Shown in pieces: positions 1-64,000 of a stretch of 64,000 bases of DNA; positions within the stretch are counted from its first letter, which is position 1; every line of letters begins with the position of its first letter. The translations under genes were made by a program, and so were the position numbers. The notes below the pieces were generated by a model. That model saw only the letters and a list, made by a program, of their open reading frames with translations, searched no databases and was not told the origin of the DNA. The stretch is from Cyathus striatus (lineage: Eukaryota > Basidiomycota > Agaricomycetes > Agaricales > Nidulariaceae): NCBI GenBank assembly GCA_025738555.1, contig JAOVFP010000009.1:3410001-3474000 (forward strand), in the 5' to 3' direction.

Positions 1-725
1 ACATTCCTCCATAGTCATCGTTCATTATCTTTTTAGTCCAAAATATCCCCACATCACCTTGACATCACCCAGCCTCAAGCTCATATAATCTCTTCTGGTT
101 CTAGGTCTAGGATCAGTCATTTCGTCATATTGTGACTCTCACTGCCAGTATGTCTTTCTGGGCTCTAGTCTGCTTGTAAGTGTGAATTTCTGATATGCAT
201 AGTTTCTCATATATCAAATATGTTTTTTAGAATGAAAAAGGTAAAGTATTTGTTAAGTGTATCAAGTTCAGACTGAGAGGGAGTTGCTATTATTTATGTT
301 TTAGGTATTGTTTTTATCCCTTAGTAGTTGGTATGAGAGGCAACCCAGGAACTTGGTCCCTCCCCTTTGTCTCTACCTTCTCAGTCTGAAGTCCATTGAA
401 AAGGATGCAAAAATTAAACAAGTACATTTGAATACAATTACATGCATATCAATTTCTACTATGATATCTGTCTAGGTCTTTTTCTCTCCCTTCCACTCCT
501 GATGTTCTGACCTCTGGTGTCTGATGACAGAGCACCCCACCATGGACCACACATTGTTGAGCATGCAGCCTAGTCCACTACACTGCTACTTTGGGGAGAG
601 TAGCTTGTCCTTTTCTCCAACATCATGCATTCCATGGTAGTGTCAAGAGATAGCTGCTGTCATCATGCATTGGTTCGAGGAGCAGTGGGAGTGGTAAGTT
701 TTGTTGCTTTTTCTTTTTTAAACAT
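1..725. other. CpG-poor intergenic repeat-like DNA
   Basis: No convincing gene. The stretch around 290-400 resembles 20,455-20,545: both have a poly-T/TATCCCTT stretch, then GGAGGCA or GAGAGGCA, then a CCTCCCC-rich part. Both are probably pieces of one old dispersed repeat. This is the left flank of the retrotransposon insertion; the sequence resumes at 9,953. Confidence 0.4.
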
Positions 726-1627
726 TGTAAGGTGAAGACTTGTCTGAAGGTTGTACAGTTAAGTACTGAGCGTGACAGTGTCCAATCTGTCACTGATGTT
801 CTAAACGAGTTGTCGAGTTTCTTGTGAGGTGTTGAATTAGAGTATAAGTCTTATAGAATTATTAAGACTTGTATAGGGTTTTAAGAGAAGTAGTGAAGGT
901 GTTTTTGAAGTGTTTGGGGTAGAAAATGCGAAGTTAGCTAAGGTTCTTGCCTGTGCAAGAGCTTTAACTAATAATAAAACTGGGCAGTACTGAGTATTAA
1001 GCAGATGAGAACAGAAGTGCACTAAGTTTCTACAGCTAGAAGCTTAGTGTGAATAACAGATAAGTGCTGAGTGTGAATCAAACTGGAATTGACTGAGGGA
1101 TGTAGCTACATGAGGGGGGTTTATATACTTTTTGGAACTACCTAGGTAGAAATATGTACCATGATTAATAATACAGTAAGTAAGAATGATTTGTAGTAAA
1201 GGAATAAAGATAAAAGTAGAGGAATAAAGAAAAGAGGGAAGGAATATGTATAAAGGGCGCGCGGCGGCATCGGATAAAGTAATATTGATGCGAGCGCTTT
1301 GCCGTGCGTTTTTGATTGGTCAGCGCTAAGTCACGTGCCTTTCGTTTTGGGAAGGTACGGTGTTTGCTTTGGCGCGTCGGCTTTAGAATATTGCTTAGCG
1401 CGTTAACTTTAGCGCTTGCTGAATAATACTTGATCGATTAGTAATGATGCGGACTTCATCAAAATTTTGTAATGATCTTCGGAATAATCGAGGTGTGGAA
1501 TATTGATAGTGTGCCGAGATCAGGGTACAGTTGGTAAGGTATGTTTTAATTGGTTAAGGTAAGTACAGGGACCAGCGGACTATGTATATTAGGTAGTTTT
1601 GTACATAGGCCGACAGGGTTCCCTACA
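726..1627 (-). repeat. 3' LTR of the gypsy element
   Basis: 902-bp copy with TGTAAGG at the left edge and CCCTACA at the right edge. It matches 9047-9947 essentially base for base, with one extra G near 1,257. On the element's strand it follows the polypurine region. The purine tract just inside (complement of about 1628-1645) is short and interrupted, so I do not call a PPT with confidence. Confidence 0.95.
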
Positions 1628-1765
1628 CCACCCGGGGACTTTTGTGATATTGACTGTTACTTAAGTCAATATCATAGATAACGAAGTGGGGTCTATGAAA
1701 TAATGTATGTCACGTCGGAGTCGATAACACATTGAAGTCAGAATGATGTAGTGTCGGATTAGAAA

Positions 1766-1773
1766 TATAAAAG
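1766..1773 (+). promoter_or_regulatory. TATA box for the antisense gene
   Basis: TATAAAAG lies 63 nt upstream of the plus-strand ATG at 1829, inside the retrotransposon but pointing against its gag-pol genes. The spacing suits a class II promoter with a short 5' UTR. It suggests the antisense gene has its own transcription start. Confidence 0.5.
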
Positions 1774-1828
1774 AGTCGTCCTGATATGAGGGAGGATACT
1801 TTTCTAACACTTCCCATCATCATATAAC

Positions 1829-2543
1829 ATGCCTTTCCCGCTTGGTACTTCTCTTGATATCAGTCCAGTTATTCGGGCTCGCTTTAACATGCACGGGTAT
1901 GTGGGGATTATACATGACTTGGTTATTGGTGCTCGCGAGCATCAGCAGGAAGTGTTTGATGCGAGAAGGATTATGCCGCTGGCGGCTTATGCGGACATGA
2001 TGGTATGTGTTCAAATGATTCGAGTGTTTCAAAGGGCTGAGTGACGAAATGGCCAGACTTCTGTTGCATTATTGGCACACGACTTGCTGTTTAGGCATAG
2101 GTTCTTCGGAACGATTGCCTGGGCGGATGCCTATGAGCTTATAGGTGCCGTGTATATTAATGCACCATACAGTGGGGAGGAGAAATATGTTAAGAGATGC
2201 CTGACCGCCTTATCGTATCTTTTAAGCGTTGATCAGCAGACTTATTGGGTCCAGGCTTTGTCCGAGATGTCGATTGTAACCTCGGATGCATACACTAGTC
2301 ATCCGATGGCGCGCTTGAGGCCAGCACCTATCCGCCATGAGACTGAGACGACTCTTCCACCAACTCCTGGACCACGTGTAGGGTTGGCGCTTTTTGTGAA
2401 TGGCTATTATCCGGAGCTTGGGCCTGCGCCAATGTCGAGGTATGTCTTTGTTCAGCTAGTTTCTGGGTGGTACTGATATGATTTAAGTGTAAACGTTGGT
2501 ACACAGGCGCCCGATACCGCTGCTGAGCCTGAAGAAGCAATGA
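1829..2543 (+). CDS. Spliced accessory gene antisense to gag-pol, unknown function
   Basis: A plus-strand gene inside the minus-strand gypsy element. Exon 1 is 1829-2002. A 54-nt intron (2003-2056, GTATGT...CCAG, phase 0) removes an in-frame TGA at 2042. Exon 2 is 2057-2439. A second intron fits 2440-2506 (GTATGT donor, CTGAT branch site, ACACAG acceptor). After it the frame ends at a TGA at 2541-2543, giving about 197 aa. The exon-2 frame also stays open and acidic/Ser-rich from 2507 to about 2690, but joining to it needs one extra base, so either the C-terminus is short or an indel has hit this copy. The protein is hydrophobic/helical and resembles nothing I recognise. A TATA box lies upstream. 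Reverse-orientation extra ORFs are known in some plant Ty3/gypsy elements; whether this is related is unknown. Confidence 0.6.
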
Positions 2544-3098
2544 CCGATGTTCCTGATTTGGTTTCGGTTAGTGATTCTTCGGTTTCGTCGGTATGTACTG
2601 TCAACCGTTTGTCGAAACAGTTGATTAATAACTTGATGGGGTGTTTAAGGGAGAATCAACCGGGAAACGGAAGCGCATGTAGGAGGTTGTAGTAGAAGGA
2701 AAAGGTGGGGTTAAAAGTGAAGGTAAAGGTAGGTAGAAGAAATCTGCAATGTGTATTTGTATCGCGATGCTTGGACTACGTAGTCATGGTGTAGATTGTA
2801 TGGTCTTGTGGTTGATATAAAATTGTTGTTGCCGAATGTCTCGTGTGATAAGTTGTGCACTCGTGCACTTCTGGTACTTGTTGCAGGAATGGAATCAGGA
2901 TGTGCACTCGTGCACATGATATAATTTCGCGCTCCGTGCGCAACTAGGTTATAATAACTGAATTGGTACACCGTGTACCTGTACAGACGAAACATAATGT
3001 GGAATATGGAAGGGGAAGATAGTTTTGAAGGTTATAAGGTATGGGTGACCGGGATTACGGAAAAAATTCTGGGGTTGTAGAGTATATTATATATGCTG
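2544..3098. other. Non-coding spacer between antisense gene and integrase
   Basis: No supported gene beyond the possible alternative exon (2507 to about 2690). Between about 2,860 and 2,990 the motif GTGCACTCGTGCAC and related GTGCA/TGCAC repeats form short inverted repeats that could be a terminator hairpin or 3' UTR element. Confidence 0.3.
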
Positions 3099-6000
3099 TT
3101 ATTGGGAGGTACAAGTAATGGTAGAAACGACATTTTGTAGAGAGGGAGATTCTCCATCGTCAGGAATAGTCGTGTCCTCTATTTCTTCATCAGAAATAGC
3201 TGGAAGTTGCGTGACTGGTATGTTGGTAGGATCGCGTGGGTGGTAAGGAATAAGACGAAATGCGGCAAATCGAAGACGAGAGACTGAGCCATCGAGTTCC
3301 GCTAAGATATACGAGCCGCCTGTGGTTCTTTTAAGAACAACCATTGGTCCGAGATAACGTGGTCTAGTTTTGAACCGAGTGATATCGTGCTCGTATCGTG
3401 AATTTCGAACAAGGACTAGGGATCCAGGCTTGAAGTCATAGTCATGGATCTTGTGAGCCATGTCTTTTTCAAATTGACGAATCGACTCGTAACGAGCTTT
3501 AAGTACGCGTTCTTTTATTTTCTCCAAGTCAGCCGGTCGCTTTTGAAGTTGCTTGGCTCGGTATGTGATAAGTTCTTGAGTAGACACTAGATGATCGAGT
3601 TTAGGAGCCAAGTAAGTAGCTTCAGCCAGATCGAATGGCATAACGGGTTCAACGCCGTGTGCTATGTAATAGGGTGAGTATCCAGTAGATTTTTGAATAC
3701 TCACTCGCTCTGCCCAGATAACGGAGGGAGCAACTTGTGTCCAACGGTTTTCATTGCCGTCTGCTGCTTTAATGAGCGCTTCGCGTACATCAAAGTGTCG
3801 TCGTTCAATAAGTCCGTTAGCTTGCGAGTTGTAAGGAGAAATGCGTATGTGATGGATATGATACTTCTCCGCTAAGTACTGGCAGGCTTCAATGAACTGG
3901 GGGGGCATTGTCCGATACGATTTCTTCGATAGCACCCCATCGGCAAAGTATCTCTTCGAAGATGAAAGCGGCAAGTGTGCGGGTGTTTTCATGGCGTAGC
4001 ATGCGCCATTCCGGGTAAGAAGACAGCGAGCACCGAGCATGTACAATATATCGGTAACCGTTTGACTTGGGCATGAGCATAGTGTCGATATGTACTTTAC
4101 GAAATAGGGAGAATGGTGTAGGGACGGATGGGGGAATATGGAGACGATGCAGGAGACGGACTTGACATTCATGGCAGGTCTTGATGTACCATTTGACGTC
4201 GTCTTCCAAATGTGGCCACCAGAAACGCTCGAGAAGTCGAATACGTACTGTAAAGATCCCCTTGTGTCCTAGCTCGTCATGAGCTTCCATGATAAGTCCA
4301 AGACGCTTGGGTGGTGGAATGACTAACTTGTGTTTGCCATGAGGATCTTTCTTCCAGAGTCGGCCGTCCTTGGTGAAGAATTGGAGACAGCGACGAATGA
4401 ACTTCGTATACTGAGTATCGGACATATCTGGAGGCCGGACAGGGTTCTCGAGGAAGGCTTGAATGCGCAAGAGTTCAAGGTCGCGCTTCTCTGCCTTGTG
4501 GTGCGCGGGATTTCTAGAGAGGCGCCCATAAGCGTCTGTACTAATTCGGAAGGTCGAGTCCCACGACCGTGAGATGACGTGTACGATTGAGACGCCAGAG
4601 TTGGGCTTGTAACACATTTGCCGGTCTGCGTGTAGACAGAGGAACGTGGTGTTCGTTCCCAGTTCAAGACTTCTATTGCGAAGGCATTCGCGTCATCAAT
4701 CCATTGTTCCCAGTCTTCCGTGTTGGGTGGATCTTCAGGTGCTTGTGGGCGTCGTGACAGACCGTCGGCCGCAGCATGGTCTTTACCAGGTATGTGAACT
4801 AATTTAAATGGCGAAAATAACAGTATTCCAGCTATCCACCTGTTTATAGTGGCACTGGGTTGAAGATCTGGATTATTCAACATTCCTTTTATGTATTTGG
4901 CGTCTGTTTCTATGGTAAAGTTTCGTACGCCTATGATGTAGATTCTAACATCTTTTAATGCTCGAAACAGGCCATATAGTTCAAGTTTGGCTTGGGAATA
5001 GCGCTGTTCACGCTCATTCCAGGTAATAGAACCATAGCGTGATGGGTAGCGTTTGTTGTCCGTGCCGATCTGAAGAAGAACATAGCCTACTCCGATCCAA
5101 GACGAGTCTACTGCGAGTATGACCTCTCTATTGCTGAGATAGTCAATGGCACGAATTGCAGGGCAGTTTTTGACCAATAGTTTCAAAGTGTCCATGGCTT
5201 TTCGTTCTTCTGGGCCAAAGGAGAACTCGTTGTTTTTCTTAGTTAGTGCAACGAGTGGCTTTGCGTGGATTGCATAGTCTTTGACGAATACACGTACCGT
5301 TCCGCAGGTTCCCAAGAAACCGCGGACTTCTGTCAGGTTTCGGCACGTAGGCCAGTCTAGTACTTTCTGTATTCGCGTATCATCAGGTAAGCGTCCATCG
5401 TATGTGCACTTGTGGCCGACTATTAACGCTTCTGGTACGCAGAAATGCGATTTCTTGGCGGAGAAGGTGCCTCCGGCGTGCTTGATACGTTGAATTATAC
5501 GGTTAACATTCTGCAGATGTTCCCAGACGAAGCGTCGTATGCCTGGGTTCTCAGGTATGGTTTCATACGTTCCATCTTTGTTTTCATATCGTGTAACTGG
5601 TCCTTTCACAGGTACATCGTCTACAAAGGGAGCCGCTACATGCGGTATTTCGTCTTGAAGTAAAAAGGTTAGATCTCCATGCTGGATTTGCATAGAGTTT
5701 GTATATCCCATTGGTATTGAAGTAAGCCGAAATGTTCCTAATGGTGTCTGAAAGGTTGTTAGGTCTCGCGATTCAACCGCAAGTTCTCGTTGGTCGAAGC
5801 CGACGAACAGATCGAATACACCATAACAAGCGCGTCCGCCAAACGATTCAGCATATGTTTCGACAATGGGTGGCACGCCGCTGTCTTTGATTGCTACAGC
5901 GTTTAGAGGTTGAAGGTCGTGTACTAGGCGTAAGGATTTTCCATCCTTCTTTAGCACACAGAACCAACGGGACCGGTAGGATGCGCTTGAGGGTTCATAT

Positions 6001-6701
6001 ACTCCGGCTGCTATTTTATCTTTGATTATCTGGACTACCTGGTTAAAAATGCCTTGAGGAATTGGGATATTGCGTAATACCCAAGGTACGTGTTCGATTG
6101 TGGGTATTACTACCGGATCAAAGTATTCACTCGAAAATTTCCCTTTTTCTTCTTCATTCCAGGCGAATGCAGATTCTTGCAATCGGATGAGCTCGTGGAC
6201 CAGTTTCTCTTCTTCTGGCCAGAGAAATCCGTCCTTATTTACATTATTTTCTTCCTTGCGTTCCAGAGTGTATCGTTTCCCTGGTACGAAGTCTGGGGGA
6301 AGTGTGGGAAGCTTTGGCATTTCTGCCAAAGGGTCAGAAGGAATTCGTCTAACGATTCGAAATTTTTCGGGTAGGGTAGTAGCAACAGGTTTTATTCTGT
6401 CTGCTACCTTTTTGTATGCAAATACTTCTGCTAATACGTTTGAGCAGGCGACGTGTTCTAGATTAGATAACAAAATTTCGTAAGTTTCGAGAGTTTTTGC
6501 AGGTGGAGGGAAGTTTCTTGATGAAAAACAGATAGGAGACGTCATATAGCAATTTTGTGGAAGTTTAGGGTTAGAAAATAAAATAGGTGACTCGTTTCTG
6601 ATTTTATGTGTTTCATAGTTTAGTACTGAATATGTTGAAGCGTCTCCTCGGGTATTTCCCGAATCATCGATGCCTAAAAATCCTGAGAGGCAATGTGGTG
6701 G
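3099..6701 (-). pseudogene. pol: Ty3/gypsy pol (RT, RNase H, integrase), two frameshifts
   Basis: Copies the element RNA and inserts the cDNA. The frame is open from 6701, overlapping the end of gag-pro in the -1 phase. From the ATG at 6545, reverse transcriptase shows the catalytic box FVDD at residues 307-310 and the upstream Asp in VFDLFVGF near 245. RNase H follows with Asp 480 (AVDSS), Glu near 522 and Asp 548. The integrase zinc finger (H-x4-H...C-x2-C, in HDELGH and CHECQ) lies near 4,165-4,290. The DDE Asp residues are in VHID and SDNAP, and Glu is in GLIERRH near 3,810. A GPY/F-like C-terminal module (RPRYLGPMVV) is near 3,340; no chromodomain was seen. Frame breaks: one base appears missing near 4,616-4,626, and one extra base lies in the seven-G run at 3899-3905. 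Each could be a mutation or a homopolymer error. Confidence 0.93.
6674..6684 (-). promoter_or_regulatory. Candidate -1 frameshift site at gag-pro/pol junction
   Basis: On the minus strand the gag-pro frame ends GAT TTT TAG. A run of five T residues directly precedes the stop. Slipping back one base on TTT enters the pol frame, which is open across this point (from 6701 to below 6545). The frames differ by -1, the usual Ty3/gypsy arrangement. No canonical X-XXY-YYZ heptamer is present, and I did not resolve a downstream pseudoknot. Confidence 0.5.
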
Positions 6702-8920
6702 TTACGGCGCCGTGCTTGGGTTGGTACCGTGATGACTGCATGGGTATTTGGGTCTTGGAGAACAAGGTGCGCATCACCCGTTGTAAAGTGGTGAATACTT
6801 CCTTGTGTTAACGTTAAAAATGGAAGTCCTAATAGCATGTCATAGGATGCCTCAGGAACTACTTGGGCTTGGACATAAAAGTCAACGTCGCCTATTGATA
6901 CCGTTAGGTTAGTTAGCATTCCTAAGGTTCGTCCGCGTGAAGCATTAGCCGCTTCGGTCTCCATTACATAGTCTGAGCGTAAGGGAAGGCCTAACTTTTC
7001 CCAGACTTCTTTACGCACGCCGATTATTTGTGATCCACTGTCAACTATGGCATTTACCGATACTGATTTGTTTAATTTAACAGGGATTTGACGCAGGTCT
7101 TCTTTACAGTTGGCAACAATTTTGCCGTTGTCAAGTACTTTTTGCTGCAAGACTTCGATATCTGCCACCGTTAGAGCATTTTGTGTGGCCGAATTGTTTT
7201 CTGGACCAAACGTTGTTACTTTACGGCTTGATATCAAATCCTTCATCTGGCGCCGGTATTCTGGGGCTATAGCGAAGAGTTCTTCGCATGTCAGAGTGAC
7301 TGTACTGTCAAGACCTTTCCTTAGTACGCGTTTGGTAAGCTCTAGTGATTCTACTGGTGCTTGGTACTTGTACTGAGGTTCCCTGTTACTTGTGAAGCTC
7401 GAATTTTCTGCCGGTACTGTGCTGGGTGCTTGGGTTTCATTCCTGGTTTTGCTACGTGTTGCAGGCCCGTCTACTTTTCGACTGCCAGCATTATCTTTCA
7501 TTTTCTTTTGGATCGATTCGAGTTCACGCTTAGCATTGTTCATGAGGGTCTCGAGTACAGGAAGACGGTCGATTTCTTCCTGTGTTACTGTAGGTGGAGT
7601 TTCGATAACTTCTTCAATGAATGCGCCTGAGTGTTCTCTGGGGCTGTCTTGGTTGTGACTAGGAATGTGGGTAGCTTCAATAACATTGGTTGTGGCTACC
7701 TCTGGACGCTTATTGACTTTGTACCAGTTATCGATACGCGTCTTATGGTCTGGTCCTAGGGCTACCTGGTTGTTGACTAGGCGTCCATCTGGCATTAAGA
7801 TTTGTCCCTTGTCGCCTGTCTTGCACAGTCCCTTTTGTACATATTCACTTAATACTGGACACAGGGAAATTATGTGGTTGGTGTCCGAGCAGAAGAAGCA
7901 CCGGAAGGTTCGGCGTGGAGGCCTATCGTTTACTGGTAGTGGCGCAGTATACGAGGTATTTGGTCCACTTTTCCAGTTGTTAATATAAGTTTCGGCTGGG
8001 GGCTGATCATTATACAGTTTCTCCATGGCCGTTGCATTGTACGTCTTTTTGGGCTGGAACGGATTTCTTTGGTTTCGTGTATTGTTTTCCAGGGTAAGTC
8101 CTCCGTTGTTTGGTGGTAGGAGGATAATTGCTGCCTTATAGATTTCTTCATAGTCCCATGGGTCTTCAGGATCGTGTTTTGGTTCCTGAATACGCAACTG
8201 GTCTTGTATTTCTTTGCGGAATTCGGGAGTAAATCCGTTCATGAAATAGATACTAATTTCTCTAGCTGTTAACTTTTCACGGCGTTTCAGGTAAGAGGAA
8301 ATACAATAGAATTTTCTATTGTATTCGCCCAACTGATATCTTCCAGAGATTGGCTTAGTAGATTGTTGCGCGATTAATGTTTCAAGATCTGCGATCAGGT
8401 ATTTCTTGTCGCCGTCTGCACCGGGGTATAATTCTGAGATTAGTTCTTTGAATTCTTCCCAGTGGATTACGCCGTCCGCCTTCTCGCGCCATGTGTCTTC
8501 TTCTTCCTGAGACACATAGGAATAGGTCCATTCAATTGCTTCAGTTTCGTCGAGTTCGCAAAGTATAGCGTGTCGTTCTACGTTCCGGAAGAAACGTTGG
8601 AGTGACAAAGGCTTTCCGTCGAATTTGGGTGCACCTCTGTCACCTGGGGACGGCATTCCACGTTGACGGTATGCATTACTGTTCCTTATGCTTTGCTGAT
8701 CTCCCAACAGTGCCGAGTTCATTGTCCAATCTGCAGGGTGCAAAGTGGGGGGTTTAGAACTCGGTTGTGGAGAGGGTAATGTGGCACGTGTGGCTGCTTG
8801 TGGAGCCGGATCGTTGTTTGGATGTTTTGAAGGCGCATAGCCTAGTGGATACGGAACGAAATCGTGTACGGGTGATCGGGGGAGTTGAATTTGTGATGGG
8901 TCAACGTTATGTTGAGACAT
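6674..8920 (-). CDS. gag-pro: Gag-protease polyprotein
   Basis: 748 aa, intact. The N-terminal third is Pro/Ser-rich. Residues ~100-270 form a capsid-like helical region of the retrotransposon gag type (motifs such as FRNVERHAIL and IYFMNGFTPEFRKEI). A CCHC zinc knuckle lies at residues 341-354 (C-x2-C-x4-H-x4-C), expected to bind the genomic RNA. A charged linker follows. The retropepsin-type aspartic protease has its DSG at 627-629 (VNAIVDSGSQ) and the usual LLGLPFL strand near the C-terminus. The start at 8920 follows the leader and primer site and is the first ATG of the frame. Translation of pol would need the -1 shift at its 3' end. Confidence 0.95.
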   Translation of the reverse strand: MSQHNVDPSQIQLPRSPVHDFVPYPLGYAPSKHPNNDPAPQAATRATLPSPQPSSKPPTLHPADWTMNSALLGDQQSIRNSNAYRQRGMPSPGDRGAPKFDGKPLSLQRFFRNVERHAILCELDETEAIEWTYSYVSQEEEDTWREKADGVIHWEEFKELISELYPGADGDKKYLIADLETLIAQQSTKPISGRYQLGEYNRKFYCISSYLKRREKLTAREISIYFMNGFTPEFRKEIQDQLRIQEPKHDPEDPWDYEEIYKAAIILLPPNNGGLTLENNTRNQRNPFQPKKTYNATAMEKLYNDQPPAETYINNWKSGPNTSYTAPLPVNDRPPRRTFRCFFCSDTNHIISLCPVLSEYVQKGLCKTGDKGQILMPDGRLVNNQVALGPDHKTRIDNWYKVNKRPEVATTNVIEATHIPSHNQDSPREHSGAFIEEVIETPPTVTQEEIDRLPVLETLMNNAKRELESIQKKMKDNAGSRKVDGPATRSKTRNETQAPSTVPAENSSFTSNREPQYKYQAPVESLELTKRVLRKGLDSTVTLTCEELFAIAPEYRRQMKDLISSRKVTTFGPENNSATQNALTVADIEVLQQKVLDNGKIVANCKEDLRQIPVKLNKSVSVNAIVDSGSQIIGVRKEVWEKLGLPLRSDYVMETEAANASRGRTLGMLTNLTVSIGDVDFYVQAQVVPEASYDMLLGLPFLTLTQGSIHHFTTGDAHLVLQDPNTHAVITVPTQARRRNHHIASQDF

Positions 8921-9025
8921 AGCGAAAGTGTTTCAATTTGCTTGTATGTTTTGGATGAAATTGGATTATAATATCTTCGAATTGGTTGTTGAGTCGAAAG
9001 CGAGGAGACAACTGAATTTAGAAGC

Positions 9026-9043
9026 CCCTCGCGGTGGGCTCCA
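9026..9043 (-). other. Primer binding site
   Basis: Three bases inside the 5' LTR the minus strand reads TGGAGCCCACCGCGAGG. This would pair with a tRNA ending CCTCGCGGTGGGCTCCA. The implied discriminator base is U, which in many eukaryotes marks tRNA-Cys. The tRNA identity is inference. Confidence 0.6.
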
Positions 9044-9046
9044 AGT

Positions 9047-9947
9047 TGTAAGGTGAAGACTTGTCTGAAGGTTGTACAGTTAAGTACTGAGCGTGACAGT
9101 GTCCAATCTGTCACTGATGTTCTAAACGAGTTGTCGAGTTTCTTGTGAGGTGTTGAATTAGAGTATAAGTCTTATAGAATTATTAAGACTTGTATAGGGT
9201 TTTAAGAGAAGTAGTGAAGGTGTTTTTGAAGTGTTTGGGGTAGAAAATGCGAAGTTAGCTAAGGTTCTTGCCTGTGCAAGAGCTTTAACTAATAATAAAA
9301 CTGGGCAGTACTGAGTATTAAGCAGATGAGAACAGAAGTGCACTAAGTTTCTACAGCTAGAAGCTTAGTGTGAATAACAGATAAGTGCTGAGTGTGAATC
9401 AAACTGGAATTGACTGAGGGATGTAGCTACATGAGGGGGGTTTATATACTTTTTGGAACTACCTAGGTAGAAATATGTACCATGATTAATAATACAGTAA
9501 GTAAGAATGATTTGTAGTAAAGGAATAAAGATAAAAGTAGAGGAATAAAGAAAAGAGGGAAGGAATATGTATAAAGGCGCGCGGCGGCATCGGATAAAGT
9601 AATATTGATGCGAGCGCTTTGCCGTGCGTTTTTGATTGGTCAGCGCTAAGTCACGTGCCTTTCGTTTTGGGAAGGTACGGTGTTTGCTTTGGCGCGTCGG
9701 CTTTAGAATATTGCTTAGCGCGTTAACTTTAGCGCTTGCTGAATAATACTTGATCGATTAGTAATGATGCGGACTTCATCAAAATTTTGTAATGATCTTC
9801 GGAATAATCGAGGTGTGGAATATTGATAGTGTGCCGAGATCAGGGTACAGTTGGTAAGGTATGTTTTAATTGGTTAAGGTAAGTACAGGGACCAGCGGAC
9901 TATGTATATTAGGTAGTTTTGTACATAGGCCGACAGGGTTCCCTACA
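9047..9947 (-). repeat. 5' LTR of the gypsy element
   Basis: 901-bp copy of the LTR, acting as the 5' LTR for the minus-strand genes. It begins TGTAAGG and ends CCCTACA on the plus strand and is followed by the target duplication AACAT (9948-9952). It holds the element promoter. A short ORF repeated in both LTRs (complement of 9158-9343) has no coding signature. Confidence 0.95.
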
Positions 9948-10489
9948 ACATGGTCACTTTTGATTACATTATCTTTCTTCCTTACTCTACCCTTCTTTTT
10001 TCTGTTAACCTTCACATCTACATCTTCTATTTCATATTTCTTCATGTACCTTACCTTTGTCTGGGCTCTGGCAATGTGAGAGTATGTGTGTGTTACATCC
10101 GTGTCCGGAATCCGCTATTCCGCACTTCCGCACTATCCCGCACTTCCGCGTTGGCTGCATTTCTGACCAATCGTTGGATATGTCATCATGATTTATCACT
10201 TACTTACTCGTTGTCAGGCATGATTTTTGATTATATATAATGCATGCAAATGCACTGTATACCACAATTAAAGAAATTGCACTGTCATGTCACATGACTG
10301 AATACTTCACACCATCACATGATACAATACACTACTAATCAAATATACCCAATACCATACATGAACAACCAATACCTTACATGAACAAATAACTTTTAAA
10401 TTACCATTAAACATTATACACATATCAATAATTAATCGCTTGCACAAACAATGCACTAACAAAGGATAATATGACACTCTTTCATTGTG

Positions 10490-10980
10490 TTATTCATCCA
10501 TTGTATGAAGACAATGAGAGATTATTTATATACAACTCCATTGTTTTTCAATCCTATTGTTCATAATAAATGAACTGCATTGTACTATTCACCTATTTTT
10601 GAAGACAATGAGAAAACTATTTATATACAACTCCATTGTTTTTCAATCCTATTGTTCATAATAAATGAACTACATTGTACTCTTTACCCATTGTTCAGAA
10701 ACAATGTGAAACTATTTATATATGACTCCATTGTTTTCACTGCCATTGTTTACACAATGGCAGATAGGTATCTATTGTTCTCTACTCCATTGTTATATAA
10801 ATGGACTCCTATTGTTCTTGCCCAGAACAATGTAGCTCTTTATTTAGAACAATGTAATTCATTACACATTGTGCTAACATAAGCTATTGTTCTCTGCTGA
10901 CTAACTCTCAAATACCATTGTTCTGTACAGCCTCAGATCTAAAATCTATACTTGCACACTACTCATTTTGGAGAACAATG
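10490..10980. repeat. ATTGTT/AACAAT-rich block with 95-bp tandem units
   Basis: Units starting near 10,512, 10,607 and 10,701 repeat at about 95 bp. Across the block, ATTGT or its complement ACAAT occurs more than twenty times on both strands, often as CCATTGTT or GAACAATG. This lies where an LTR would have its enhancers. HMG-box proteins bind such cores; that role is inference. Confidence 0.6.
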
Positions 10981-11131
10981 TAGGATGGTAGAGTGGGAAT
11001 TGGATTACTAAGCAGGTTGGGAAAAGGTATATAAGGAGGGCAGTTTGGCAGTAGATAGATAGCTACCCACCCCCCAGTAGTCTCACCCATTTGTCATTAG
11101 TCATTAGTTATTAGTACAGTTTTATCAGCAC

Positions 11132-11250
11132 AGCCAGTACAGTCAGTAACAGTAACAGTAACAGTAACAGAAACCGAAGCAGTCACAGTCACAGTCACAG
11201 TCACAGTCACAGTCAAAGTAACAGTCAAATTAACAGTAACAGTATCAGTA
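11132..11250 (+). repeat. CAGTAA/CACAGT microsatellite
   Basis: Runs of (CAGTAA) and (CACAGT) hexamers follow the TATATAAGG box by about 100 bp. They would lie in the transcribed part of the candidate LTR. Confidence 0.7.
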
Positions 11251-11533
11251 TTAGAAGCAGAGAACAGTTTATCATTGCATACTTCAGATCATAGGTCAAG
11301 TTCTAAGCAAGTTGAACATTGATCTATTCAATATACACATTATAAATAGCATTAGGTCTATAGTGTGTACTATACCCCTTTCATTATACTTGACATTATA
11401 TACAGCCTTTGCTGTACATTATCCTTCATACCAAGTTCCATATAATTCATACAGCTTTTGCTGTACAAGATCACCTATTAAATTTCCAAGAATATCCTCA
11501 CTAAATATTTCCTGACACTCAGGTGTTGTAACA

Positions 11534-12375
11534 CGAACAAAGTCGATTCCTGTTAGCACCTTAGATTAACTTAATCTTAAACGACATCGTGCTCATCCAC
11601 TATGTCACTATTTCATATTACTCCTCAATTACTACTCCTATCCATTTCACTATATCGCATACAGCCATTACTTCCATTCTTCAGCCACTACTCCTCTATG
11701 GTGGCTGACTCCATGTTTACCTATCCCTAGTTATACCCTTATACTTTGCTCAAAGTAAACTACTCCATACTTTACTTAGTATTTAAGATCTAGTTTTTGT
11801 ATAGTAACTTGAGTTTTCGTATCGACTACAATTACGAATATACCACTATACTCTGTCTTCTTGTCTCTAAGGTTTCGTCCTTAGTTCTGGTCTCTATTCC
11901 GACCTTTCCGCATTTCGCACTCGACCTTGCTCCTACCTTGAGCTTGTTCCTATCTCGACTTTGAAATGCGAACCACCGAGAATCACAAGGGGCGCAGCAC
12001 ATAAGCTGAAGCCAAAGTTCCCTTCCGCACTTTTTGAGTTCTCCGCTTCCGACCTTGAGCTTACGTAATACTACAAGTAGCTCCCTCTGCGCTAAAACCC
12101 AGCGCCTCCCTATTATTCCTCCAAGTGGTACGGTACGTAACAGTGTGGTGCCATACTGTGGTCATTGCTGCCATTGTATATACTCTAGCAGTAGAGACAT
12201 GGAATGTTACCTCCTTTCCTGACTTTAATTCTGCATGTGCATACTGAGTCTATTGAGCTATGAAGTCAACTAGAAGTGTCAACCTTTATATTCAAATCTA
12301 CTAAGCTAAGCTCTTGTCACTCAGCTACCTTACTAACTACTCTATTCTAGGATTGTTGTAGTTAATTCCTATCAG
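11534..12375. other. Non-coding, CpG-containing spacer
   Basis: No gene found. CpG is present as far as about 12,140 and then nearly vanishes, so the right edge of the inserted CpG-bearing material may be near 12,150-12,240 rather than at 11,533. The 11,880-12,070 part has repeated GACCTTG and TTCCGCA motifs. Confidence 0.35.
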
Positions 12376-12823
12376 TCAGGTGTGACACTCACCACATGTC
12401 CTCAAGTTATCTCCTCCACACTGATCCCACCAGATACCACAACTCATAGCTATCACACAGTCTCTTGAATAGCCCAGAACATCCATATGTCTCTCCTGTG
12501 TAATACTGCCACCATGTGGGAAACCACATGTCCCCAGGACTTTGAAACATGTATCAAACACTACCTGTGGCACATTGGGTGGTGCCATCAGATGCACCTG
12601 CACCAGTAACACCAGTATCTGTTATATCTGAGTACCTGTTGCACATGTAATAGCACATGTCTTGATGTGTGTCTATTAATAACATAGCATGGCATTTGAT
12701 GCACCTCTGAAACAGAGTGCATCCACATGGTTTTGCATGTGGAGGTTGAATGATGCCCCTTGTGAACTTAGTAATATTTTGAGACCTATGATACAGTTTT
12801 ACCATACCTATCTCATTGCACAT
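12376..12823 (-). pseudogene. Cysteine-rich coding remnant
   Basis: Two minus-strand frames (12376-12612 and 12554-12823) overlap. Both are rich in Cys/His pairs (for example PCGCTLFQRCIKCH), which suggests one exon shifted by an indel or an intron near 12,570-12,650. CpG is almost absent. The composition recalls zinc-cluster regions of transposon proteins, but I cannot assign a family. Confidence 0.25.
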
Positions 12824-13267
12824 GAGACTACTGCCATGTAATTAAGTATATAAGCAGTTAGACATTCCTTAGCATACCTTAAGCACTGCACTGGCTGTAC
12901 TTCTGTTCTTGCAGTAGAGTATGTTTTGAATTGACATTGGAGTTCTGAGTACCAATCTGAAATCTGAAGTCTTTTCTGAAAGTATCTGAAAGCAATCACC
13001 CTGTTCCTTATTAAATACCTTGCTCCTTTTACTATACTTGATACTCTTATGCCCTTGAACTAAATATAATCTAACTAGAACTTTATGTTCCTTGTTGGTG
13101 GTGTTAAAACTACATAAAATAACACAATCTAAAAGTTAGTCTTATCACACTCCAATGTAATTGACAAGACCTGATATGCCCCCTCCATCTGTTACACATC
13201 ATCAGAAAGCCCTGAATTGCCAGCTATAATATTTGTAATAAACACATAGGCTACTAGAGAATGGGAC

Positions 13268-13440
13268 ATCTGAGGGGAGAACAGTGAGGGGAGGGGGATT
13301 AGAGCAAGGGGAGGGGAGAAGAGAGCAAGGGGAAGGGGAGGAGATCAAGGGGAAGAGACAGGAGGGTGAGTGGAGGGGAGGGGGGAAAACAGTGAGCAGA
13401 GAAAGGAGAGTGAGGGGAGAGACACTTACAACAGTGCCCA
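13268..13440 (+). repeat. G-rich purine tract with many GGGG runs
   Basis: About 170 bp that is almost pure purine on the plus strand, with many GGGGAG, AAGGGG and GAGGGG runs. G-quadruplex or triplex formation is plausible. The apparent ORFs on both strands here are composition artefacts. Confidence 0.75.
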
Positions 13441-15008
13441 AAGGTCATAACAAGAAGGAAGGAGGACAGAGGGGACAATGAGGGTGGTGCATGGCAGGGG
13501 TGGTGGCAGTGGGCACATAGTGAGGGGAGTGAGGGGGATATGATAGTCACAGCAAGGAGGAGGACAAGGATGGTACACAGCAGGAGGGGCAGTGGTGGTG
13601 GGCATATAGCCCACATCAACAACAACAGCATCTGACAGCTGCAACAAGAAGGAATGTCAAGGGTGGTGCACAGCAGGAGGAGTGTCAGCAGTGAGTGCAT
13701 AACATCCAGAATTACCATACACCCACCACCCACAACAGCCCCAGCCCCTCCTAACCCAACCCTTGCCTGTTGCCATTGCCATATCCCCAGCAGCCTTAGC
13801 CACTCCCACCACCACCCTTCTCATCCACACATCCACAACCACAACAATGATCCCCTTCCATTCCCCTCCTTCCCCTTTCAATGACTCCTTAGTTTATTAT
13901 GTTCATTTAAGTAGTTTTTATAGTATATTTAAACTGTATATTGGTAGTGTAGTAATATAGTTTTATTAAAAGCTTAATTTTTGAGATTATGAGAGTGTAG
14001 GTATCAGAAGAGGTGTTGGAAGACATGGTAGAATGTAATATGTTTATAAATTATGAATATTTTTGCTGCCTGGAACTACCTAAATTCTGTGCAGATTTTG
14101 CAAGAAGTATGGATGGATCCACACAGATTCCTTGTGGATCTGTATGGACCCCTTGGGGGAGTGTAAATTACTGCATGAATATGACATCAGGAATCACACA
14201 CCACCTTTAAACATCTTTTCAAGCATATCTTTTCATGCACTTCTCCCTTTTTATGGTTTGTTCATATTACTATGTCAAATATGATAGTGCTCTCTGCATA
14301 GTAATTGTATCAATAAAAGGTCTTTAAATGTCAGAATTAGACCATTTTTGACCACATTTTCAAAGGTGCAGTTATGCAGTTTTTGTAATATGCATTGCAC
14401 TTTTCATCCTTTCTATTATACTCCCTAATCTACCACTAACATATAACAGTGCTCCATGTTCAAATAAGACAAATATATAGATCATTAATCCATCTTACTT
14501 TTATGCTATTTTATGCTATGTACATAACAAACTTTCCACTAATAATACACAATTCACTCATGGTTCATTAGAGCCACATATTCTATGTTGTTTAGATAGT
14601 ATATGAGAACAATATCCTATAAGCACATAATACACAGGTTATTCAATATGAAGATATATATATTTCTTCACTACATATATCACATTTCCTATGGCTTAAT
14701 TCAAACTATATATATGTACAATGTATTCTGTTGTATGTATATTTATATGCACTTGAGTGTATAAAAAGATCTATTGAAAAGGTGTATGAATTGAGATAGA
14801 ATTGGGGAAAATGTGTGGTTGCTGTGTGGCATGATGAGGAAGGATGCAGGTGCACAGTGATCATCAGCTGTTTGCTGATATCAAATTAATCATGTGATGT
14901 TTTCACCCATTTATAAGTCCATTGGAAAGGAATGACATAAAAGCCAGGATCAAGATATATATTACAATGCAGGGAAAATAAAAAATAAAAAAATATCTAC
15001 TATAATCT
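13441..15008. other. CpG-depleted AT-rich DNA without a supported gene
   Basis: Contains CACCAC/CCATTGC low-complexity blocks (13,480-13,880) and AT-rich sequence beyond. No coding signature, RNA gene or clear transposon end was found. Confidence 0.5.
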
Positions 15009-16063
15009 CTACATCATGTCTAAGTCAGGGGGAATGGAATGTCCATTCTCAACAAGTATTTTAGTTAGTAAATTGTTCTTTGCCATTTGTGTCTTAAGTA
15101 TCAACCTCAATCCCTGCATTTCCTCCTTGAATTCCTTCAACCTATTGGTAAGGTTATGAAACAAGGCTGCAAGCTCTACTGTAACCCTATCACCCAATGA
15201 CATTTTACATAATGTATGTGAAGTAAAATGCAAGGCAGATCCTTCACCAGTATGGCACCCTATGTAGACTGTGATGGTGGTGGGGCAAAGGATTGTTGCC
15301 ATTGAGATATTTCTATTAAGTATGGGCTTATAACTGAATTACATGAATCAAAATTGAAAGTGGGCCATGGGGGAGGCAGTAAACCCAAGTCATTAGAGAT
15401 GAAAAGGACAGATGGGACAGACAGTGATACTGGTGGCAGATTTGCACTAGGGAGTGGGGGAAGTATGCTCGAAGAACACACCACAGAAGATGGTAATGGG
15501 ACATGGCTAGTTGAAGAATAAACACAATCCTGAAAATGAGATCAGAACAAACCTTGGATTATATTTAACATCACATACTTGCAAAGTGTCCTTGGACTAT
15601 AGGAGACTATAGTGAGAAAAGCTTACTGCTTTGGTGGCAGCCAGTTTCTTCTTCTGCTAGGGATGTGTCAGAATGGATATAGAAGTTTGAATCAAGGGGA
15701 GCTTACTGCTGGGGCACCTGGTTTCTTCTTCTGCTAGGGAAACATTAGGAAGGGTGTAAGTTCAAATTGAGGACATGTAAGGCTGAGGTGGATGACTTAT
15801 TCTGTAAGGGATATGTCAGGATGGATATAAGTTCATATTGAGGGGAGCTTACAACTGTAGTGTTTGACTTATTCTGTAAAAGAAATATCAGGATGGACAT
15901 AATGTATAACTTCAGAAAACCTTACACTTCACAAGGCACAGTGGCCTGAAGATTCAGAAGCCATCTGATGGGCTATCTCCTGGAAATAATGTAAATTGTG
16001 ACAAGTAATTAAACTGATATTACTGACAGTCTTCTGAAAATTTCTGGTGAATGCCCTACCCAT
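15009..16063 (-). pseudogene. Relic of a KDZ-associated partner gene, micro-exon type
   Basis: Minus-strand gene diverging from the KDZ relic at 16.8-18 kb. A possible ATG is at 16063. Then come 21-27-nt exon-like blocks with CAG acceptors and GTAAGC donors (15,620-15,930), a Pro/Ser-rich exon (about 15,300-15,525), and a C-terminal exon ending at 15009. The last exon encodes a coiled coil. Its start, with GEGSALHFTSHTL then VELAALFHNLTNRLKE, aligns with the last exon of the partner gene in the giant element (GAIHFVSKTL then VDLANFFTKLTSKLKQ). The shared position, orientation and motif suggest one family. The frame is not continuous in my reading and CpG is nearly gone, so I treat it as decayed. 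Function unknown. Confidence 0.5.
15620..15930 (-). repeat. Tandem micro-exon/intron units, ~80-105 bp
   Basis: Four repeated units. On the minus strand each reads acceptor (CCCTAGCAG or TTTACAG), a 21-27-nt block such as AAGAAGAAACCAGGTGCC, then GTAAGC and a short intron containing TATCC. The AAGAAGAAA and AATAAGTCA versions each occur twice. This looks like serial duplication of an exon with its intron. Confidence 0.55.
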
Positions 16064-16818
16064 GACTGCTGGAGTAAGACTTGGTGAAGATGTGATGGGA
16101 TGAAATGAAGAGTGGGAAAGAAACAAAGGGGGGAAATTTTAAGAAAGGTACAACTTATTTGTTAGGTGTACAAGCAAAAGTGAAACCATTAAATAAAATG
16201 TGTTTTCAACTCATGTGTTGAATCATCCAAGAACAATGTTCAATCTATAATCAGCTAGATGGATCTGAGATGCCAAGAGGTCCCATCAGAAAGAAGGTAG
16301 AGTCAGGAATGATCAAGAACAATTTAGCCTTTGATCAGCATATTACCATATGTAAATTGGTCAAGTTTCCCATTCTCAAACCCTTCACACTATAGTATAG
16401 ACCTCAGCATTATTTACCAGGGGGAAATAACTTGTTTTGTGGTGCATTACTAGGTCTGCTAGTGTACCAGATATAACACTTGTAAGGATGTGACATACCA
16501 CCATATATAAGTTTGAATCAAGGAGAGCTTACAGATGGTGTGGCTGGTTTTCAACTTATGTGGTAAGTCACCAAGAACCATGTACAATCTATGATCAGCT
16601 AGATGGATATGAGAGCCAAGTTTCCTGTTCTCAAACCTCTCATACTAAGGCATAGAGCTAAATATTACTTACTCCTTCATCATCATATTTTCCTTCTACA
16701 ATACCTGTAGAGCAATTTATTGAAATGAAGTTTCAATACTTCAAGCAGAGTGCCATGAGCCATTCAACTTCATTGTGTCAAACCCATCAAGAGTCCTATA
16801 CCAGAAAAGATTTCATGA
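16064..16818. repeat. Duplicated spacer between partner gene and KDZ relic
   Basis: The segments starting near 16,200 and 16,545 are diverged direct copies about 345 bp apart. They share TTTTCAACT, AATCTATGATCAGCTAGATGG and TTCTCAAACC. The block lies in the divergent promoter position of the relic. In the giant element the equivalent region is also directly duplicated (45,867-46,142). Confidence 0.5.
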
Positions 16819-18025
16819 GTGAAGAACAACACTACTTCTGACCTGATTTTACTACCTTTAATTCAATTGAAAGTCCATCAAGCTCCATTTGTTCCCAGCT
16901 CTCCACAGAGGAAACCACAAAACCCTCATACCCACCCCAGAGTTAATTCAAATCTGCCTTTGTCTCAGCCTCAGTCTACTCCGAATATAACCATGGACAC
17001 AGCCAAAAATCTATCCAGTTCATCCTTCAATATTGGTCTAGAGGGAACAAGCTTGGATCATTTCAATTTTGGAGCAGAGATAGGGGCAAAACAGACACTT
17101 CCTCTAGATTTCAATGATAAAAACTACAAAAAATATGAAAACTCAATCCTCAACTTCAGTGTTGGGTTTTACCAGGTATCACAAGAATAGTTTGTGGTAC
17201 AAGACTGGAATAAGCAACACTGTAAGGTGTCACCAGTCAGATCAAACATATATAGATTCTCTTCTTCAGGCATGGTAAATAATGTTATCTTCTCAAGGAT
17301 AAACATGCTGATCACAGGTAGCATGCAGATAGCAGCTGAAGAATCAGTTGTGCAGATGGTTAATAAGCCTAGCTATGAGAGTCTGTGCAAGTTTTTATGA
17401 AATCCAAGAGAGGACAATGTGTCTGTGTTAACACACATACCTGCAATTTATATGGTACTCAGATATGAAGCTCACACAAACCAAACTATCTCTACAGACA
17501 TTGTCAGAATTTCCAATTGGATTGCAATTCACACACATGAACTGCTTGTACAGCTTATAAATCAAAGTCCAATGTGCCCCATGGATCTCAATATAGTACA
17601 GGATAACACCAACTGGAAGACTGTATGTCACATTTTGTTACATAGAATTTTTAGCTGAATAAATTAATTAACTAGACTGGATCATGCTACAGTATGTCTA
17701 TGGTATAACATAGACCTGAGTACCCTATGCTAAAGCATGATCAAACCACGGAGAAAGCTGTGTCAGGAGCCAGAAGAGGTAGTCAGTGTGCCAAATATTT
17801 CAGCCAGTATTCTCAACAATGTTTGACTGGTGGACTAATGGCAGTTTGGTGCACACATTCAATTGCTATGGCTTCCATTGCATGCCAACTAGTGAAGGTT
17901 GCAATGATGTATTTTCAGCATTGTACACTTATTGGGCTGTGCCTGTACCATTGAGGTGCTCTAGTTCTTCATGCTGTAAGACCCTAAGTAGCATCTTCAA
18001 ATGCCTAAGCACTTCATTCTTTTAG
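16819..18025 (+). pseudogene. Decayed KDZ transposase, internally deleted
   Basis: Diverged copy of the gene at 42,709-45,810. The N-terminal part (NFSVGFYQVSQE then FVVQDWN) aligns with VFYGGIGFERVSKELFLVQGWD. The exon of IAAEESVVQMVNKPSYESL (about 17,330-17,400) aligns with IAAEESIVQMVNRLGYDAL. IPAIYMVLRYE aligns with IPSIYLVLRHE. TGGLMAVWCTHSI and YGFHCMPTSEG (17,820-17,920) align with the core TGGIMAAWCTHSICYGFH. The middle of the protein (SWIM-like and CxC-type regions, first DDE Asp) is missing. The frame has shifts, a TAG near 17,188, a TAA before HRPEYP, and loss of the YDFACAL catalytic Asp box. It contains almost no CpG. It cannot encode an active transposase. Confidence 0.75.
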
Positions 18026-20660
18026 GTCTCAAGATTACCACATGCTAAAGGTACTTCAACATTTTACACCACTGTGTAGATAATGAAAGATTCACCATGC
18101 CAGCTGACAGTCTAACTGTTACTGACTCATATCAATAAATTGGTATAAAACAGTATTAGATACACCACAAATACCACACCACTTTCTCCTCAAATCTCTG
18201 TTTTTACCACTTTAGTTGCATTTACTTCACAATGTCATTCCAATCTGAGAATACTGTCTTTCTGACATTATATATCAGGTGCCAACTAATACATTCAGTA
18301 CCTTGCCCTCTAGGAGGCCAGAGGTAAGTGAACTAACTACATAATATAATTCAATGATGGTTTGTCTAACATTACACATTAGCCAGTTAATTCTCAATTA
18401 CTGCTGTGTCCAATAGATCCACAATTGCTGCCTGCAGAGAGTAGGTCATCTTTTATATGGTTTGCAGGGAATGGGCAAGATATCCCAGATTACATAGTGG
18501 TAAATTGGTCAGATTGCTTTTAGATAAATGCTGATATATTAGGTCATGTCAGCTCCCAAATGAATGGCATGTAAGGATAGATAGGAACAGGGATGAAGCT
18601 GACAGGCTTGTTTTTGCATCTCCCTGTCAAGGTTGCTGTGCATGATACAATTACCAAATTTGATATTTGTTTTGCAAGCTTGATCATGAAGCCATTATGG
18701 TCCCATGTAATGAGTGCAGGATCAAGAACTGGACTTCCTGTGGCCACAGTGTAGATTGTGGACAGCTCCTGCCTGTCTACATCAGTTGCAGGAGGGTATT
18801 TGATAATGTAGTGATTTTGTATCAACATAATAACAATTGCATATTCTTGGCTTGATAATTATATAAGTGATTCATAGTAGTAAATTAGTGGTATGCATTA
18901 AATGTCACTGATCAGAAATACTACATGGAATAGAAAACCTTAGAAAAAGATGATATTTTCACCACATCCAATATTGGCTTGATGCATGTATGTTATGTTC
19001 ACAACATATGACACAAACATGGATTTTCACATATACATGCTCAGTGCACTGGGGGGCATGGGAAATAACATATATGCCAAGTAATACATACCACAGATGC
19101 TCAAAACATTATAATTAGTATTCCAGTGGATTACAGTATATTTGAAATCCAAACACATATTTATAAATATTATTATTCAGAATGCATTAGACAGATTGGG
19201 AAATTCAATACAGCCAAGGTATCAAATGGCACACCCTCAGCTAAATTTGGATTGACACATTTACTGATTTCTCATTGTAAAGTACACAAATGAGCCACAT
19301 CTGTGCAGTGTCAATCCCATATTACATGATGCAAATATGGATTTTCATATATGCATGCTCAGTGAGCTGGAGGGCATGGAAAATAACATATATGCCTAGT
19401 AATACATACTACAGATCCTCACAACATTTCAGTGAGCATTCTGGTGGATTATGGTATATTGGAAGTGTTGAGTCACACAATGAGTTAAGTAATACTTATG
19501 TACTTGGAATAGAAATCCTAAGAATAATAATAATACTCAAATCCTGAAGTGTAAATTCAGTGAGTTCAAGGGGCACAATCACATCAATTCCAAATTTAGA
19601 TCAAAGTAAAAATAGACCAATTAAACTTAGGCTATTTTCATTCATGCATCAAAGTGTTCAAAGTCAAGATACTCAATTTCAGTAAACTTGATACATATTT
19701 CTTGGTATCAAAATGTCTCGTAACTATATCTGATTCTCATCTGAACAACCCTATCTGTGGGAGGGAAGAATGCCTGGCAGTTCTTGCCTTATCTCTTCCC
19801 TTTTCCCCTACTATATACATATTCTTATCTATTTACTTACAAATTGTGTATTAATACTTTCCCAATATATCTTATTTGATTTATTGTTATTTCAACTGAG
19901 CAACCACTGCATCAGCACCCAGATGGTGGTCAGCCAATCATGTGCATAGTCTGGTGTGCCCCCTTTCTGTAATGCATGCTCATTTGAGCATCCATTTGGT
20001 TGCCTTCCTAATTGGGTAATCAGCCAATGCAGCAGCATCAGCTGTTTCACATCAATTTCATTTACATTGGTCTCACAGGTCAGTTCCCTGCTTCCACACT
20101 CACTCCTGATCATCAAGGTACTCAGTCCCTTTCCATTCTTTCTTCCTTTCCCCCCCCCCCTCTCTCTCTCTGCCTTTCATGGTCTCATCTCATGGCTTAT
20201 TGTTTATCATTCATGCTTGCTAGGCCTGGTGTCTTGTGTCTTGAGGTCTGGGCTTTAGAGTTTTTAGGATTTTGGTAAGTCTGTGTTCCATCAATCTCCA
20301 CTCATTGTATCTCATGCTGACTTGTCAATAGTCATTTTGTCTGTTTTAGGTTTGTGGTACTGGTGTATAGAATGCAACATTGAGTTTTTAAAAGTAAAGT
20401 AATATGTATCTATTGGTTTAGATGGTTTTGAACCAGTACTAATGTGGAGTTATATGTTTTAATAGGTTTATTCTATCCCTTGTTTGATTATGGGAGGCAG
20501 CATGGGAACTCAGCCCCTCCCCACTGTTTCCTTTACTCAATGTGTTTGGTGCTGGCATCTCGAAATTGAGACTTGAAGAATTTGAAAATAGGGTACATCA
20601 TATTCTTTTACCAGTGTATCAGAAGTATCCAAACACATGCCCACAAATATTGTTATTCAG
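18026..20660. other. CpG-free repeat-rich DNA
   Basis: No CG dinucleotide from 17,750 to 19,717. A minus-strand open stretch (18544-18828) reads like protein (ITWDHNGFMIKLAKQI) but I cannot extend it or assign it. A poly-C/(CT)n run is at 20,151-20,170. The 20,455-20,545 part resembles 290-400. Confidence 0.45.
18985..19450. repeat. Dispersed repeat, two partial copies
   Basis: Copies at about 18,985-19,290 and 19,267-19,450 share the order ATGCAAATATGGATTTTCA, ACATGCTCAGTG, GGGCATGG, AATAACATATATG and AATACATAC. Further copies are at 22,345-22,650 and, in part, 20,600-20,690. The end beginning ATTCAGAATGCATTAGACAG is shared by several copies. No coding content; probably a non-autonomous element of unknown type. 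Confidence 0.6.
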
Positions 20661-20699
20661 AATGTGATAGACAGATTGGGAAATTTGGGCCTACAGGAA

Positions 20700-21130
20700 A
20701 TCCAGTTGAGTGTCACTCAAATGTTGCTCAAATGTTGCTCAAATGTTACTCAAATGTCACTCAAATATCACTTGAATTGTCACTTAAAGTATTACTTGAA
20801 TTTCACTCAAATGTCACTCAATTTTTGCTTGCTTAAATATCATGCTTAATTTCAGTAGCCTAATTAGATGATTTATGTACTTATTTGCTACTCCAGTTGA
20901 TAAATAGTTATCTTACTATTATGTACCTAATAATCAATGTATTAAACTGAAAAAATAGAGTAAAAAGCGCAATAAATGGGCTAGTAATGGTATAATATTT
21001 TTCTCAATGTTACATATGTCACTCAAATCTCACTCAAATCTCACTTGAATATTGAATTGTCACTCAATTGTCACTCAAATGCTACTTGAATGCAACTTGA
21101 CTGTTCCTTGAATTTTCACTTGAATTTGCT
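20700..21130 (+). repeat. TCACTCAAATGT-type minisatellite, two blocks
   Basis: Short units of the form TCACTCAAATG or TTGCTCAAATG repeat in 20,700-20,835 and again in 21,010-21,130. AT-rich sequence separates the blocks. Isolated units occur near 22,205-22,240. Confidence 0.75.
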
Positions 21131-21283
21131 TGCTTAACTCACTTAATTTTAAATTTAATTGTACTTCTTGTGTACTTTGCTCTCATCCTCCCTCCCACTC
21201 AAACTTTCCTGCACCTCTGCTTATCAGCTATGTTCATTAATGTCCCACTCATTGTTTCCCATGCCTCCGCTTGACTTTTATAT

Positions 21284-21515
21284 TGCTTGATTGATGTCAA
21301 CCTCTCCACTCATTGTTTCCCACACCCCTGCTTATCATGTGTAATGAATGTCAACCATCCTGCTCATTGTTTCCCACACCCCTGCTTATCATGTGTGATG
21401 GATGTCAACCTTCCCACTCATTGTTTCTCATTCCCCCACTTATCATTTGTGATGGATGTCAACCTTCCTGCTCATTGTTTCCCATGCCTCCACTTATTAT
21501 ATTCAGTTCCCACTC
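21284..21515 (+). repeat. 57-bp minisatellite, about four units
   Basis: Units begin GATGTCAACC, continue with CTCATTGTTTCCCA and end CTTATCATGTGTGAT. The period is a multiple of three, so frames stay open through it, but the resulting proteins are artefacts of the repeat. Confidence 0.75.
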
Positions 21516-23138
21516 ATTGCTGCCCACCCTTCTCAAAAATTCCCATGGTATTTCTGTCATTAAATACTCTGTCACTTATGATTACCCCATGCTTCATCAT
21601 TTCATCAATTCATTGTTCCCCACCCCCTGCTTTCATTTTACCACACACATATTATTTATTTATTGGACTTTCCCTTAAGTTTACAGTCATTTAACAGTGC
21701 CTATGCTTCATAAATTATAGCTATAAGATTCATTGTACAAAAGTTTTAATTATTCTACAGTTGAAATTTGAATTATTTCTCATTTTCATAAAATTACCCA
21801 TACATATTGTACCTAAGGTACTGTCTACTATATAAAGAAGAATACACAAAAGATGGTACAAAAAGATTCAGGAGAAAATAGTAAATATTGGGTGAAAAAA
21901 TATGAAATTACTTGCTCACTGTAGAGCATGATGATGAGGAAGGGTGCCCATCAACACATCACCCATCAATATGTGTGGCAGCCTTGAGGAAATGAGTTTG
22001 ATCATTGATGGCATTGATGGATATCAAAGACAGCAATTGCAAACATGGACAAAGGTGAGAAGATGTGTGGGAAATTTTGAACAAGGCAAGAACATTGAAG
22101 GAAATGGTGGGCAGGGGGGAGGGACAGAGGGGAGATAGGAGAGTAGTGTAGAATGATTTTGAAATGGTACTTTTTTCATTACTCAAATCTTGAATCTTCA
22201 CTTGATGGCAACTCAAATGTCACTCGATCTCACTTGAAAGAAATCAGTCTCAGCTGGCATTCTTGTAAGTCCAGGAAATTCAATATAACTGAGGTATTAT
22301 ATGACACCCCTCGGCTAAATTTGGATCAATGCATTCACTGATTTCTCATTAACAAGTATGCAAATGAGCTGTGTCCATGCAGTGTCAATCCTGTATAACA
22401 TGATGCAAATATGGATTTTCATATATACATGCTCAATGAGCTGGGGGACATGGGAAATAACATATATCCCCAGTAATACATACCATGGATGCTCAAAACA
22501 TTATAATTAGTATTCCAATGGATTACAGTATATTTGAGACATCCAAATGAATGTTCATAAATATTGTTATTCAGAATGCATTAGACAGATTGTGAAATTC
22601 AATATAGCTGGAGTGTCATCTGATACACCCTTGGCTAAAGTCTGTTATCAAATATGCAAATGACTAGCATATCTACATTTTTTATCATGAAATACTGTAT
22701 TGTATTCAAGATGCTATAGTAGTTTGTATATATAGTAGTAACAAGCAAAGTTGATTATGATGGTACAATATACATACCCCATGAAATGTAGAAAGTTTCT
22801 GTAAGTGAATACACAAATTTGGCTTGCTTATCATTATTATATAATACATTATAATCAAAATGAGAAACAAAATTCAATCATTAGGGTACCTATATCATAC
22901 CCTCCAATACATGCCAAAAATTGTACCCATGGAAATCACACAAAACATGTACCCACAAACTTCAAATCTCATACCCACTTGGAACCATACCTAATCCTTG
23001 ACATGCCCCTATGGGTCTGACTCACGTAGATCAGGTCTGGACCCAAACCTGTAAAAATAAGCCAGGTATAGGTCATATCTGGTATTCAGCTTATCCATGT
23101 TAGTCCCTAGATCAACATAGCTATGTGTGTGCGTAAAG
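21516..23138. other. CpG-poor spacer with repeat fragments
   Basis: Includes the repeat copy at 22,345-22,650 (see 18,985-19,450), with its preceding segment at 22,260-22,345. No gene supported. The last bases, 23131-23138 (GCGTAAAG), are the target duplication of the next element. Confidence 0.5.
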
Positions 23139-25003
23139 AGGACCCCAGATTATTACAGTAAAGGTTGTTCCACAGAGTGGACAAAATTTTGGGAATTTTG
23201 GCCCTTTGTGGAGGAGGATATTTGCTTGGGGGTATCCTCTCAACAAAGAAATCATGCAAGTGGTTGGTGCATCCATCCAACCTTCAGATCCAGTGAGCAT
23301 GCATTTGAGAGAGAGAAATGGGGGGAAATGTGAAGCTGGATTTCTCAAGGCATACATATGACAGTTATGTAGGTATGTAACACAAGGTAAACAGGAGTAT
23401 GTAAGGAGTGAGGTAACGGAAATGAAAAACGCATTTTTACCATGCAGGCAGAATGCCTGCTCTACACCTTATGTCATTCCAAAACTGGACAAATTTGAGG
23501 CCTTGGGACGAAAAAGACATTCCAAAAGTATGGACAGTGATCACCCTATGTCATACAGGTCGTTCCAGCCAGACGGACACCGATGAGTGCCAAAGGTCTT
23601 ATGTAAGGGTTAGAGTTTAAACAATTATGACCCAAGTCTATGTGTAGCTTATAAGTAAGGCTACTGGCTACTGGCAAAATGGCAAATGCAGTGATGAACA
23701 TACTGTAATTTCAGTTACCCACATGACTGATTTTTGCCGGGAAAAGCTCATACAAGAATGTCATACTGTATTGAGCAAAATCCTACCTAACAATATAGCT
23801 ATTGGGACAGGACCAACAAGGAAAACATACTGGGAGCAAGCGGATAGGGGCAGGCAGACCATCACTTTGCAGTTGAACAACTTATAACTCAGGCTGTTGA
23901 GATGCACTCCTTGCTGGTAAATATTACGAATAGAAAGGAATCTAATAGTATTATTACTTATACATTGGAAAAGGACCACTAGCCAAGGTATGGATATTTT
24001 ATGTTGGCCTTAAGCTTGCTAGATTGAAGCCTTCAAAGTGTACTGCTAAGTACCTGCTGTTCCCACTCTGATGGCTAGAGAGGATGACTATACAATACAT
24101 AGCATGACCATGAAACCAACATTGCTTGAGGGCTGTATTGTATGTTTCTTTCAGAGTACAGACTGCATTGAGGAAGACTCAACCTTAACAATCAGACACC
24201 ACTGTTCAAAGTTTTGTTGGTTCAACTGGATGCATGTGCATGGTTACTTATATTTACTTATAGATTGAAGTTGAGTCGTCATAGGAGATTAACTATTTGT
24301 TAATGCCATACGATAAGATTCAGATTGGTAGAGTATATTTATCCACCCACAAGGAGTTGTTACTTACAGCATTCAAAGATGTCACTAGAACACACACGGT
24401 CCAAGGATGAAGCCACCTGTGTTAGTAACTAGCAACAATTACAAGTAACGTCATGAATGACAATTCACAATTCACATCAATGCCTACTAAAACTGCTGCC
24501 AGCTCATGTCTCATTATTCTTCAGTTTACACGAAGTGATAGCTTTGTGCTATTACATCTTCCCAAATCTATCTCAAAAATTGGTTTTAAAGTACTGCAAG
24601 GCAACAAGGACTCAATGTCAAGCTCTGAGCTTTATGAACAGCTGGACTTCATGTTTAATGCAATTAAAATTCGAAATGAGGTGTTTACAAGTTGAAAATT
24701 GTTTGAGTTGTGGAACAAGCAGTTAGTATTTAAAGCACTTGAAATCGCCATAATTGAATTTTAAAAGCTCCCCAAAGCCCAGAAACCTCAAAACCATCAA
24801 AAATACCGCTTCTAGAGGTCGTTCCGAAATTTCGGACAAAAATTGACCTCCGGAAGGTCGTTCCGCATTTTCCGGACAAACTTCGAAGAAAAATTGCTAT
24901 GTCGTTCCGAAAACGGACAAAATTTTGCAAAACCTGAACGGACAGAAATTCGAAAAATGGGGTATTTTTCGGAACGACCTTTACCGTAATAATCCGGGGT
25001 CCT
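23139..25003. mobile_element. Non-autonomous hAT-like DNA transposon, 1.87 kb
   Basis: Flanked by a perfect 8-bp duplication GCGTAAAG (23131-23138 and 25004-25011). Terminal inverted repeats of about 34 bp begin AGGACCCC; the right copy continues GGATTATTACGGTAAAGGTC and the left has A, A and T at its three CpG positions. Subterminal motifs GTCGTTCCG...CGGACAAA recur near the right end (about 24,810, 24,860, 24,900), with CpG-decayed versions on the left (about 23,165, 23,470). No transposase: the interior ORFs are short and unrecognised. The 8-bp duplication suggests hAT; P or Zisupton/KDZ families also make 8-bp duplications and are not excluded. Confidence 0.8.
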
Positions 25004-25011
25004 GCGTAAAG

Positions 25012-26153
25012 CTGGGTGCTACATCGATTTGCAATTAGCTGTAAATCAAGATTGCTAATCGGCAAGTAAGTTGCCAAAGCGCGGACCGGCTTTCCATAGC
25101 TCTGTACAGCTCTGAGATGAACGATGGACCATCGAGTGTTCCGGCTCACTTTATCTTGCTCAACACGCTGTTTTTCAACTGATATAATATTTTATTAAGT
25201 TTTTTATACAGGCGTATTAGATAGAGTTCAATATGAAGTCCTTCGAGAGAACATCTAGAGGAGAACCACGATAGATGGTGCACATGGCTAGAGTTCGGGT
25301 CTTTTGACTCTCGTGGCAGGACTGGAGTTTCGCAGCAACGGTACTCCATGATTTTTTATATTACTCAGCAGAACTCAATTAAAATGCTAGGAAGTGGATC
25401 AGGGAATGTAGACGTGAATTCTTCAATGTATAAACAAGCAGAAGTTTCTATCTTCTGTAAGGAGGAAAAGTCTGACGATGGATGTTGATGGACTGCTTTG
25501 CGGTGTATGATGTGTGTATGATATTTCCTGCGTTTAATATGAATAGACGCAGGTGTCCTCACATTGCAGTGTGTATCCTAGACACATTTAGTTTCTGAGA
25601 ACTTGAGTAGGAAGTATTGGTCGATCAGGTGCGGTACTTTACTTATATTCTCCTTTCCATTTAATCTCCAAGACAGAACCTCAGGAAGTAGGCACAGGTA
25701 CAACAAAAGTAGGTCATACGTAGAATGTTCGAGCCCGTTGTTGTGCTAATCTTAGACTAGTACCTGAAACTACGCCTTCCTCTCCAAGAAAGGGACAAGA
25801 AGCGTAGTTGTTGTACCTGGTTGTCTCTCGAGCTGCACACGCGATCTAACACACCGCTAAAGAATGTCGTGTCGTGAATATGGAATACGTCTGAAGTGGA
25901 TACGAGCAGTATTTGAGGTAGGCAGGAGAACTCTTTTGGTCGTCGTCCATTCTGGAAGTGCGATCGAAAGTGGACTTTCGGTATGATGTATGTCCACAAC
26001 ATCCATTTCTCATTTTTATTCTCGAACTATAGGTCATTTCGTGCGTCAGAGCTGTGTTCATCGCGGTATATAATCCTTTAGTATTCACCTCTAAACTTCA
26101 GCAGTCTTGCTATCGCTCTAACTTTCAACACCGTCTTACACGTAAAAACCAAC
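25012..26153. other. Intergenic region upstream of the secreted-protein gene
   Basis: No supported gene. CpG content is normal again. The 3' part must hold the promoter of the gene at 26,154. A sequence like TATATAATCC lies at about 26,068, roughly 85 bp before the ATG, and may be its TATA element. Confidence 0.4.
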
Positions 26154-27306
26154 ATGCACTTCTCCGCATTCGTCGTTGCAGCTCTTGCTGTTCCCTGTCT
26201 TTCTGCCGCGGTTTCCAACTCTGCGCAGACTGTTCAAAACGACTTCGATTCCCTCTCATCTAAGGCCGCTGCCTTCAACCAGTTCATGAAGCAGACATCT
26301 TGGTCTAAGGCAAGCCTGAATTCGAGGGTCCAGGTAAGTATCGTGATTTTTCTAGTGGCTCCACGCTCATTTCTTTTGGTTATTGTCAGGACGTCAACGA
26401 GTATCTCAATCAACTCACCAGTGCACTGCAGAAGAGTGGCGATGGCCTTAAGGTTTGTTAATCATTGCATTTTTATCACTTTTAATGTAGTGTCTAACCT
26501 GGTGTATCGTAGAAGGACGCTCAATACCAGGCCCAACAAGGTCAACAATTCTCGAATCAACACCTCAGCACTAACGGTCAAGGCCGTCAAGGTGAACAGC
26601 TCCCGGGCCAGAGCGCTAGTGCCATGAACCAGCAACGCGCTTCTCAATCTCAAGATCACAGTTACGGCCAACAACAAGGCGCTGGGTTCTCCAGTTCTGA
26701 ATCCTCCGCTAGTCTCTCCAACTCAGGATATGGCCAGCAGCAAGGCGCTGGGCTCTCCGGTCAGCAGCAAGGCTCCAGGTTCTCTAATTCACAGGTTCAG
26801 GCTCGTTCCCATACCGAGAAATTCAGCGATCATCAGGCCTCTAAGGAGTTCCAGAATGAGAACTGTTACATCGACGGGAACAAAGTCACTTGCATGATGG
26901 ACGTAAGTAGTCGGATGCTCCAAGTCGGCAGTGGAAGTGGCAGTGGTAGCGGATCCAGTGAGAGCCTCATCTCCAGCGTGAACAGTATGGCTACCAACTT
27001 CCAGAGCGCCATCTCGACTTTTGTCGCTAAGAAGGAAGAATTCAGCCAATGCAGTATTACTACGCAAAATCAGCTTCGTCAGGCGCTCTACAACCTCAAC
27101 CAGCGGATGAACGAGTTCGCTGACACCTTTTCCGACTGGGCTCAGGTTAGTTCTCATTCATCTTCTTTTGTTTTATGCTATTCACAATTTCGTATAATGA
27201 CTCGACTTTGTAGGAGTCTCAAAGGAGCCAAGCCTTGGGATTTAAGGAGCAGGTCGCCAGCACTCTTCGTGGTGCTCTCAAGGCTTTCGGGGTCGGTGGT
27301 TACTAA
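26154..27306 (+). CDS. Small secreted Gln/Ser/Gly-rich protein
   Basis: Four exons: 26154-26333, 26390-26452, 26513-27145 and 27214-27306. Introns are 56-68 nt with GTAAGT/GTTTGT/GTTAGT donors, all phase 0, giving 322 aa. The N-terminus is a signal peptide (MHFSAFVVAALAVPCLSAAV), so the product is probably secreted or wall-bound. An amphipathic helical segment (VQNDFDSLSSKAAAFNQF...) is followed by a disordered middle rich in Q, S and G, including repeats of YGQQQGAG and an (SG)n run. A second helical segment (MATNFQSAISTFVAKKEEF...) resembles the first in layout. Three Cys (NCYIDGNKVTC, QCS) lie between. The helical parts loosely recall hydrophobic-surface-binding (HsbA-like) secreted proteins; that link is weak inference. 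A GTAAGT inside exon 3 (about 26,903) could allow an alternative splice. Confidence 0.85.
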
Positions 27307-27489
27307 ATGCGCATCGATGAGGATTTTTTACTCTTCTGCAGAATTGTCCTATGTGATTTTGTTGTGAATTGACATCGATAACGTTGACCGTGATTGAAAT
27401 ATATGTTGTTTTGTGTTTTCGCAAGGCCCTCTGGGCCATTACTTCAGGTTTAAACGTTTCACAGCTGATGACTAGATAGCATGACGTAG

Positions 27490-28530
27490 TATTAACAAAC
27501 ATATTTGAGAAACTAGAAAAAGTTTACACTCCATTCAAATTCTGAACACTGGTTTTACACAGTTGGTTGGACCAATACACCAGTGGCTCCTACGAAGGTT
27601 CGATACAAGCGTGAGCGTATCAGCATTCGTAGCCGATTCTCTAAGTTTATATATATGTAGTAATGAACAGTATAGATGCTTGTAGTGCTAACTTGACAAC
27701 GTATACATCTTTTGTTTTAGTACAGTAATATAAACTTTATAAAGAAAACAAGAAGGCTGACATCTACCATCGCGATACACATGCGATGAGCCGTTTGACT
27801 ATCAGACGATGTGAATGAGTGGAAGCCAGGACACGATGTATTAGAGGAATCTAAGGATATTCATCGAACATTGAAAACCATAGCGTTCTTACTTGAAGAA
27901 AGTTGCCACAAAGGACTGCACTCCAACTGCACTCAGACATCAGCGGTCGCAGCAGAGAATATAAAAGCGCAATTGGAAAATTATATTGAAGCAGGTTTAA
28001 TGCAAACGTCCCATATAGTTATCTAGATTCAGAGTAACGTAAGAGGCAAACCTAAAACCGAATAGCACGACGTCACTATATGTGTTTGAGAAACTAGAAA
28101 AAGTTCCTTGTTTATGCCTACAAACGCACCGAATCACTGATGTAATCCGATACACCAATGGCTCGTACCAAAGTTCGATATAAGTGTGATCGTATCAGCA
28201 TTCGTAGCCGATTTTCTCTTACAGGTCGTATGTATAAGAATGACAAAAAATGAACAAAAACTACTGTCATCTACCATCGTGATATACATGCGGTGAGCCG
28301 TTTGACTATCGGACGATGCGAAAGATTGTAACTCAAGGCAGGATATAGAAGTGAAGGATAATCATCGAGCATTGTTAACAATAGGGTTCTTAGTTAAAGC
28401 AGAGTGTTGGCAGAAAGGACTGCACTCAGACATTCGTGATGTCAGTAGAGAAAATAAAGAGCAATTGGAAAAATATATTATAGCAGGTTCAACGACAACA
28501 TCGAGCACATCAACCACCCTTGCATATATT
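27490..28530 (+). repeat. ~555-bp tandem duplication holding a short duplicated ORF
   Basis: 27,490-28,030 and 28,060-28,530 are diverged direct copies. They share TTTGAGAAACTAGAAAAAGTT, GCATTCGTAGCCGAT, CATCTACCATCGTGAT-like and GAGCCGTTTGACTATC blocks. Each copy has a plus-strand open frame of about 55-70 aa with similar products (IHRTLKTIAFLLEES...KGLHS against NHRALLTIGFLVKAE...KGLHS, then QLE.YI.AG). Protein-level similarity across the copies hints at a past coding role. No introns, signal peptide or known domain are visible. Confidence 0.55.
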
Positions 28531-28699
28531 TATGTAGTTCTCAATGTCAATCACGTACCATGGTATACACCAGAAGGCACCACGGGGAGAGGCATCCGAC
28601 GATTTCGCAATGGTAGATCCGGTAACGTAGGAGACGAAACTAAAATGGAGAGAAAATGTAAGTATTACGTCGATATTAAAAGAAAGTAAGGAGGGAAGG

Positions 28700-29045
28700 G
28701 ATAGTATCAGCGTCTAATTAAAGTCGTCTTGCGTCCTTTGGACGCTCCGTAGTTTATATATGACAAAAGTTTTTAATCATGTACAGCACCCATGTTCAAT
28801 AACAAGTCCCGAAAATAAGTTGCTCACTTTTGAATGGCTGACACCGTCTAGTACTCCTCGTATAGAATCGTAGTGCTCCGTAGGTCCGCTTTTAAAGTCT
28901 GACATTGAGGTCGTTAGTACTGATGATCAGACGATAGGAGATAAAGAAAGAAGTATCAGTGTCTAATTAATAAGTCGTCTCTCGTCCATAGGACGTTCCG
29001 CCGTTTATTGACATAGTTTTTAATCATTTAAAATCATATCTGGAA
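28700..29045. repeat. Short direct repeat, ~255-bp spacing
   Basis: GTATCAGYGTCTAATTAA then GTCGTCT.GCGTCC..TGGACG.TCCG and TTTTTAATCAT occur at about 28,706-28,785 and 28,954-29,025. No gene. Confidence 0.5.
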
Positions 29046-29091
29046 TCATGCTCACCTTTAAAATCGAAGACCCCTCTGCAGCTACGGTACG

Positions 29092-29232
29092 ATGGCACAT
29101 GAGACTACCCCTAACAAGCGAGGACGAGGAGCACGAAATGGCGGCGGCCAGATAGTAGCAGTCTTCAACAACCTCGTGGACATGGCGGATATGTTCAAGC
29201 TATCGAGTGCTGCTTTCGAACGACCGACATGA
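29092..29232 (+). CDS. Possible 46-aa basic micro-ORF
   Basis: ATG at 29092, TGA at 29230-29232. The product has a basic Gly/Arg segment (KRGRGARNGGGQ) followed by a short amphipathic helix (VFNNLVDMADMFKL). It could be a micro-protein, the first exon of a longer gene, or chance. Nothing downstream clearly continues it. Confidence 0.2.
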   Translation: MAHETTPNKRGRGARNGGGQIVAVFNNLVDMADMFKLSSAAFERPT

Positions 29233-30111
29233 GGGATGGACGGGACGATTTCGACATGGACAGAAAGTGGGCGAAAGGAAGAAAGAAAAATAGATCGTGC
29301 GATTAGAGCGCCCTTTTTATATGACTCATGAGGCGCGGATCGAATTTGTGATCGAGCCTCAAGCGAGTGATTTCATCATCGGACGCGCGCGCGTCGGGCA
29401 TTACTAACTCCGCTAGGCTACTTGGCTCTTTATTGAAAGCAGATTAAACGGTTTGACGATATAATTTTGACATTATAGCTTGAGAAGCTCGCTCCAGCCT
29501 CAAGAAATTGGCACTTGATAAGTATTACTTACACCGATACGCGTGAGCGTGCACTCTGCGAGGGCTTGATACCTGGTGGTTGTACTTGAAACATATTCCG
29601 AAATTAGTCAAGTCAGCGGGAAAGGTGTGTTCAACTTCAAACGGTGTAGTATTAGACTTAAGGAATTTAGGACAAGAAATTATGAGTTTCCCCACTCCGG
29701 CGTAAGTATATTCTTCACGAAGTGCCTATGAAAAAAACCTGTCTCTTTTAACCATAAGTACGCCGTGGGGTCGAACCCCGACTACTTTCGGTTTCTTATA
29801 CGAAGAATCCAAGCATAGTATCCAAGTTCGAATCAGCGATGAGTATGTCTATCTTACACTTCAAGCAAATCTATCTCAATGCATAGTATACAGATGTCGT
29901 ATGGTTTATTATATTACATATACTATACACCCAAGGAACAACAGCTGAACACGAAGTACAAGACGAATATATCAACTTATTCACGAATCACAGGACGTAA
30001 GACCAGGGCAGCCGACTATAGAGCTGTATTCTGCAAGCACGATGAGAAACGGATATCGTCGTACGTGCCGAGAGGAAAGGAACTTACTGTAACCGCCAAC
30101 ACCACAAACAT
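29233..30111. other. Intergenic region downstream of the OPT gene
   Basis: No supported gene. A plus-strand frame at 29879-30115 runs into the 3' end of the OPT gene and lacks coding features. Two direct T-box-like GC-rich sequences near 29,760 do not form a tRNA. Confidence 0.4.
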
Positions 30112-33022
30112 CTAGAAGGGCTAGCACAACCCCACCAAGACCTTCTCCTGCGAGAAGGCCAGCCTAGAGATGCGAATGGTAAGTAATGCAATTGCAAGCG
30201 AGGAATCCGATAAAAGCTATCTTACCGAGACAGCGAACATGTACATGTCGTATCCAACTGGACTTCTCTTAAGCCAAATATAGTTGAATACGGATCCAAA
30301 TGCCATCGCGATGGAGTAGTACACTTGGGGAACGACGAAAGCCAGACCAAAAGCGTTCTTTTTAACGAAATTAGTTAGCAAGTTAACTTCATACGCTCTA
30401 CAAAAGACCTGACTGACCCAATTGGGAACGTAGCACCAGTATTTCCTGGGGATCCACCAATGCTTTACAACAACGCTTACAACGCTAAAGATACCTAGAG
30501 CGATAGCTGTATACCCGGAAGACGCAGAGATGGCTGTAATACATGATTAGTATATCTATTTGTTTACGTCCGTTCACAACTTACGAAGCTTGGGAAGAGT
30601 AATGGCCATAGCAACAGCGGCCCACGCAGAGACGGAAGGCATACCGTAAGGGCACGCAACTAACGGATCCGGATACCTATACGAAAATCGTTGGCCTAGA
30701 TTAGAATCGAGGTAAAAGTTTCATTCACAGGATGCAATCTGGCGCCTTCGTGAAAAGGATGAACAGCCCAACGGTAAGGAAGACAGAGACAGTGGCACCG
30801 CAAAGCTGAGCGATGAATTGATTCCTTGGCTTTGCACGGAGGAGGTAACCAGTTTTCATATCGCCAGTCATATCGCAAGCTTGAGCCGCGGAGCCAGCAG
30901 CGACGACGCCACCTGTCAAGTTGAGCATCTGAGCAGCCTTTTGTTCGACATGGGTGCCTCTAGCGATACCTCCCAAGATAAGTTGAGACGCCTAAAAACG
31001 TACGGTAAGAAATTACACTGTCAAAACCGGATTTAGTGACGTACCTTAGCGACAGTCGAAACAGGATTAACATCAGTTTGCCCAGCAGATTGAACGCCGA
31101 TGAAAGAGAAAACGAAGCCTAAGATCAGTGCTAGGATGGCTTCGCCAACGTTCATCTTAAATAATTTAGCAAGTATAACGCATGACGTCACTGTGCTAAT
31201 GAGCAGTCCAGTCGTCCACCACCACGTAGGAACTCGATCTTCGAGAGGAGTCTGGTGAAGATGTTAGTAAATAAAGATCACGCGTGCGTTCATATCACTT
31301 ACTTCATCTTCATCTTCTGCATCAATCTCCTTACGTTTACGGAATAAACGCATAGGATTAAGGTCGGACAATCTTATACCTGAACAACGGTAAGTGATTG
31401 AAAATGATAACATAAAGAGCTGCATTCACTTACTTTTAAAAAGTGGGCCTAAACTGAGAATGATGTCTGCGAAGGAATAAAGTAACATGATCATAATACC
31501 TGGCCAAAGAAGCCAGTAACGTGGAGAAGGATTCCTGGTGAACTCTTCCGGATCAGAGAATGACATTCTAAAGTAAGACACCAATGGAAATTCATCGCTG
31601 ATGGAGGTTCCAAAAGCTAGCCCGTTCTTGACAAGAGAAGGAGCAACTGTGTACAAATGTTAGCAACCGAACATTTTGCAAAAATAATACACGTACTGAT
31701 CCCCCATGCAACGATTGAGCCGCCGACTGAGTATGATATTGATAGTTAATGCATTTAAAAAGGTTATGCGAAGATAAATATTACGAACAGAAACTCCAGC
31801 TAGCGTTTATTCCGCTAAGCATACCGGCTCCGAAGAAAGCAGGAGTGACTTAATCAAAGATGATTAGAATACGTCAATCGAAATGAAATAATCAAGCGCA
31901 CATTGAATGTACCACCCATAATTCTCAAGAGAGATCATACTCGTGAATCCTATACGGTAGAGTGTCCAACCAATGTGCCAGTTATAAAGCTATAATATCA
32001 AAATCAATACCTGCTATAGTATATGTATCAGACGTCTTTACCCACCACACCCGGAGCATATCCAGCCATTACTTTAAACCCCAACGTAGCACAAAAGGAA
32101 TACAAGAGAGCGAGAGACTTCTTCTTCGCAGCAATCATACCACTCTTACCGCGATGTAGAGAGCGAATAGTGTACGCAGTAGCTGCAGGTGTTGGGAACG
32201 TAAGCTTCTGATGCACAATGTAGTATTTGCGCAATGGTATGACGAAGACGATTCCGTAGAACGCAGACACCACATTAAGTGCCAGAAGCTTTCCAATATC
32301 ATCTTGAGGGTACTTTGACAAGAGGTTGAGGCGATACATGGCAGGAATTGCACTGACGAATAGAATACAAATTCCGCCGGTCGCTTGAAATAATTTGTCA
32401 GGAATCTAGTTAAAAGAAACTAATAAAATTTTAGGCGAACCATACCTGTAGCAGCTGTCTGAACTGTGCAGTTCTCCTTTGGCCCGAAATGTCCGCCGAA
32501 TATCTTACTAAGGATGCCAGACTCGGGAACAACACTTGAGATCGATTTCAGAATCGCAAAGCCGAATATAGACTAATGCAATTATTTAGAAGCAAATTCT
32601 TGTGAAATAAATACAACATACACCAAATAGTTGAGGACCGAATGTAAACCCGGTCTTCAAACCAAGGTAAATGTTCGAAGCAGCGACTATCATTATAACG
32701 TTATTAAATCAATACGCGATGACGCCATCGATGTCTATACCGATGGAACCTAGCACACATCCCACAAAAATAGCTCTGAAAGTGAGCTGATGGGTTTCTT
32801 CTACTTCATGAGGATCAATAGGGAATGGACGTGAGCTATAGTAAATAAGTTAGTTTCATGTCGAAGCATTGAAAGAACGAAGTCATACACATCGTGGTCG
32901 TCAATAAAATCCTCCACAAGCTCTACAGATCCTTCCTCCAATTCCTTTTCCTTGGGATAGTCACTGGAATTGGGGGTATCCCTTCGGTGAATGATAGTGG
33001 GCTCGTTAATGGCTGTGCTCAT
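30112..33022 (-). CDS. OPT-family oligopeptide/metal-chelate transporter
   Basis: Multi-exon plasma-membrane transporter of the oligopeptide transporter superfamily. Start ATG at 33022-33020, stop TAG at 30114-30112. The first introns are 32836-32888 and 32687-32740; the second joins GSI to VAASNIYLGLKTGFTFGP, a hallmark OPT segment. Further hallmarks are AQACDMTGDMKTGYLL (about 30,850-30,890), a run of hydrophobic helices throughout, and the C-terminal AGEGLGGVV just before the stop. The cytosolic N-terminus is acidic (KEKELEEGSVELVEDF). Many introns of ~50 nt interrupt it; I saw no frame break after splicing, so it looks functional. It lies immediately left of the giant transposon, whose edge is about 1.9 kb from its start codon. 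Confidence 0.93.
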
Positions 33023-34916
33023 ATCGACTTTCGAAGTAACAGTTACAACCCGCTGGAGACCTAGCTGAGTTGGAAGGTGCTGGCTGAGAGCGAAAGGTGG
33101 AGTGAGGGTTATAATGAACTCTTATCGCAAACTTTTTGTATATATTCCGTATTTGTATTGCTCGATCCTCGATCAATAGAAAGATAAGCACGCGACATTC
33201 TCTTCAGTAAGCTATCAATTCAAGCTGGAAGATATATTCAAACTCGATTGAATCGATTCGCGGGCCAAATGAGGACCCGGCGATCATACCGGCTCGTCAG
33301 AGATAGAACAGTATTTGGCAAAGCTCTCCCATTATTTGGCATTGGCGGCTAGTTTGTGGCATGTTGCCTTGTTTCCTCAAGCGTTCACTTACTGCTGCAT
33401 TGCTCAGTAGAACACACGTTCGAAAAGAATGGACAACTACTATCAAAGAGCGATAGTTATAGATAGTAGTCGTATGATAATTGTATTTACATGAACTTAA
33501 TTAAACACCATGTAAAGTGAGAAGCAAGTGAGATGTTGAGTAAAAGTCTCGCTTGCTTTGGCGAGCGAGGTGAAAAGTTACGGTGCAGTTTGAGTGAAGG
33601 ATCTACCATCGTCATAACTTTATATTCGGTTTGGATTAGATTCTTGCGGTGTGTGCATTACACACACACTAAGTAGAAGCGCAACTGGATGAGCAGACTG
33701 GTTTATCTTAACGTACGAATACCAAACGATCGTAAGATATCTACTCGACCAGTCTGCGCTTACCCCGCAATCGAGAATCGCTGAGTTAGAAACTCTCATC
33801 ACTGTGGGGTAAATGATCGGTCGTGATCGTTGTTGAGGTCAAGTGGAAGTGGAGAAACTGAATATTGATAACGGTCAACCATCTACGTCTCAACCGTTAT
33901 CATTCAGTTGTTATTCAGTTCAAAATCAACAGCATTTCTTATCTGGAAACACATGGTTCTTTAGTCACAAATTATTTATTCAATATTAAGTACTCAGTAC
34001 CGGTCTCTATTCACTGTATACTTACATCACTTGGTATTGGCCTAACTTAATCAGTCTTACTATTGAAATATCGGCCTTTGAACTATTCACAGAAAGGAAG
34101 ATAAGATTGAAAGGTGTGATAAGGTGATTACAGATGATAATACTGCCGGGTCAACTTGAATTAAACGAGAGATTAAGTTAGCAGCTACAGCAAAATATTT
34201 CACAATGTAAAAGTTCACGAGACTGTAATATCTTGATAACAAGACATATTATGCACATATTTATATTTTTATGAAGGTGGGCAGATATACTTAATCGAAA
34301 TTTCGGGGGACAATAAATTGCACTGTAAAAATACATCATAGACCCAGACTCAAAACAACCGGTTGCTTAAATTATCATTTATGAGTGTGCGCAGTACCGA
34401 TTATCGTTGTACAGGTGTGGAATATATGATCCTAGTAGGGTTCCTCAGTCGAAGTTTGGCCATGTACCAAGCTGTTTCAGCTGTGAATAATTAGATGTAA
34501 TCAGGATCTGCCAAGAATAAAATTAGTTCGACAAGCATGGTCACTTCGTTGGTATCAAATATTACATGGTGCACAGAACCACTACACTAGTGAACTGCTT
34601 AGTGGGATCGGATGTCGTGACTTGATTATATTTCGGGATGGGCGTAGAGTGCCATAATTTTAGGACAAGTTGATCCAGCACTGGTGAGTGAATTCTTTCA
34701 ATGAAAAAATTAAATGTCTCCCTCAGAAAAGAACTCATATGCAGAGGATCACTAGTACTACTAGAGTCCTACCTACGACACTACAAGGTAGGTAAGACCA
34801 GTCACCACTTGTCCAATGAGCCATGCAACGGATATACATGTTATTCTATCTTTTAAAAAACATGCTTCAAAAATGCTCCTGACGTAAGATTCTTGTGAAC
34901 ACATCGGAGGTGCAGC
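33023..34916. other. Intergenic region between OPT gene and giant element
   Basis: No gene supported. An imperfect hairpin uses GCAGACTGG (about 33,692) and CCAGTCTGC (about 33,750). The OPT promoter should lie in the first few hundred bases. The element insertion point is at 34,917-34,924. Confidence 0.45.
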
Positions 34917-34924
34917 GATTTGAG
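34917..34924. other. Target site duplication, left (GATTTGAG)
   Basis: GATTTGAG here and again at 62012-62019, exactly outside terminal sequences that align as inverted repeats. Eight bases fits Zisupton/KDZ-type insertion. Confidence 0.85.
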
Positions 34925-35330
34925 GAGGCATGTAGCAGCATATGTGTGGTTCCACAATGGTACATAGATTGAGCCAAACGAGAGGTACATGGGTATGCAC
35001 CTCTAACACTTAGAGGTACATGGGTATGTACCTGGACCTAACATAACATAGTAATTAGTCAGTGCAATGTTTAATACTGAAACCCATGTGGTGATATAAG
35101 ACTACATTTGTATTAGGAAAGTGGTCATACTATGCCACATTGTCAAAATTATAAATATGTGGTTCAGCTAGACCACAATTTTAACGTGCATGAACTACAT
35201 CCTGTTCTCACCTCGACGCCCAAAATTTGAATATCAAGCTACTATAAATGTTAGAATATTATTTTGCGGTTCACTTAGTTGACCATGTGTCTGTAGAATG
35301 TATAAATTGTAACGTGAAATGTAGTCTATA
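34925..35330 (+). repeat. Left terminal inverted repeat (unique part)
   Basis: Aligns with the complement of 61,600-62,011. It contains two direct copies of GAGGTACATGGGTATGYACC (34982-35003, 35013-35035), each an imperfect palindrome with GGTACAT/ATGTACC arms. These are candidate transposase binding sites. Confidence 0.85.
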
Positions 35331-38300
35331 AGAACTGGACTGGAATAATTGATGGGATGATCCATATATGGACAGATGTGATAAGTGTGGGATATATGTT
35401 TTCCGCGATCCGAAAATGACAGATGTGTCAGCACAAGAACGCAGCGCGACAAGACTAGATTCCTGTCATCTGCTGAATGTGGCAGAAGTAGGCAGGTTCT
35501 TCATCTGTAATTTTTCGTATTTATTAGTGCATTATGATGATGTATAATATGGAAAAATTATATTACGTTATATCTACATCTAACTGAATGGATCGTGAGT
35601 GTTCTATATTTCTAATAGCGATGTAGAGGATGTAAATTAACGAGATAGAAGTGGTGCATGTAGACTGGATATCCTATGATTGATGGGACATGCCATACGC
35701 GGACAGATGTGATAAGCGTGAGATATTTGTGTTGCGCATTCCGAAAATGACACATGACTCAGCACATGAACGCAGCGCGACGAGACTAGATTCCTGTCAT
35801 TTGGTGAATGTAGCGGAAGGAGACAAGTCCTTTATTTGTAATTTTTCGCATTTATTGTTGCATTATGAGGATGTATAATATGGAAAAATTATATTATATT
35901 ATATCTATATCTAAATTAACGGATCGTAGTTATTCTACATTTATAATAGCGACATAGAGGATGTAAATTAATGAAGTAGAAGTGGTGCATGTAGACCAGA
36001 TATCCTATGATTGATGGGATGTGCCATACGTGGACAGAACTGATAAGCATAGGATATTTGTGTTGTGCATTCCGAAAATAACAGATGAGTCAGCACATGA
36101 ATGCAGCGCGATGAGACTAGATTCCTGTCATTTGGTGAATGTAGCGGAAGGAGACAAGTCCTTCATTTGTAATTTTTCGCATTTATTGTTGCATTATGAG
36201 GATGTATAATATGGAATAATTATATTATATTCCATCTACATCTAAATTAATGGATCATAGTTATTCTACATTTATAATAGCGATGTAGAGGATGTAAATT
36301 AATGAAGTAGAAGTGGTGCATGCAGACCGGATATCCTATGATTGATGGGATGTGCCATACGCGGACAGAACTGATAAGCATAGGATATTTGTGTTGCGCA
36401 TTCCGAAAATAACAGATGAGTCAGCACATGAACGCAGCGCGATGAGACTAGATTCCTGTCATCTGGTGAATGTAGTGGAAGGAAGCAGGTTCTTCGTTTG
36501 TAATTTATTGCATTTATTAGTGCATTATGTGGATCTATAACATAGAATAATTATATTGCGAAATATCTACATCTAACGGAATAGATCGTGTGTTTCCTAC
36601 ATTTCTAATAGCGGAGCAGATGATCTAAATGAATGAGGAAGAAGTGGTGCATGTAGACTGGATATCCTATGATTGATGGGATGTGCCATACATGGATAGA
36701 TGTGATAAGAGTTGGATATTTGTGTTGTGTGTTCCGAAAATGAAAGATGAGTCAGCACATGAATGCAGTGCGACGAGACTAGATTCCTGTCATTTGGTGA
36801 ATGTAGCAGAAGGAGGCAAGATCTTCAACTGTAACTTATCGCATTTATTAGTGCATTATGAGGATGTATAATATGGAATAATTATATTATGTTATATCTA
36901 CATCTAACTGAATGGATCATGTGTGTTCTACATTTCTAATAGTGATTTGGAGGATGTAAATTAATGAGGTAGAAGTGGTGCATGTAGATTAGATATCTTA
37001 TGATTGATGGGATGTGCCATATGCGGACAGAAGTTATAAGCATGGGATATTTGTGTTGCGCATTCCGAAAATAACAGATGAGTCAGCACATGAACACAGC
37101 GCGATGAGACCAGTTTCCTGTCAACAACTGAATGTAGCGGAAGGAGGCAGGATCTTTCTTTGTATTTTTTCGCATTTATTAGTGCATTTTGGGGATCTAT
37201 CACATTAAATAATTATATTGTCAAATATGTACATGTATCTGTATGGATCGTATGAGTCCTACATTTCTAATGGTGAAGTAGAGGATTTAAATCAATGATA
37301 TAGAAGTGGTGCATGTAGACTGGATTTACCTTAATTGATGGGATGTGCCATACATGGATGGAAGTGATTAGCGTTGGATATTGGTATGCACGTTCTGAAA
37401 ATGACAGATGAGTCAGCACATGAACACAGCGCGACGAGACTAGGTTCCTGTCATCTGGTGAATGTGGCGGAAGGAGGCAAGTTCTTCATTTGTAATTTTT
37501 CGCATTTATTAGTGCATTATGGGGATGTATAATACAGAATAATTATACTATGTTATATCTACATCTAACTGAATGGATCGTGCATGTTCTACATTTCTAA
37601 TAGCGATTTAGAAGATGTAAATTAATGAGGTAGAAGTGGTGCATGTAGATTAGATATCTTATGATTGATAGGATGTGCCATACGCGGACAGAAGTGATAA
37701 GCGTGACATATTTGTTTTGCGCATTCCGAAAATAACAGATGAGTCAGCACATGAACACAGCGCGATGAGACCAGTTTCCTGTCAACAACTGAATGTAGCG
37801 GAAGGAGGCAGGATCTTTCTTTGTATTTTTTCGCATTTATTAGTGCATTTTGGGGATCTATCACATTAAATAATTATATTGTGTAATATCTACATCTATC
37901 TGTATGGATCGTACGAGTCCTACATCTATTGGTGAAATAGAGGATTTAAATCAATGATATAGAAGTGGTGCATGTAGACTGGATTTACCTTAATTGATAG
38001 GATGTGCCATAGGTGGACAAAAGTCATAGGCGTGGGATATTTGTTTCCTGCGTTTTGAAAATGACATATGAGTCAGCACATGAATGCAGCGCGATGAGAC
38101 TAGATTCCTGTCATATGATGATTGTAGCAGAAGGAGGCAAGAGTTTCATGTTTAATTTTTGCATTTATTCATGCATTATGGGGATCTATCATATAAAAGA
38201 GGTATATACTGAAATATCTACATCTATCTGAATGGACTGTGTGTTTCCTACATTTTTAATAGCGAAGTAGAGGATGTAAATTATTGAAGTGGGAGTGGTG

Positions 38301-40640
38301 CATGTAGACTGGATTTACCTTAATTGATGGGATGTGCCATAGGCGGACAGACATGATAGGCATGGGATATATGTTTTCTGCATTCTGAAAATGACATATG
38401 AGTCAGCACATGAACGCAGCGCAATGAGACTATATTCCTATCATATGATGATTGTAGCGGAAGGAGGCAAGATTTTCATTTTTAATTTATGCATTTATTC
38501 GTGCATTATGGGGATCTATTATATGAAATAGGTATATTCTGAAATATCTACATCTATCTGAATGAATCGTACGAGTCCTACATTTCTAATGGTGAAGTAA
38601 AGGATGTAAATTAAAGAGGTAGAAGTGGTGCATGTAGACTGGATTTACCTTAATTGATGGGATGTGCCATAGGTGGACAGAAGTGATAGGTGTGGGATAT
38701 ATGTTTTCTGCGTTCTGAAAATGACACATGAGTCAGCACATGAACGCAGCGCGACGAGACTATATTCCTATCATATGATGATTGTAGCAGAAGGAGGCAA
38801 GATTTTAATTTTTAATTTTTGCATTTATTCGTGCATTATGGGGATCTATCATATGAAAGAGGTATATTCTGAAATATCTATATCTATCTGTATGGACTGT
38901 GAATATCCTACATTTATAATAGAAAAGTAGAGGATGTAAATTAAAGAGGTAGAAGTGGTGCATGTAGACTGGATTTATCTTAATTGATGGGATGTGCCAT
39001 AGGCGGACAGAAGTGATAGGTGTGGGATATTTGTTTTCTGCGTCCTGAAAATGACACATGAGTCAGCACATGAACACAGCGCAACGAGACTATATTCCTA
39101 TCATATGATGATTGTAGCAGAAGGAGGCAAGATTTTCATTTTTAATTTTTGCATTTATTCATGCATTATGGGGATCTATCATATGAAAGAGGTATATTCT
39201 GAAATATCTACATCTATCTGTATGGACCGTGAATATCCTACATTTATAATTGAAAAGTAGAGGATGTAAATTAAAGAGGTAGAAGTGGTGCATGTAGACT
39301 GGATTTACCTTAATTGATTGGATGTGCCATAGGTGGACAGAAGTGATAGGCGTGGGATATTTGTTTTCCGCGTTCTGAAAATGACACATGAGTCAGCACA
39401 TGAATGCAGCGTGACAAGACTAGATTCCTGTCATCTGATGAATGTGGCGGAAGGAAGTAAGATCTTCATTTGTAATTTATCGCATTTATTAGTGCATTAT
39501 AGGGATCTATCATATGGAATAGGTATATTGTGATATATCTACATTTATCTTAAAGGATCATGCATATCCTACATTTATAATAGCAAAATAGAGGATGTAA
39601 ATTAATGAGGTAGAAATGGTGCATATAGACTGGATATCCTATGATTGATGGGATGTGCCGTATGCAGACAGAAGTGATATGCATGGGATATTTGTTTTCC
39701 ACGTTCTGAGAATGACAGATGCATCGGAAATTAAAACCAGTGCGACGAAACTAGATTCCTGTCATCTGGTGAATGTAGCGGAAGGAGGCAAGATCTTCAT
39801 TTTTAATTTTCGCATTTATTAGTGCATTATGGGGATCTTTTTTGTGTTTTCAAATGACACAGGAGTCAGCACATAAACGCAGCGCGACAAGACTAGATTC
39901 CTGTCATCTGGTGAATGTGGCGGAAGGAGACAATATCTTCATATTTTATTTGTCACATTTATTTGTGCATTATAGGGACCTAGCTTTATCTTATGTAGCA
40001 AGATATTGTGAAATATCTACGTATATTCGAACGGCACCAGTGTATCTTATTTTTATTATAAAGAAGTAGAGGATCTACATTAATGAGGTAAAAGTAGCAC
40101 ATGTAGACTGGATGCACCATAATTAATGTTATACGACATATGCGGACAAATGAATTAATGGTATGATGATTACTGTGTGATATTTGTCTGGAGCATTCAG
40201 ATAAAGAACAGATGAAGTCAGCATTTAAAACCAGTGCGACGAGACTAGCTTTCTGTCATTTGGTGAATGTGGCGGAAGGAGGCAAGTTATTTATTTTTAA
40301 ATGTTTCATACACATCAGCGCATTATCTGACTTTATCTTATGAAAAATATATATTAAGCAATATCTACATTTCTCTGAACGGCTCCAGTCTATCCTACGT
40401 TTCTAACGGTGAAATAGATGATCTACGTTAATGAGGTAGAAGTGGTGCATGTAGACTAGATTTCCCATGATTGATGGTATATGACATATGTTGACAAATG
40501 TGATAACCATGTTATTTTATGCTTTAAAATTTCACACACCAACTGATGAGTCAGCATCTGGAACCAGCGCGATGAGACTAACCTTCTGTCATCTCAACAA
40601 GGTGGCGGTAGGAGGCAAGATATTCTACATTTATTACATC
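35330..40640 (+). repeat. Left subterminal array, 17 units of ~331 bp
   Basis: The conserved segment GACTAGATTCCTGTCAT occurs near 35,451, 35,782, 36,113, 36,444, 36,775, 37,106, 37,437, 37,767, 38,098, 38,429, 38,759, 39,089, 39,418, 39,749, 39,890, 40,244 and 40,578. Spacing is 329-331 bp except for one truncated unit (39,749 to 39,890) and slightly longer inner ones. Other conserved parts are GAGTCAGCACATGAACGCAGC, GATGGGATGTGCCATA and GTGGTGCATGTAGACTGGAT. Units diverge most toward the interior edge. Many units keep an open frame of 62-80 aa, which I regard as a by-product of the repeat. Confidence 0.93.
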
Positions 40641-40705
40641 ACCAGAACTGTACAGTAGACACAGTAGACACAATATGATACAATGACACTGACAACCGAT
40701 CTCCT

Positions 40706-41713
40706 TTAGAAGTTGTAATCACTCCTCAACCATACCACTTTCCATTCCAGAAGTGGTTTCCTCCAGTCGTCATGCATCTCTGTCTGGTTATACCTGATTC
40801 CGAATAGTTCTAATCCCATTTTGTTAAAATTACCCCATGCTGAAGACATTGTTTGAGTCGATGGAGGCTGTGGCGACAATGTTGTGTTGTTCTTCGAAAG
40901 GTTCCTCCAGAATACCTCCAATTCATTCTCGCAGGGTAATTGTCATAGAAGCGATGTGATGTCGTCGGCCCATTTCTTAAAATCATCGTAGTTGAAATCT
41001 GAGTCGACGATATTGTTCATTTGTAGTGACTCCAAGCTTCCAACCATGCGTATGTGGTTGATTAACGACGGTAAAACAATTTCGATAAGATAATATGCGT
41101 ATTGCGCAGTTTCGTAATGCATGTATTGGTATCATGCGATCTGTGGTGTTATCCTGTACTTGTTTAAAACAAGGATATCTATATAATTTCACGTTATTAT
41201 TTGTGGTAATAACATGAAAGAAACCAAACGTACTTTTAACGTATTCTCTTAGACTCTTCGCTGGTAGAAAGTCCATTTCTGGAATCCAGCAATCGTCCGC
41301 CAAGCAGCTCTTGTTGTTATCCTGTGATTTGCACCTTTCACAGGTCGGGCCATGATTTCCAAAAGCCACGACACAATCAGCATCTATGAGCATATGTTAA
41401 GTAAATATTGTCACATTTAGAATACAGGATTTCCATACCATTGGTATGACAATCGTCGCACGTTACTTTGTTGATATAATCTTCTATTTTGTTCACCTCG
41501 CGATGCAACTGCGAGGTAACGATTGAATCCTTGTCAGGGTAGTCGAGGGCAAAAAGGCATGTTGGGAACTGAAAACCGTGAGTGTATGATTAAACATACT
41601 CACGAAAATTAACTTACTTTCATAGAGTTGATGATATACGATTTCAAGGGACCCTCTGACATTCCAACTGCGTAAAAGAATGCCCTTGTATTTTGGAATT
41701 GGTTGCTGGACAT
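40706..41713 (-). pseudogene. Cysteine-cluster family gene, left copy, two TGA stops
   Basis: Paralogue of the gene at 53,966-55,066, with the same four-exon plan. Exons are 41618-41713 (96 nt), 41439-41568 (130 nt), 41234-41383 (150 nt) and 40706-41178. Introns are 49-55 nt in the same phases. The N-terminus (AFFYAVGMSEGPLKSYIINS) matches QYFYVVGMKKGPLRSFILNT. The cluster is C-x2-C-x6-C-x2-A-F-x2-H-x3-C-x2-C-x8-C. The C-terminal WKVVWLRSDYNF matches WKVVWRQEDYDI. Two in-frame TGA codons (41132-41134 and 40943-40945) interrupt exon 4; the first falls where the paralogue has Arg. The frame is otherwise open to the TAA at 40706. Probably an inactivated gene. The cluster suggests zinc binding; function unknown. 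Confidence 0.8.
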
Positions 41714-42708
41714 GTTGGGTGGGTATGGGAAAAAAGATTTGGAGGTCAGGGAGTACGTTGAAAGACATCTATAAAGGACACTGACGAGTGTTTTAGTACA
41801 TGACAGACTCAGTTGGATATGTCTGTGTTTCAGGGATAAGAGTTAAAAAAACAGCGTTACGTACTGCTACCAAATAAAGATTCACGTGAATCAGTACTTC
41901 CGAACTTTATGCAGGATTCACAAGGTGACGTAGTGCACTTCTGTACGATAAGGTTTCTCTGTAGCTTTTTCTCATTAGAAGTATGTATGTTTGAGAACCA
42001 ACAGGTGTGATTGAAGCCACTTTACCTTATTAGCCTCATAGCGACATACATGCATGTTACCAGAACAACAAATCTGCATTTCGGATTATTCCGAATTATT
42101 TCTCTTGAGAATCATTGGAGTCATCGAACTAGTGACATATGGGCATGTTACCAGAACAACAAATCCGCATTTCGGATTATTCCGAATTATTTCTCTTGAG
42201 AATCATTGAAGTCATCGAACACGGTCATTTTCTCTTTTCTGGTTATAGCTTAGCATCTATTATCATTTTTTTATCACCGGTATTTTATCTTTTCTGGGTA
42301 TAGCAATTCAACTCACAGAACACCGTTATTTTTTCTCCTTTGACATATCAATGCCACATTGCCGCCATCTTTTTCAATTTCTTCAAATTTCTATACCCTT
42401 GATGGTACATATTTCTTACACCATGCCTTTCCGATTTTTTTTTTCCGGGTATAGCTCATCATTCAAGTCGATTATCTTTTGTTATCACCCCTTATTTTAT
42501 CTTTTCTTGGCATAGCTTCGAGGTCAGCTCACAGAATGCCGCATTGTAACCCTTTCGACATATCAACGAAATATCACTGCCATCTTTTCAATTTTCCATA
42601 TCTATGCACCCATGACATACATATTTTATTCATTGCCTTGCAAATGGCTAATCAAATTATTTAATTGTTCATGTCAACAGATTACCACAATGAAGAATAA
42701 TAGTATTC
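41714..42708. other. Spacer with two kinds of short direct repeat
   Basis: 42043-42129 and 42134-42220 are near-identical 87-bp copies (GCATGTTACCAGAACAACAA, then TCGGATTATTCCGAATTATT, an internal palindrome). They differ at one CpG (CCGC against CTGC). Between 42,220 and 42,600 the motif TTTTCTGGGTATAGC recurs four times with CACAGAA.(A/G)CCG. No gene. Confidence 0.6.
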
Positions 42709-45700
42709 CTAACTACTATTATGCACTGCATTATATCCAGCAAGCTTTTGCATTTTGGTGCGGTTCCAGATACAAAGAAAAGTCTTCATGTACAATGTAG
42801 CACGGTATTGCCCCATGTAGCTGACTGACTTGCAGATACGCACCATCACTGAGTTACCACACTCGGCAGCACTTGAGTTGAGACCTTTTAATCGGGGATC
42901 TGCAGTAACGGATCGTTTCAGAAAGCAGGCTGTTGAACATTTTTTATGACCTGCGGCATGGAAGTGGTCAATTAGAAACTTAGTCTCGGAAAAAAAATCC
43001 CCTTCTCATGTCATACAGTAAGGACCCAGAGCGCAAGCGAAGTCATAAATCACCTGCTTTGGTGGAACTCTCCATTGTGTATAGAGAGCCAAGAAAACAT
43101 CATCACGGCCTTCGCTGCTTGGCATAGAATGAAAACCATAGCAGATGGAATGTGTACACCAGGCGGCCATGATTCCTCCAGTCAGGCGTTGGGGTGAGTA
43201 CTGAGCATAGTACTTCGAACACTCAGCACCCCAGTCTTGTCCACCTTTATCTTGTGACCTATCGTGTTTCAACCCAGGATAGATTGGCCTATGTCATATC
43301 TGTGGCATGCTGTAGCAACTACCTGTCTAATATTACGGGTCGCAAAGAAAGAAAATGATTAAGCGAAAACAGACACTTACCAATTTCCAGTCATCTTTTG
43401 GAGTTTCCGAAACAGGACTAGATTGAGTAGACAGACTTTGTGCTATAAGCTTATCCAACGTCTCATGTGCACCGCTTTCTATCCAGATGCAAACATCAAT
43501 TAGGTCTTCCGAATATGTGTTTTCTTTGGTATATTCATGTCGTAAAACCAGATAGATTGATGGAATGTTTACCAATCGAGAGAGGGCGTCATCACTTTTC
43601 ATGTGATTGAAATTTCTAAGGGCGTCATAGCCAAGCCTGTTCACCATCTGTACAATCGATTCTTCTGCTGCTATCTGTTGAAACAATAGTTAATATCTAA
43701 ATATTTACTGAGATAATGATATCCAAACCTCCGAAAACAAATAGACATAACTATCATCTGGCCAAGTGTCTCCCATGAATAAACGTGCCGCTAGACGTCC
43801 CAATGCCGGATTGACGTCAGGTAGTTGCAAAAGCATACTTTCTTCGTCATCACCACGAATGAAAGAATTATTAAGATGTGTTTTTTTGGTCATGACAGTA
43901 CATATTAGTTTCCGTAGCTTACAGTCCAGTATGAGCTGCTGCTTGCTGACATAAGACACTTTGTCTTTTCGTTCCGAATGTGGTGATATAGCTGTCAGTG
44001 GCTTAATGGAGGAATGGAGCTGCTTGCAGCTGAACGAGATGGAGACGCCATCAAAAATTACATTATCTGGAGCCAGACCGCAGATATGACACCACATATC
44101 ATTTTCTAAACATAAGAGATTGGCATATGTGAACCAAGCGGCACGGAAGATGAAATCATTGATGAAAGGGATCCCGGTTCCATTATCTGTGTAACCACAA
44201 CTGACTTCCAAAATGAAAGCCACGAAAGGAGTAGGAGAAATGGTGTAAGCCGATGTATAGCGCTCCAGAAGCTCATGTGTAAATAAGTAACGGTTATTGA
44301 GATTCAGGATTTCGATATCTCTGCAGTCGGGACCGATGAATCAGTCTGAGCAAAGACAGTTGTTACACTTCCGAAGTTGAATTTCGGTCACATGTGCACC
44401 GCTAAGCCCGTATACAGTACATGATTTGATCACCATTGGTCCTGAATTTTCAAGTCCAGAACTGCATATACATCGCATATGTTCACCTAATTCAATAAGA
44501 AGAGGTGGTGGAGGTAGTGGCCTTGGCTTTTTATGGTAGAGCTTGGCGTCTGTTTCCAAACGCGCCCAGCTAGGAGGCATTATCGGTAGATACAATATCC
44601 CTTTGTCTGGATCAGAATCAGAGTGGAATTGTTGACCTTGTATGGAATGTGTCAGAAGGGAAACATGTATGAAATATTAGCTCACTTGAGTTCTCCAAGA
44701 GGTTGTAATTGAGTGCAATGTCATCTCGTGCCTCAGGATCGCAGTGCAGGATTTGCTGGAGCTTGTGCCACGTTTTAATAATATGCGGGCACATTGACAG
44801 GTTACATTTTTGGCATTCCCAGCTGCCACTACTGTCATCCAAGCCTTCATGTGATATAATAATTCGATCAAGGAGACCTGCTCCCATATTCACTGAAAAC
44901 AAATGATACGATGTATTGGACTCTGGAAATATTTCGCGATGAAACAGTGTCACATCAGAAGGTACTTTATATGAATGAGTTAGTTATGGGATATGTGTTG
45001 AAGTTGCGAAAAAATACCATTGGGAATATCATTACTATTCGAGAACCTTTCCTTACCAAAGACATACAGAAATTTAGCATGTACACAAGGTGACTTTTTG
45101 GAATTGCAGGTGCACACTGCAGTCATATCTCCATACACTAGCCACCATTGCAGATGAAACCAACGATTCTAAATTTTGGTCATCAGTAATACCATACACA
45201 GAAGATAGATCTATGAACCACTTACTGGCATACTGTTATTCTTTGTGGAATCCCAACCTTGAACAAGAAACAACTCCTTGCTAACTCGTTCAAAACCAAT
45301 CCCACCGTAAAACACGCTGACATGGTACAAATAAAAGATGTTGTCGAGATCTACTTCACTGAAAGGCGCACGGCCGTCATTTAGGAAGGGAAAATTATTG
45401 AGAATGTATTCTTCGTGCATCCCATCAGACCGCAATGGTAGACCATCGTCATATTCCTGGAGCACATCTGAACCTCCATGGATAATCTGAACTAATTCAC
45501 TGGATACTTCATCATTCCTCGACACAGACATAGGGTTGCGTGATCGATGTTGACCAGTATTAGAGCGTGGGTTCTTCACCAATCGCTGTTTTTTTTGAGG
45601 GGATGAGACTGGCTCATAAGGCCCAGATGACGAAACTGACACAGACGCTGAAGCCGACAAAAATGACGATAATGATAGCATTGAGGATTTAAAAAGTCCT

Positions 45701-45810
45701 GGGGCACGCACTATCCTTTCTGGTTCTCTTTCAGCATATAATCCCGGGATACGTTTGATCTCCTCTGGCTCCTTAAATCGCTTGCGACGTTTACATGGAA
45801 TGGAGGACAT
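42709..45810 (-). pseudogene. KDZ transposase with three in-frame TGA codons
   Basis: Transposase of the giant element. Six exons fit: 45234-45810, 45057-45116, 44686-44964, 43729-44636, 43381-43674 and 42709-43326. They total 912 codons with all junction phases agreeing. The N-terminus is basic. Exon 2 encodes a SWIM-like finger C-x-C-x6-C-x-H (CTCNSKKSPCVH) and exon 3 a C-x2-C-x4-C-x-H (WECQKCNLSMCPH). Exon 4 starts with a Cys-rich CxC-type region and holds FDGVS. Exon 6 has the KDZ core TGGIMAAWCTHSICYGFH, YDFACALGPYC and SSAAECGNS. Likely catalytic DDE residues are Asp (44050-44052), Asp (43042-43044) and Glu (42862-42864). TGA codons lie at 44341-44343, 43294-43296 and 43006-43008, the latter two where KDZ proteins usually have Arg. 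No other frame break was seen. Diverges from its partner gene at 46,266. Confidence 0.9.
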
Positions 45811-46265
45811 TGCAAGAGATAGTTGTAAGAAACGACATGGTGCTTCAAAAATAATATCTATTCTTTTTGACACTTGAAACTCGATTTACTAGGTATGAAG
45901 TGCGATCATTTCCCGTGTACAATCCGATCAGTGCATATTTGCATCTGTATACCTCTGATATTGGCACTTAGTGTCGAAGTAAGAAGATACAGTGTTTGAA
46001 TAAGAATAACTATTATTTTTGACATTTGAAACTTGATTTACCCTATAGGTATCAAGCGCAACCATTTCCCGTGTACAATCCGATCAGCGCATATTTGCAT
46101 TTGTATGCCTCTGATATTGGCACTTAGTGTCGAAGTAAGAAACAGAAAACAGGTACCATATCATCCTGCACAAATTGTGCCTTATACTTGCCTTGGTCTG
46201 TTTTTCTGCTGCCAAAAAATACCTCTCACCTTTACTCCATCTGTTCACTTCTTATCCATTCCTCC
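45811..46265. promoter_or_regulatory. Divergent promoter region with a 151-bp duplication
   Basis: Separates the KDZ gene (minus) from its partner (plus). Two near-identical direct copies (about 45,867-45,985 and 46,018-46,142) share CATTTCCCGTGTACAATCCG, TGATATTGGCACTTAGTGTC and GAAGTAAGAA. Doubled control sequence here could couple expression of the two genes or bind the transposase. No clear TATA box was assigned. Confidence 0.55.
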
Positions 46266-47931
46266 ATGAAATCAAAGGGCCAGAAAGCAAATTCCAGCAG
46301 AAAGAAGTCAACCAGATCCCAGAAGGAAACCATGACAAGACTCCCCAACAACAACAGCACACCACAAAGATGTACGAAATGTCCTAGCCGGCCACTTCGC
46401 ATCCAGTGCCCTCATATGAAAGCCAGACAACTTTATCTCACAGTGCATCTTAGAGCTTTAGTATTTACTCATTTCTTATGCTGTTAAAGTCCCAGGATAT
46501 GGACATCACGCCTGTTGTCGCTGAACCTGATGGAGACGAGAACGCATCTGTAAATCACTTTTTTGTTATTACTTTGTGTGATGTACTGATGTAATCTTAG
46601 AGCCCACCTGAACCTATTCCAACCACTTGCAGTCAGAGGCGATGTAACGTATGTACTGACAGGCCACTTCGCAGCCAGTGCCCCCATACAAAGGCTGGAC
46701 AGAATTATCTCATAGTGTGTCTTAGAGCTTTAGTATTTGCTCATATTTTTATGCAGTTAAAGTCCTTAGATTTGGATGCCTCTCCTGGTGTTGCTGAACC
46801 TAGCAGATACGAGAGTGTACCAACTGTAATTTGTGTTTTGTTTATTATCTTGCTTGACTTACTAATACTTATTAGAGCACACATGCCCCCAATTCACCTG
46901 CAGCTGATAAGAACACGTTGCCACTCAGCTCCGATCCTGCCACTACTGATGAGTCTGTGGCCGTACTAACTGTAAATCATGTTCCAGTTATTATTTTATG
47001 CGTGATGTACTGATATATCTCTTAGAGCCCACCCAGGCTTATTGACAATCGTTTTATTGACCCTGTTCTTCTTGCCATGGACCCTTCGGAGTCCTCACCA
47101 ACTCATCTTGCCACAGATCCTGTTATTACTTCGTGCGTGATGTACTGATATATCTCTTAGAACACACATGAACTTATTGACAATAGTTTTATTGACCCTG
47201 TTCTTACTATGAACCCTTCAGAGTCATCATCAGCGCTTCCAGCAGGTACAAATAAGAACAGCTATGATCCAAGGTTGGTTAACTTCCTTGGGTGTCAAAA
47301 ACCTGTAACCATGGAAGAGAAAGAGAAACATTTTGGAACTGTGGAAGGTGTTCAGCAGGGTAGCTTGAACTACAGTGCGTAATAGATCGAATGTTTAACT
47401 TTGATATAATGTTTCATACCACCTTCAGAGATAGTCCAGACAAAGAAATTGGAACCGGAGATACTGGACCGTGCTAGTGCAAGTTGGCGTTTCAACAGAG
47501 ACATCGGGCCCATCATCGCTAAGGTACATAATTGTTTTATCAGTCATATGAACTTTCATTTAATATCACGAATAGACGGAGAGGTTATCATTATCAACAG
47601 GGGCTTGGGTTCTCGTCCTCACCCGTCACACCAGTGAGTCAAGTGGAGCCATTCACTTTGTGTCAAAGACATTGCACGATGAAGCCAATAGCGAATGTGT
47701 TGACTTGGCAAACTTCTTCACGAAGCTAACATCAAAGCTGAAGCAAGCTAGGGTTGCAAACAGCCATTCTTTGATGAAGGAGCTTGAAGTGCGGACGCAA
47801 GAGCTCGATGAGAAAAATAAGGAGCTCGAGAGAAAAATAAGGAGCTCAAGAGAAAAGAAAAAGAAATTGAAGAGCAGAGGACACAGCTATTACAAATGAC
47901 TGGGCTACTTGGTGGTGCGGTTGCAAATTAG
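46266..47931 (+). pseudogene. KDZ partner gene: zinc-cluster repeats plus C-terminal coiled coil
   Basis: Starts ATG 46266, stop TAG 47929-47931. Basic N-terminus (MKSKGQKANSSRKK). A CTKCPSRPLRIQCPH cluster (C-x2-C-x8-C-x-H) is encoded in exon 1 and again, diverged, near 46,640-46,690 (CNVCTDRPLRSQCPH). Exon-intron units are tandemly duplicated. Introns of ~48 nt start GTGCAT/GTGTGT or GTAAATCA and end TTAAAG or TCTTAG. Two LIDN.FIDPVL exons (about 47,035 and 47,165) are another duplicate pair. The last exon has GAIHFVSKTL, VDLANFFTKLTSKLKQ and a long coiled coil with NKEL repeats. The coiled coil shifts frame at an A run near 47,832 (one A short), hence a possible pseudogene. The C-terminal exon matches the partner relic at 15,009. 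Probably a transposition accessory protein; function unproven. Confidence 0.7.
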
Positions 47932-50033
47932 ATAGTGCTGCTTACTAGTGTTTCTTTAATTATAACGCTAATAAATTAGAGATCTCATGAATCGTGCCGT
48001 TTGTGGATGACTATGCTAAGAAAAAGGAGTACACACTAAATATTATGAGGTATTCGCTGATTTTGTACTGCTTGAGCTTGAAGTCAATGTCAAGATTTAC
48101 ATGCAATGCGCAGAGATGAACACACAGAGAGATATACGAGTAACCTTGAAAAGATATCGTGAAACGATTGAATACAGATTATTAATTCTAGAAAGCAAGA
48201 TACTATAACGTTGAGTGCAATTGGTTTCCATCAAAATACATTATGCGCCCTGCTCAAACACTCGTATTGCCATACCTTGCTCAGTAGTTACTGTATGAGC
48301 ATGTACTCATTTTAATAGCTCCCCGGGCTACATGCCTACTGTACCGTGAAATTTATAGATTATTAATTCCAGGAAGCCAGATACTATGATGTTGAATGCA
48401 GTTGTGTTCCATCAAAATATATTATGCGCCCTACTCAAATACTCATATTGCCATACCTTGCTCAGTAGTAACTGTATGAACATGAACTCGTTTTAATAGC
48501 TCTCTGGACTACATGCATACTGTACTGTGAAATATATAGATTATCAATTCCAGGAAGCCAGATACTATACTATCATGATCATCGGTATGCAAAGTGTCAT
48601 GGGTATGCAAACTCGCAATTTTCGACACATACCCTTCGCATACTTACCTCAAAACTCTCAGGATTGAAAATGATATATCTTGTCTGCTCAAATCTGCAAA
48701 ATACAAGGCAAGTAACCTTGAAAAGATATCATGAAATGATTGAATACAGATTATTAATTCTAGAAAGCCAGATACTATAATGTTGAGTGCATTTAGGTTC
48801 CATCAAAATACATTATGCGCCCTGCTCAAATACTCATATTCCTTGCTCAGTAGTTACTGTATGAACATGAACTCGTTTTAATAGCTCTCTGGACTACATG
48901 CATACTGTACCGTGAAATTTGTAGATTATTAATTCCAGGAAGCCAGATACTATACTATCATGATCATCGGTATGCAAAGTATCATAGATATGCAAACTTG
49001 CATTTTTCAACACACACCCTTCGCACACTTACCTCAAAAACTCTCGGGATTTAAAATGATATATCTCTTCTGCTCAAGTCTGCAAAATACAAGAGGATAT
49101 TTCCATTTTTCATAAATACAGAACACAATTTATGTCTTGCAAATGTAAAAATTGTACTGTTTCGCTTCTAACATCTACTCTAAAGAAATATAACTTAGAA
49201 AACATGATATTAATATATGACAGATTGTGGTACGAAAGACAGAATGGAAACTGAGTAGGAAGAAGTGAAGATATTCCATTTGAAGATGCAGAGTGTGACA
49301 TCTATTCTTGAGACACGTTGAATTCCGATCTCCGCTTGAAGATCCATCACTATCAAAGGGATGACAAACTGAAGCCAGCGGACAATGCCGTGATTTGTTT
49401 ACAAATCCCATTGCCACTGATTTTGGACTATGCCACACTATGTGCTTCATACAATTTTGAGCAGTAAGTATATTCTCATATAATTTGTAAGTAATATATT
49501 TCAGATTATAATTTGTAAGTAATATATTTCAGATGTATACCTATCAGTGTGTAAAATATGAAGTGGATGCGGGCAATAATGACGAAATCCAAAGGGGTTT
49601 CCAAACAAGTTTGCAACACCCTGATCATGATAGTAACGTTGAATGGAATAGTATCCATCAGCGACCCACGGGCGGACTTTCCAAGTTAGTAAACAGGGTT
49701 TATGGCTATGCGGTGGTCTTCTAAAATATATCAAAAAATTCCTTTCTCCATTATCTCCTCAGTAGGGGTTTTAAAACAAATTGACCTTTCAACATTATCT
49801 CCAGTTAGATAAATTCAACTCATTTATGATCTCAAATGTTAGATCGGATTTTCGGTATTCAAACAATATGCTTGGCGGAACATACCCCGGTGTATCTGCA
49901 AAACTTGTGTTTCATAGTTTGACGCCAGAAAATCCACAGGCTTAGGTAACATCCTAGCAATTATGATGATATATCAAATTTTAGTTATATTCAGAGGTGG
50001 TTTTCTATTGCCAGATTTCCAAAGTTGCGGAAC
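47932..50033 (+). repeat. Spacer with long direct repeats and possible exon remnants
   Basis: Segments starting TTATTAATTC(C/T)AGGAAGCC recur near 48,178, 48,358, 48,540, 48,748 and 48,925. A block with ACTATCATGATCATCGGTAT recurs near 48,570 and 48,954 (period ~384). At 49,481-49,532 a 27-bp piece carrying GTAAGT...TTTCAG is doubled. It sits between coding-like stretches ending near 49,465 (LQIPLPLILDYATLC) and starting at 49,533, which may be two exons of an unrecognised gene; the frame at the join is unclear. Confidence 0.45.
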
Positions 50034-52295
50034 ATGGCAAAGTCGTCCTCCACTCCTCTGGCCACTCCCCATCCCATGAACATCAGATGGTCGTCTAGAT
50101 TGCAGAATACCTCATCTCAGCCTTCCACTAGTCTTTCCAAGTGCAAGATAACTAAGAAACAAAATTTATCAACTCCAGTCACGGAACAAAACCCTGGGGG
50201 AGACACGACAAAGCCAGCTTCATCTCCAAATGTATGTCATTATCTAAATATATGTTCCATTTGCCTTATTTCCCCATTTCCTGAGGTTTCTTACCTTCCT
50301 CCATTATATCCAGTGGTTGTAAGCGTCTTTTTATCCATACATTTATTTAATAATGAAAAATGATATTAGGATCCCCCGGGAAAATCCTTGGTCATGTCAA
50401 TACTGACCAAAGTAATTACAACGTCTTCTGGTCTTGATGTTGTTAGCAAAGGAGGCAATAGCATGGTGCCTATCGCTACTGGTCTTAACATCGCATCGGA
50501 TGAAGAAATGGGCAAGGATATGGGCAAGGGCCTTGACGTTAATAGCGAAGGAGGAAATGACGAGCTGCCTACTGCTACTCCTCCTAAGGCTGCGTCGGAA
50601 GTAGCCATGGGCAAGTTTCTTCCTAGTGCTGCATTAAAATTATATTAACCTATATTAAATAGACCTTGACGTTGATAGCGAAGGAAGCAGTAAGGAACTG
50701 CCTACCACTACTGCATCAGATGCAGATATAGGCAAGGATCTCATCATTGATAGCAAAGCAGAAAATAATTTTCTGCCTACCGCTATTGCTGCTAACACTG
50801 GGTCAGGAGCAGCCATGGGCAAGTATCTTCTTAGCGCTATGTTTAACTTATACTGACGTATATTAAATAGACCTTGACGCTGATAGTGAAGGAGGCAATA
50901 AAGAACTGCCTACCACCACCACATCAGATGCAGATATAGGCAAGGACCTCATCAGTGATAGCAAAGCAGAAAATAATTTTCCGCCTACTGCTATTGCTGC
51001 TAATGCTGGGTCGGGAGTGTTAGTGGGCAAGTATTTTCCTAGCGCTATGTTGAACTCATACTGACATATATTGAATAGACCTTGATGTTCATAGCACTAT
51101 TCCACCCGCCACTGCTCCTACCACTACTATCGCTACTGATCCAATCGCTGGGTCAATCTCCCAGGAAGGTGACGTTCCCAAAGTTCGTCAAACATTAGCA
51201 TCAAATTATATCCCGGATGCCTTAGCAAAATTAAAAGCTACAAGTCACAAATATTTTTCTGATGAAGGGCTTTACATCTGTATGTGTGATAAGATATTGC
51301 ACCCACAGAAACCTGTATTAACATACAACGTAGCCCCACGGAACAATGGAAATTGTGATCCAATCCCATACTCTTATGAGACTGGGTATTCTAAAAATAG
51401 ATCGACATTTGTCAATACAGCACCAACCGATTTGAAGGGTAGCTTTAGTATGTTTCTGCTTTTTGTTTGATATTATATATTGTTCTAATATTTAATGATA
51501 GCTGAGCTAAAGCAGTTCATTGACGATGGCCCAAACATACTTTCCTCAAGCACTTGACATTTAGTGACAGCAAAAAGAGAAGAAGGACTGTCGCAACTGC
51601 TCGGACTGCCGCAACTGCCTGCTACTGTATATTCTGACCGACTTCTAGCCCTAGAGGCGTTCGCTACGAATGTTAACAATACGATCTGCCTGTCGCATCG
51701 TAGATCTAAGGCTACCAAACAGAACAGAGAAGAAAATAGCTCAAATTTTCTCGTTCTTGGGGTTCCAGGGGCAAAGAATACCATTAAGGGTCAAAATGAT
51801 TCGAAGCGGAGCGCGGAAGATTCCCATAGGATACTGTACAATCTTAAAAATTCTGACACCCTCGACTGTGGATGCCTCATGGAAACAGCCATACGCGAGC
51901 TGCAATGGTATCATTCTTGGAATGTCTCTGGGCTCGTTGAAGGTATGTTAATTATTTGGGTTACCTCCCTCTGATATACTGAAGTCAGTACAGGTATGGT
52001 AGTTACCAAAGATTTTTCCTGGAAAGACATTGTGACTCCTTGGATGCGAGATATGATCGCGCAGAACATCTCAAGGGAAACCTTGCTCATGGCTAATGAT
52101 TACTTCACAGGAGACGTGGAGATTATGATTGATCAGGATGAGGAGAGGAGGCACATGACGATGGTAACTCGCAATATCACACATCTGAATGAACTTGCAG
52201 CTAGGAGCAACCGCACACAGCAGTTTGTACTCATGTCTATAGATGTAGATTCCTATGATCGCATGTCTGTCGAAGAAAGGATGGGTATAATTTAG
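50034..52295 (+). pseudogene. Unknown element gene with tandem GC-AG exon units
   Basis: ATG 50034. Exon 1 is Ser/Thr/Pro-rich. Then come repeated exons (208-bp period, starting 50663, 50871 and 51079) encoding DLD.DSEGG.KELPTTT-type sequence. Their introns fit a GC donor (G|GCAAGT) and ATAG acceptor; only GC splicing keeps the frame. The remainder (about 51,080-52,295, at least two more introns, including 51941-51993) encodes YNVAPRNNGNCDPIPYSYET, a Leu-rich stretch, and a C-terminal domain with FSWKDIVTPWMRDMIAQN. A TGA at 51555-51557 interrupts an otherwise open frame. I do not recognise the family; no TET/JBP-type dioxygenase HxD motif was found. Nuclear role and link to transposition are inference from location only. 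Confidence 0.6.
50663..51078 (+). repeat. Two complete 208-bp exon+intron tandem units
   Basis: Each unit reads ACCTTGACG.TGATAG, coding sequence, GGGCAAGT donor, CTATGTT.AACT.ATACTGAC branch region and ATT.AATAG acceptor. A third copy starts at 51079 and soon diverges. A unit-like start without an intron precedes them (GGCCTTGACGTTAATAGC near 50,530). Confidence 0.75.
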
Positions 52296-52613
52296 TTTAA
52301 TAATTGGGGGAGCTTGCTTCCCCTATTTGTCTGCAGAAGGACCCTGTGTAGTGTGCATGGCAACACATGTGTGGCTGTATGTCTGTTGACCCAAAATAGA
52401 ATTCATGTTTCGATTTGTTGATGTCTATGTCCCATTATGGATGTTTGCAATATGCTCAATGTGTGGACTTAATACGTTCCTTAAAATTCTCTGATAACTA
52501 TATTCAGATTGACTTACCTCAAGGGAAAATGGTGAACTGTTCCGCATGAATATAAAAAACGATATAAATTGAAGGGCTGCACTGACCATTCTCCATTCCA
52601 TCTACTCTTGAGC
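52296..52613. other. Spacer between unknown gene and cysteine-cluster gene
   Basis: No gene seen. It should hold the terminator of the first gene and the promoter of the second. Confidence 0.4.
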
Positions 52614-53452
52614 ATGCCTTGGTACCTTACTTCTGATGAAAACAATTCCCGAAATTACATCGACTTCGACATTGATTTCCCACGCCTCCAACTTTTTACC
52701 TTGTACACGACAAGGGTAAGATCTCTCAATCCCCTCCGTTTACATACGCTAATTTCCGTCTAGCATTTGACCGAGTTCCGCCCACCAAGGGTGATACAAT
52801 TGTCACCGTTCTGGATTGTCAATAAATTGCTAAAATTCTTCATATGCTTCCATCGTTCATGGCGTTGTCAGACATGCATCGCTTCAAATAATTTCTGTCA
52901 GTTTGACTTCGAGCATCCATATACGTATTGTTATCAATGTGAAATAGAACATCGAATCGATTGCAAATTTCCAGCCGAGATGGCTAATATCTTTAAAGTT
53001 CCACCTCTACACATTTTGCCTCATCACACAATCGAAGTAACAAATAACAATAAGTCTTCATTTGACACACCATTTATTTTAACTTTCATAACTAAGAAAA
53101 TTTTTAAGATGCGAATTGTATACTTTTTGCCTACAACCGCACAAGCCACCGGTACGCTGATCGGTATCAGTGGGCGGAGTTCTATCGATATATATATTAC
53201 CTCGTTGAGGAAGTTGTTCCTTCTCTTCGACGATTGCAGCAACTCCCAGTATCAGTCCTTCTGGCAAATAAATTAATTCTACCCAATGACGATCCCGAAG
53301 GATATGACTACATAGGATGGACGGCACATAAAGCTCTTCAATGGTTGCCACCTAAAGAAGAGGTACTAACTTATAGAAGGATGTTGTTTGAATGTATACA
53401 CAACAAAGGACTACGATTAGTGGATTTTAGTTTCGATAGCGGCGTGTATTAA
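52614..53452 (+). pseudogene. Cysteine-cluster family gene, middle copy
   Basis: Third member of the family. Exon 1 is 52614-52715 (34 codons); intron 52716-52763 is 48 nt, as in the right copy. Exon 2 encodes RCQTCIASNNFCQFDFEHPY then CYQC...C: C-x2-C-x6-C-x2-D-F-x-H-x4-C-x2-C-x7-C, aligning residue for residue with the right copy but without its second intron. The next exon (from 53109) has ADRYQWAEFYRYIYYLVEEV, like the right copy's RYLYLNFEYARYALF segment, and ends TAA 53450-53452. It lacks the WKVVW C-terminus. The only acceptor for the last exon leaves the frame one base out relative to the GTAACA donor at 53037, so this copy may be frameshifted. The Cys/His pattern suggests zinc binding; function unknown. 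Confidence 0.6.
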
Positions 53453-53965
53453 ATGTAGAAAATAATGTTTGACACTTTGTCACCATAGTACAGCTATCTT
53501 TGCTTCCTTTTGTCATTACAGTGGCAAATGAAGGGCAGTTTTCTCTGTGGATGCGACAACTTCAAATGGAGAACACATAGATATGACGAAACAAGCCCCA
53601 TCGGAGCTATTACTATACTGGTCTTTATCTGGTCCCATTAGAATTACTTAAAATAGATAATCTATATCCGGCATCGTCTCACATTACATGTCTCGGTGAT
53701 ACTAATAGGCTAGAGGAAAACAAGGAAAACTTGAATTTAGGCACATCTTTGGTGAGCCGTAGTGTTTTAACTCGTATCCCTGAAACACGGACATATCCAG
53801 CTCAGTTGCACATCAAAACACTCATCCTCGTAACTTCCCTGCTCACTATTCCTTCCTCCGTACACCAACCCATCCTCTTAAAACACTCGTCCTCATCACT
53901 TCCCGACTCACTATCTCCCTACACCAACCCACCCTCTCTCAGTATCTACTTCCAGTCTCGCCAGC
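53453..53965. other. Spacer with CT-rich ~60-bp repeat before the right cysteine-cluster gene
   Basis: Two copies of an ACACTC.TCCTC.T.ACTTCCC, ACTCACTAT, TACACCAACCCA block lie at about 53,817-53,935, just upstream of the ATG at 53,966. It is probably a pyrimidine-rich promoter/5' UTR. The open frame through it is a shadow. Confidence 0.5.
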
Positions 53966-55066
53966 ATGCAGGAAACTATCTCCACCAAGGTCCCTCAATA
54001 TTTTTATGTGGTCGGCATGAAGAAAGGGCCACTCCGGAGCTTCATTCTCAACACCATTCAAGTGAGCCTTATTCTCGGAGTGCGTCTTGTCTAACTGGTT
54101 GATCATTAGGGACCCTATGTGCAGCCATACTCCAATTTGGGGCAAGGCATGACTCCCGTCTGGCATATGCTGAAAAATATAGTTAATGAACTGAGAGAGT
54201 ACACAAGGAGGAATGCATGCGATAAATGCTTCGAAGCAGGTATGTCAATCGAGTCAATTAAATGTTGATTATACTAAGTCTACTTTCACGTTCTGGTAGA
54301 GGAGACCTGTACAATTGACTTCGTCCACGGCCCCCCTAACTGTTCTCAATGCAGTATTGAAGGAATACAGAACTGTCATGGGATAGGAAGTCATCCAAAA
54401 CTCGCCCTCCTTCCTGTCATGAGCCGCGACATTATCCACGAAAGTAAGAATATATTATAATAGATTACGAATTGAATTAACACCAATTATGCAGATATGT
54501 CCATACTACTGGAGTATGGTAATCCTCCCATTGTAGCGCGGTATCTGTACCTCAATTTTGAATATGCGCGCTATGCGCTCTTTATTCTAAAAATTGTAGT
54601 TCCGGCCCTCGACTTGCACATCATAGGGTTGTTTGATAAGGAAATACTTCAGATGTATGGTCTGGTCAACGACACATATGATGTTGACCAATACTTGCAG
54701 TGGAGCAATGAAGCACAACAATTGGCGTCCAAATTTCCTGCGCCCCCAATGTTGGAAAGGTTTTGGGAGGACCTCGTAACCCAAAAGACTCCGCCAATGC
54801 CACCTCTGGCATCCAGCACCAATGTCAAACAGGAAGTCCCATCTACCGAAGAAGATATCTCTGGCTGGTACAGAATACGGTCCAGTGGTGTTAATGGATG
54901 GTTGCCATCTTCAAGAGGAGAATACAACTTGAATGAAGTGGGTAAGAAGCTGACAGGGGTTCGTTTTGATTATGATGGAATGTACGAAGAATGGAGCACA
55001 TTGAAGCCGGACTGGAAGGTAGTTTGGAGGCAGGAAGATTACGACATACATTATTTAAAAATATGA
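53966..55066 (+). CDS. Cysteine-cluster family gene, right copy, intact
   Basis: Exons 53966-54061, 54110-54239, 54300-54443 and 54495-55066 join in phase to give 313 aa without a stop. The N-terminus has QYFYVVGMKKGPLRSF. A central cluster CDKCFEAEETCTIDFVHGPP then CSQC...C follows. An aromatic helical region comes next (RYLYLNFEYARYALFILKIV), then a Pro-rich linker and a C-terminal segment ending WKVVWRQEDYDI. It is the only one of three paralogues with a clean frame. It sits at the inner edge of the right repeat array, mirror to the left copy. The Cys/His layout suggests zinc binding, possibly DNA or protein contact. I cannot name the family; a role in recognising the nearby subterminal repeats is speculation. 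Confidence 0.8.
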
Positions 55067-55377
55067 TTGATACGCAGAACGAACAATAGATGTAATATAA
55101 AATAAATGACAAATAATGTATTTCTTGAAATTGCTGAAATAAGTAATCACGTAGTTCGCTATCACAAACATTATCTCTATAATTATTGCTTAAGATAAAG
55201 CAGAACGACACCCTAATAAATATTGGAGTGTTGGCAAGCAATACCTCAGCAAATGAGCGTTATTTGTACATGATTGGCAAAGGCGTTAGAAATCTGTTGT
55301 TCTCTGAATGCTCAAGATAAAAATAACACGGGAATCATCACACTATAAATATTTCACAATATATGTAATCTATATGA
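55067..55377. other. Spacer between last gene and right array
   Basis: AT-rich, with no gene. It holds the 3' end of the cysteine-cluster gene. Confidence 0.4.
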
Positions 55378-58300
55378 TAGATCCCCATTATGCAATAATA
55401 AATATGAAAAGTGAAAATTAAGACCTTACCTTCTTCCGCCGCATTCACCACATGAGAGGAATCTAGTCTCGTCGCGCTGCATTCATGTGCTCACTCATGT
55501 GTCATTTTCGGAATGCGCAAAACAAATATCCCAGGATTATCTCATCTGTTTGGGCATGGCACATCCCATCAATCATAGGATATACAGTTTACATGCACCA
55601 CTTCTTCCTCGTTAATTAAAAGCCTCTACTTCGCTATTAGAAATGTAGGAAATGCACGTTCCATTCAGTTACATGTAGATATTTCACAACATAATTGTTC
55701 CATGTGATAGATATCCATAGTTCACTAATAAATGTGAAAAATGACAAACGAAGATCCTGCCTCCTTCCGCTACATTATCCTGATGACAGGAATCTAGTCT
55801 TATTGCGCCCTGCTCATGTGCTGACTAATCTGTCATTTTCAGAACACCAAAACAAATATCCAATGCTTATCAAATCTGTCCGCATATGGCACATCCCATC
55901 AATCTTAGAATATCCAGTCTACATGCACCGCTTCTACCTTATTAATTTACATCCTCTACCTTGCAATTGGAGATGTAGAACACGCACCATCCATTAAGTT
56001 AGATGCAGATACTCCACAATATAATGATATTATATGATAGATCATCATAATGCTCTGAAAAATGCGAAAATTAAAAAATTAAGATCTTGTCTCCTTCAGC
56101 CACATTCACCAGATGACAGGAATCTAGTCTCGTCGCGCTGCATTCATGTGCTGACTCATGTGTTATTTTCAGAACACGCAACACAAATATCACATGCTTA
56201 TCACATCTGTCCGCGTATAGCACATCCCATCGATCATAGGATATCCAGTCTACATGCACCACTTCTTCCTCATTCATTTAGATCATCTACTTCACTATTA
56301 GAAATGTAGGAAACACATGATCTGTTGAATTAGATGTAGATATTTCACACTATAATTATTCGATACGATAGATGCCCATAATGCACTAATAAATGCAAAA
56401 AATTACAAATGAACATCCTGCCTCCTTCCGCTACATTCACCAGATGACAGGAATCTAGTCTCATCGTGCTGTGTACATGTTCTGACTCATGCGTCATTTT
56501 CCGAATGCGCAAAACAAATATCCCATGCTTATCACATCTCCGCGTATGGCACATCCCATCAATAATAAGATATCCAGTCTACATGCACTACTTCTACCTC
56601 ATTCATTTAGATTATCGACTTCGCTATTAGAAATGTCGGAAATGCATGATACATTTAGTTAGATGTAAATATTTCACAATATAATTATTCGATATGATAG
56701 ATCCTCATAATGCACTAATAATTGTGAAAATTACAAATGAAGATCCTGTGTCCTGCCGCTACATTAACCAGATGACAGGAATCTAGTCTCGTCGCGCTGG
56801 GTTCCTGTTCTGACCCATCTGTTATTTTCGGAATGCACAACACAAATATCCCACGCTTATCAATTCCGTTCATGTATGGCACATCGCATCAATCATAAGA
56901 TATGCAGTCTACATGCACCACTTCTACCACATTAATTTACATCCTCTAAATCGCTATTAGAAATGTAGAACACGCACGATCCATTCAGTTAGATGTAGAT
57001 ATAACATAATATAATTATTCCATATTATACATCCTCATAATGCACTAATAAATGCAAAAAAATTACAAATGAAGATCTTGCCTGCTTCTGCTACATTCAC
57101 CAGATGACAGGAATCTAGTCTCGTCACGCAGCATTCATGTGCTGACTCATGTGTCATTTATGAAATGTGCAAAACAAATATCACACTCTTATCTCATCTG
57201 TCGGCATATGGCATATCGCATCAATCATAGGATATCCAGTCTACATGCACCACTTCTTCCTCATTTATTTAGATCATCTATGTCGCTATTAGAAATGACT
57301 TTTACCTCATTCATTAGATCACAAACTTCGCTATTACATGTAGATATTTCGCAATATAATTATTCGATATGATAGATCCCCATAATGCACTAATAAATGC
57401 AAAAAATTACAAACGAAGAACCTGCTTCCTTCTGCTACATTCACCAGATGACAGGAATCTAGTCTCATCGCGCTGGGTTCATGTGCTGACTCATCTGTCA
57501 TTTCGGAATGCGCAACACAAATATCCCACGCTTATCACTTCTGTCAGCATATGGCACACCACATCAATCATAGGATATCCAGTCTACATGCACCACTTCT
57601 TCCTGATTCATTAAGATCATCCATGTCGCCATCATAAATGTAGGAAACACAGGATCTATTCTGTTAGAAGTAGATATTTCACAATGTAATTATTCTATGT
57701 TATAGATCCACATAATGCACTAATAAATGCGAAAAATTACAAACGAAAAACCTGCCTGCTTCCACTACATTCACCAGATGAGAGGAATCTAGTCTCGTCG
57801 TGCTGGGCTCATGTGCTGACTCATGTGTTATTTTCAGATTGAGGAAAACAAATATATACCATGTGTATCAATTCTGTCAGCATATGGAACATCCCATCAA
57901 TTAAGGTAAATCCAGTCTACATGCACCACTTCCACCTCATTAATTTACATCCTCTACATCGCTATTAGAAATGTAGAACACGCACGATCCATTCATTTAG
58001 ATGTAGATATAACATAGTATAATTATTCCATATTATACATCCCCATAATGCACTAATAATTGCGAAAATTACAAATGAAGACCCTGCCTCCTGCCGCCAC
58101 ATTCACCAGATGGCAGGAATCTAGTCTCGTCGCGCTGTGTTCATGTGCTGACTCATCTGTTATTTTTTGAATGCACAACACAAATATCCCATGCTTATCA
58201 CTTCTGTCCGCGTATGGAACATTCCATCATTCATAGGATATCCAGTCTACATGCACCACTTCCACCTCATTAATTTACATCCTCTACATCGCTATTAGAA

Positions 58301-61300
58301 ATGTAGCACACGCACAATCTGTTCATTAGATGTAGATATAACATTGTATAATTTTTCAATATTATACATACTCATAATGCAACAATAAATGCGAAAAATT
58401 ACAAATGAAGAACTTGTCTCCTTCCACCACATTCACCAAATGACAGGAATCTAGTCTCGTCGCACTGCATTCATGTGCTGACTCTTGTGTCATTTTCAGA
58501 ATGTGGAAAACAAATATCCCACACCTATCACTTCTGTCCGCCTATGGCACATCCCATCATTTAAGGTAAATCCAGTCTACATGCACCACTTCTACCTCAT
58601 TAATTTACATCCTCAACTTCACTATTAGAAATGTAGGAGTTGTACGATCCATTCAGATAGATGTAGATATTTCACAAAATACCTATTTCATATGACAGAT
58701 CCCCATAATGCACGAATAAATGCAAAAATTAAAAATGAAACTCTTGCCTACTTCTGCCACATTCACCAAATGACAGGAATCCAGTCTCATCGCGCTGTGT
58801 TCATGTGCCAACTCATGTGTCATTTTCAGAATGTGGAAAACAAATATCCCATGCCTATCACTTCTGTCCGCCTATGGCACATCCCATCAATTAAAGTAAA
58901 TCCAGTCTACATGCACCACTTCTTCCTCATTATATTACATCCTCTGCTTCACTAATAGAAATGTAGAAAAAGCAGTCTATATATATAGATGTAGATATTT
59001 CAGAACATACCTATTTCATATGATGGATCCCCATAATGCACGAATGAATGCAATAAATTAAACATGAAAATCTTGCCTGCTTCCACTACATTCACCAGAT
59101 GACAGGAATCTAGTCTCGTCGCGCTGGGTTCATGTGCTGACTCATCTATCATTTTCGGAACACGAAACGCAAATATCCCACGCTTATCACTTCTGTCAGC
59201 ATATGGCACATCACATCAATCATAGGATATCCAGTCTACATGCACCACTTCTTCCTGATTCATTTAGATCATCCACGTCGCTATTAGAAATGTAGGAAAC
59301 ACATGATCACCACTTCTATCTTATTAATTTACATCCACTACTTTTCTATTATAAATGTAGGAAATTCATGGTCCATACTGATAGATGTTGAATATACCTA
59401 TTTCATATGATAGATCCCCATAATGCATAAATAAAGGCAACAAATTAAATGTGAAGTTCTTGCCTTCTTCCGCCACATTCACCAGATGACAGAGATCTAG
59501 TCTTGTCACACTGCATTCATGTGCTGACTCATGTGTTATTTTCAGAATGCGCAACACAAATATCATACGCTTATCACTTCTGTCCGTGTATAGCACATCG
59601 CATCAATCATAGGACATCCAGTCTACATGCACCACTTCTTCCTCATTCATTTAGATCATGTACTTCACTATTAGAAATGTTGGAAACACATGATCCGTTG
59701 AGTTAGATGTAGATATTTTACAATATAATTATTCGATACAATAGATGCCCATAATGCACAAATAAATGTGACAAATTAAACATGAAAATCTTGCCTGCTT
59801 CCGCTACATTCACCAGATGACAGGAATCTAGTCTTGTCGTGCTGGGTTCATGTGCTGACTCATGTGTCATTTTCAGATCAATGAAAACAAATATACCATG
59901 CATATCAATTCTTTCTGCCTATGGCACATCCCATCAATTAAGGTAAATCCAGTCTACATGCACCACTTCTATCTCATTAATTTACATCCACTACTTTTCT
60001 ATTATAAATGTAGGAAACTCACGGTCCATACAGATAGATGTAGATATTTAAGAATATACCTATTTCATATGATAGATCCCTATAATGCACAAATAAATGC
60101 GACAAATTAAACATGAACATCTTGCCTACTTCCGCCACATTCACCAGATGACAGGAATCTAGTCTCGTCGCGCTGGGTTCATGTGCTGACTAATCTGTCA
60201 TTTTCGGAATGTGCAACGCAAATCCCACGCTTATCACTTCTGTCGGCATATGGCACATCCCTTTAATCGTATGATATCCAGTCTACAAGCACCACTTCTT
60301 CCTCATTCATTTTGATCATCCACGTCGCTATTAGAAATGTAGGAAACACAGGATCTATTCTGTTAGAAGTAGATATTTCGCAATGTAATTATTCTATGTT
60401 ATAGATCCACATAATGCACTAATAAATGCGAAATATTACAAACAAAAAACCTGCCTGCTTCTGCTACATTCACCAGACAACAGGAATCTAGTCTCGTCGC
60501 GCTGGGTTCATGTGCTGACTCATCTGTCATTTTCGGAACGCACAACGCAAATATCCCATGCTTATCACTTCTGTTGGCGTATGGCACATCACATGAATCA
60601 TAGGATATCCAGTCTACATGCATCACTTCTTCCTCATTCATTTAGATCATCTACTTCACTATTAGAAATGTAGGAAACTCATGATCTGTTGAGTTAGATG
60701 TATATATTTTATAATATAATTATTCGATACGATAGATGCCCATAATGCACAAATAAATACAACAAATTAAACATGAAGATCTTGCCTGCTTCCGCTACAT
60801 TCACCAGATGACAGGAATCTAGTCTCGTTGCACTGGGTTCATGTGCTGACTCATCTGTCATTTTCGGAATGTGCAACGCAAATATCCCATGCTTATCACT
60901 TCTGTCAGCATATGGCACATCGCATCAATCATAGGATATCCAGTCTACATGCACCACTTCTTCCTGATTCATTAAGACCATCCACGTCGCTATTATAAAT
61001 GTAGGAAACACAGGATCTATTCTGTTAGAAGTAGATATTTCACAATGTAATTATTCTATGTTATAGATCCACATGATGCACTAATAAATGTGAAAAATTA
61101 CAAACGAAGAACCTGCCTGCTTCCACTACATTCACCAGATGAGAGGAATCTAGTCTCGTCGCACTGGGTTCATGTGCTGACTCATGTGTTATTTTCAGAT
61201 TGAGGAAAACAAATATACCACGCATATCAATTCTGTCAGCGTATGGATCATCCCATCAATTAAGGTAAATCCAGTCTACATGCACCACTTCCACCTCATT

Positions 61301-61600
61301 AATTTACATCCTCTACATCGCTATTAGAAATGTAGAACACGCACGATCCGTTCATTTAGATGTAGATATAACATAGTATAATTATTCCATATTATACATC
61401 CCCATAATGCACTAATAATTGCGAAAATTACAAATGAAGACCCTGCCTCCTGCCGCCACATTCACCAGATGGCAGGAATCTAGTCTCGTCACGCTGCGTT
61501 CATGTGCTGACTCATCTGTTATTTTCGCGCGCAACCCAAATAACTCACGCTTATCACATCTGTCCGTATATGGGGCATCGCATCAATTATTCAAGTCCAG
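55378..61600 (-). repeat. Right subterminal array, 19 units of ~331 bp, inverted
   Basis: The complement of the left array unit. ATGACAGGAATCTAGTCT or close variants occur near 55,455, 55,786, 56,116, 56,447, 56,776, 57,109, 57,450, 57,782, 58,113, 58,443, 58,773, 59,103, 59,484, 59,820, 60,151, 60,482, 60,812, 61,143 and 61,474. Most spacings are 329-333 bp; the unit at 59,103-59,484 is longer through a partial duplication. Units differ often at CpG positions within CGTCGCGCTGCGTTCATGTG. Confidence 0.93.
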
Positions 61601-62011
61601 TTCTTATAGACTACATTTTACATTACAATTTATACATTCTATAGACATATTTTCAACTAAGTATACCAAAAAATAGTATTCTAGAATCTATACTAACTTG
61701 CTATATATATCTTGGGAGTCGAGGTGAACATAGGATGTGGTTTGTGCATGCCAAAATTGTAGTTTAGTAGAACCACATATTCTTATTTTTTTGAAAATGT
61801 AGCGTAGTATGGCCACTTTCCTAATACAGATATAGTCTTATATCGCTACAAGTGTTTTACTATTAAACATCACACTGACTAATATCTAGCTTACCATGCG
61901 TTGAGGTACATGGGTATGTACCTGGTTGTTTACAGGTACATACCCATGTACCTGTCATTTGGTATATTTTATGTACCACTCTGGAACGGCACATCACATA
62001 CTACCTATCTG
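61600..62011 (-). repeat. Right terminal inverted repeat (unique part)
   Basis: Inverted match to 34,925-35,330. It contains GAGGTACATGGGTATGTACC (61903-61922) followed, after a short loop, by the opposite orientation AGGTACATACCCATGTACCT (61934-61953), so together they form a long hairpin. Confidence 0.85.
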
Positions 62012-62019
62012 GATTTGAG
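62012..62019. other. Target site duplication, right (GATTTGAG)
   Basis: Second copy of the 8-bp sequence at 34917-34924, immediately outside the right end of the giant element. Confidence 0.85.
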
Positions 62020-62295
62020 CGTGGAAAGCTATTAGTTAGCGCTCGCCACTGTTACTTTGCGTTTAAGTAAGTTATCTCACATTGATCACGTTTGAACACC
62101 TGTTTTCAGTGCACCTAAGGCACAGCGCACTAGGAAAGTAGAAAGCTAGAACAAAAAGTGTCAACAGACAGAAGTGATATACCAATACGTGAGGGTTCAT
62201 CTATTCAATCTCATGAGGTTTAATTGATTCTCTGTAGGTACGGACTAGATTTACATGAAACATATAAAAACACTATGGCCATATCCTTAACCTTC

Positions 62296-64000
62296 TCAAT
62301 CCCCAAGGTAAATAAAAGGAACCCATCTGGAGAATTCAACACCCCGCTTCCTTAGCTCTGCGATTGCCAAATGAACGGCTTCGGCCGCCAACTCCGTATT
62401 CGGTACCGGTCGACTCTTATCCTTAAGGAGGTGGGAATAAAATGTATCTGCGACGACTGGACCATCGTCGTCGCTGATTTTCCTATGAAATCGTGATGTA
62501 AGTACATTACAATATAATTGGTTATATAAATGCAACCTTACCACATTGTTGCGACGACCCCTCTAAATCCAGAGAAGAGAAGTGTTGCTCCCACGTGCAT
62601 CGCTTCGTCTGGAAGTGCAATATAACCCTTGGCAGTCTCGCATGCACAGAGAAATGCTAGAGCTGCGTTTTTCACGCGTTTCTCCATGATTCTAGATACT
62701 GTGAGATCACCATCTTGTAATTTCAGCGAGCTATTAAGTGGGTTGTGGATGTTTTGCTGTCCATGGCATGCGAAATGTGCTATTGAAACAGATGTTAGGT
62801 TAGAAGCAACACTATCCACTAATGCAGGTGAGTCTTTTGTTCCAAATTTGTATAGGAATTCGGATGAGATGTGTGTCTCAATAACATTCATCTCGTCAAC
62901 AGTATGTGGAAGACCCTTTGGGTCTGTCACTACCATCATCTTAAATGGCGCCTGTGATCCGCTAGAGGACGAGGGTGCATTCTTGATTAGTGAACCTACT
63001 GTTGGCATATACGATGAGATAAAATAATCGAAAGTGCTTTCAACACTGGACATGTCGTCTTTGTATACCCCTGCAGCATGCAAAGGAAGAAATGAAAATG
63101 CTCCTGTAGGGCACCATGTTATGCGGGTTTCCGTGCCTGTTCCTTTCTGCAATGCTAGCGCACTGACAATGTGGCTAACTACATTATTCCACAGAAACTT
63201 CAACACAGATTTGATCAGATCTGATGGGTGCATTGAGACCCTCCCGCCCCTTTCTTTATTGTTGGCTTCTTTACGCTGCTCCAAGGCCTTTGATTCATCC
63301 GAGTCTCGTTTGCCCCTTTGACCCTGTTCTCTACTAGGCAACTGAAACATCAAATCCAGCAACTTTTGGTTCGGAGCGTTCGGCAGCAGTACATGTTTCA
63401 CATCATCCGAAAGCATTATTAAGGCGTGACTTCCTTGTTCGTGAGGTATGAGATATATAACCGGATTTTTAATGGATTTTTGTAAACTGGATAGGTCCTT
63501 CGGCATCAAGAAGTCGCCAAAGCCTTCCACATCATGAATTTTATTCAATATCTGTCCCCATTCTTCGTTTAATTCTCCAATTCGGACACTCTGCTCTTCA
63601 CGAATAAGACTCTCTGCGTGGCTACCAGCACCTTGTACCTCCTGTTCGAGAGTTGCTTTTTCGAGCTCAGCAGATATTCTCGAAAATATAGTTTCTAAAT
63701 CTGGAGCTGCAACTCGCAATGCATCTGTGGGGGTTCGGAGCTGTAAAATTTGATGCCAAAACGATGCGCGACCGGTTTCGAGGTACTCGACAGCTTTGTT
63801 ATATTTTCCAACTTTTATCGCATTAAGAGCTGCTTTACGACCAGCACCATCTGTATTACTAAATATGAAACTTCGATGCCTTTCGTCTAGCTTGGTTCCC
63901 AACGAGTTCAATTTAGGAAGGAAATTCATGGCTTGGTCGTAAGCCGTTAACGCAGACTCGGGATTCCACCTCTGCAAAATGGTGGCCCATTGCATTGCTG
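62296..64000 (-). CDS. CHAT-domain (caspase-like) protein with TPR-type N-terminus, partial
   Basis: Continues beyond the window, so the start is not seen. Last intron 62483-62541 (59 nt, GTAAGG donor) joins TMW to KISDDDGPVVADTFY; stop TGA 62298-62296. The visible N-terminal part has helical repeats of the TPR type common before CHAT domains (SALTAYDQAMNFLP, KYNKAVEYLETGRASFWHQ). The CHAT domain holds the His/Cys pair in SIAHFACHGQQN and ALAFLCACETAKG, with the family segment DEAMHVGATLLFSGFRGVVA. Both catalytic residues are present, so a cysteine protease activity is possible. Agaricomycetes carry many such genes; some TPR-CHAT proteins elsewhere act in regulated proteolysis or cell death. 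Its role here is unknown. Confidence 0.9.

What the first reader, a model, noticed from the sequence alone, without database searches (positions are those of the whole stretch)
34925..62011. 27-kb KDZ transposon with a perfect 8-bp target duplication
The two ends (34,925 and 62,011) align as inverted repeats and are flanked by GATTTGAG on both sides. Inside are mirror-image satellite arrays and a KDZ transposase gene plus five other genes. KDZ elements are known in fungi, but this combination (long inverted ends made mostly of tandem repeats, with a multi-gene cargo) is unusual and the boundaries are sharp enough to define the unit.
Basis: partly seen in the sequence, partly recalled or inferred. 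Interest (0 to 1): 0.93.

Follow-up and report, generated by a model that had tools for sequence, protein, structure and literature searches.

The report
Giant mirror-ended fungal KDZ transposon family
This 27-kb stretch is one copy of a large jumping-gene family in what is probably a fungal genome, whose two ends mirror each other as satellite DNA plus a matching pair of genes, an unusually large and symmetrical design for this class of transposon.

Summary
The element spans 34,925-62,011 (27,087 bp) between two GATTTGAG copies. Its ends are ~430-bp inverted repeats (329 of 422 aligned bases identical), followed inward by mirror-image 331-bp satellite arrays. It is one of a family: 41 left termini genome-wide, and 21 copies paired with both ends (17.6-47 kb). 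Of those 21, 18 have a perfect 8-bp target duplication, two 7 of 8, one none; no mispaired control of 380 gave 8 of 8. The transposase is a divergent KDZ with a CxC4 cluster, under purifying selection (dN/dS 0.07 in the catalytic exon).

New here: the mirror symmetry goes past the satellites. Genes D and B at the two inner edges are inverted paralogues sharing a 42-bp upstream box. Six of 21 copies carry the interior inverted relative to the ends; a tree of left ends fits one event, after which both forms spread. The window copy is decaying by CpG deamination and its transposase has premature stops. I model five genes, not six, one weak.

Best reading: an autonomous, foldback-like giant KDZ transposon, a new variant of a known kind. 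That the arrays are a protein-binding platform is inferred. No empty site was found.

The parts
34917..34924 (.). left target site duplication GATTTGAG
62012..62019 (.). right target site duplication GATTTGAG
34925..35347 (+). left terminal inverted repeat, 423 bp; a 20-bp palindrome (AGGTACATGGGTATGTACCT) starts 59 bp (one mismatch) and 90 bp (exact) from the end
61588..62011 (-). right terminal inverted repeat, 424 bp; the same palindrome starts 59 bp (exact) and 89 bp (four mismatches, centre reversed) from the end
35348..39838 (+). left 331-bp satellite array (diverged units continue to about 40,625)
55349..61587 (-). right 331-bp satellite array, mirror image of the left
40712..41799 (-). 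gene D, Cys-rich, inverted paralogue of gene B (extent from the match to B); two in-frame TGA in the matched stretch of this copy
41807..41848 (-). 42-bp box upstream of gene D, 38 of 42 identical to the one upstream of gene B
42709..45810 (-). KDZ transposase gene (about 900 aa, 7 exons modelled on the sibling copy): CxC4 cluster and KDZ catalytic domain, the latter in the last exon; a weak SWIM match (E 0.001) in one single frame only. Two premature stops in the last exon of this copy
46105..47931 (+). gene C, about 457 aa modelled on the sibling; two CxxC...CxH-like motifs and a charged, coiled-coil-like C-terminus (both by eye). dN/dS 0.42 sibling against inverted copy; the window has 20 extra nt near the 3' end
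50034..53580 (+). gene A, weak model; contains the 208-bp array (50,565-51,085), modelled as a tandemly duplicated 144-nt exon plus 64-nt intron
53765..53806 (+). 42-bp box upstream of gene B
53966..55066 (+). gene B, 313 aa, 4 exons, Cys-rich; same model open in the window and in the inverted copy; the sibling differs by one nucleotide and fits a same-length model with another splice. dN/dS 0.27-0.34

Best explanation
A copy of an autonomous giant cut-and-paste DNA transposon of the KDZ superfamily with foldback-like ends. Shown: sharp ends, 8-bp target duplications at many sites, a KDZ/CxC4 transposase under purifying selection, mirrored arrays, a mirrored gene pair (D, B), and two interior orientations whose left ends fall on two sides of one branch, both forms having inserted with their own duplications. 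Inferred: the symmetrical ends (terminal repeat, satellite, D or B gene) come from an old inverted duplication; the transposase cuts at the termini, guided by the palindromes 59-110 bp from each end; the arrays, and perhaps the Cys-rich D and B proteins, help hold two distant ends together; recombination between the inverted arrays flipped the interior once. The window copy is an older, probably methylated and silenced insertion that can no longer make its own full transposase.
For: Target duplications: 18 of 21 pairs at 8/8, 2 at 7/8; 0 of 380 mispaired controls at 8/8, 4 at 7/8. 41 left termini, reversed-pattern control 0. Transposase: CxC4 E 4.5e-28, KDZ 24.6 bits, 28.0 at the window locus; Y-D, C, HxxxH, C and E shared with 14 other KDZ matches that I picked from the 30 fetched; dN/dS 0.07 in the last exon, 0.20 over the model. 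D/B: BLASTP E 1e-14, tblastx E 2e-38 in collinear inverted order with a 42-bp box. Satellite: 82 of 82 listed hits inside paired copies are mirror-oriented. Inversion: 6 of 21 pairs, one change on the tree at 96/89. CpG: 198 of 230 derived changes on the window's branch against 19 of 74 on the sibling's.
Against: KDZ is just under the Pfam cut-off in the spliced model and unseen in the single-frame scan. No similarity between terminal repeats and satellite above shuffles, so shared binding sites are not shown. No empty site. One pair of 21 lacks a duplication. The 47-kb copy C4:234583-281542 has B and the D-like match on the same strand, no listed KDZ exon, and its left end groups nearest the inverted copies although its A and B lie in the window's order. 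The AlphaFold model of the catalytic exon failed (pLDDT 36). Subgroup placement was not possible. Nothing shows that any copy moves today.
Confidence: 0.87

Rival explanations
1. A non-autonomous foldback family moved by the transposase of another KDZ lineage in the genome; the resident KDZ gene is a passenger.
For: PF18758 has 159 matches in the genome, most of them scoring far above this family's (150 of 169 candidates scored), and a related group lies at 72-74% DNA identity (8 loci). The window's own transposase has two premature stops in its last exon, and the sibling differs by one nucleotide in the gene from both other copies.
Against: The KDZ exon is listed in 20 of 21 both-ended copies, three of them partial or split; dN/dS is 0.07 in the last exon and 0.20 over the model between two subfamilies; four copies of the family are listed without a stop in the matched stretch.
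Confidence: 0.09
2. Large segmental duplication or palindrome formed by recombination, not a transposon.
For: Mirror arrays and mirrored genes; some copies are rearranged, e.g. C12:3959729-3981544 has right-type ends on both sides and no duplication.
Against: The same termini with a site-specific 8-bp duplication at 18 places. The left flanks of 29 other copies show no similarity to other fetched loci that reaches the insertion point.
Confidence: 0.02
3. A Starship-like giant cargo element moved by a tyrosine recombinase, with the KDZ gene nested inside.
For: Size and gene number.
Against: A Pfam scan of 77 interior reading frames at E 0.01 gave no tyrosine recombinase; 8-bp duplications and terminal inverted repeats fit a DDE-type enzyme; the tested genes are nearly constant among copies.
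Confidence: 0.01

Closest known systems
KDZ transposons of fungi (Kyakuja-Dileera-Zisupton): Cryptococcus KDZ1-KDZ3 (PMC12810828, passages seen) and TET+ Dileera, Kyakuja and Zisupton (PMC12730594, abstract, first of three parts of the results, and passages seen)
   Same: KDZ catalytic core, an associated cysteine cluster, terminal inverted repeats, 8-bp target duplications (KDZ1; KDZ2 and KDZ3 gave 4-8 bp).
   Different: KDZ1-3 are about 9-11 kb with 139-241-bp repeats and a CxC1 cluster; here 17.6-47 kb, about 430-bp repeats, CxC4, long mirrored satellite arrays and a mirrored gene pair. No TET/JBP domain was found in the interior frames.
Foldback-type elements: Tetris of Drosophila virilis (PMC4079207, passages seen) and Galileo (PMC3688188, abstract and discussion read)
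   Same: Long inverted ends containing internal tandem repeats (about 220-bp units in Tetris); rearranged forms (Tetris).
   Different: [quoted passage not shown] here the family encodes a KDZ transposase and several other genes. Transposase binding to the internal repeats is reported for Galileo, untested here.
Large elements in mushroom genomes: Marasmius oreades TE library with a maximum of about 42 kb (PMC9674265, passages seen; PMC8290104, passages and results section read)
   Same: Size class; that genome also has KDZ elements.
   Different: The class of the 42-kb element is not stated in what I saw; no satellite or mirror structure is mentioned there.
Starships (PMC12134995, search listing; PMC13066641, passages seen)
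   Same: Giant multi-gene fungal mobile elements.
   Different: Moved by a tyrosine recombinase; none was found here.

Membership tests
KDZ superfamily | KDZ transposase domain (PF18758) | tested here: met
   28.0 bits, over the 26.6 cut-off, at the window locus; 24.6, just under, in the spliced sibling model; not seen at E 0.01 in 77 single frames; Y-D, C, HxxxH, C, E conserved with 14 other KDZ matches. A divergent member.
KDZ superfamily | associated cysteine cluster (CxC type) | tested here: met
   CxC4, 98.1 bits, E 4.5e-28
KDZ superfamily | 8-bp target site duplication (Dileera, Zisupton; 7 bp in Kyakuja, PMC12730594) | tested here: met
   18 of 21 at 8/8, 2 at 7/8, 1 at 0/8
KDZ superfamily | place within Kyakuja, Dileera or Zisupton by phylogeny | not tested
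   no reference transposases on hand; the protein database was switched off
Foldback-type architecture | long inverted ends containing internal tandem repeats | tested here: met
Foldback-type architecture | transposase binds the internal repeats (as in Galileo) | not testable with these tools
   the one computed hint, a shared terminal and satellite motif, was not found above shuffles
TET+ KDZ transposons | TET/JBP dioxygenase gene inside | tested here: not met
   no Tet_JBP match at E 0.01 in 77 interior frames of 60 aa or more; short exons could be missed. The genome-wide family search rang nowhere, controls included, and says nothing
Starship | tyrosine recombinase captain gene | tested here: not met
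   none at E 0.01 among 77 interior frames

The most novel reading that the evidence does not exclude
An autonomous foldback-class giant KDZ transposon: its ends are an ancient inverted duplication of terminal repeat, satellite and a Cys-rich gene; the mirrored D and B proteins and the arrays form a two-ended synaptic platform that lets a cut-and-paste transposase move 20-40 kb; and the same mirror arrays act as an inversion switch that founded a second lineage.
Probability: 0.35. Interest if true: 0.82.

Novelty: new variant of a known kind. Interest (0 to 1): 0.6.

Why it matters
DNA transposition is reported to lose efficacy above about 6 kb of cargo (PMC6431247, passage seen), and foldback structures have been suggested to arise by loss of the transposase gene (PMC4079207, passage seen). 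A multi-copy, both-ended, transposase-encoding family of 17.6-47 kb with mirrored satellites is a natural case for testing how such size is tolerated, how satellites arise and stay inside transposons, and how inverted arrays restructure an element. The CpG decay of this copy against a far less affected sibling gives a within-genome test of methylation-linked silencing.

Tried and rejected
Empty site: the joined flanks matched only the two flanks and one partial repeat, so no second allele is in the assembly. Left flanks of 29 other copies against all fetched loci: no match reached an insertion point. Shared motifs between terminal repeats and satellite: none above shuffles. The first pattern search, GATTTGAG plus a guessed inner motif, was uninformative. 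The 15.5-kb interior as one DNA query was not scored; two short queries replaced it. The first target-duplication script read minus-strand copies the wrong way round and was redone. In one search the rows for the whole KDZ gene, gene D and gene A are out of frame (9-23 stops), and the C row is so in its last part; they are discarded. One search recounts by sibling codons: KDZ model 0.20 and C 0.42 are used; its D and B rows are out of frame after a one-nucleotide difference of the sibling and are discarded, so B rests and D on its match to B. The 901-aa transposase model comes from the sibling, which has one nucleotide more in the gene than both other copies, bridged by a probably false intron. 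The fold of the catalytic exon failed, so no fold search was made. PADLOC, tRNA and Rfam searches were empty. Conserved blocks in the satellite resemble binding sites, but in a CpG-decaying copy stretches without CpG look conserved anyway, so I claim nothing from them.

Full report
What is there. The window is G000:C9:3410001-3474000 of an unnamed 107.45-Mb genome in 24 contigs; that it is a fungus is inferred from its gene content. The element runs from 34,925 to 62,011, flanked by GATTTGAG at 34,917-34,924 and 62,012-62,019. Its terminal 423/424 bp are inverted repeats with 329 identities, 93 mismatches and 3 gaps; the score is 463 against at most 53 in 100 shuffles. Inside each end is a 331-bp satellite array (35,348-39,838 and 55,349-61,587); mean unit identity is 81.2% in the left array, 82.5% in the right and 81.2% between them. 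A 20-bp palindrome, AGGTACATGGGTATGTACCT or a variant of it, lies 59 and 89/90 bp from both ends.

A family with repeated boundaries. The left end matches 40 scored places (of 83 candidates), 33 of them starting at base 1; two of the 40 are right ends matching across. The right end has 27 rows covering 1-424 (40 of 79 candidates scored). A 29-base left-terminus pattern with up to 3 mismatches occurs 41 times, its reversed control never. I paired left and right ends by hand, on the same strand and up to 47 kb apart: 21 copies, 17,553 to 46,960 bp; the other ends stayed unpaired, so incomplete or rearranged copies exist. Flanks agree at 8 of 8 bases in 18, at 7 of 8 in two, and at 0 of 8 in one (C2:1153879-1177149); among 380 mispaired flanks of the first 20 copies none reached 8 of 8 and four reached 7. 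C12:3959729-3981544 has right-type ends on both sides and no duplication; it is not among the 21.

Transposase. On the minus strand at 42,709-45,810 lies a gene of about 900 aa, modelled in seven exons on the sibling copy. It has a CxC4 cluster (E 4.5e-28) and a KDZ domain at 24.6 bits, under the 26.6 cut-off; the window locus scores 28.0, and the scan of 77 single frames at E 0.01 found CxC4 (two frames) and a weak SWIM (E 0.001, one frame) but not KDZ. Y-D, C, HxxxH, C and E are shared with 14 other KDZ matches of the genome, picked from 30 fetched, at 16-22% identity. Between the sibling and the inverted copy the last exon has 14 silent and 4 replacement changes, dN/dS 0.07; the whole model gives 0.20. 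In the window copy the last exon has two premature stops. The sibling has one nucleotide more in the gene than both other copies. Four copies of the family are listed without a stop in the matched stretch.

Other genes. Gene B (53,966-55,066, 313 aa, 4 exons) is open with the same model in the window and the inverted copy; the sibling is one nucleotide shorter there and the script fitted a same-length model with another splice. Its dN/dS is 0.27 (sibling against inverted copy, over a gap) and 0.34 (window against inverted copy). Gene C (46,105-47,931) gives 0.42 with no internal stop in the sibling's codons of all three copies, but the window has 20 extra nt near its 3' end. Gene A (50,034-53,580) is weak; its 208-bp array is modelled as a repeated 144-nt exon and 64-nt intron, 2.5 units here and 3.5 in the inverted copy.

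The mirror includes a gene. Genes D (40.7-41.8 kb, minus) and B are paralogues (BLASTP E 1e-14), collinear in inverted orientation (tblastx E 2e-38, coding pieces 32-57% identical) with a 42-bp upstream box 38 of 42 identical. At up to 12 mismatches the box occurs only at these two places in the window and in the fetched stretches of the two other copies. Among the 21 paired copies a D-like match is listed in 21, B in 20, the KDZ exon in 20 (three partial or split) and the A segment in 20 (listings are capped, so absences are not proof). Of the 20 with both, B and D lie on opposite strands in 19 and on the same strand in one, the 47-kb copy C4:234583-281542. The 17.6-kb copy C4:651195-668747 has no listed A or B. 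So the order terminal repeat, satellite, D or B gene is the same from both ends, as an old inverted duplication would leave it.

The interior has flipped. In C1:279252-302353 the interior aligns in reverse to the window while the ends do not, and the alignment runs about 1.4 kb into the array, so that breakpoint lies in the array. By strand of the KDZ exon and A segment against the ends, 15 of 21 copies are like the window (the 47-kb one by A alone) and 6 are inverted. A tree of 25 left ends (20 paired, 5 unpaired with a called orientation; five fetched ends without a call left out, the left end of the C7 pair not fetched whole) needs one change, with the 8 inverted ones on one side of a branch at 96/89; the 47-kb copy is their nearest neighbour. 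The root is not known, so which form is older is open. The six paired inverted copies have 8-of-8 duplications (five, C7), so they most likely moved as units after the flip.

Decay of this copy. The interior is about 97% identical to the sibling at C1:8218758-8247420, evenly along its length apart from the 208-bp array. Of 501 differences 432 are transitions, 346 of these in a CpG context. With the inverted copy as outgroup, 198 of 230 changes on the window's branch are CpG C>T or G>A, against 19 of 74 on the sibling's. This is the mark of deamination of methylated CpG; methylation itself was not measured.

Satellite. An exact 21-base piece of the unit occurs 341 times; of the 100 places listed, 82 lie in paired copies, all 82 mirror-oriented; the other 18 lie in three groups on C3, two beside left ends and one beside gene A and B matches. 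The 241 unlisted places were not examined.

How it most likely works. A KDZ DDE-type transposase cuts at the termini and inserts with an 8-bp stagger (inferred from the duplications and the family). The paired palindromes near both ends are its likeliest binding sites (inferred). The arrays may raise the number of binding sites or hold the ends together, as proposed for Galileo (PMC3688188, abstract and discussion read), but no shared motif was found. The Cys-rich D and B proteins may be end-binding partners; this is a guess from their position and cysteines.

Known or new. KDZ elements with 8-bp duplications are known: Cryptococcus KDZ1-3 of 9-11 kb (PMC12810828, passages), Dileera and Zisupton (PMC12730594, abstract, part 1 of the results, passages). 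Foldback ends with tandem repeats are known from Tetris (PMC4079207, passages). My library searches on KDZ, Dileera, Zisupton and Kyakuja, on KDZ with satellite or inverted repeats, on Zisupton with tandem or subterminal repeats, on foldback transposons, on interior inversion and on giant basidiomycete DNA transposons showed, in the titles and abstract starts listed and the passages I opened, no giant, satellite-ended KDZ element. I therefore call it a new variant of a known kind.

Noticed in passing
window 1195-9567: A Ty3/gypsy-like LTR retrotransposon on the minus strand: RNase H and aspartyl protease domains between two copies of the same 20-bp-period repeat at 1195-1246 and 9516-9567, probably in its LTRs.
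   Followed up: partly
window 50565-51085: A 208-bp array inside gene A that the model reads as a tandemly duplicated exon-intron unit (144 + 64 nt), 2.5 units here and 3.5 in the inverted copy, so the protein length would vary.
   Followed up: partly
window 41807-41848 and 53765-53806: A 42-bp box, 38 of 42 identical in inverted orientation, upstream of genes D and B whose proteins are only about a third identical.
   Followed up: partly
window 48121-49235: A 1.1-kb stretch with 181-bp tandem repeats, not aligned in the inverted copy C1:279252-302353; possibly a nested insertion.
   Followed up: no
G000:C16:100240, C19:301535, C5:1433168, C6:5390507, C9:3668665, C3:2830076, C4:6520250, C12:2428554: A second, related KDZ group, 72-74% identical in DNA to this family's catalytic exon; whether it has the same ends was not looked at.
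   Followed up: no
G000:C12:3959729-3981544: A rearranged copy with right-type ends on both sides, one close to each subfamily, and no target duplication.
   Followed up: partly
G000:C4:234583-281542: A 47-kb copy with a perfect target duplication, no listed KDZ exon, and B and the D-like match on the same strand; it looks rearranged inside.
   Followed up: no
window 32031-32405: A piece of an OPT oligopeptide transporter gene 2.5 kb from the insertion (ten of the 18 longest frames of the left side were scanned).
   Followed up: no
window 11144-11250: A hexanucleotide CAGTAA array of about 18 copies.
   Followed up: no
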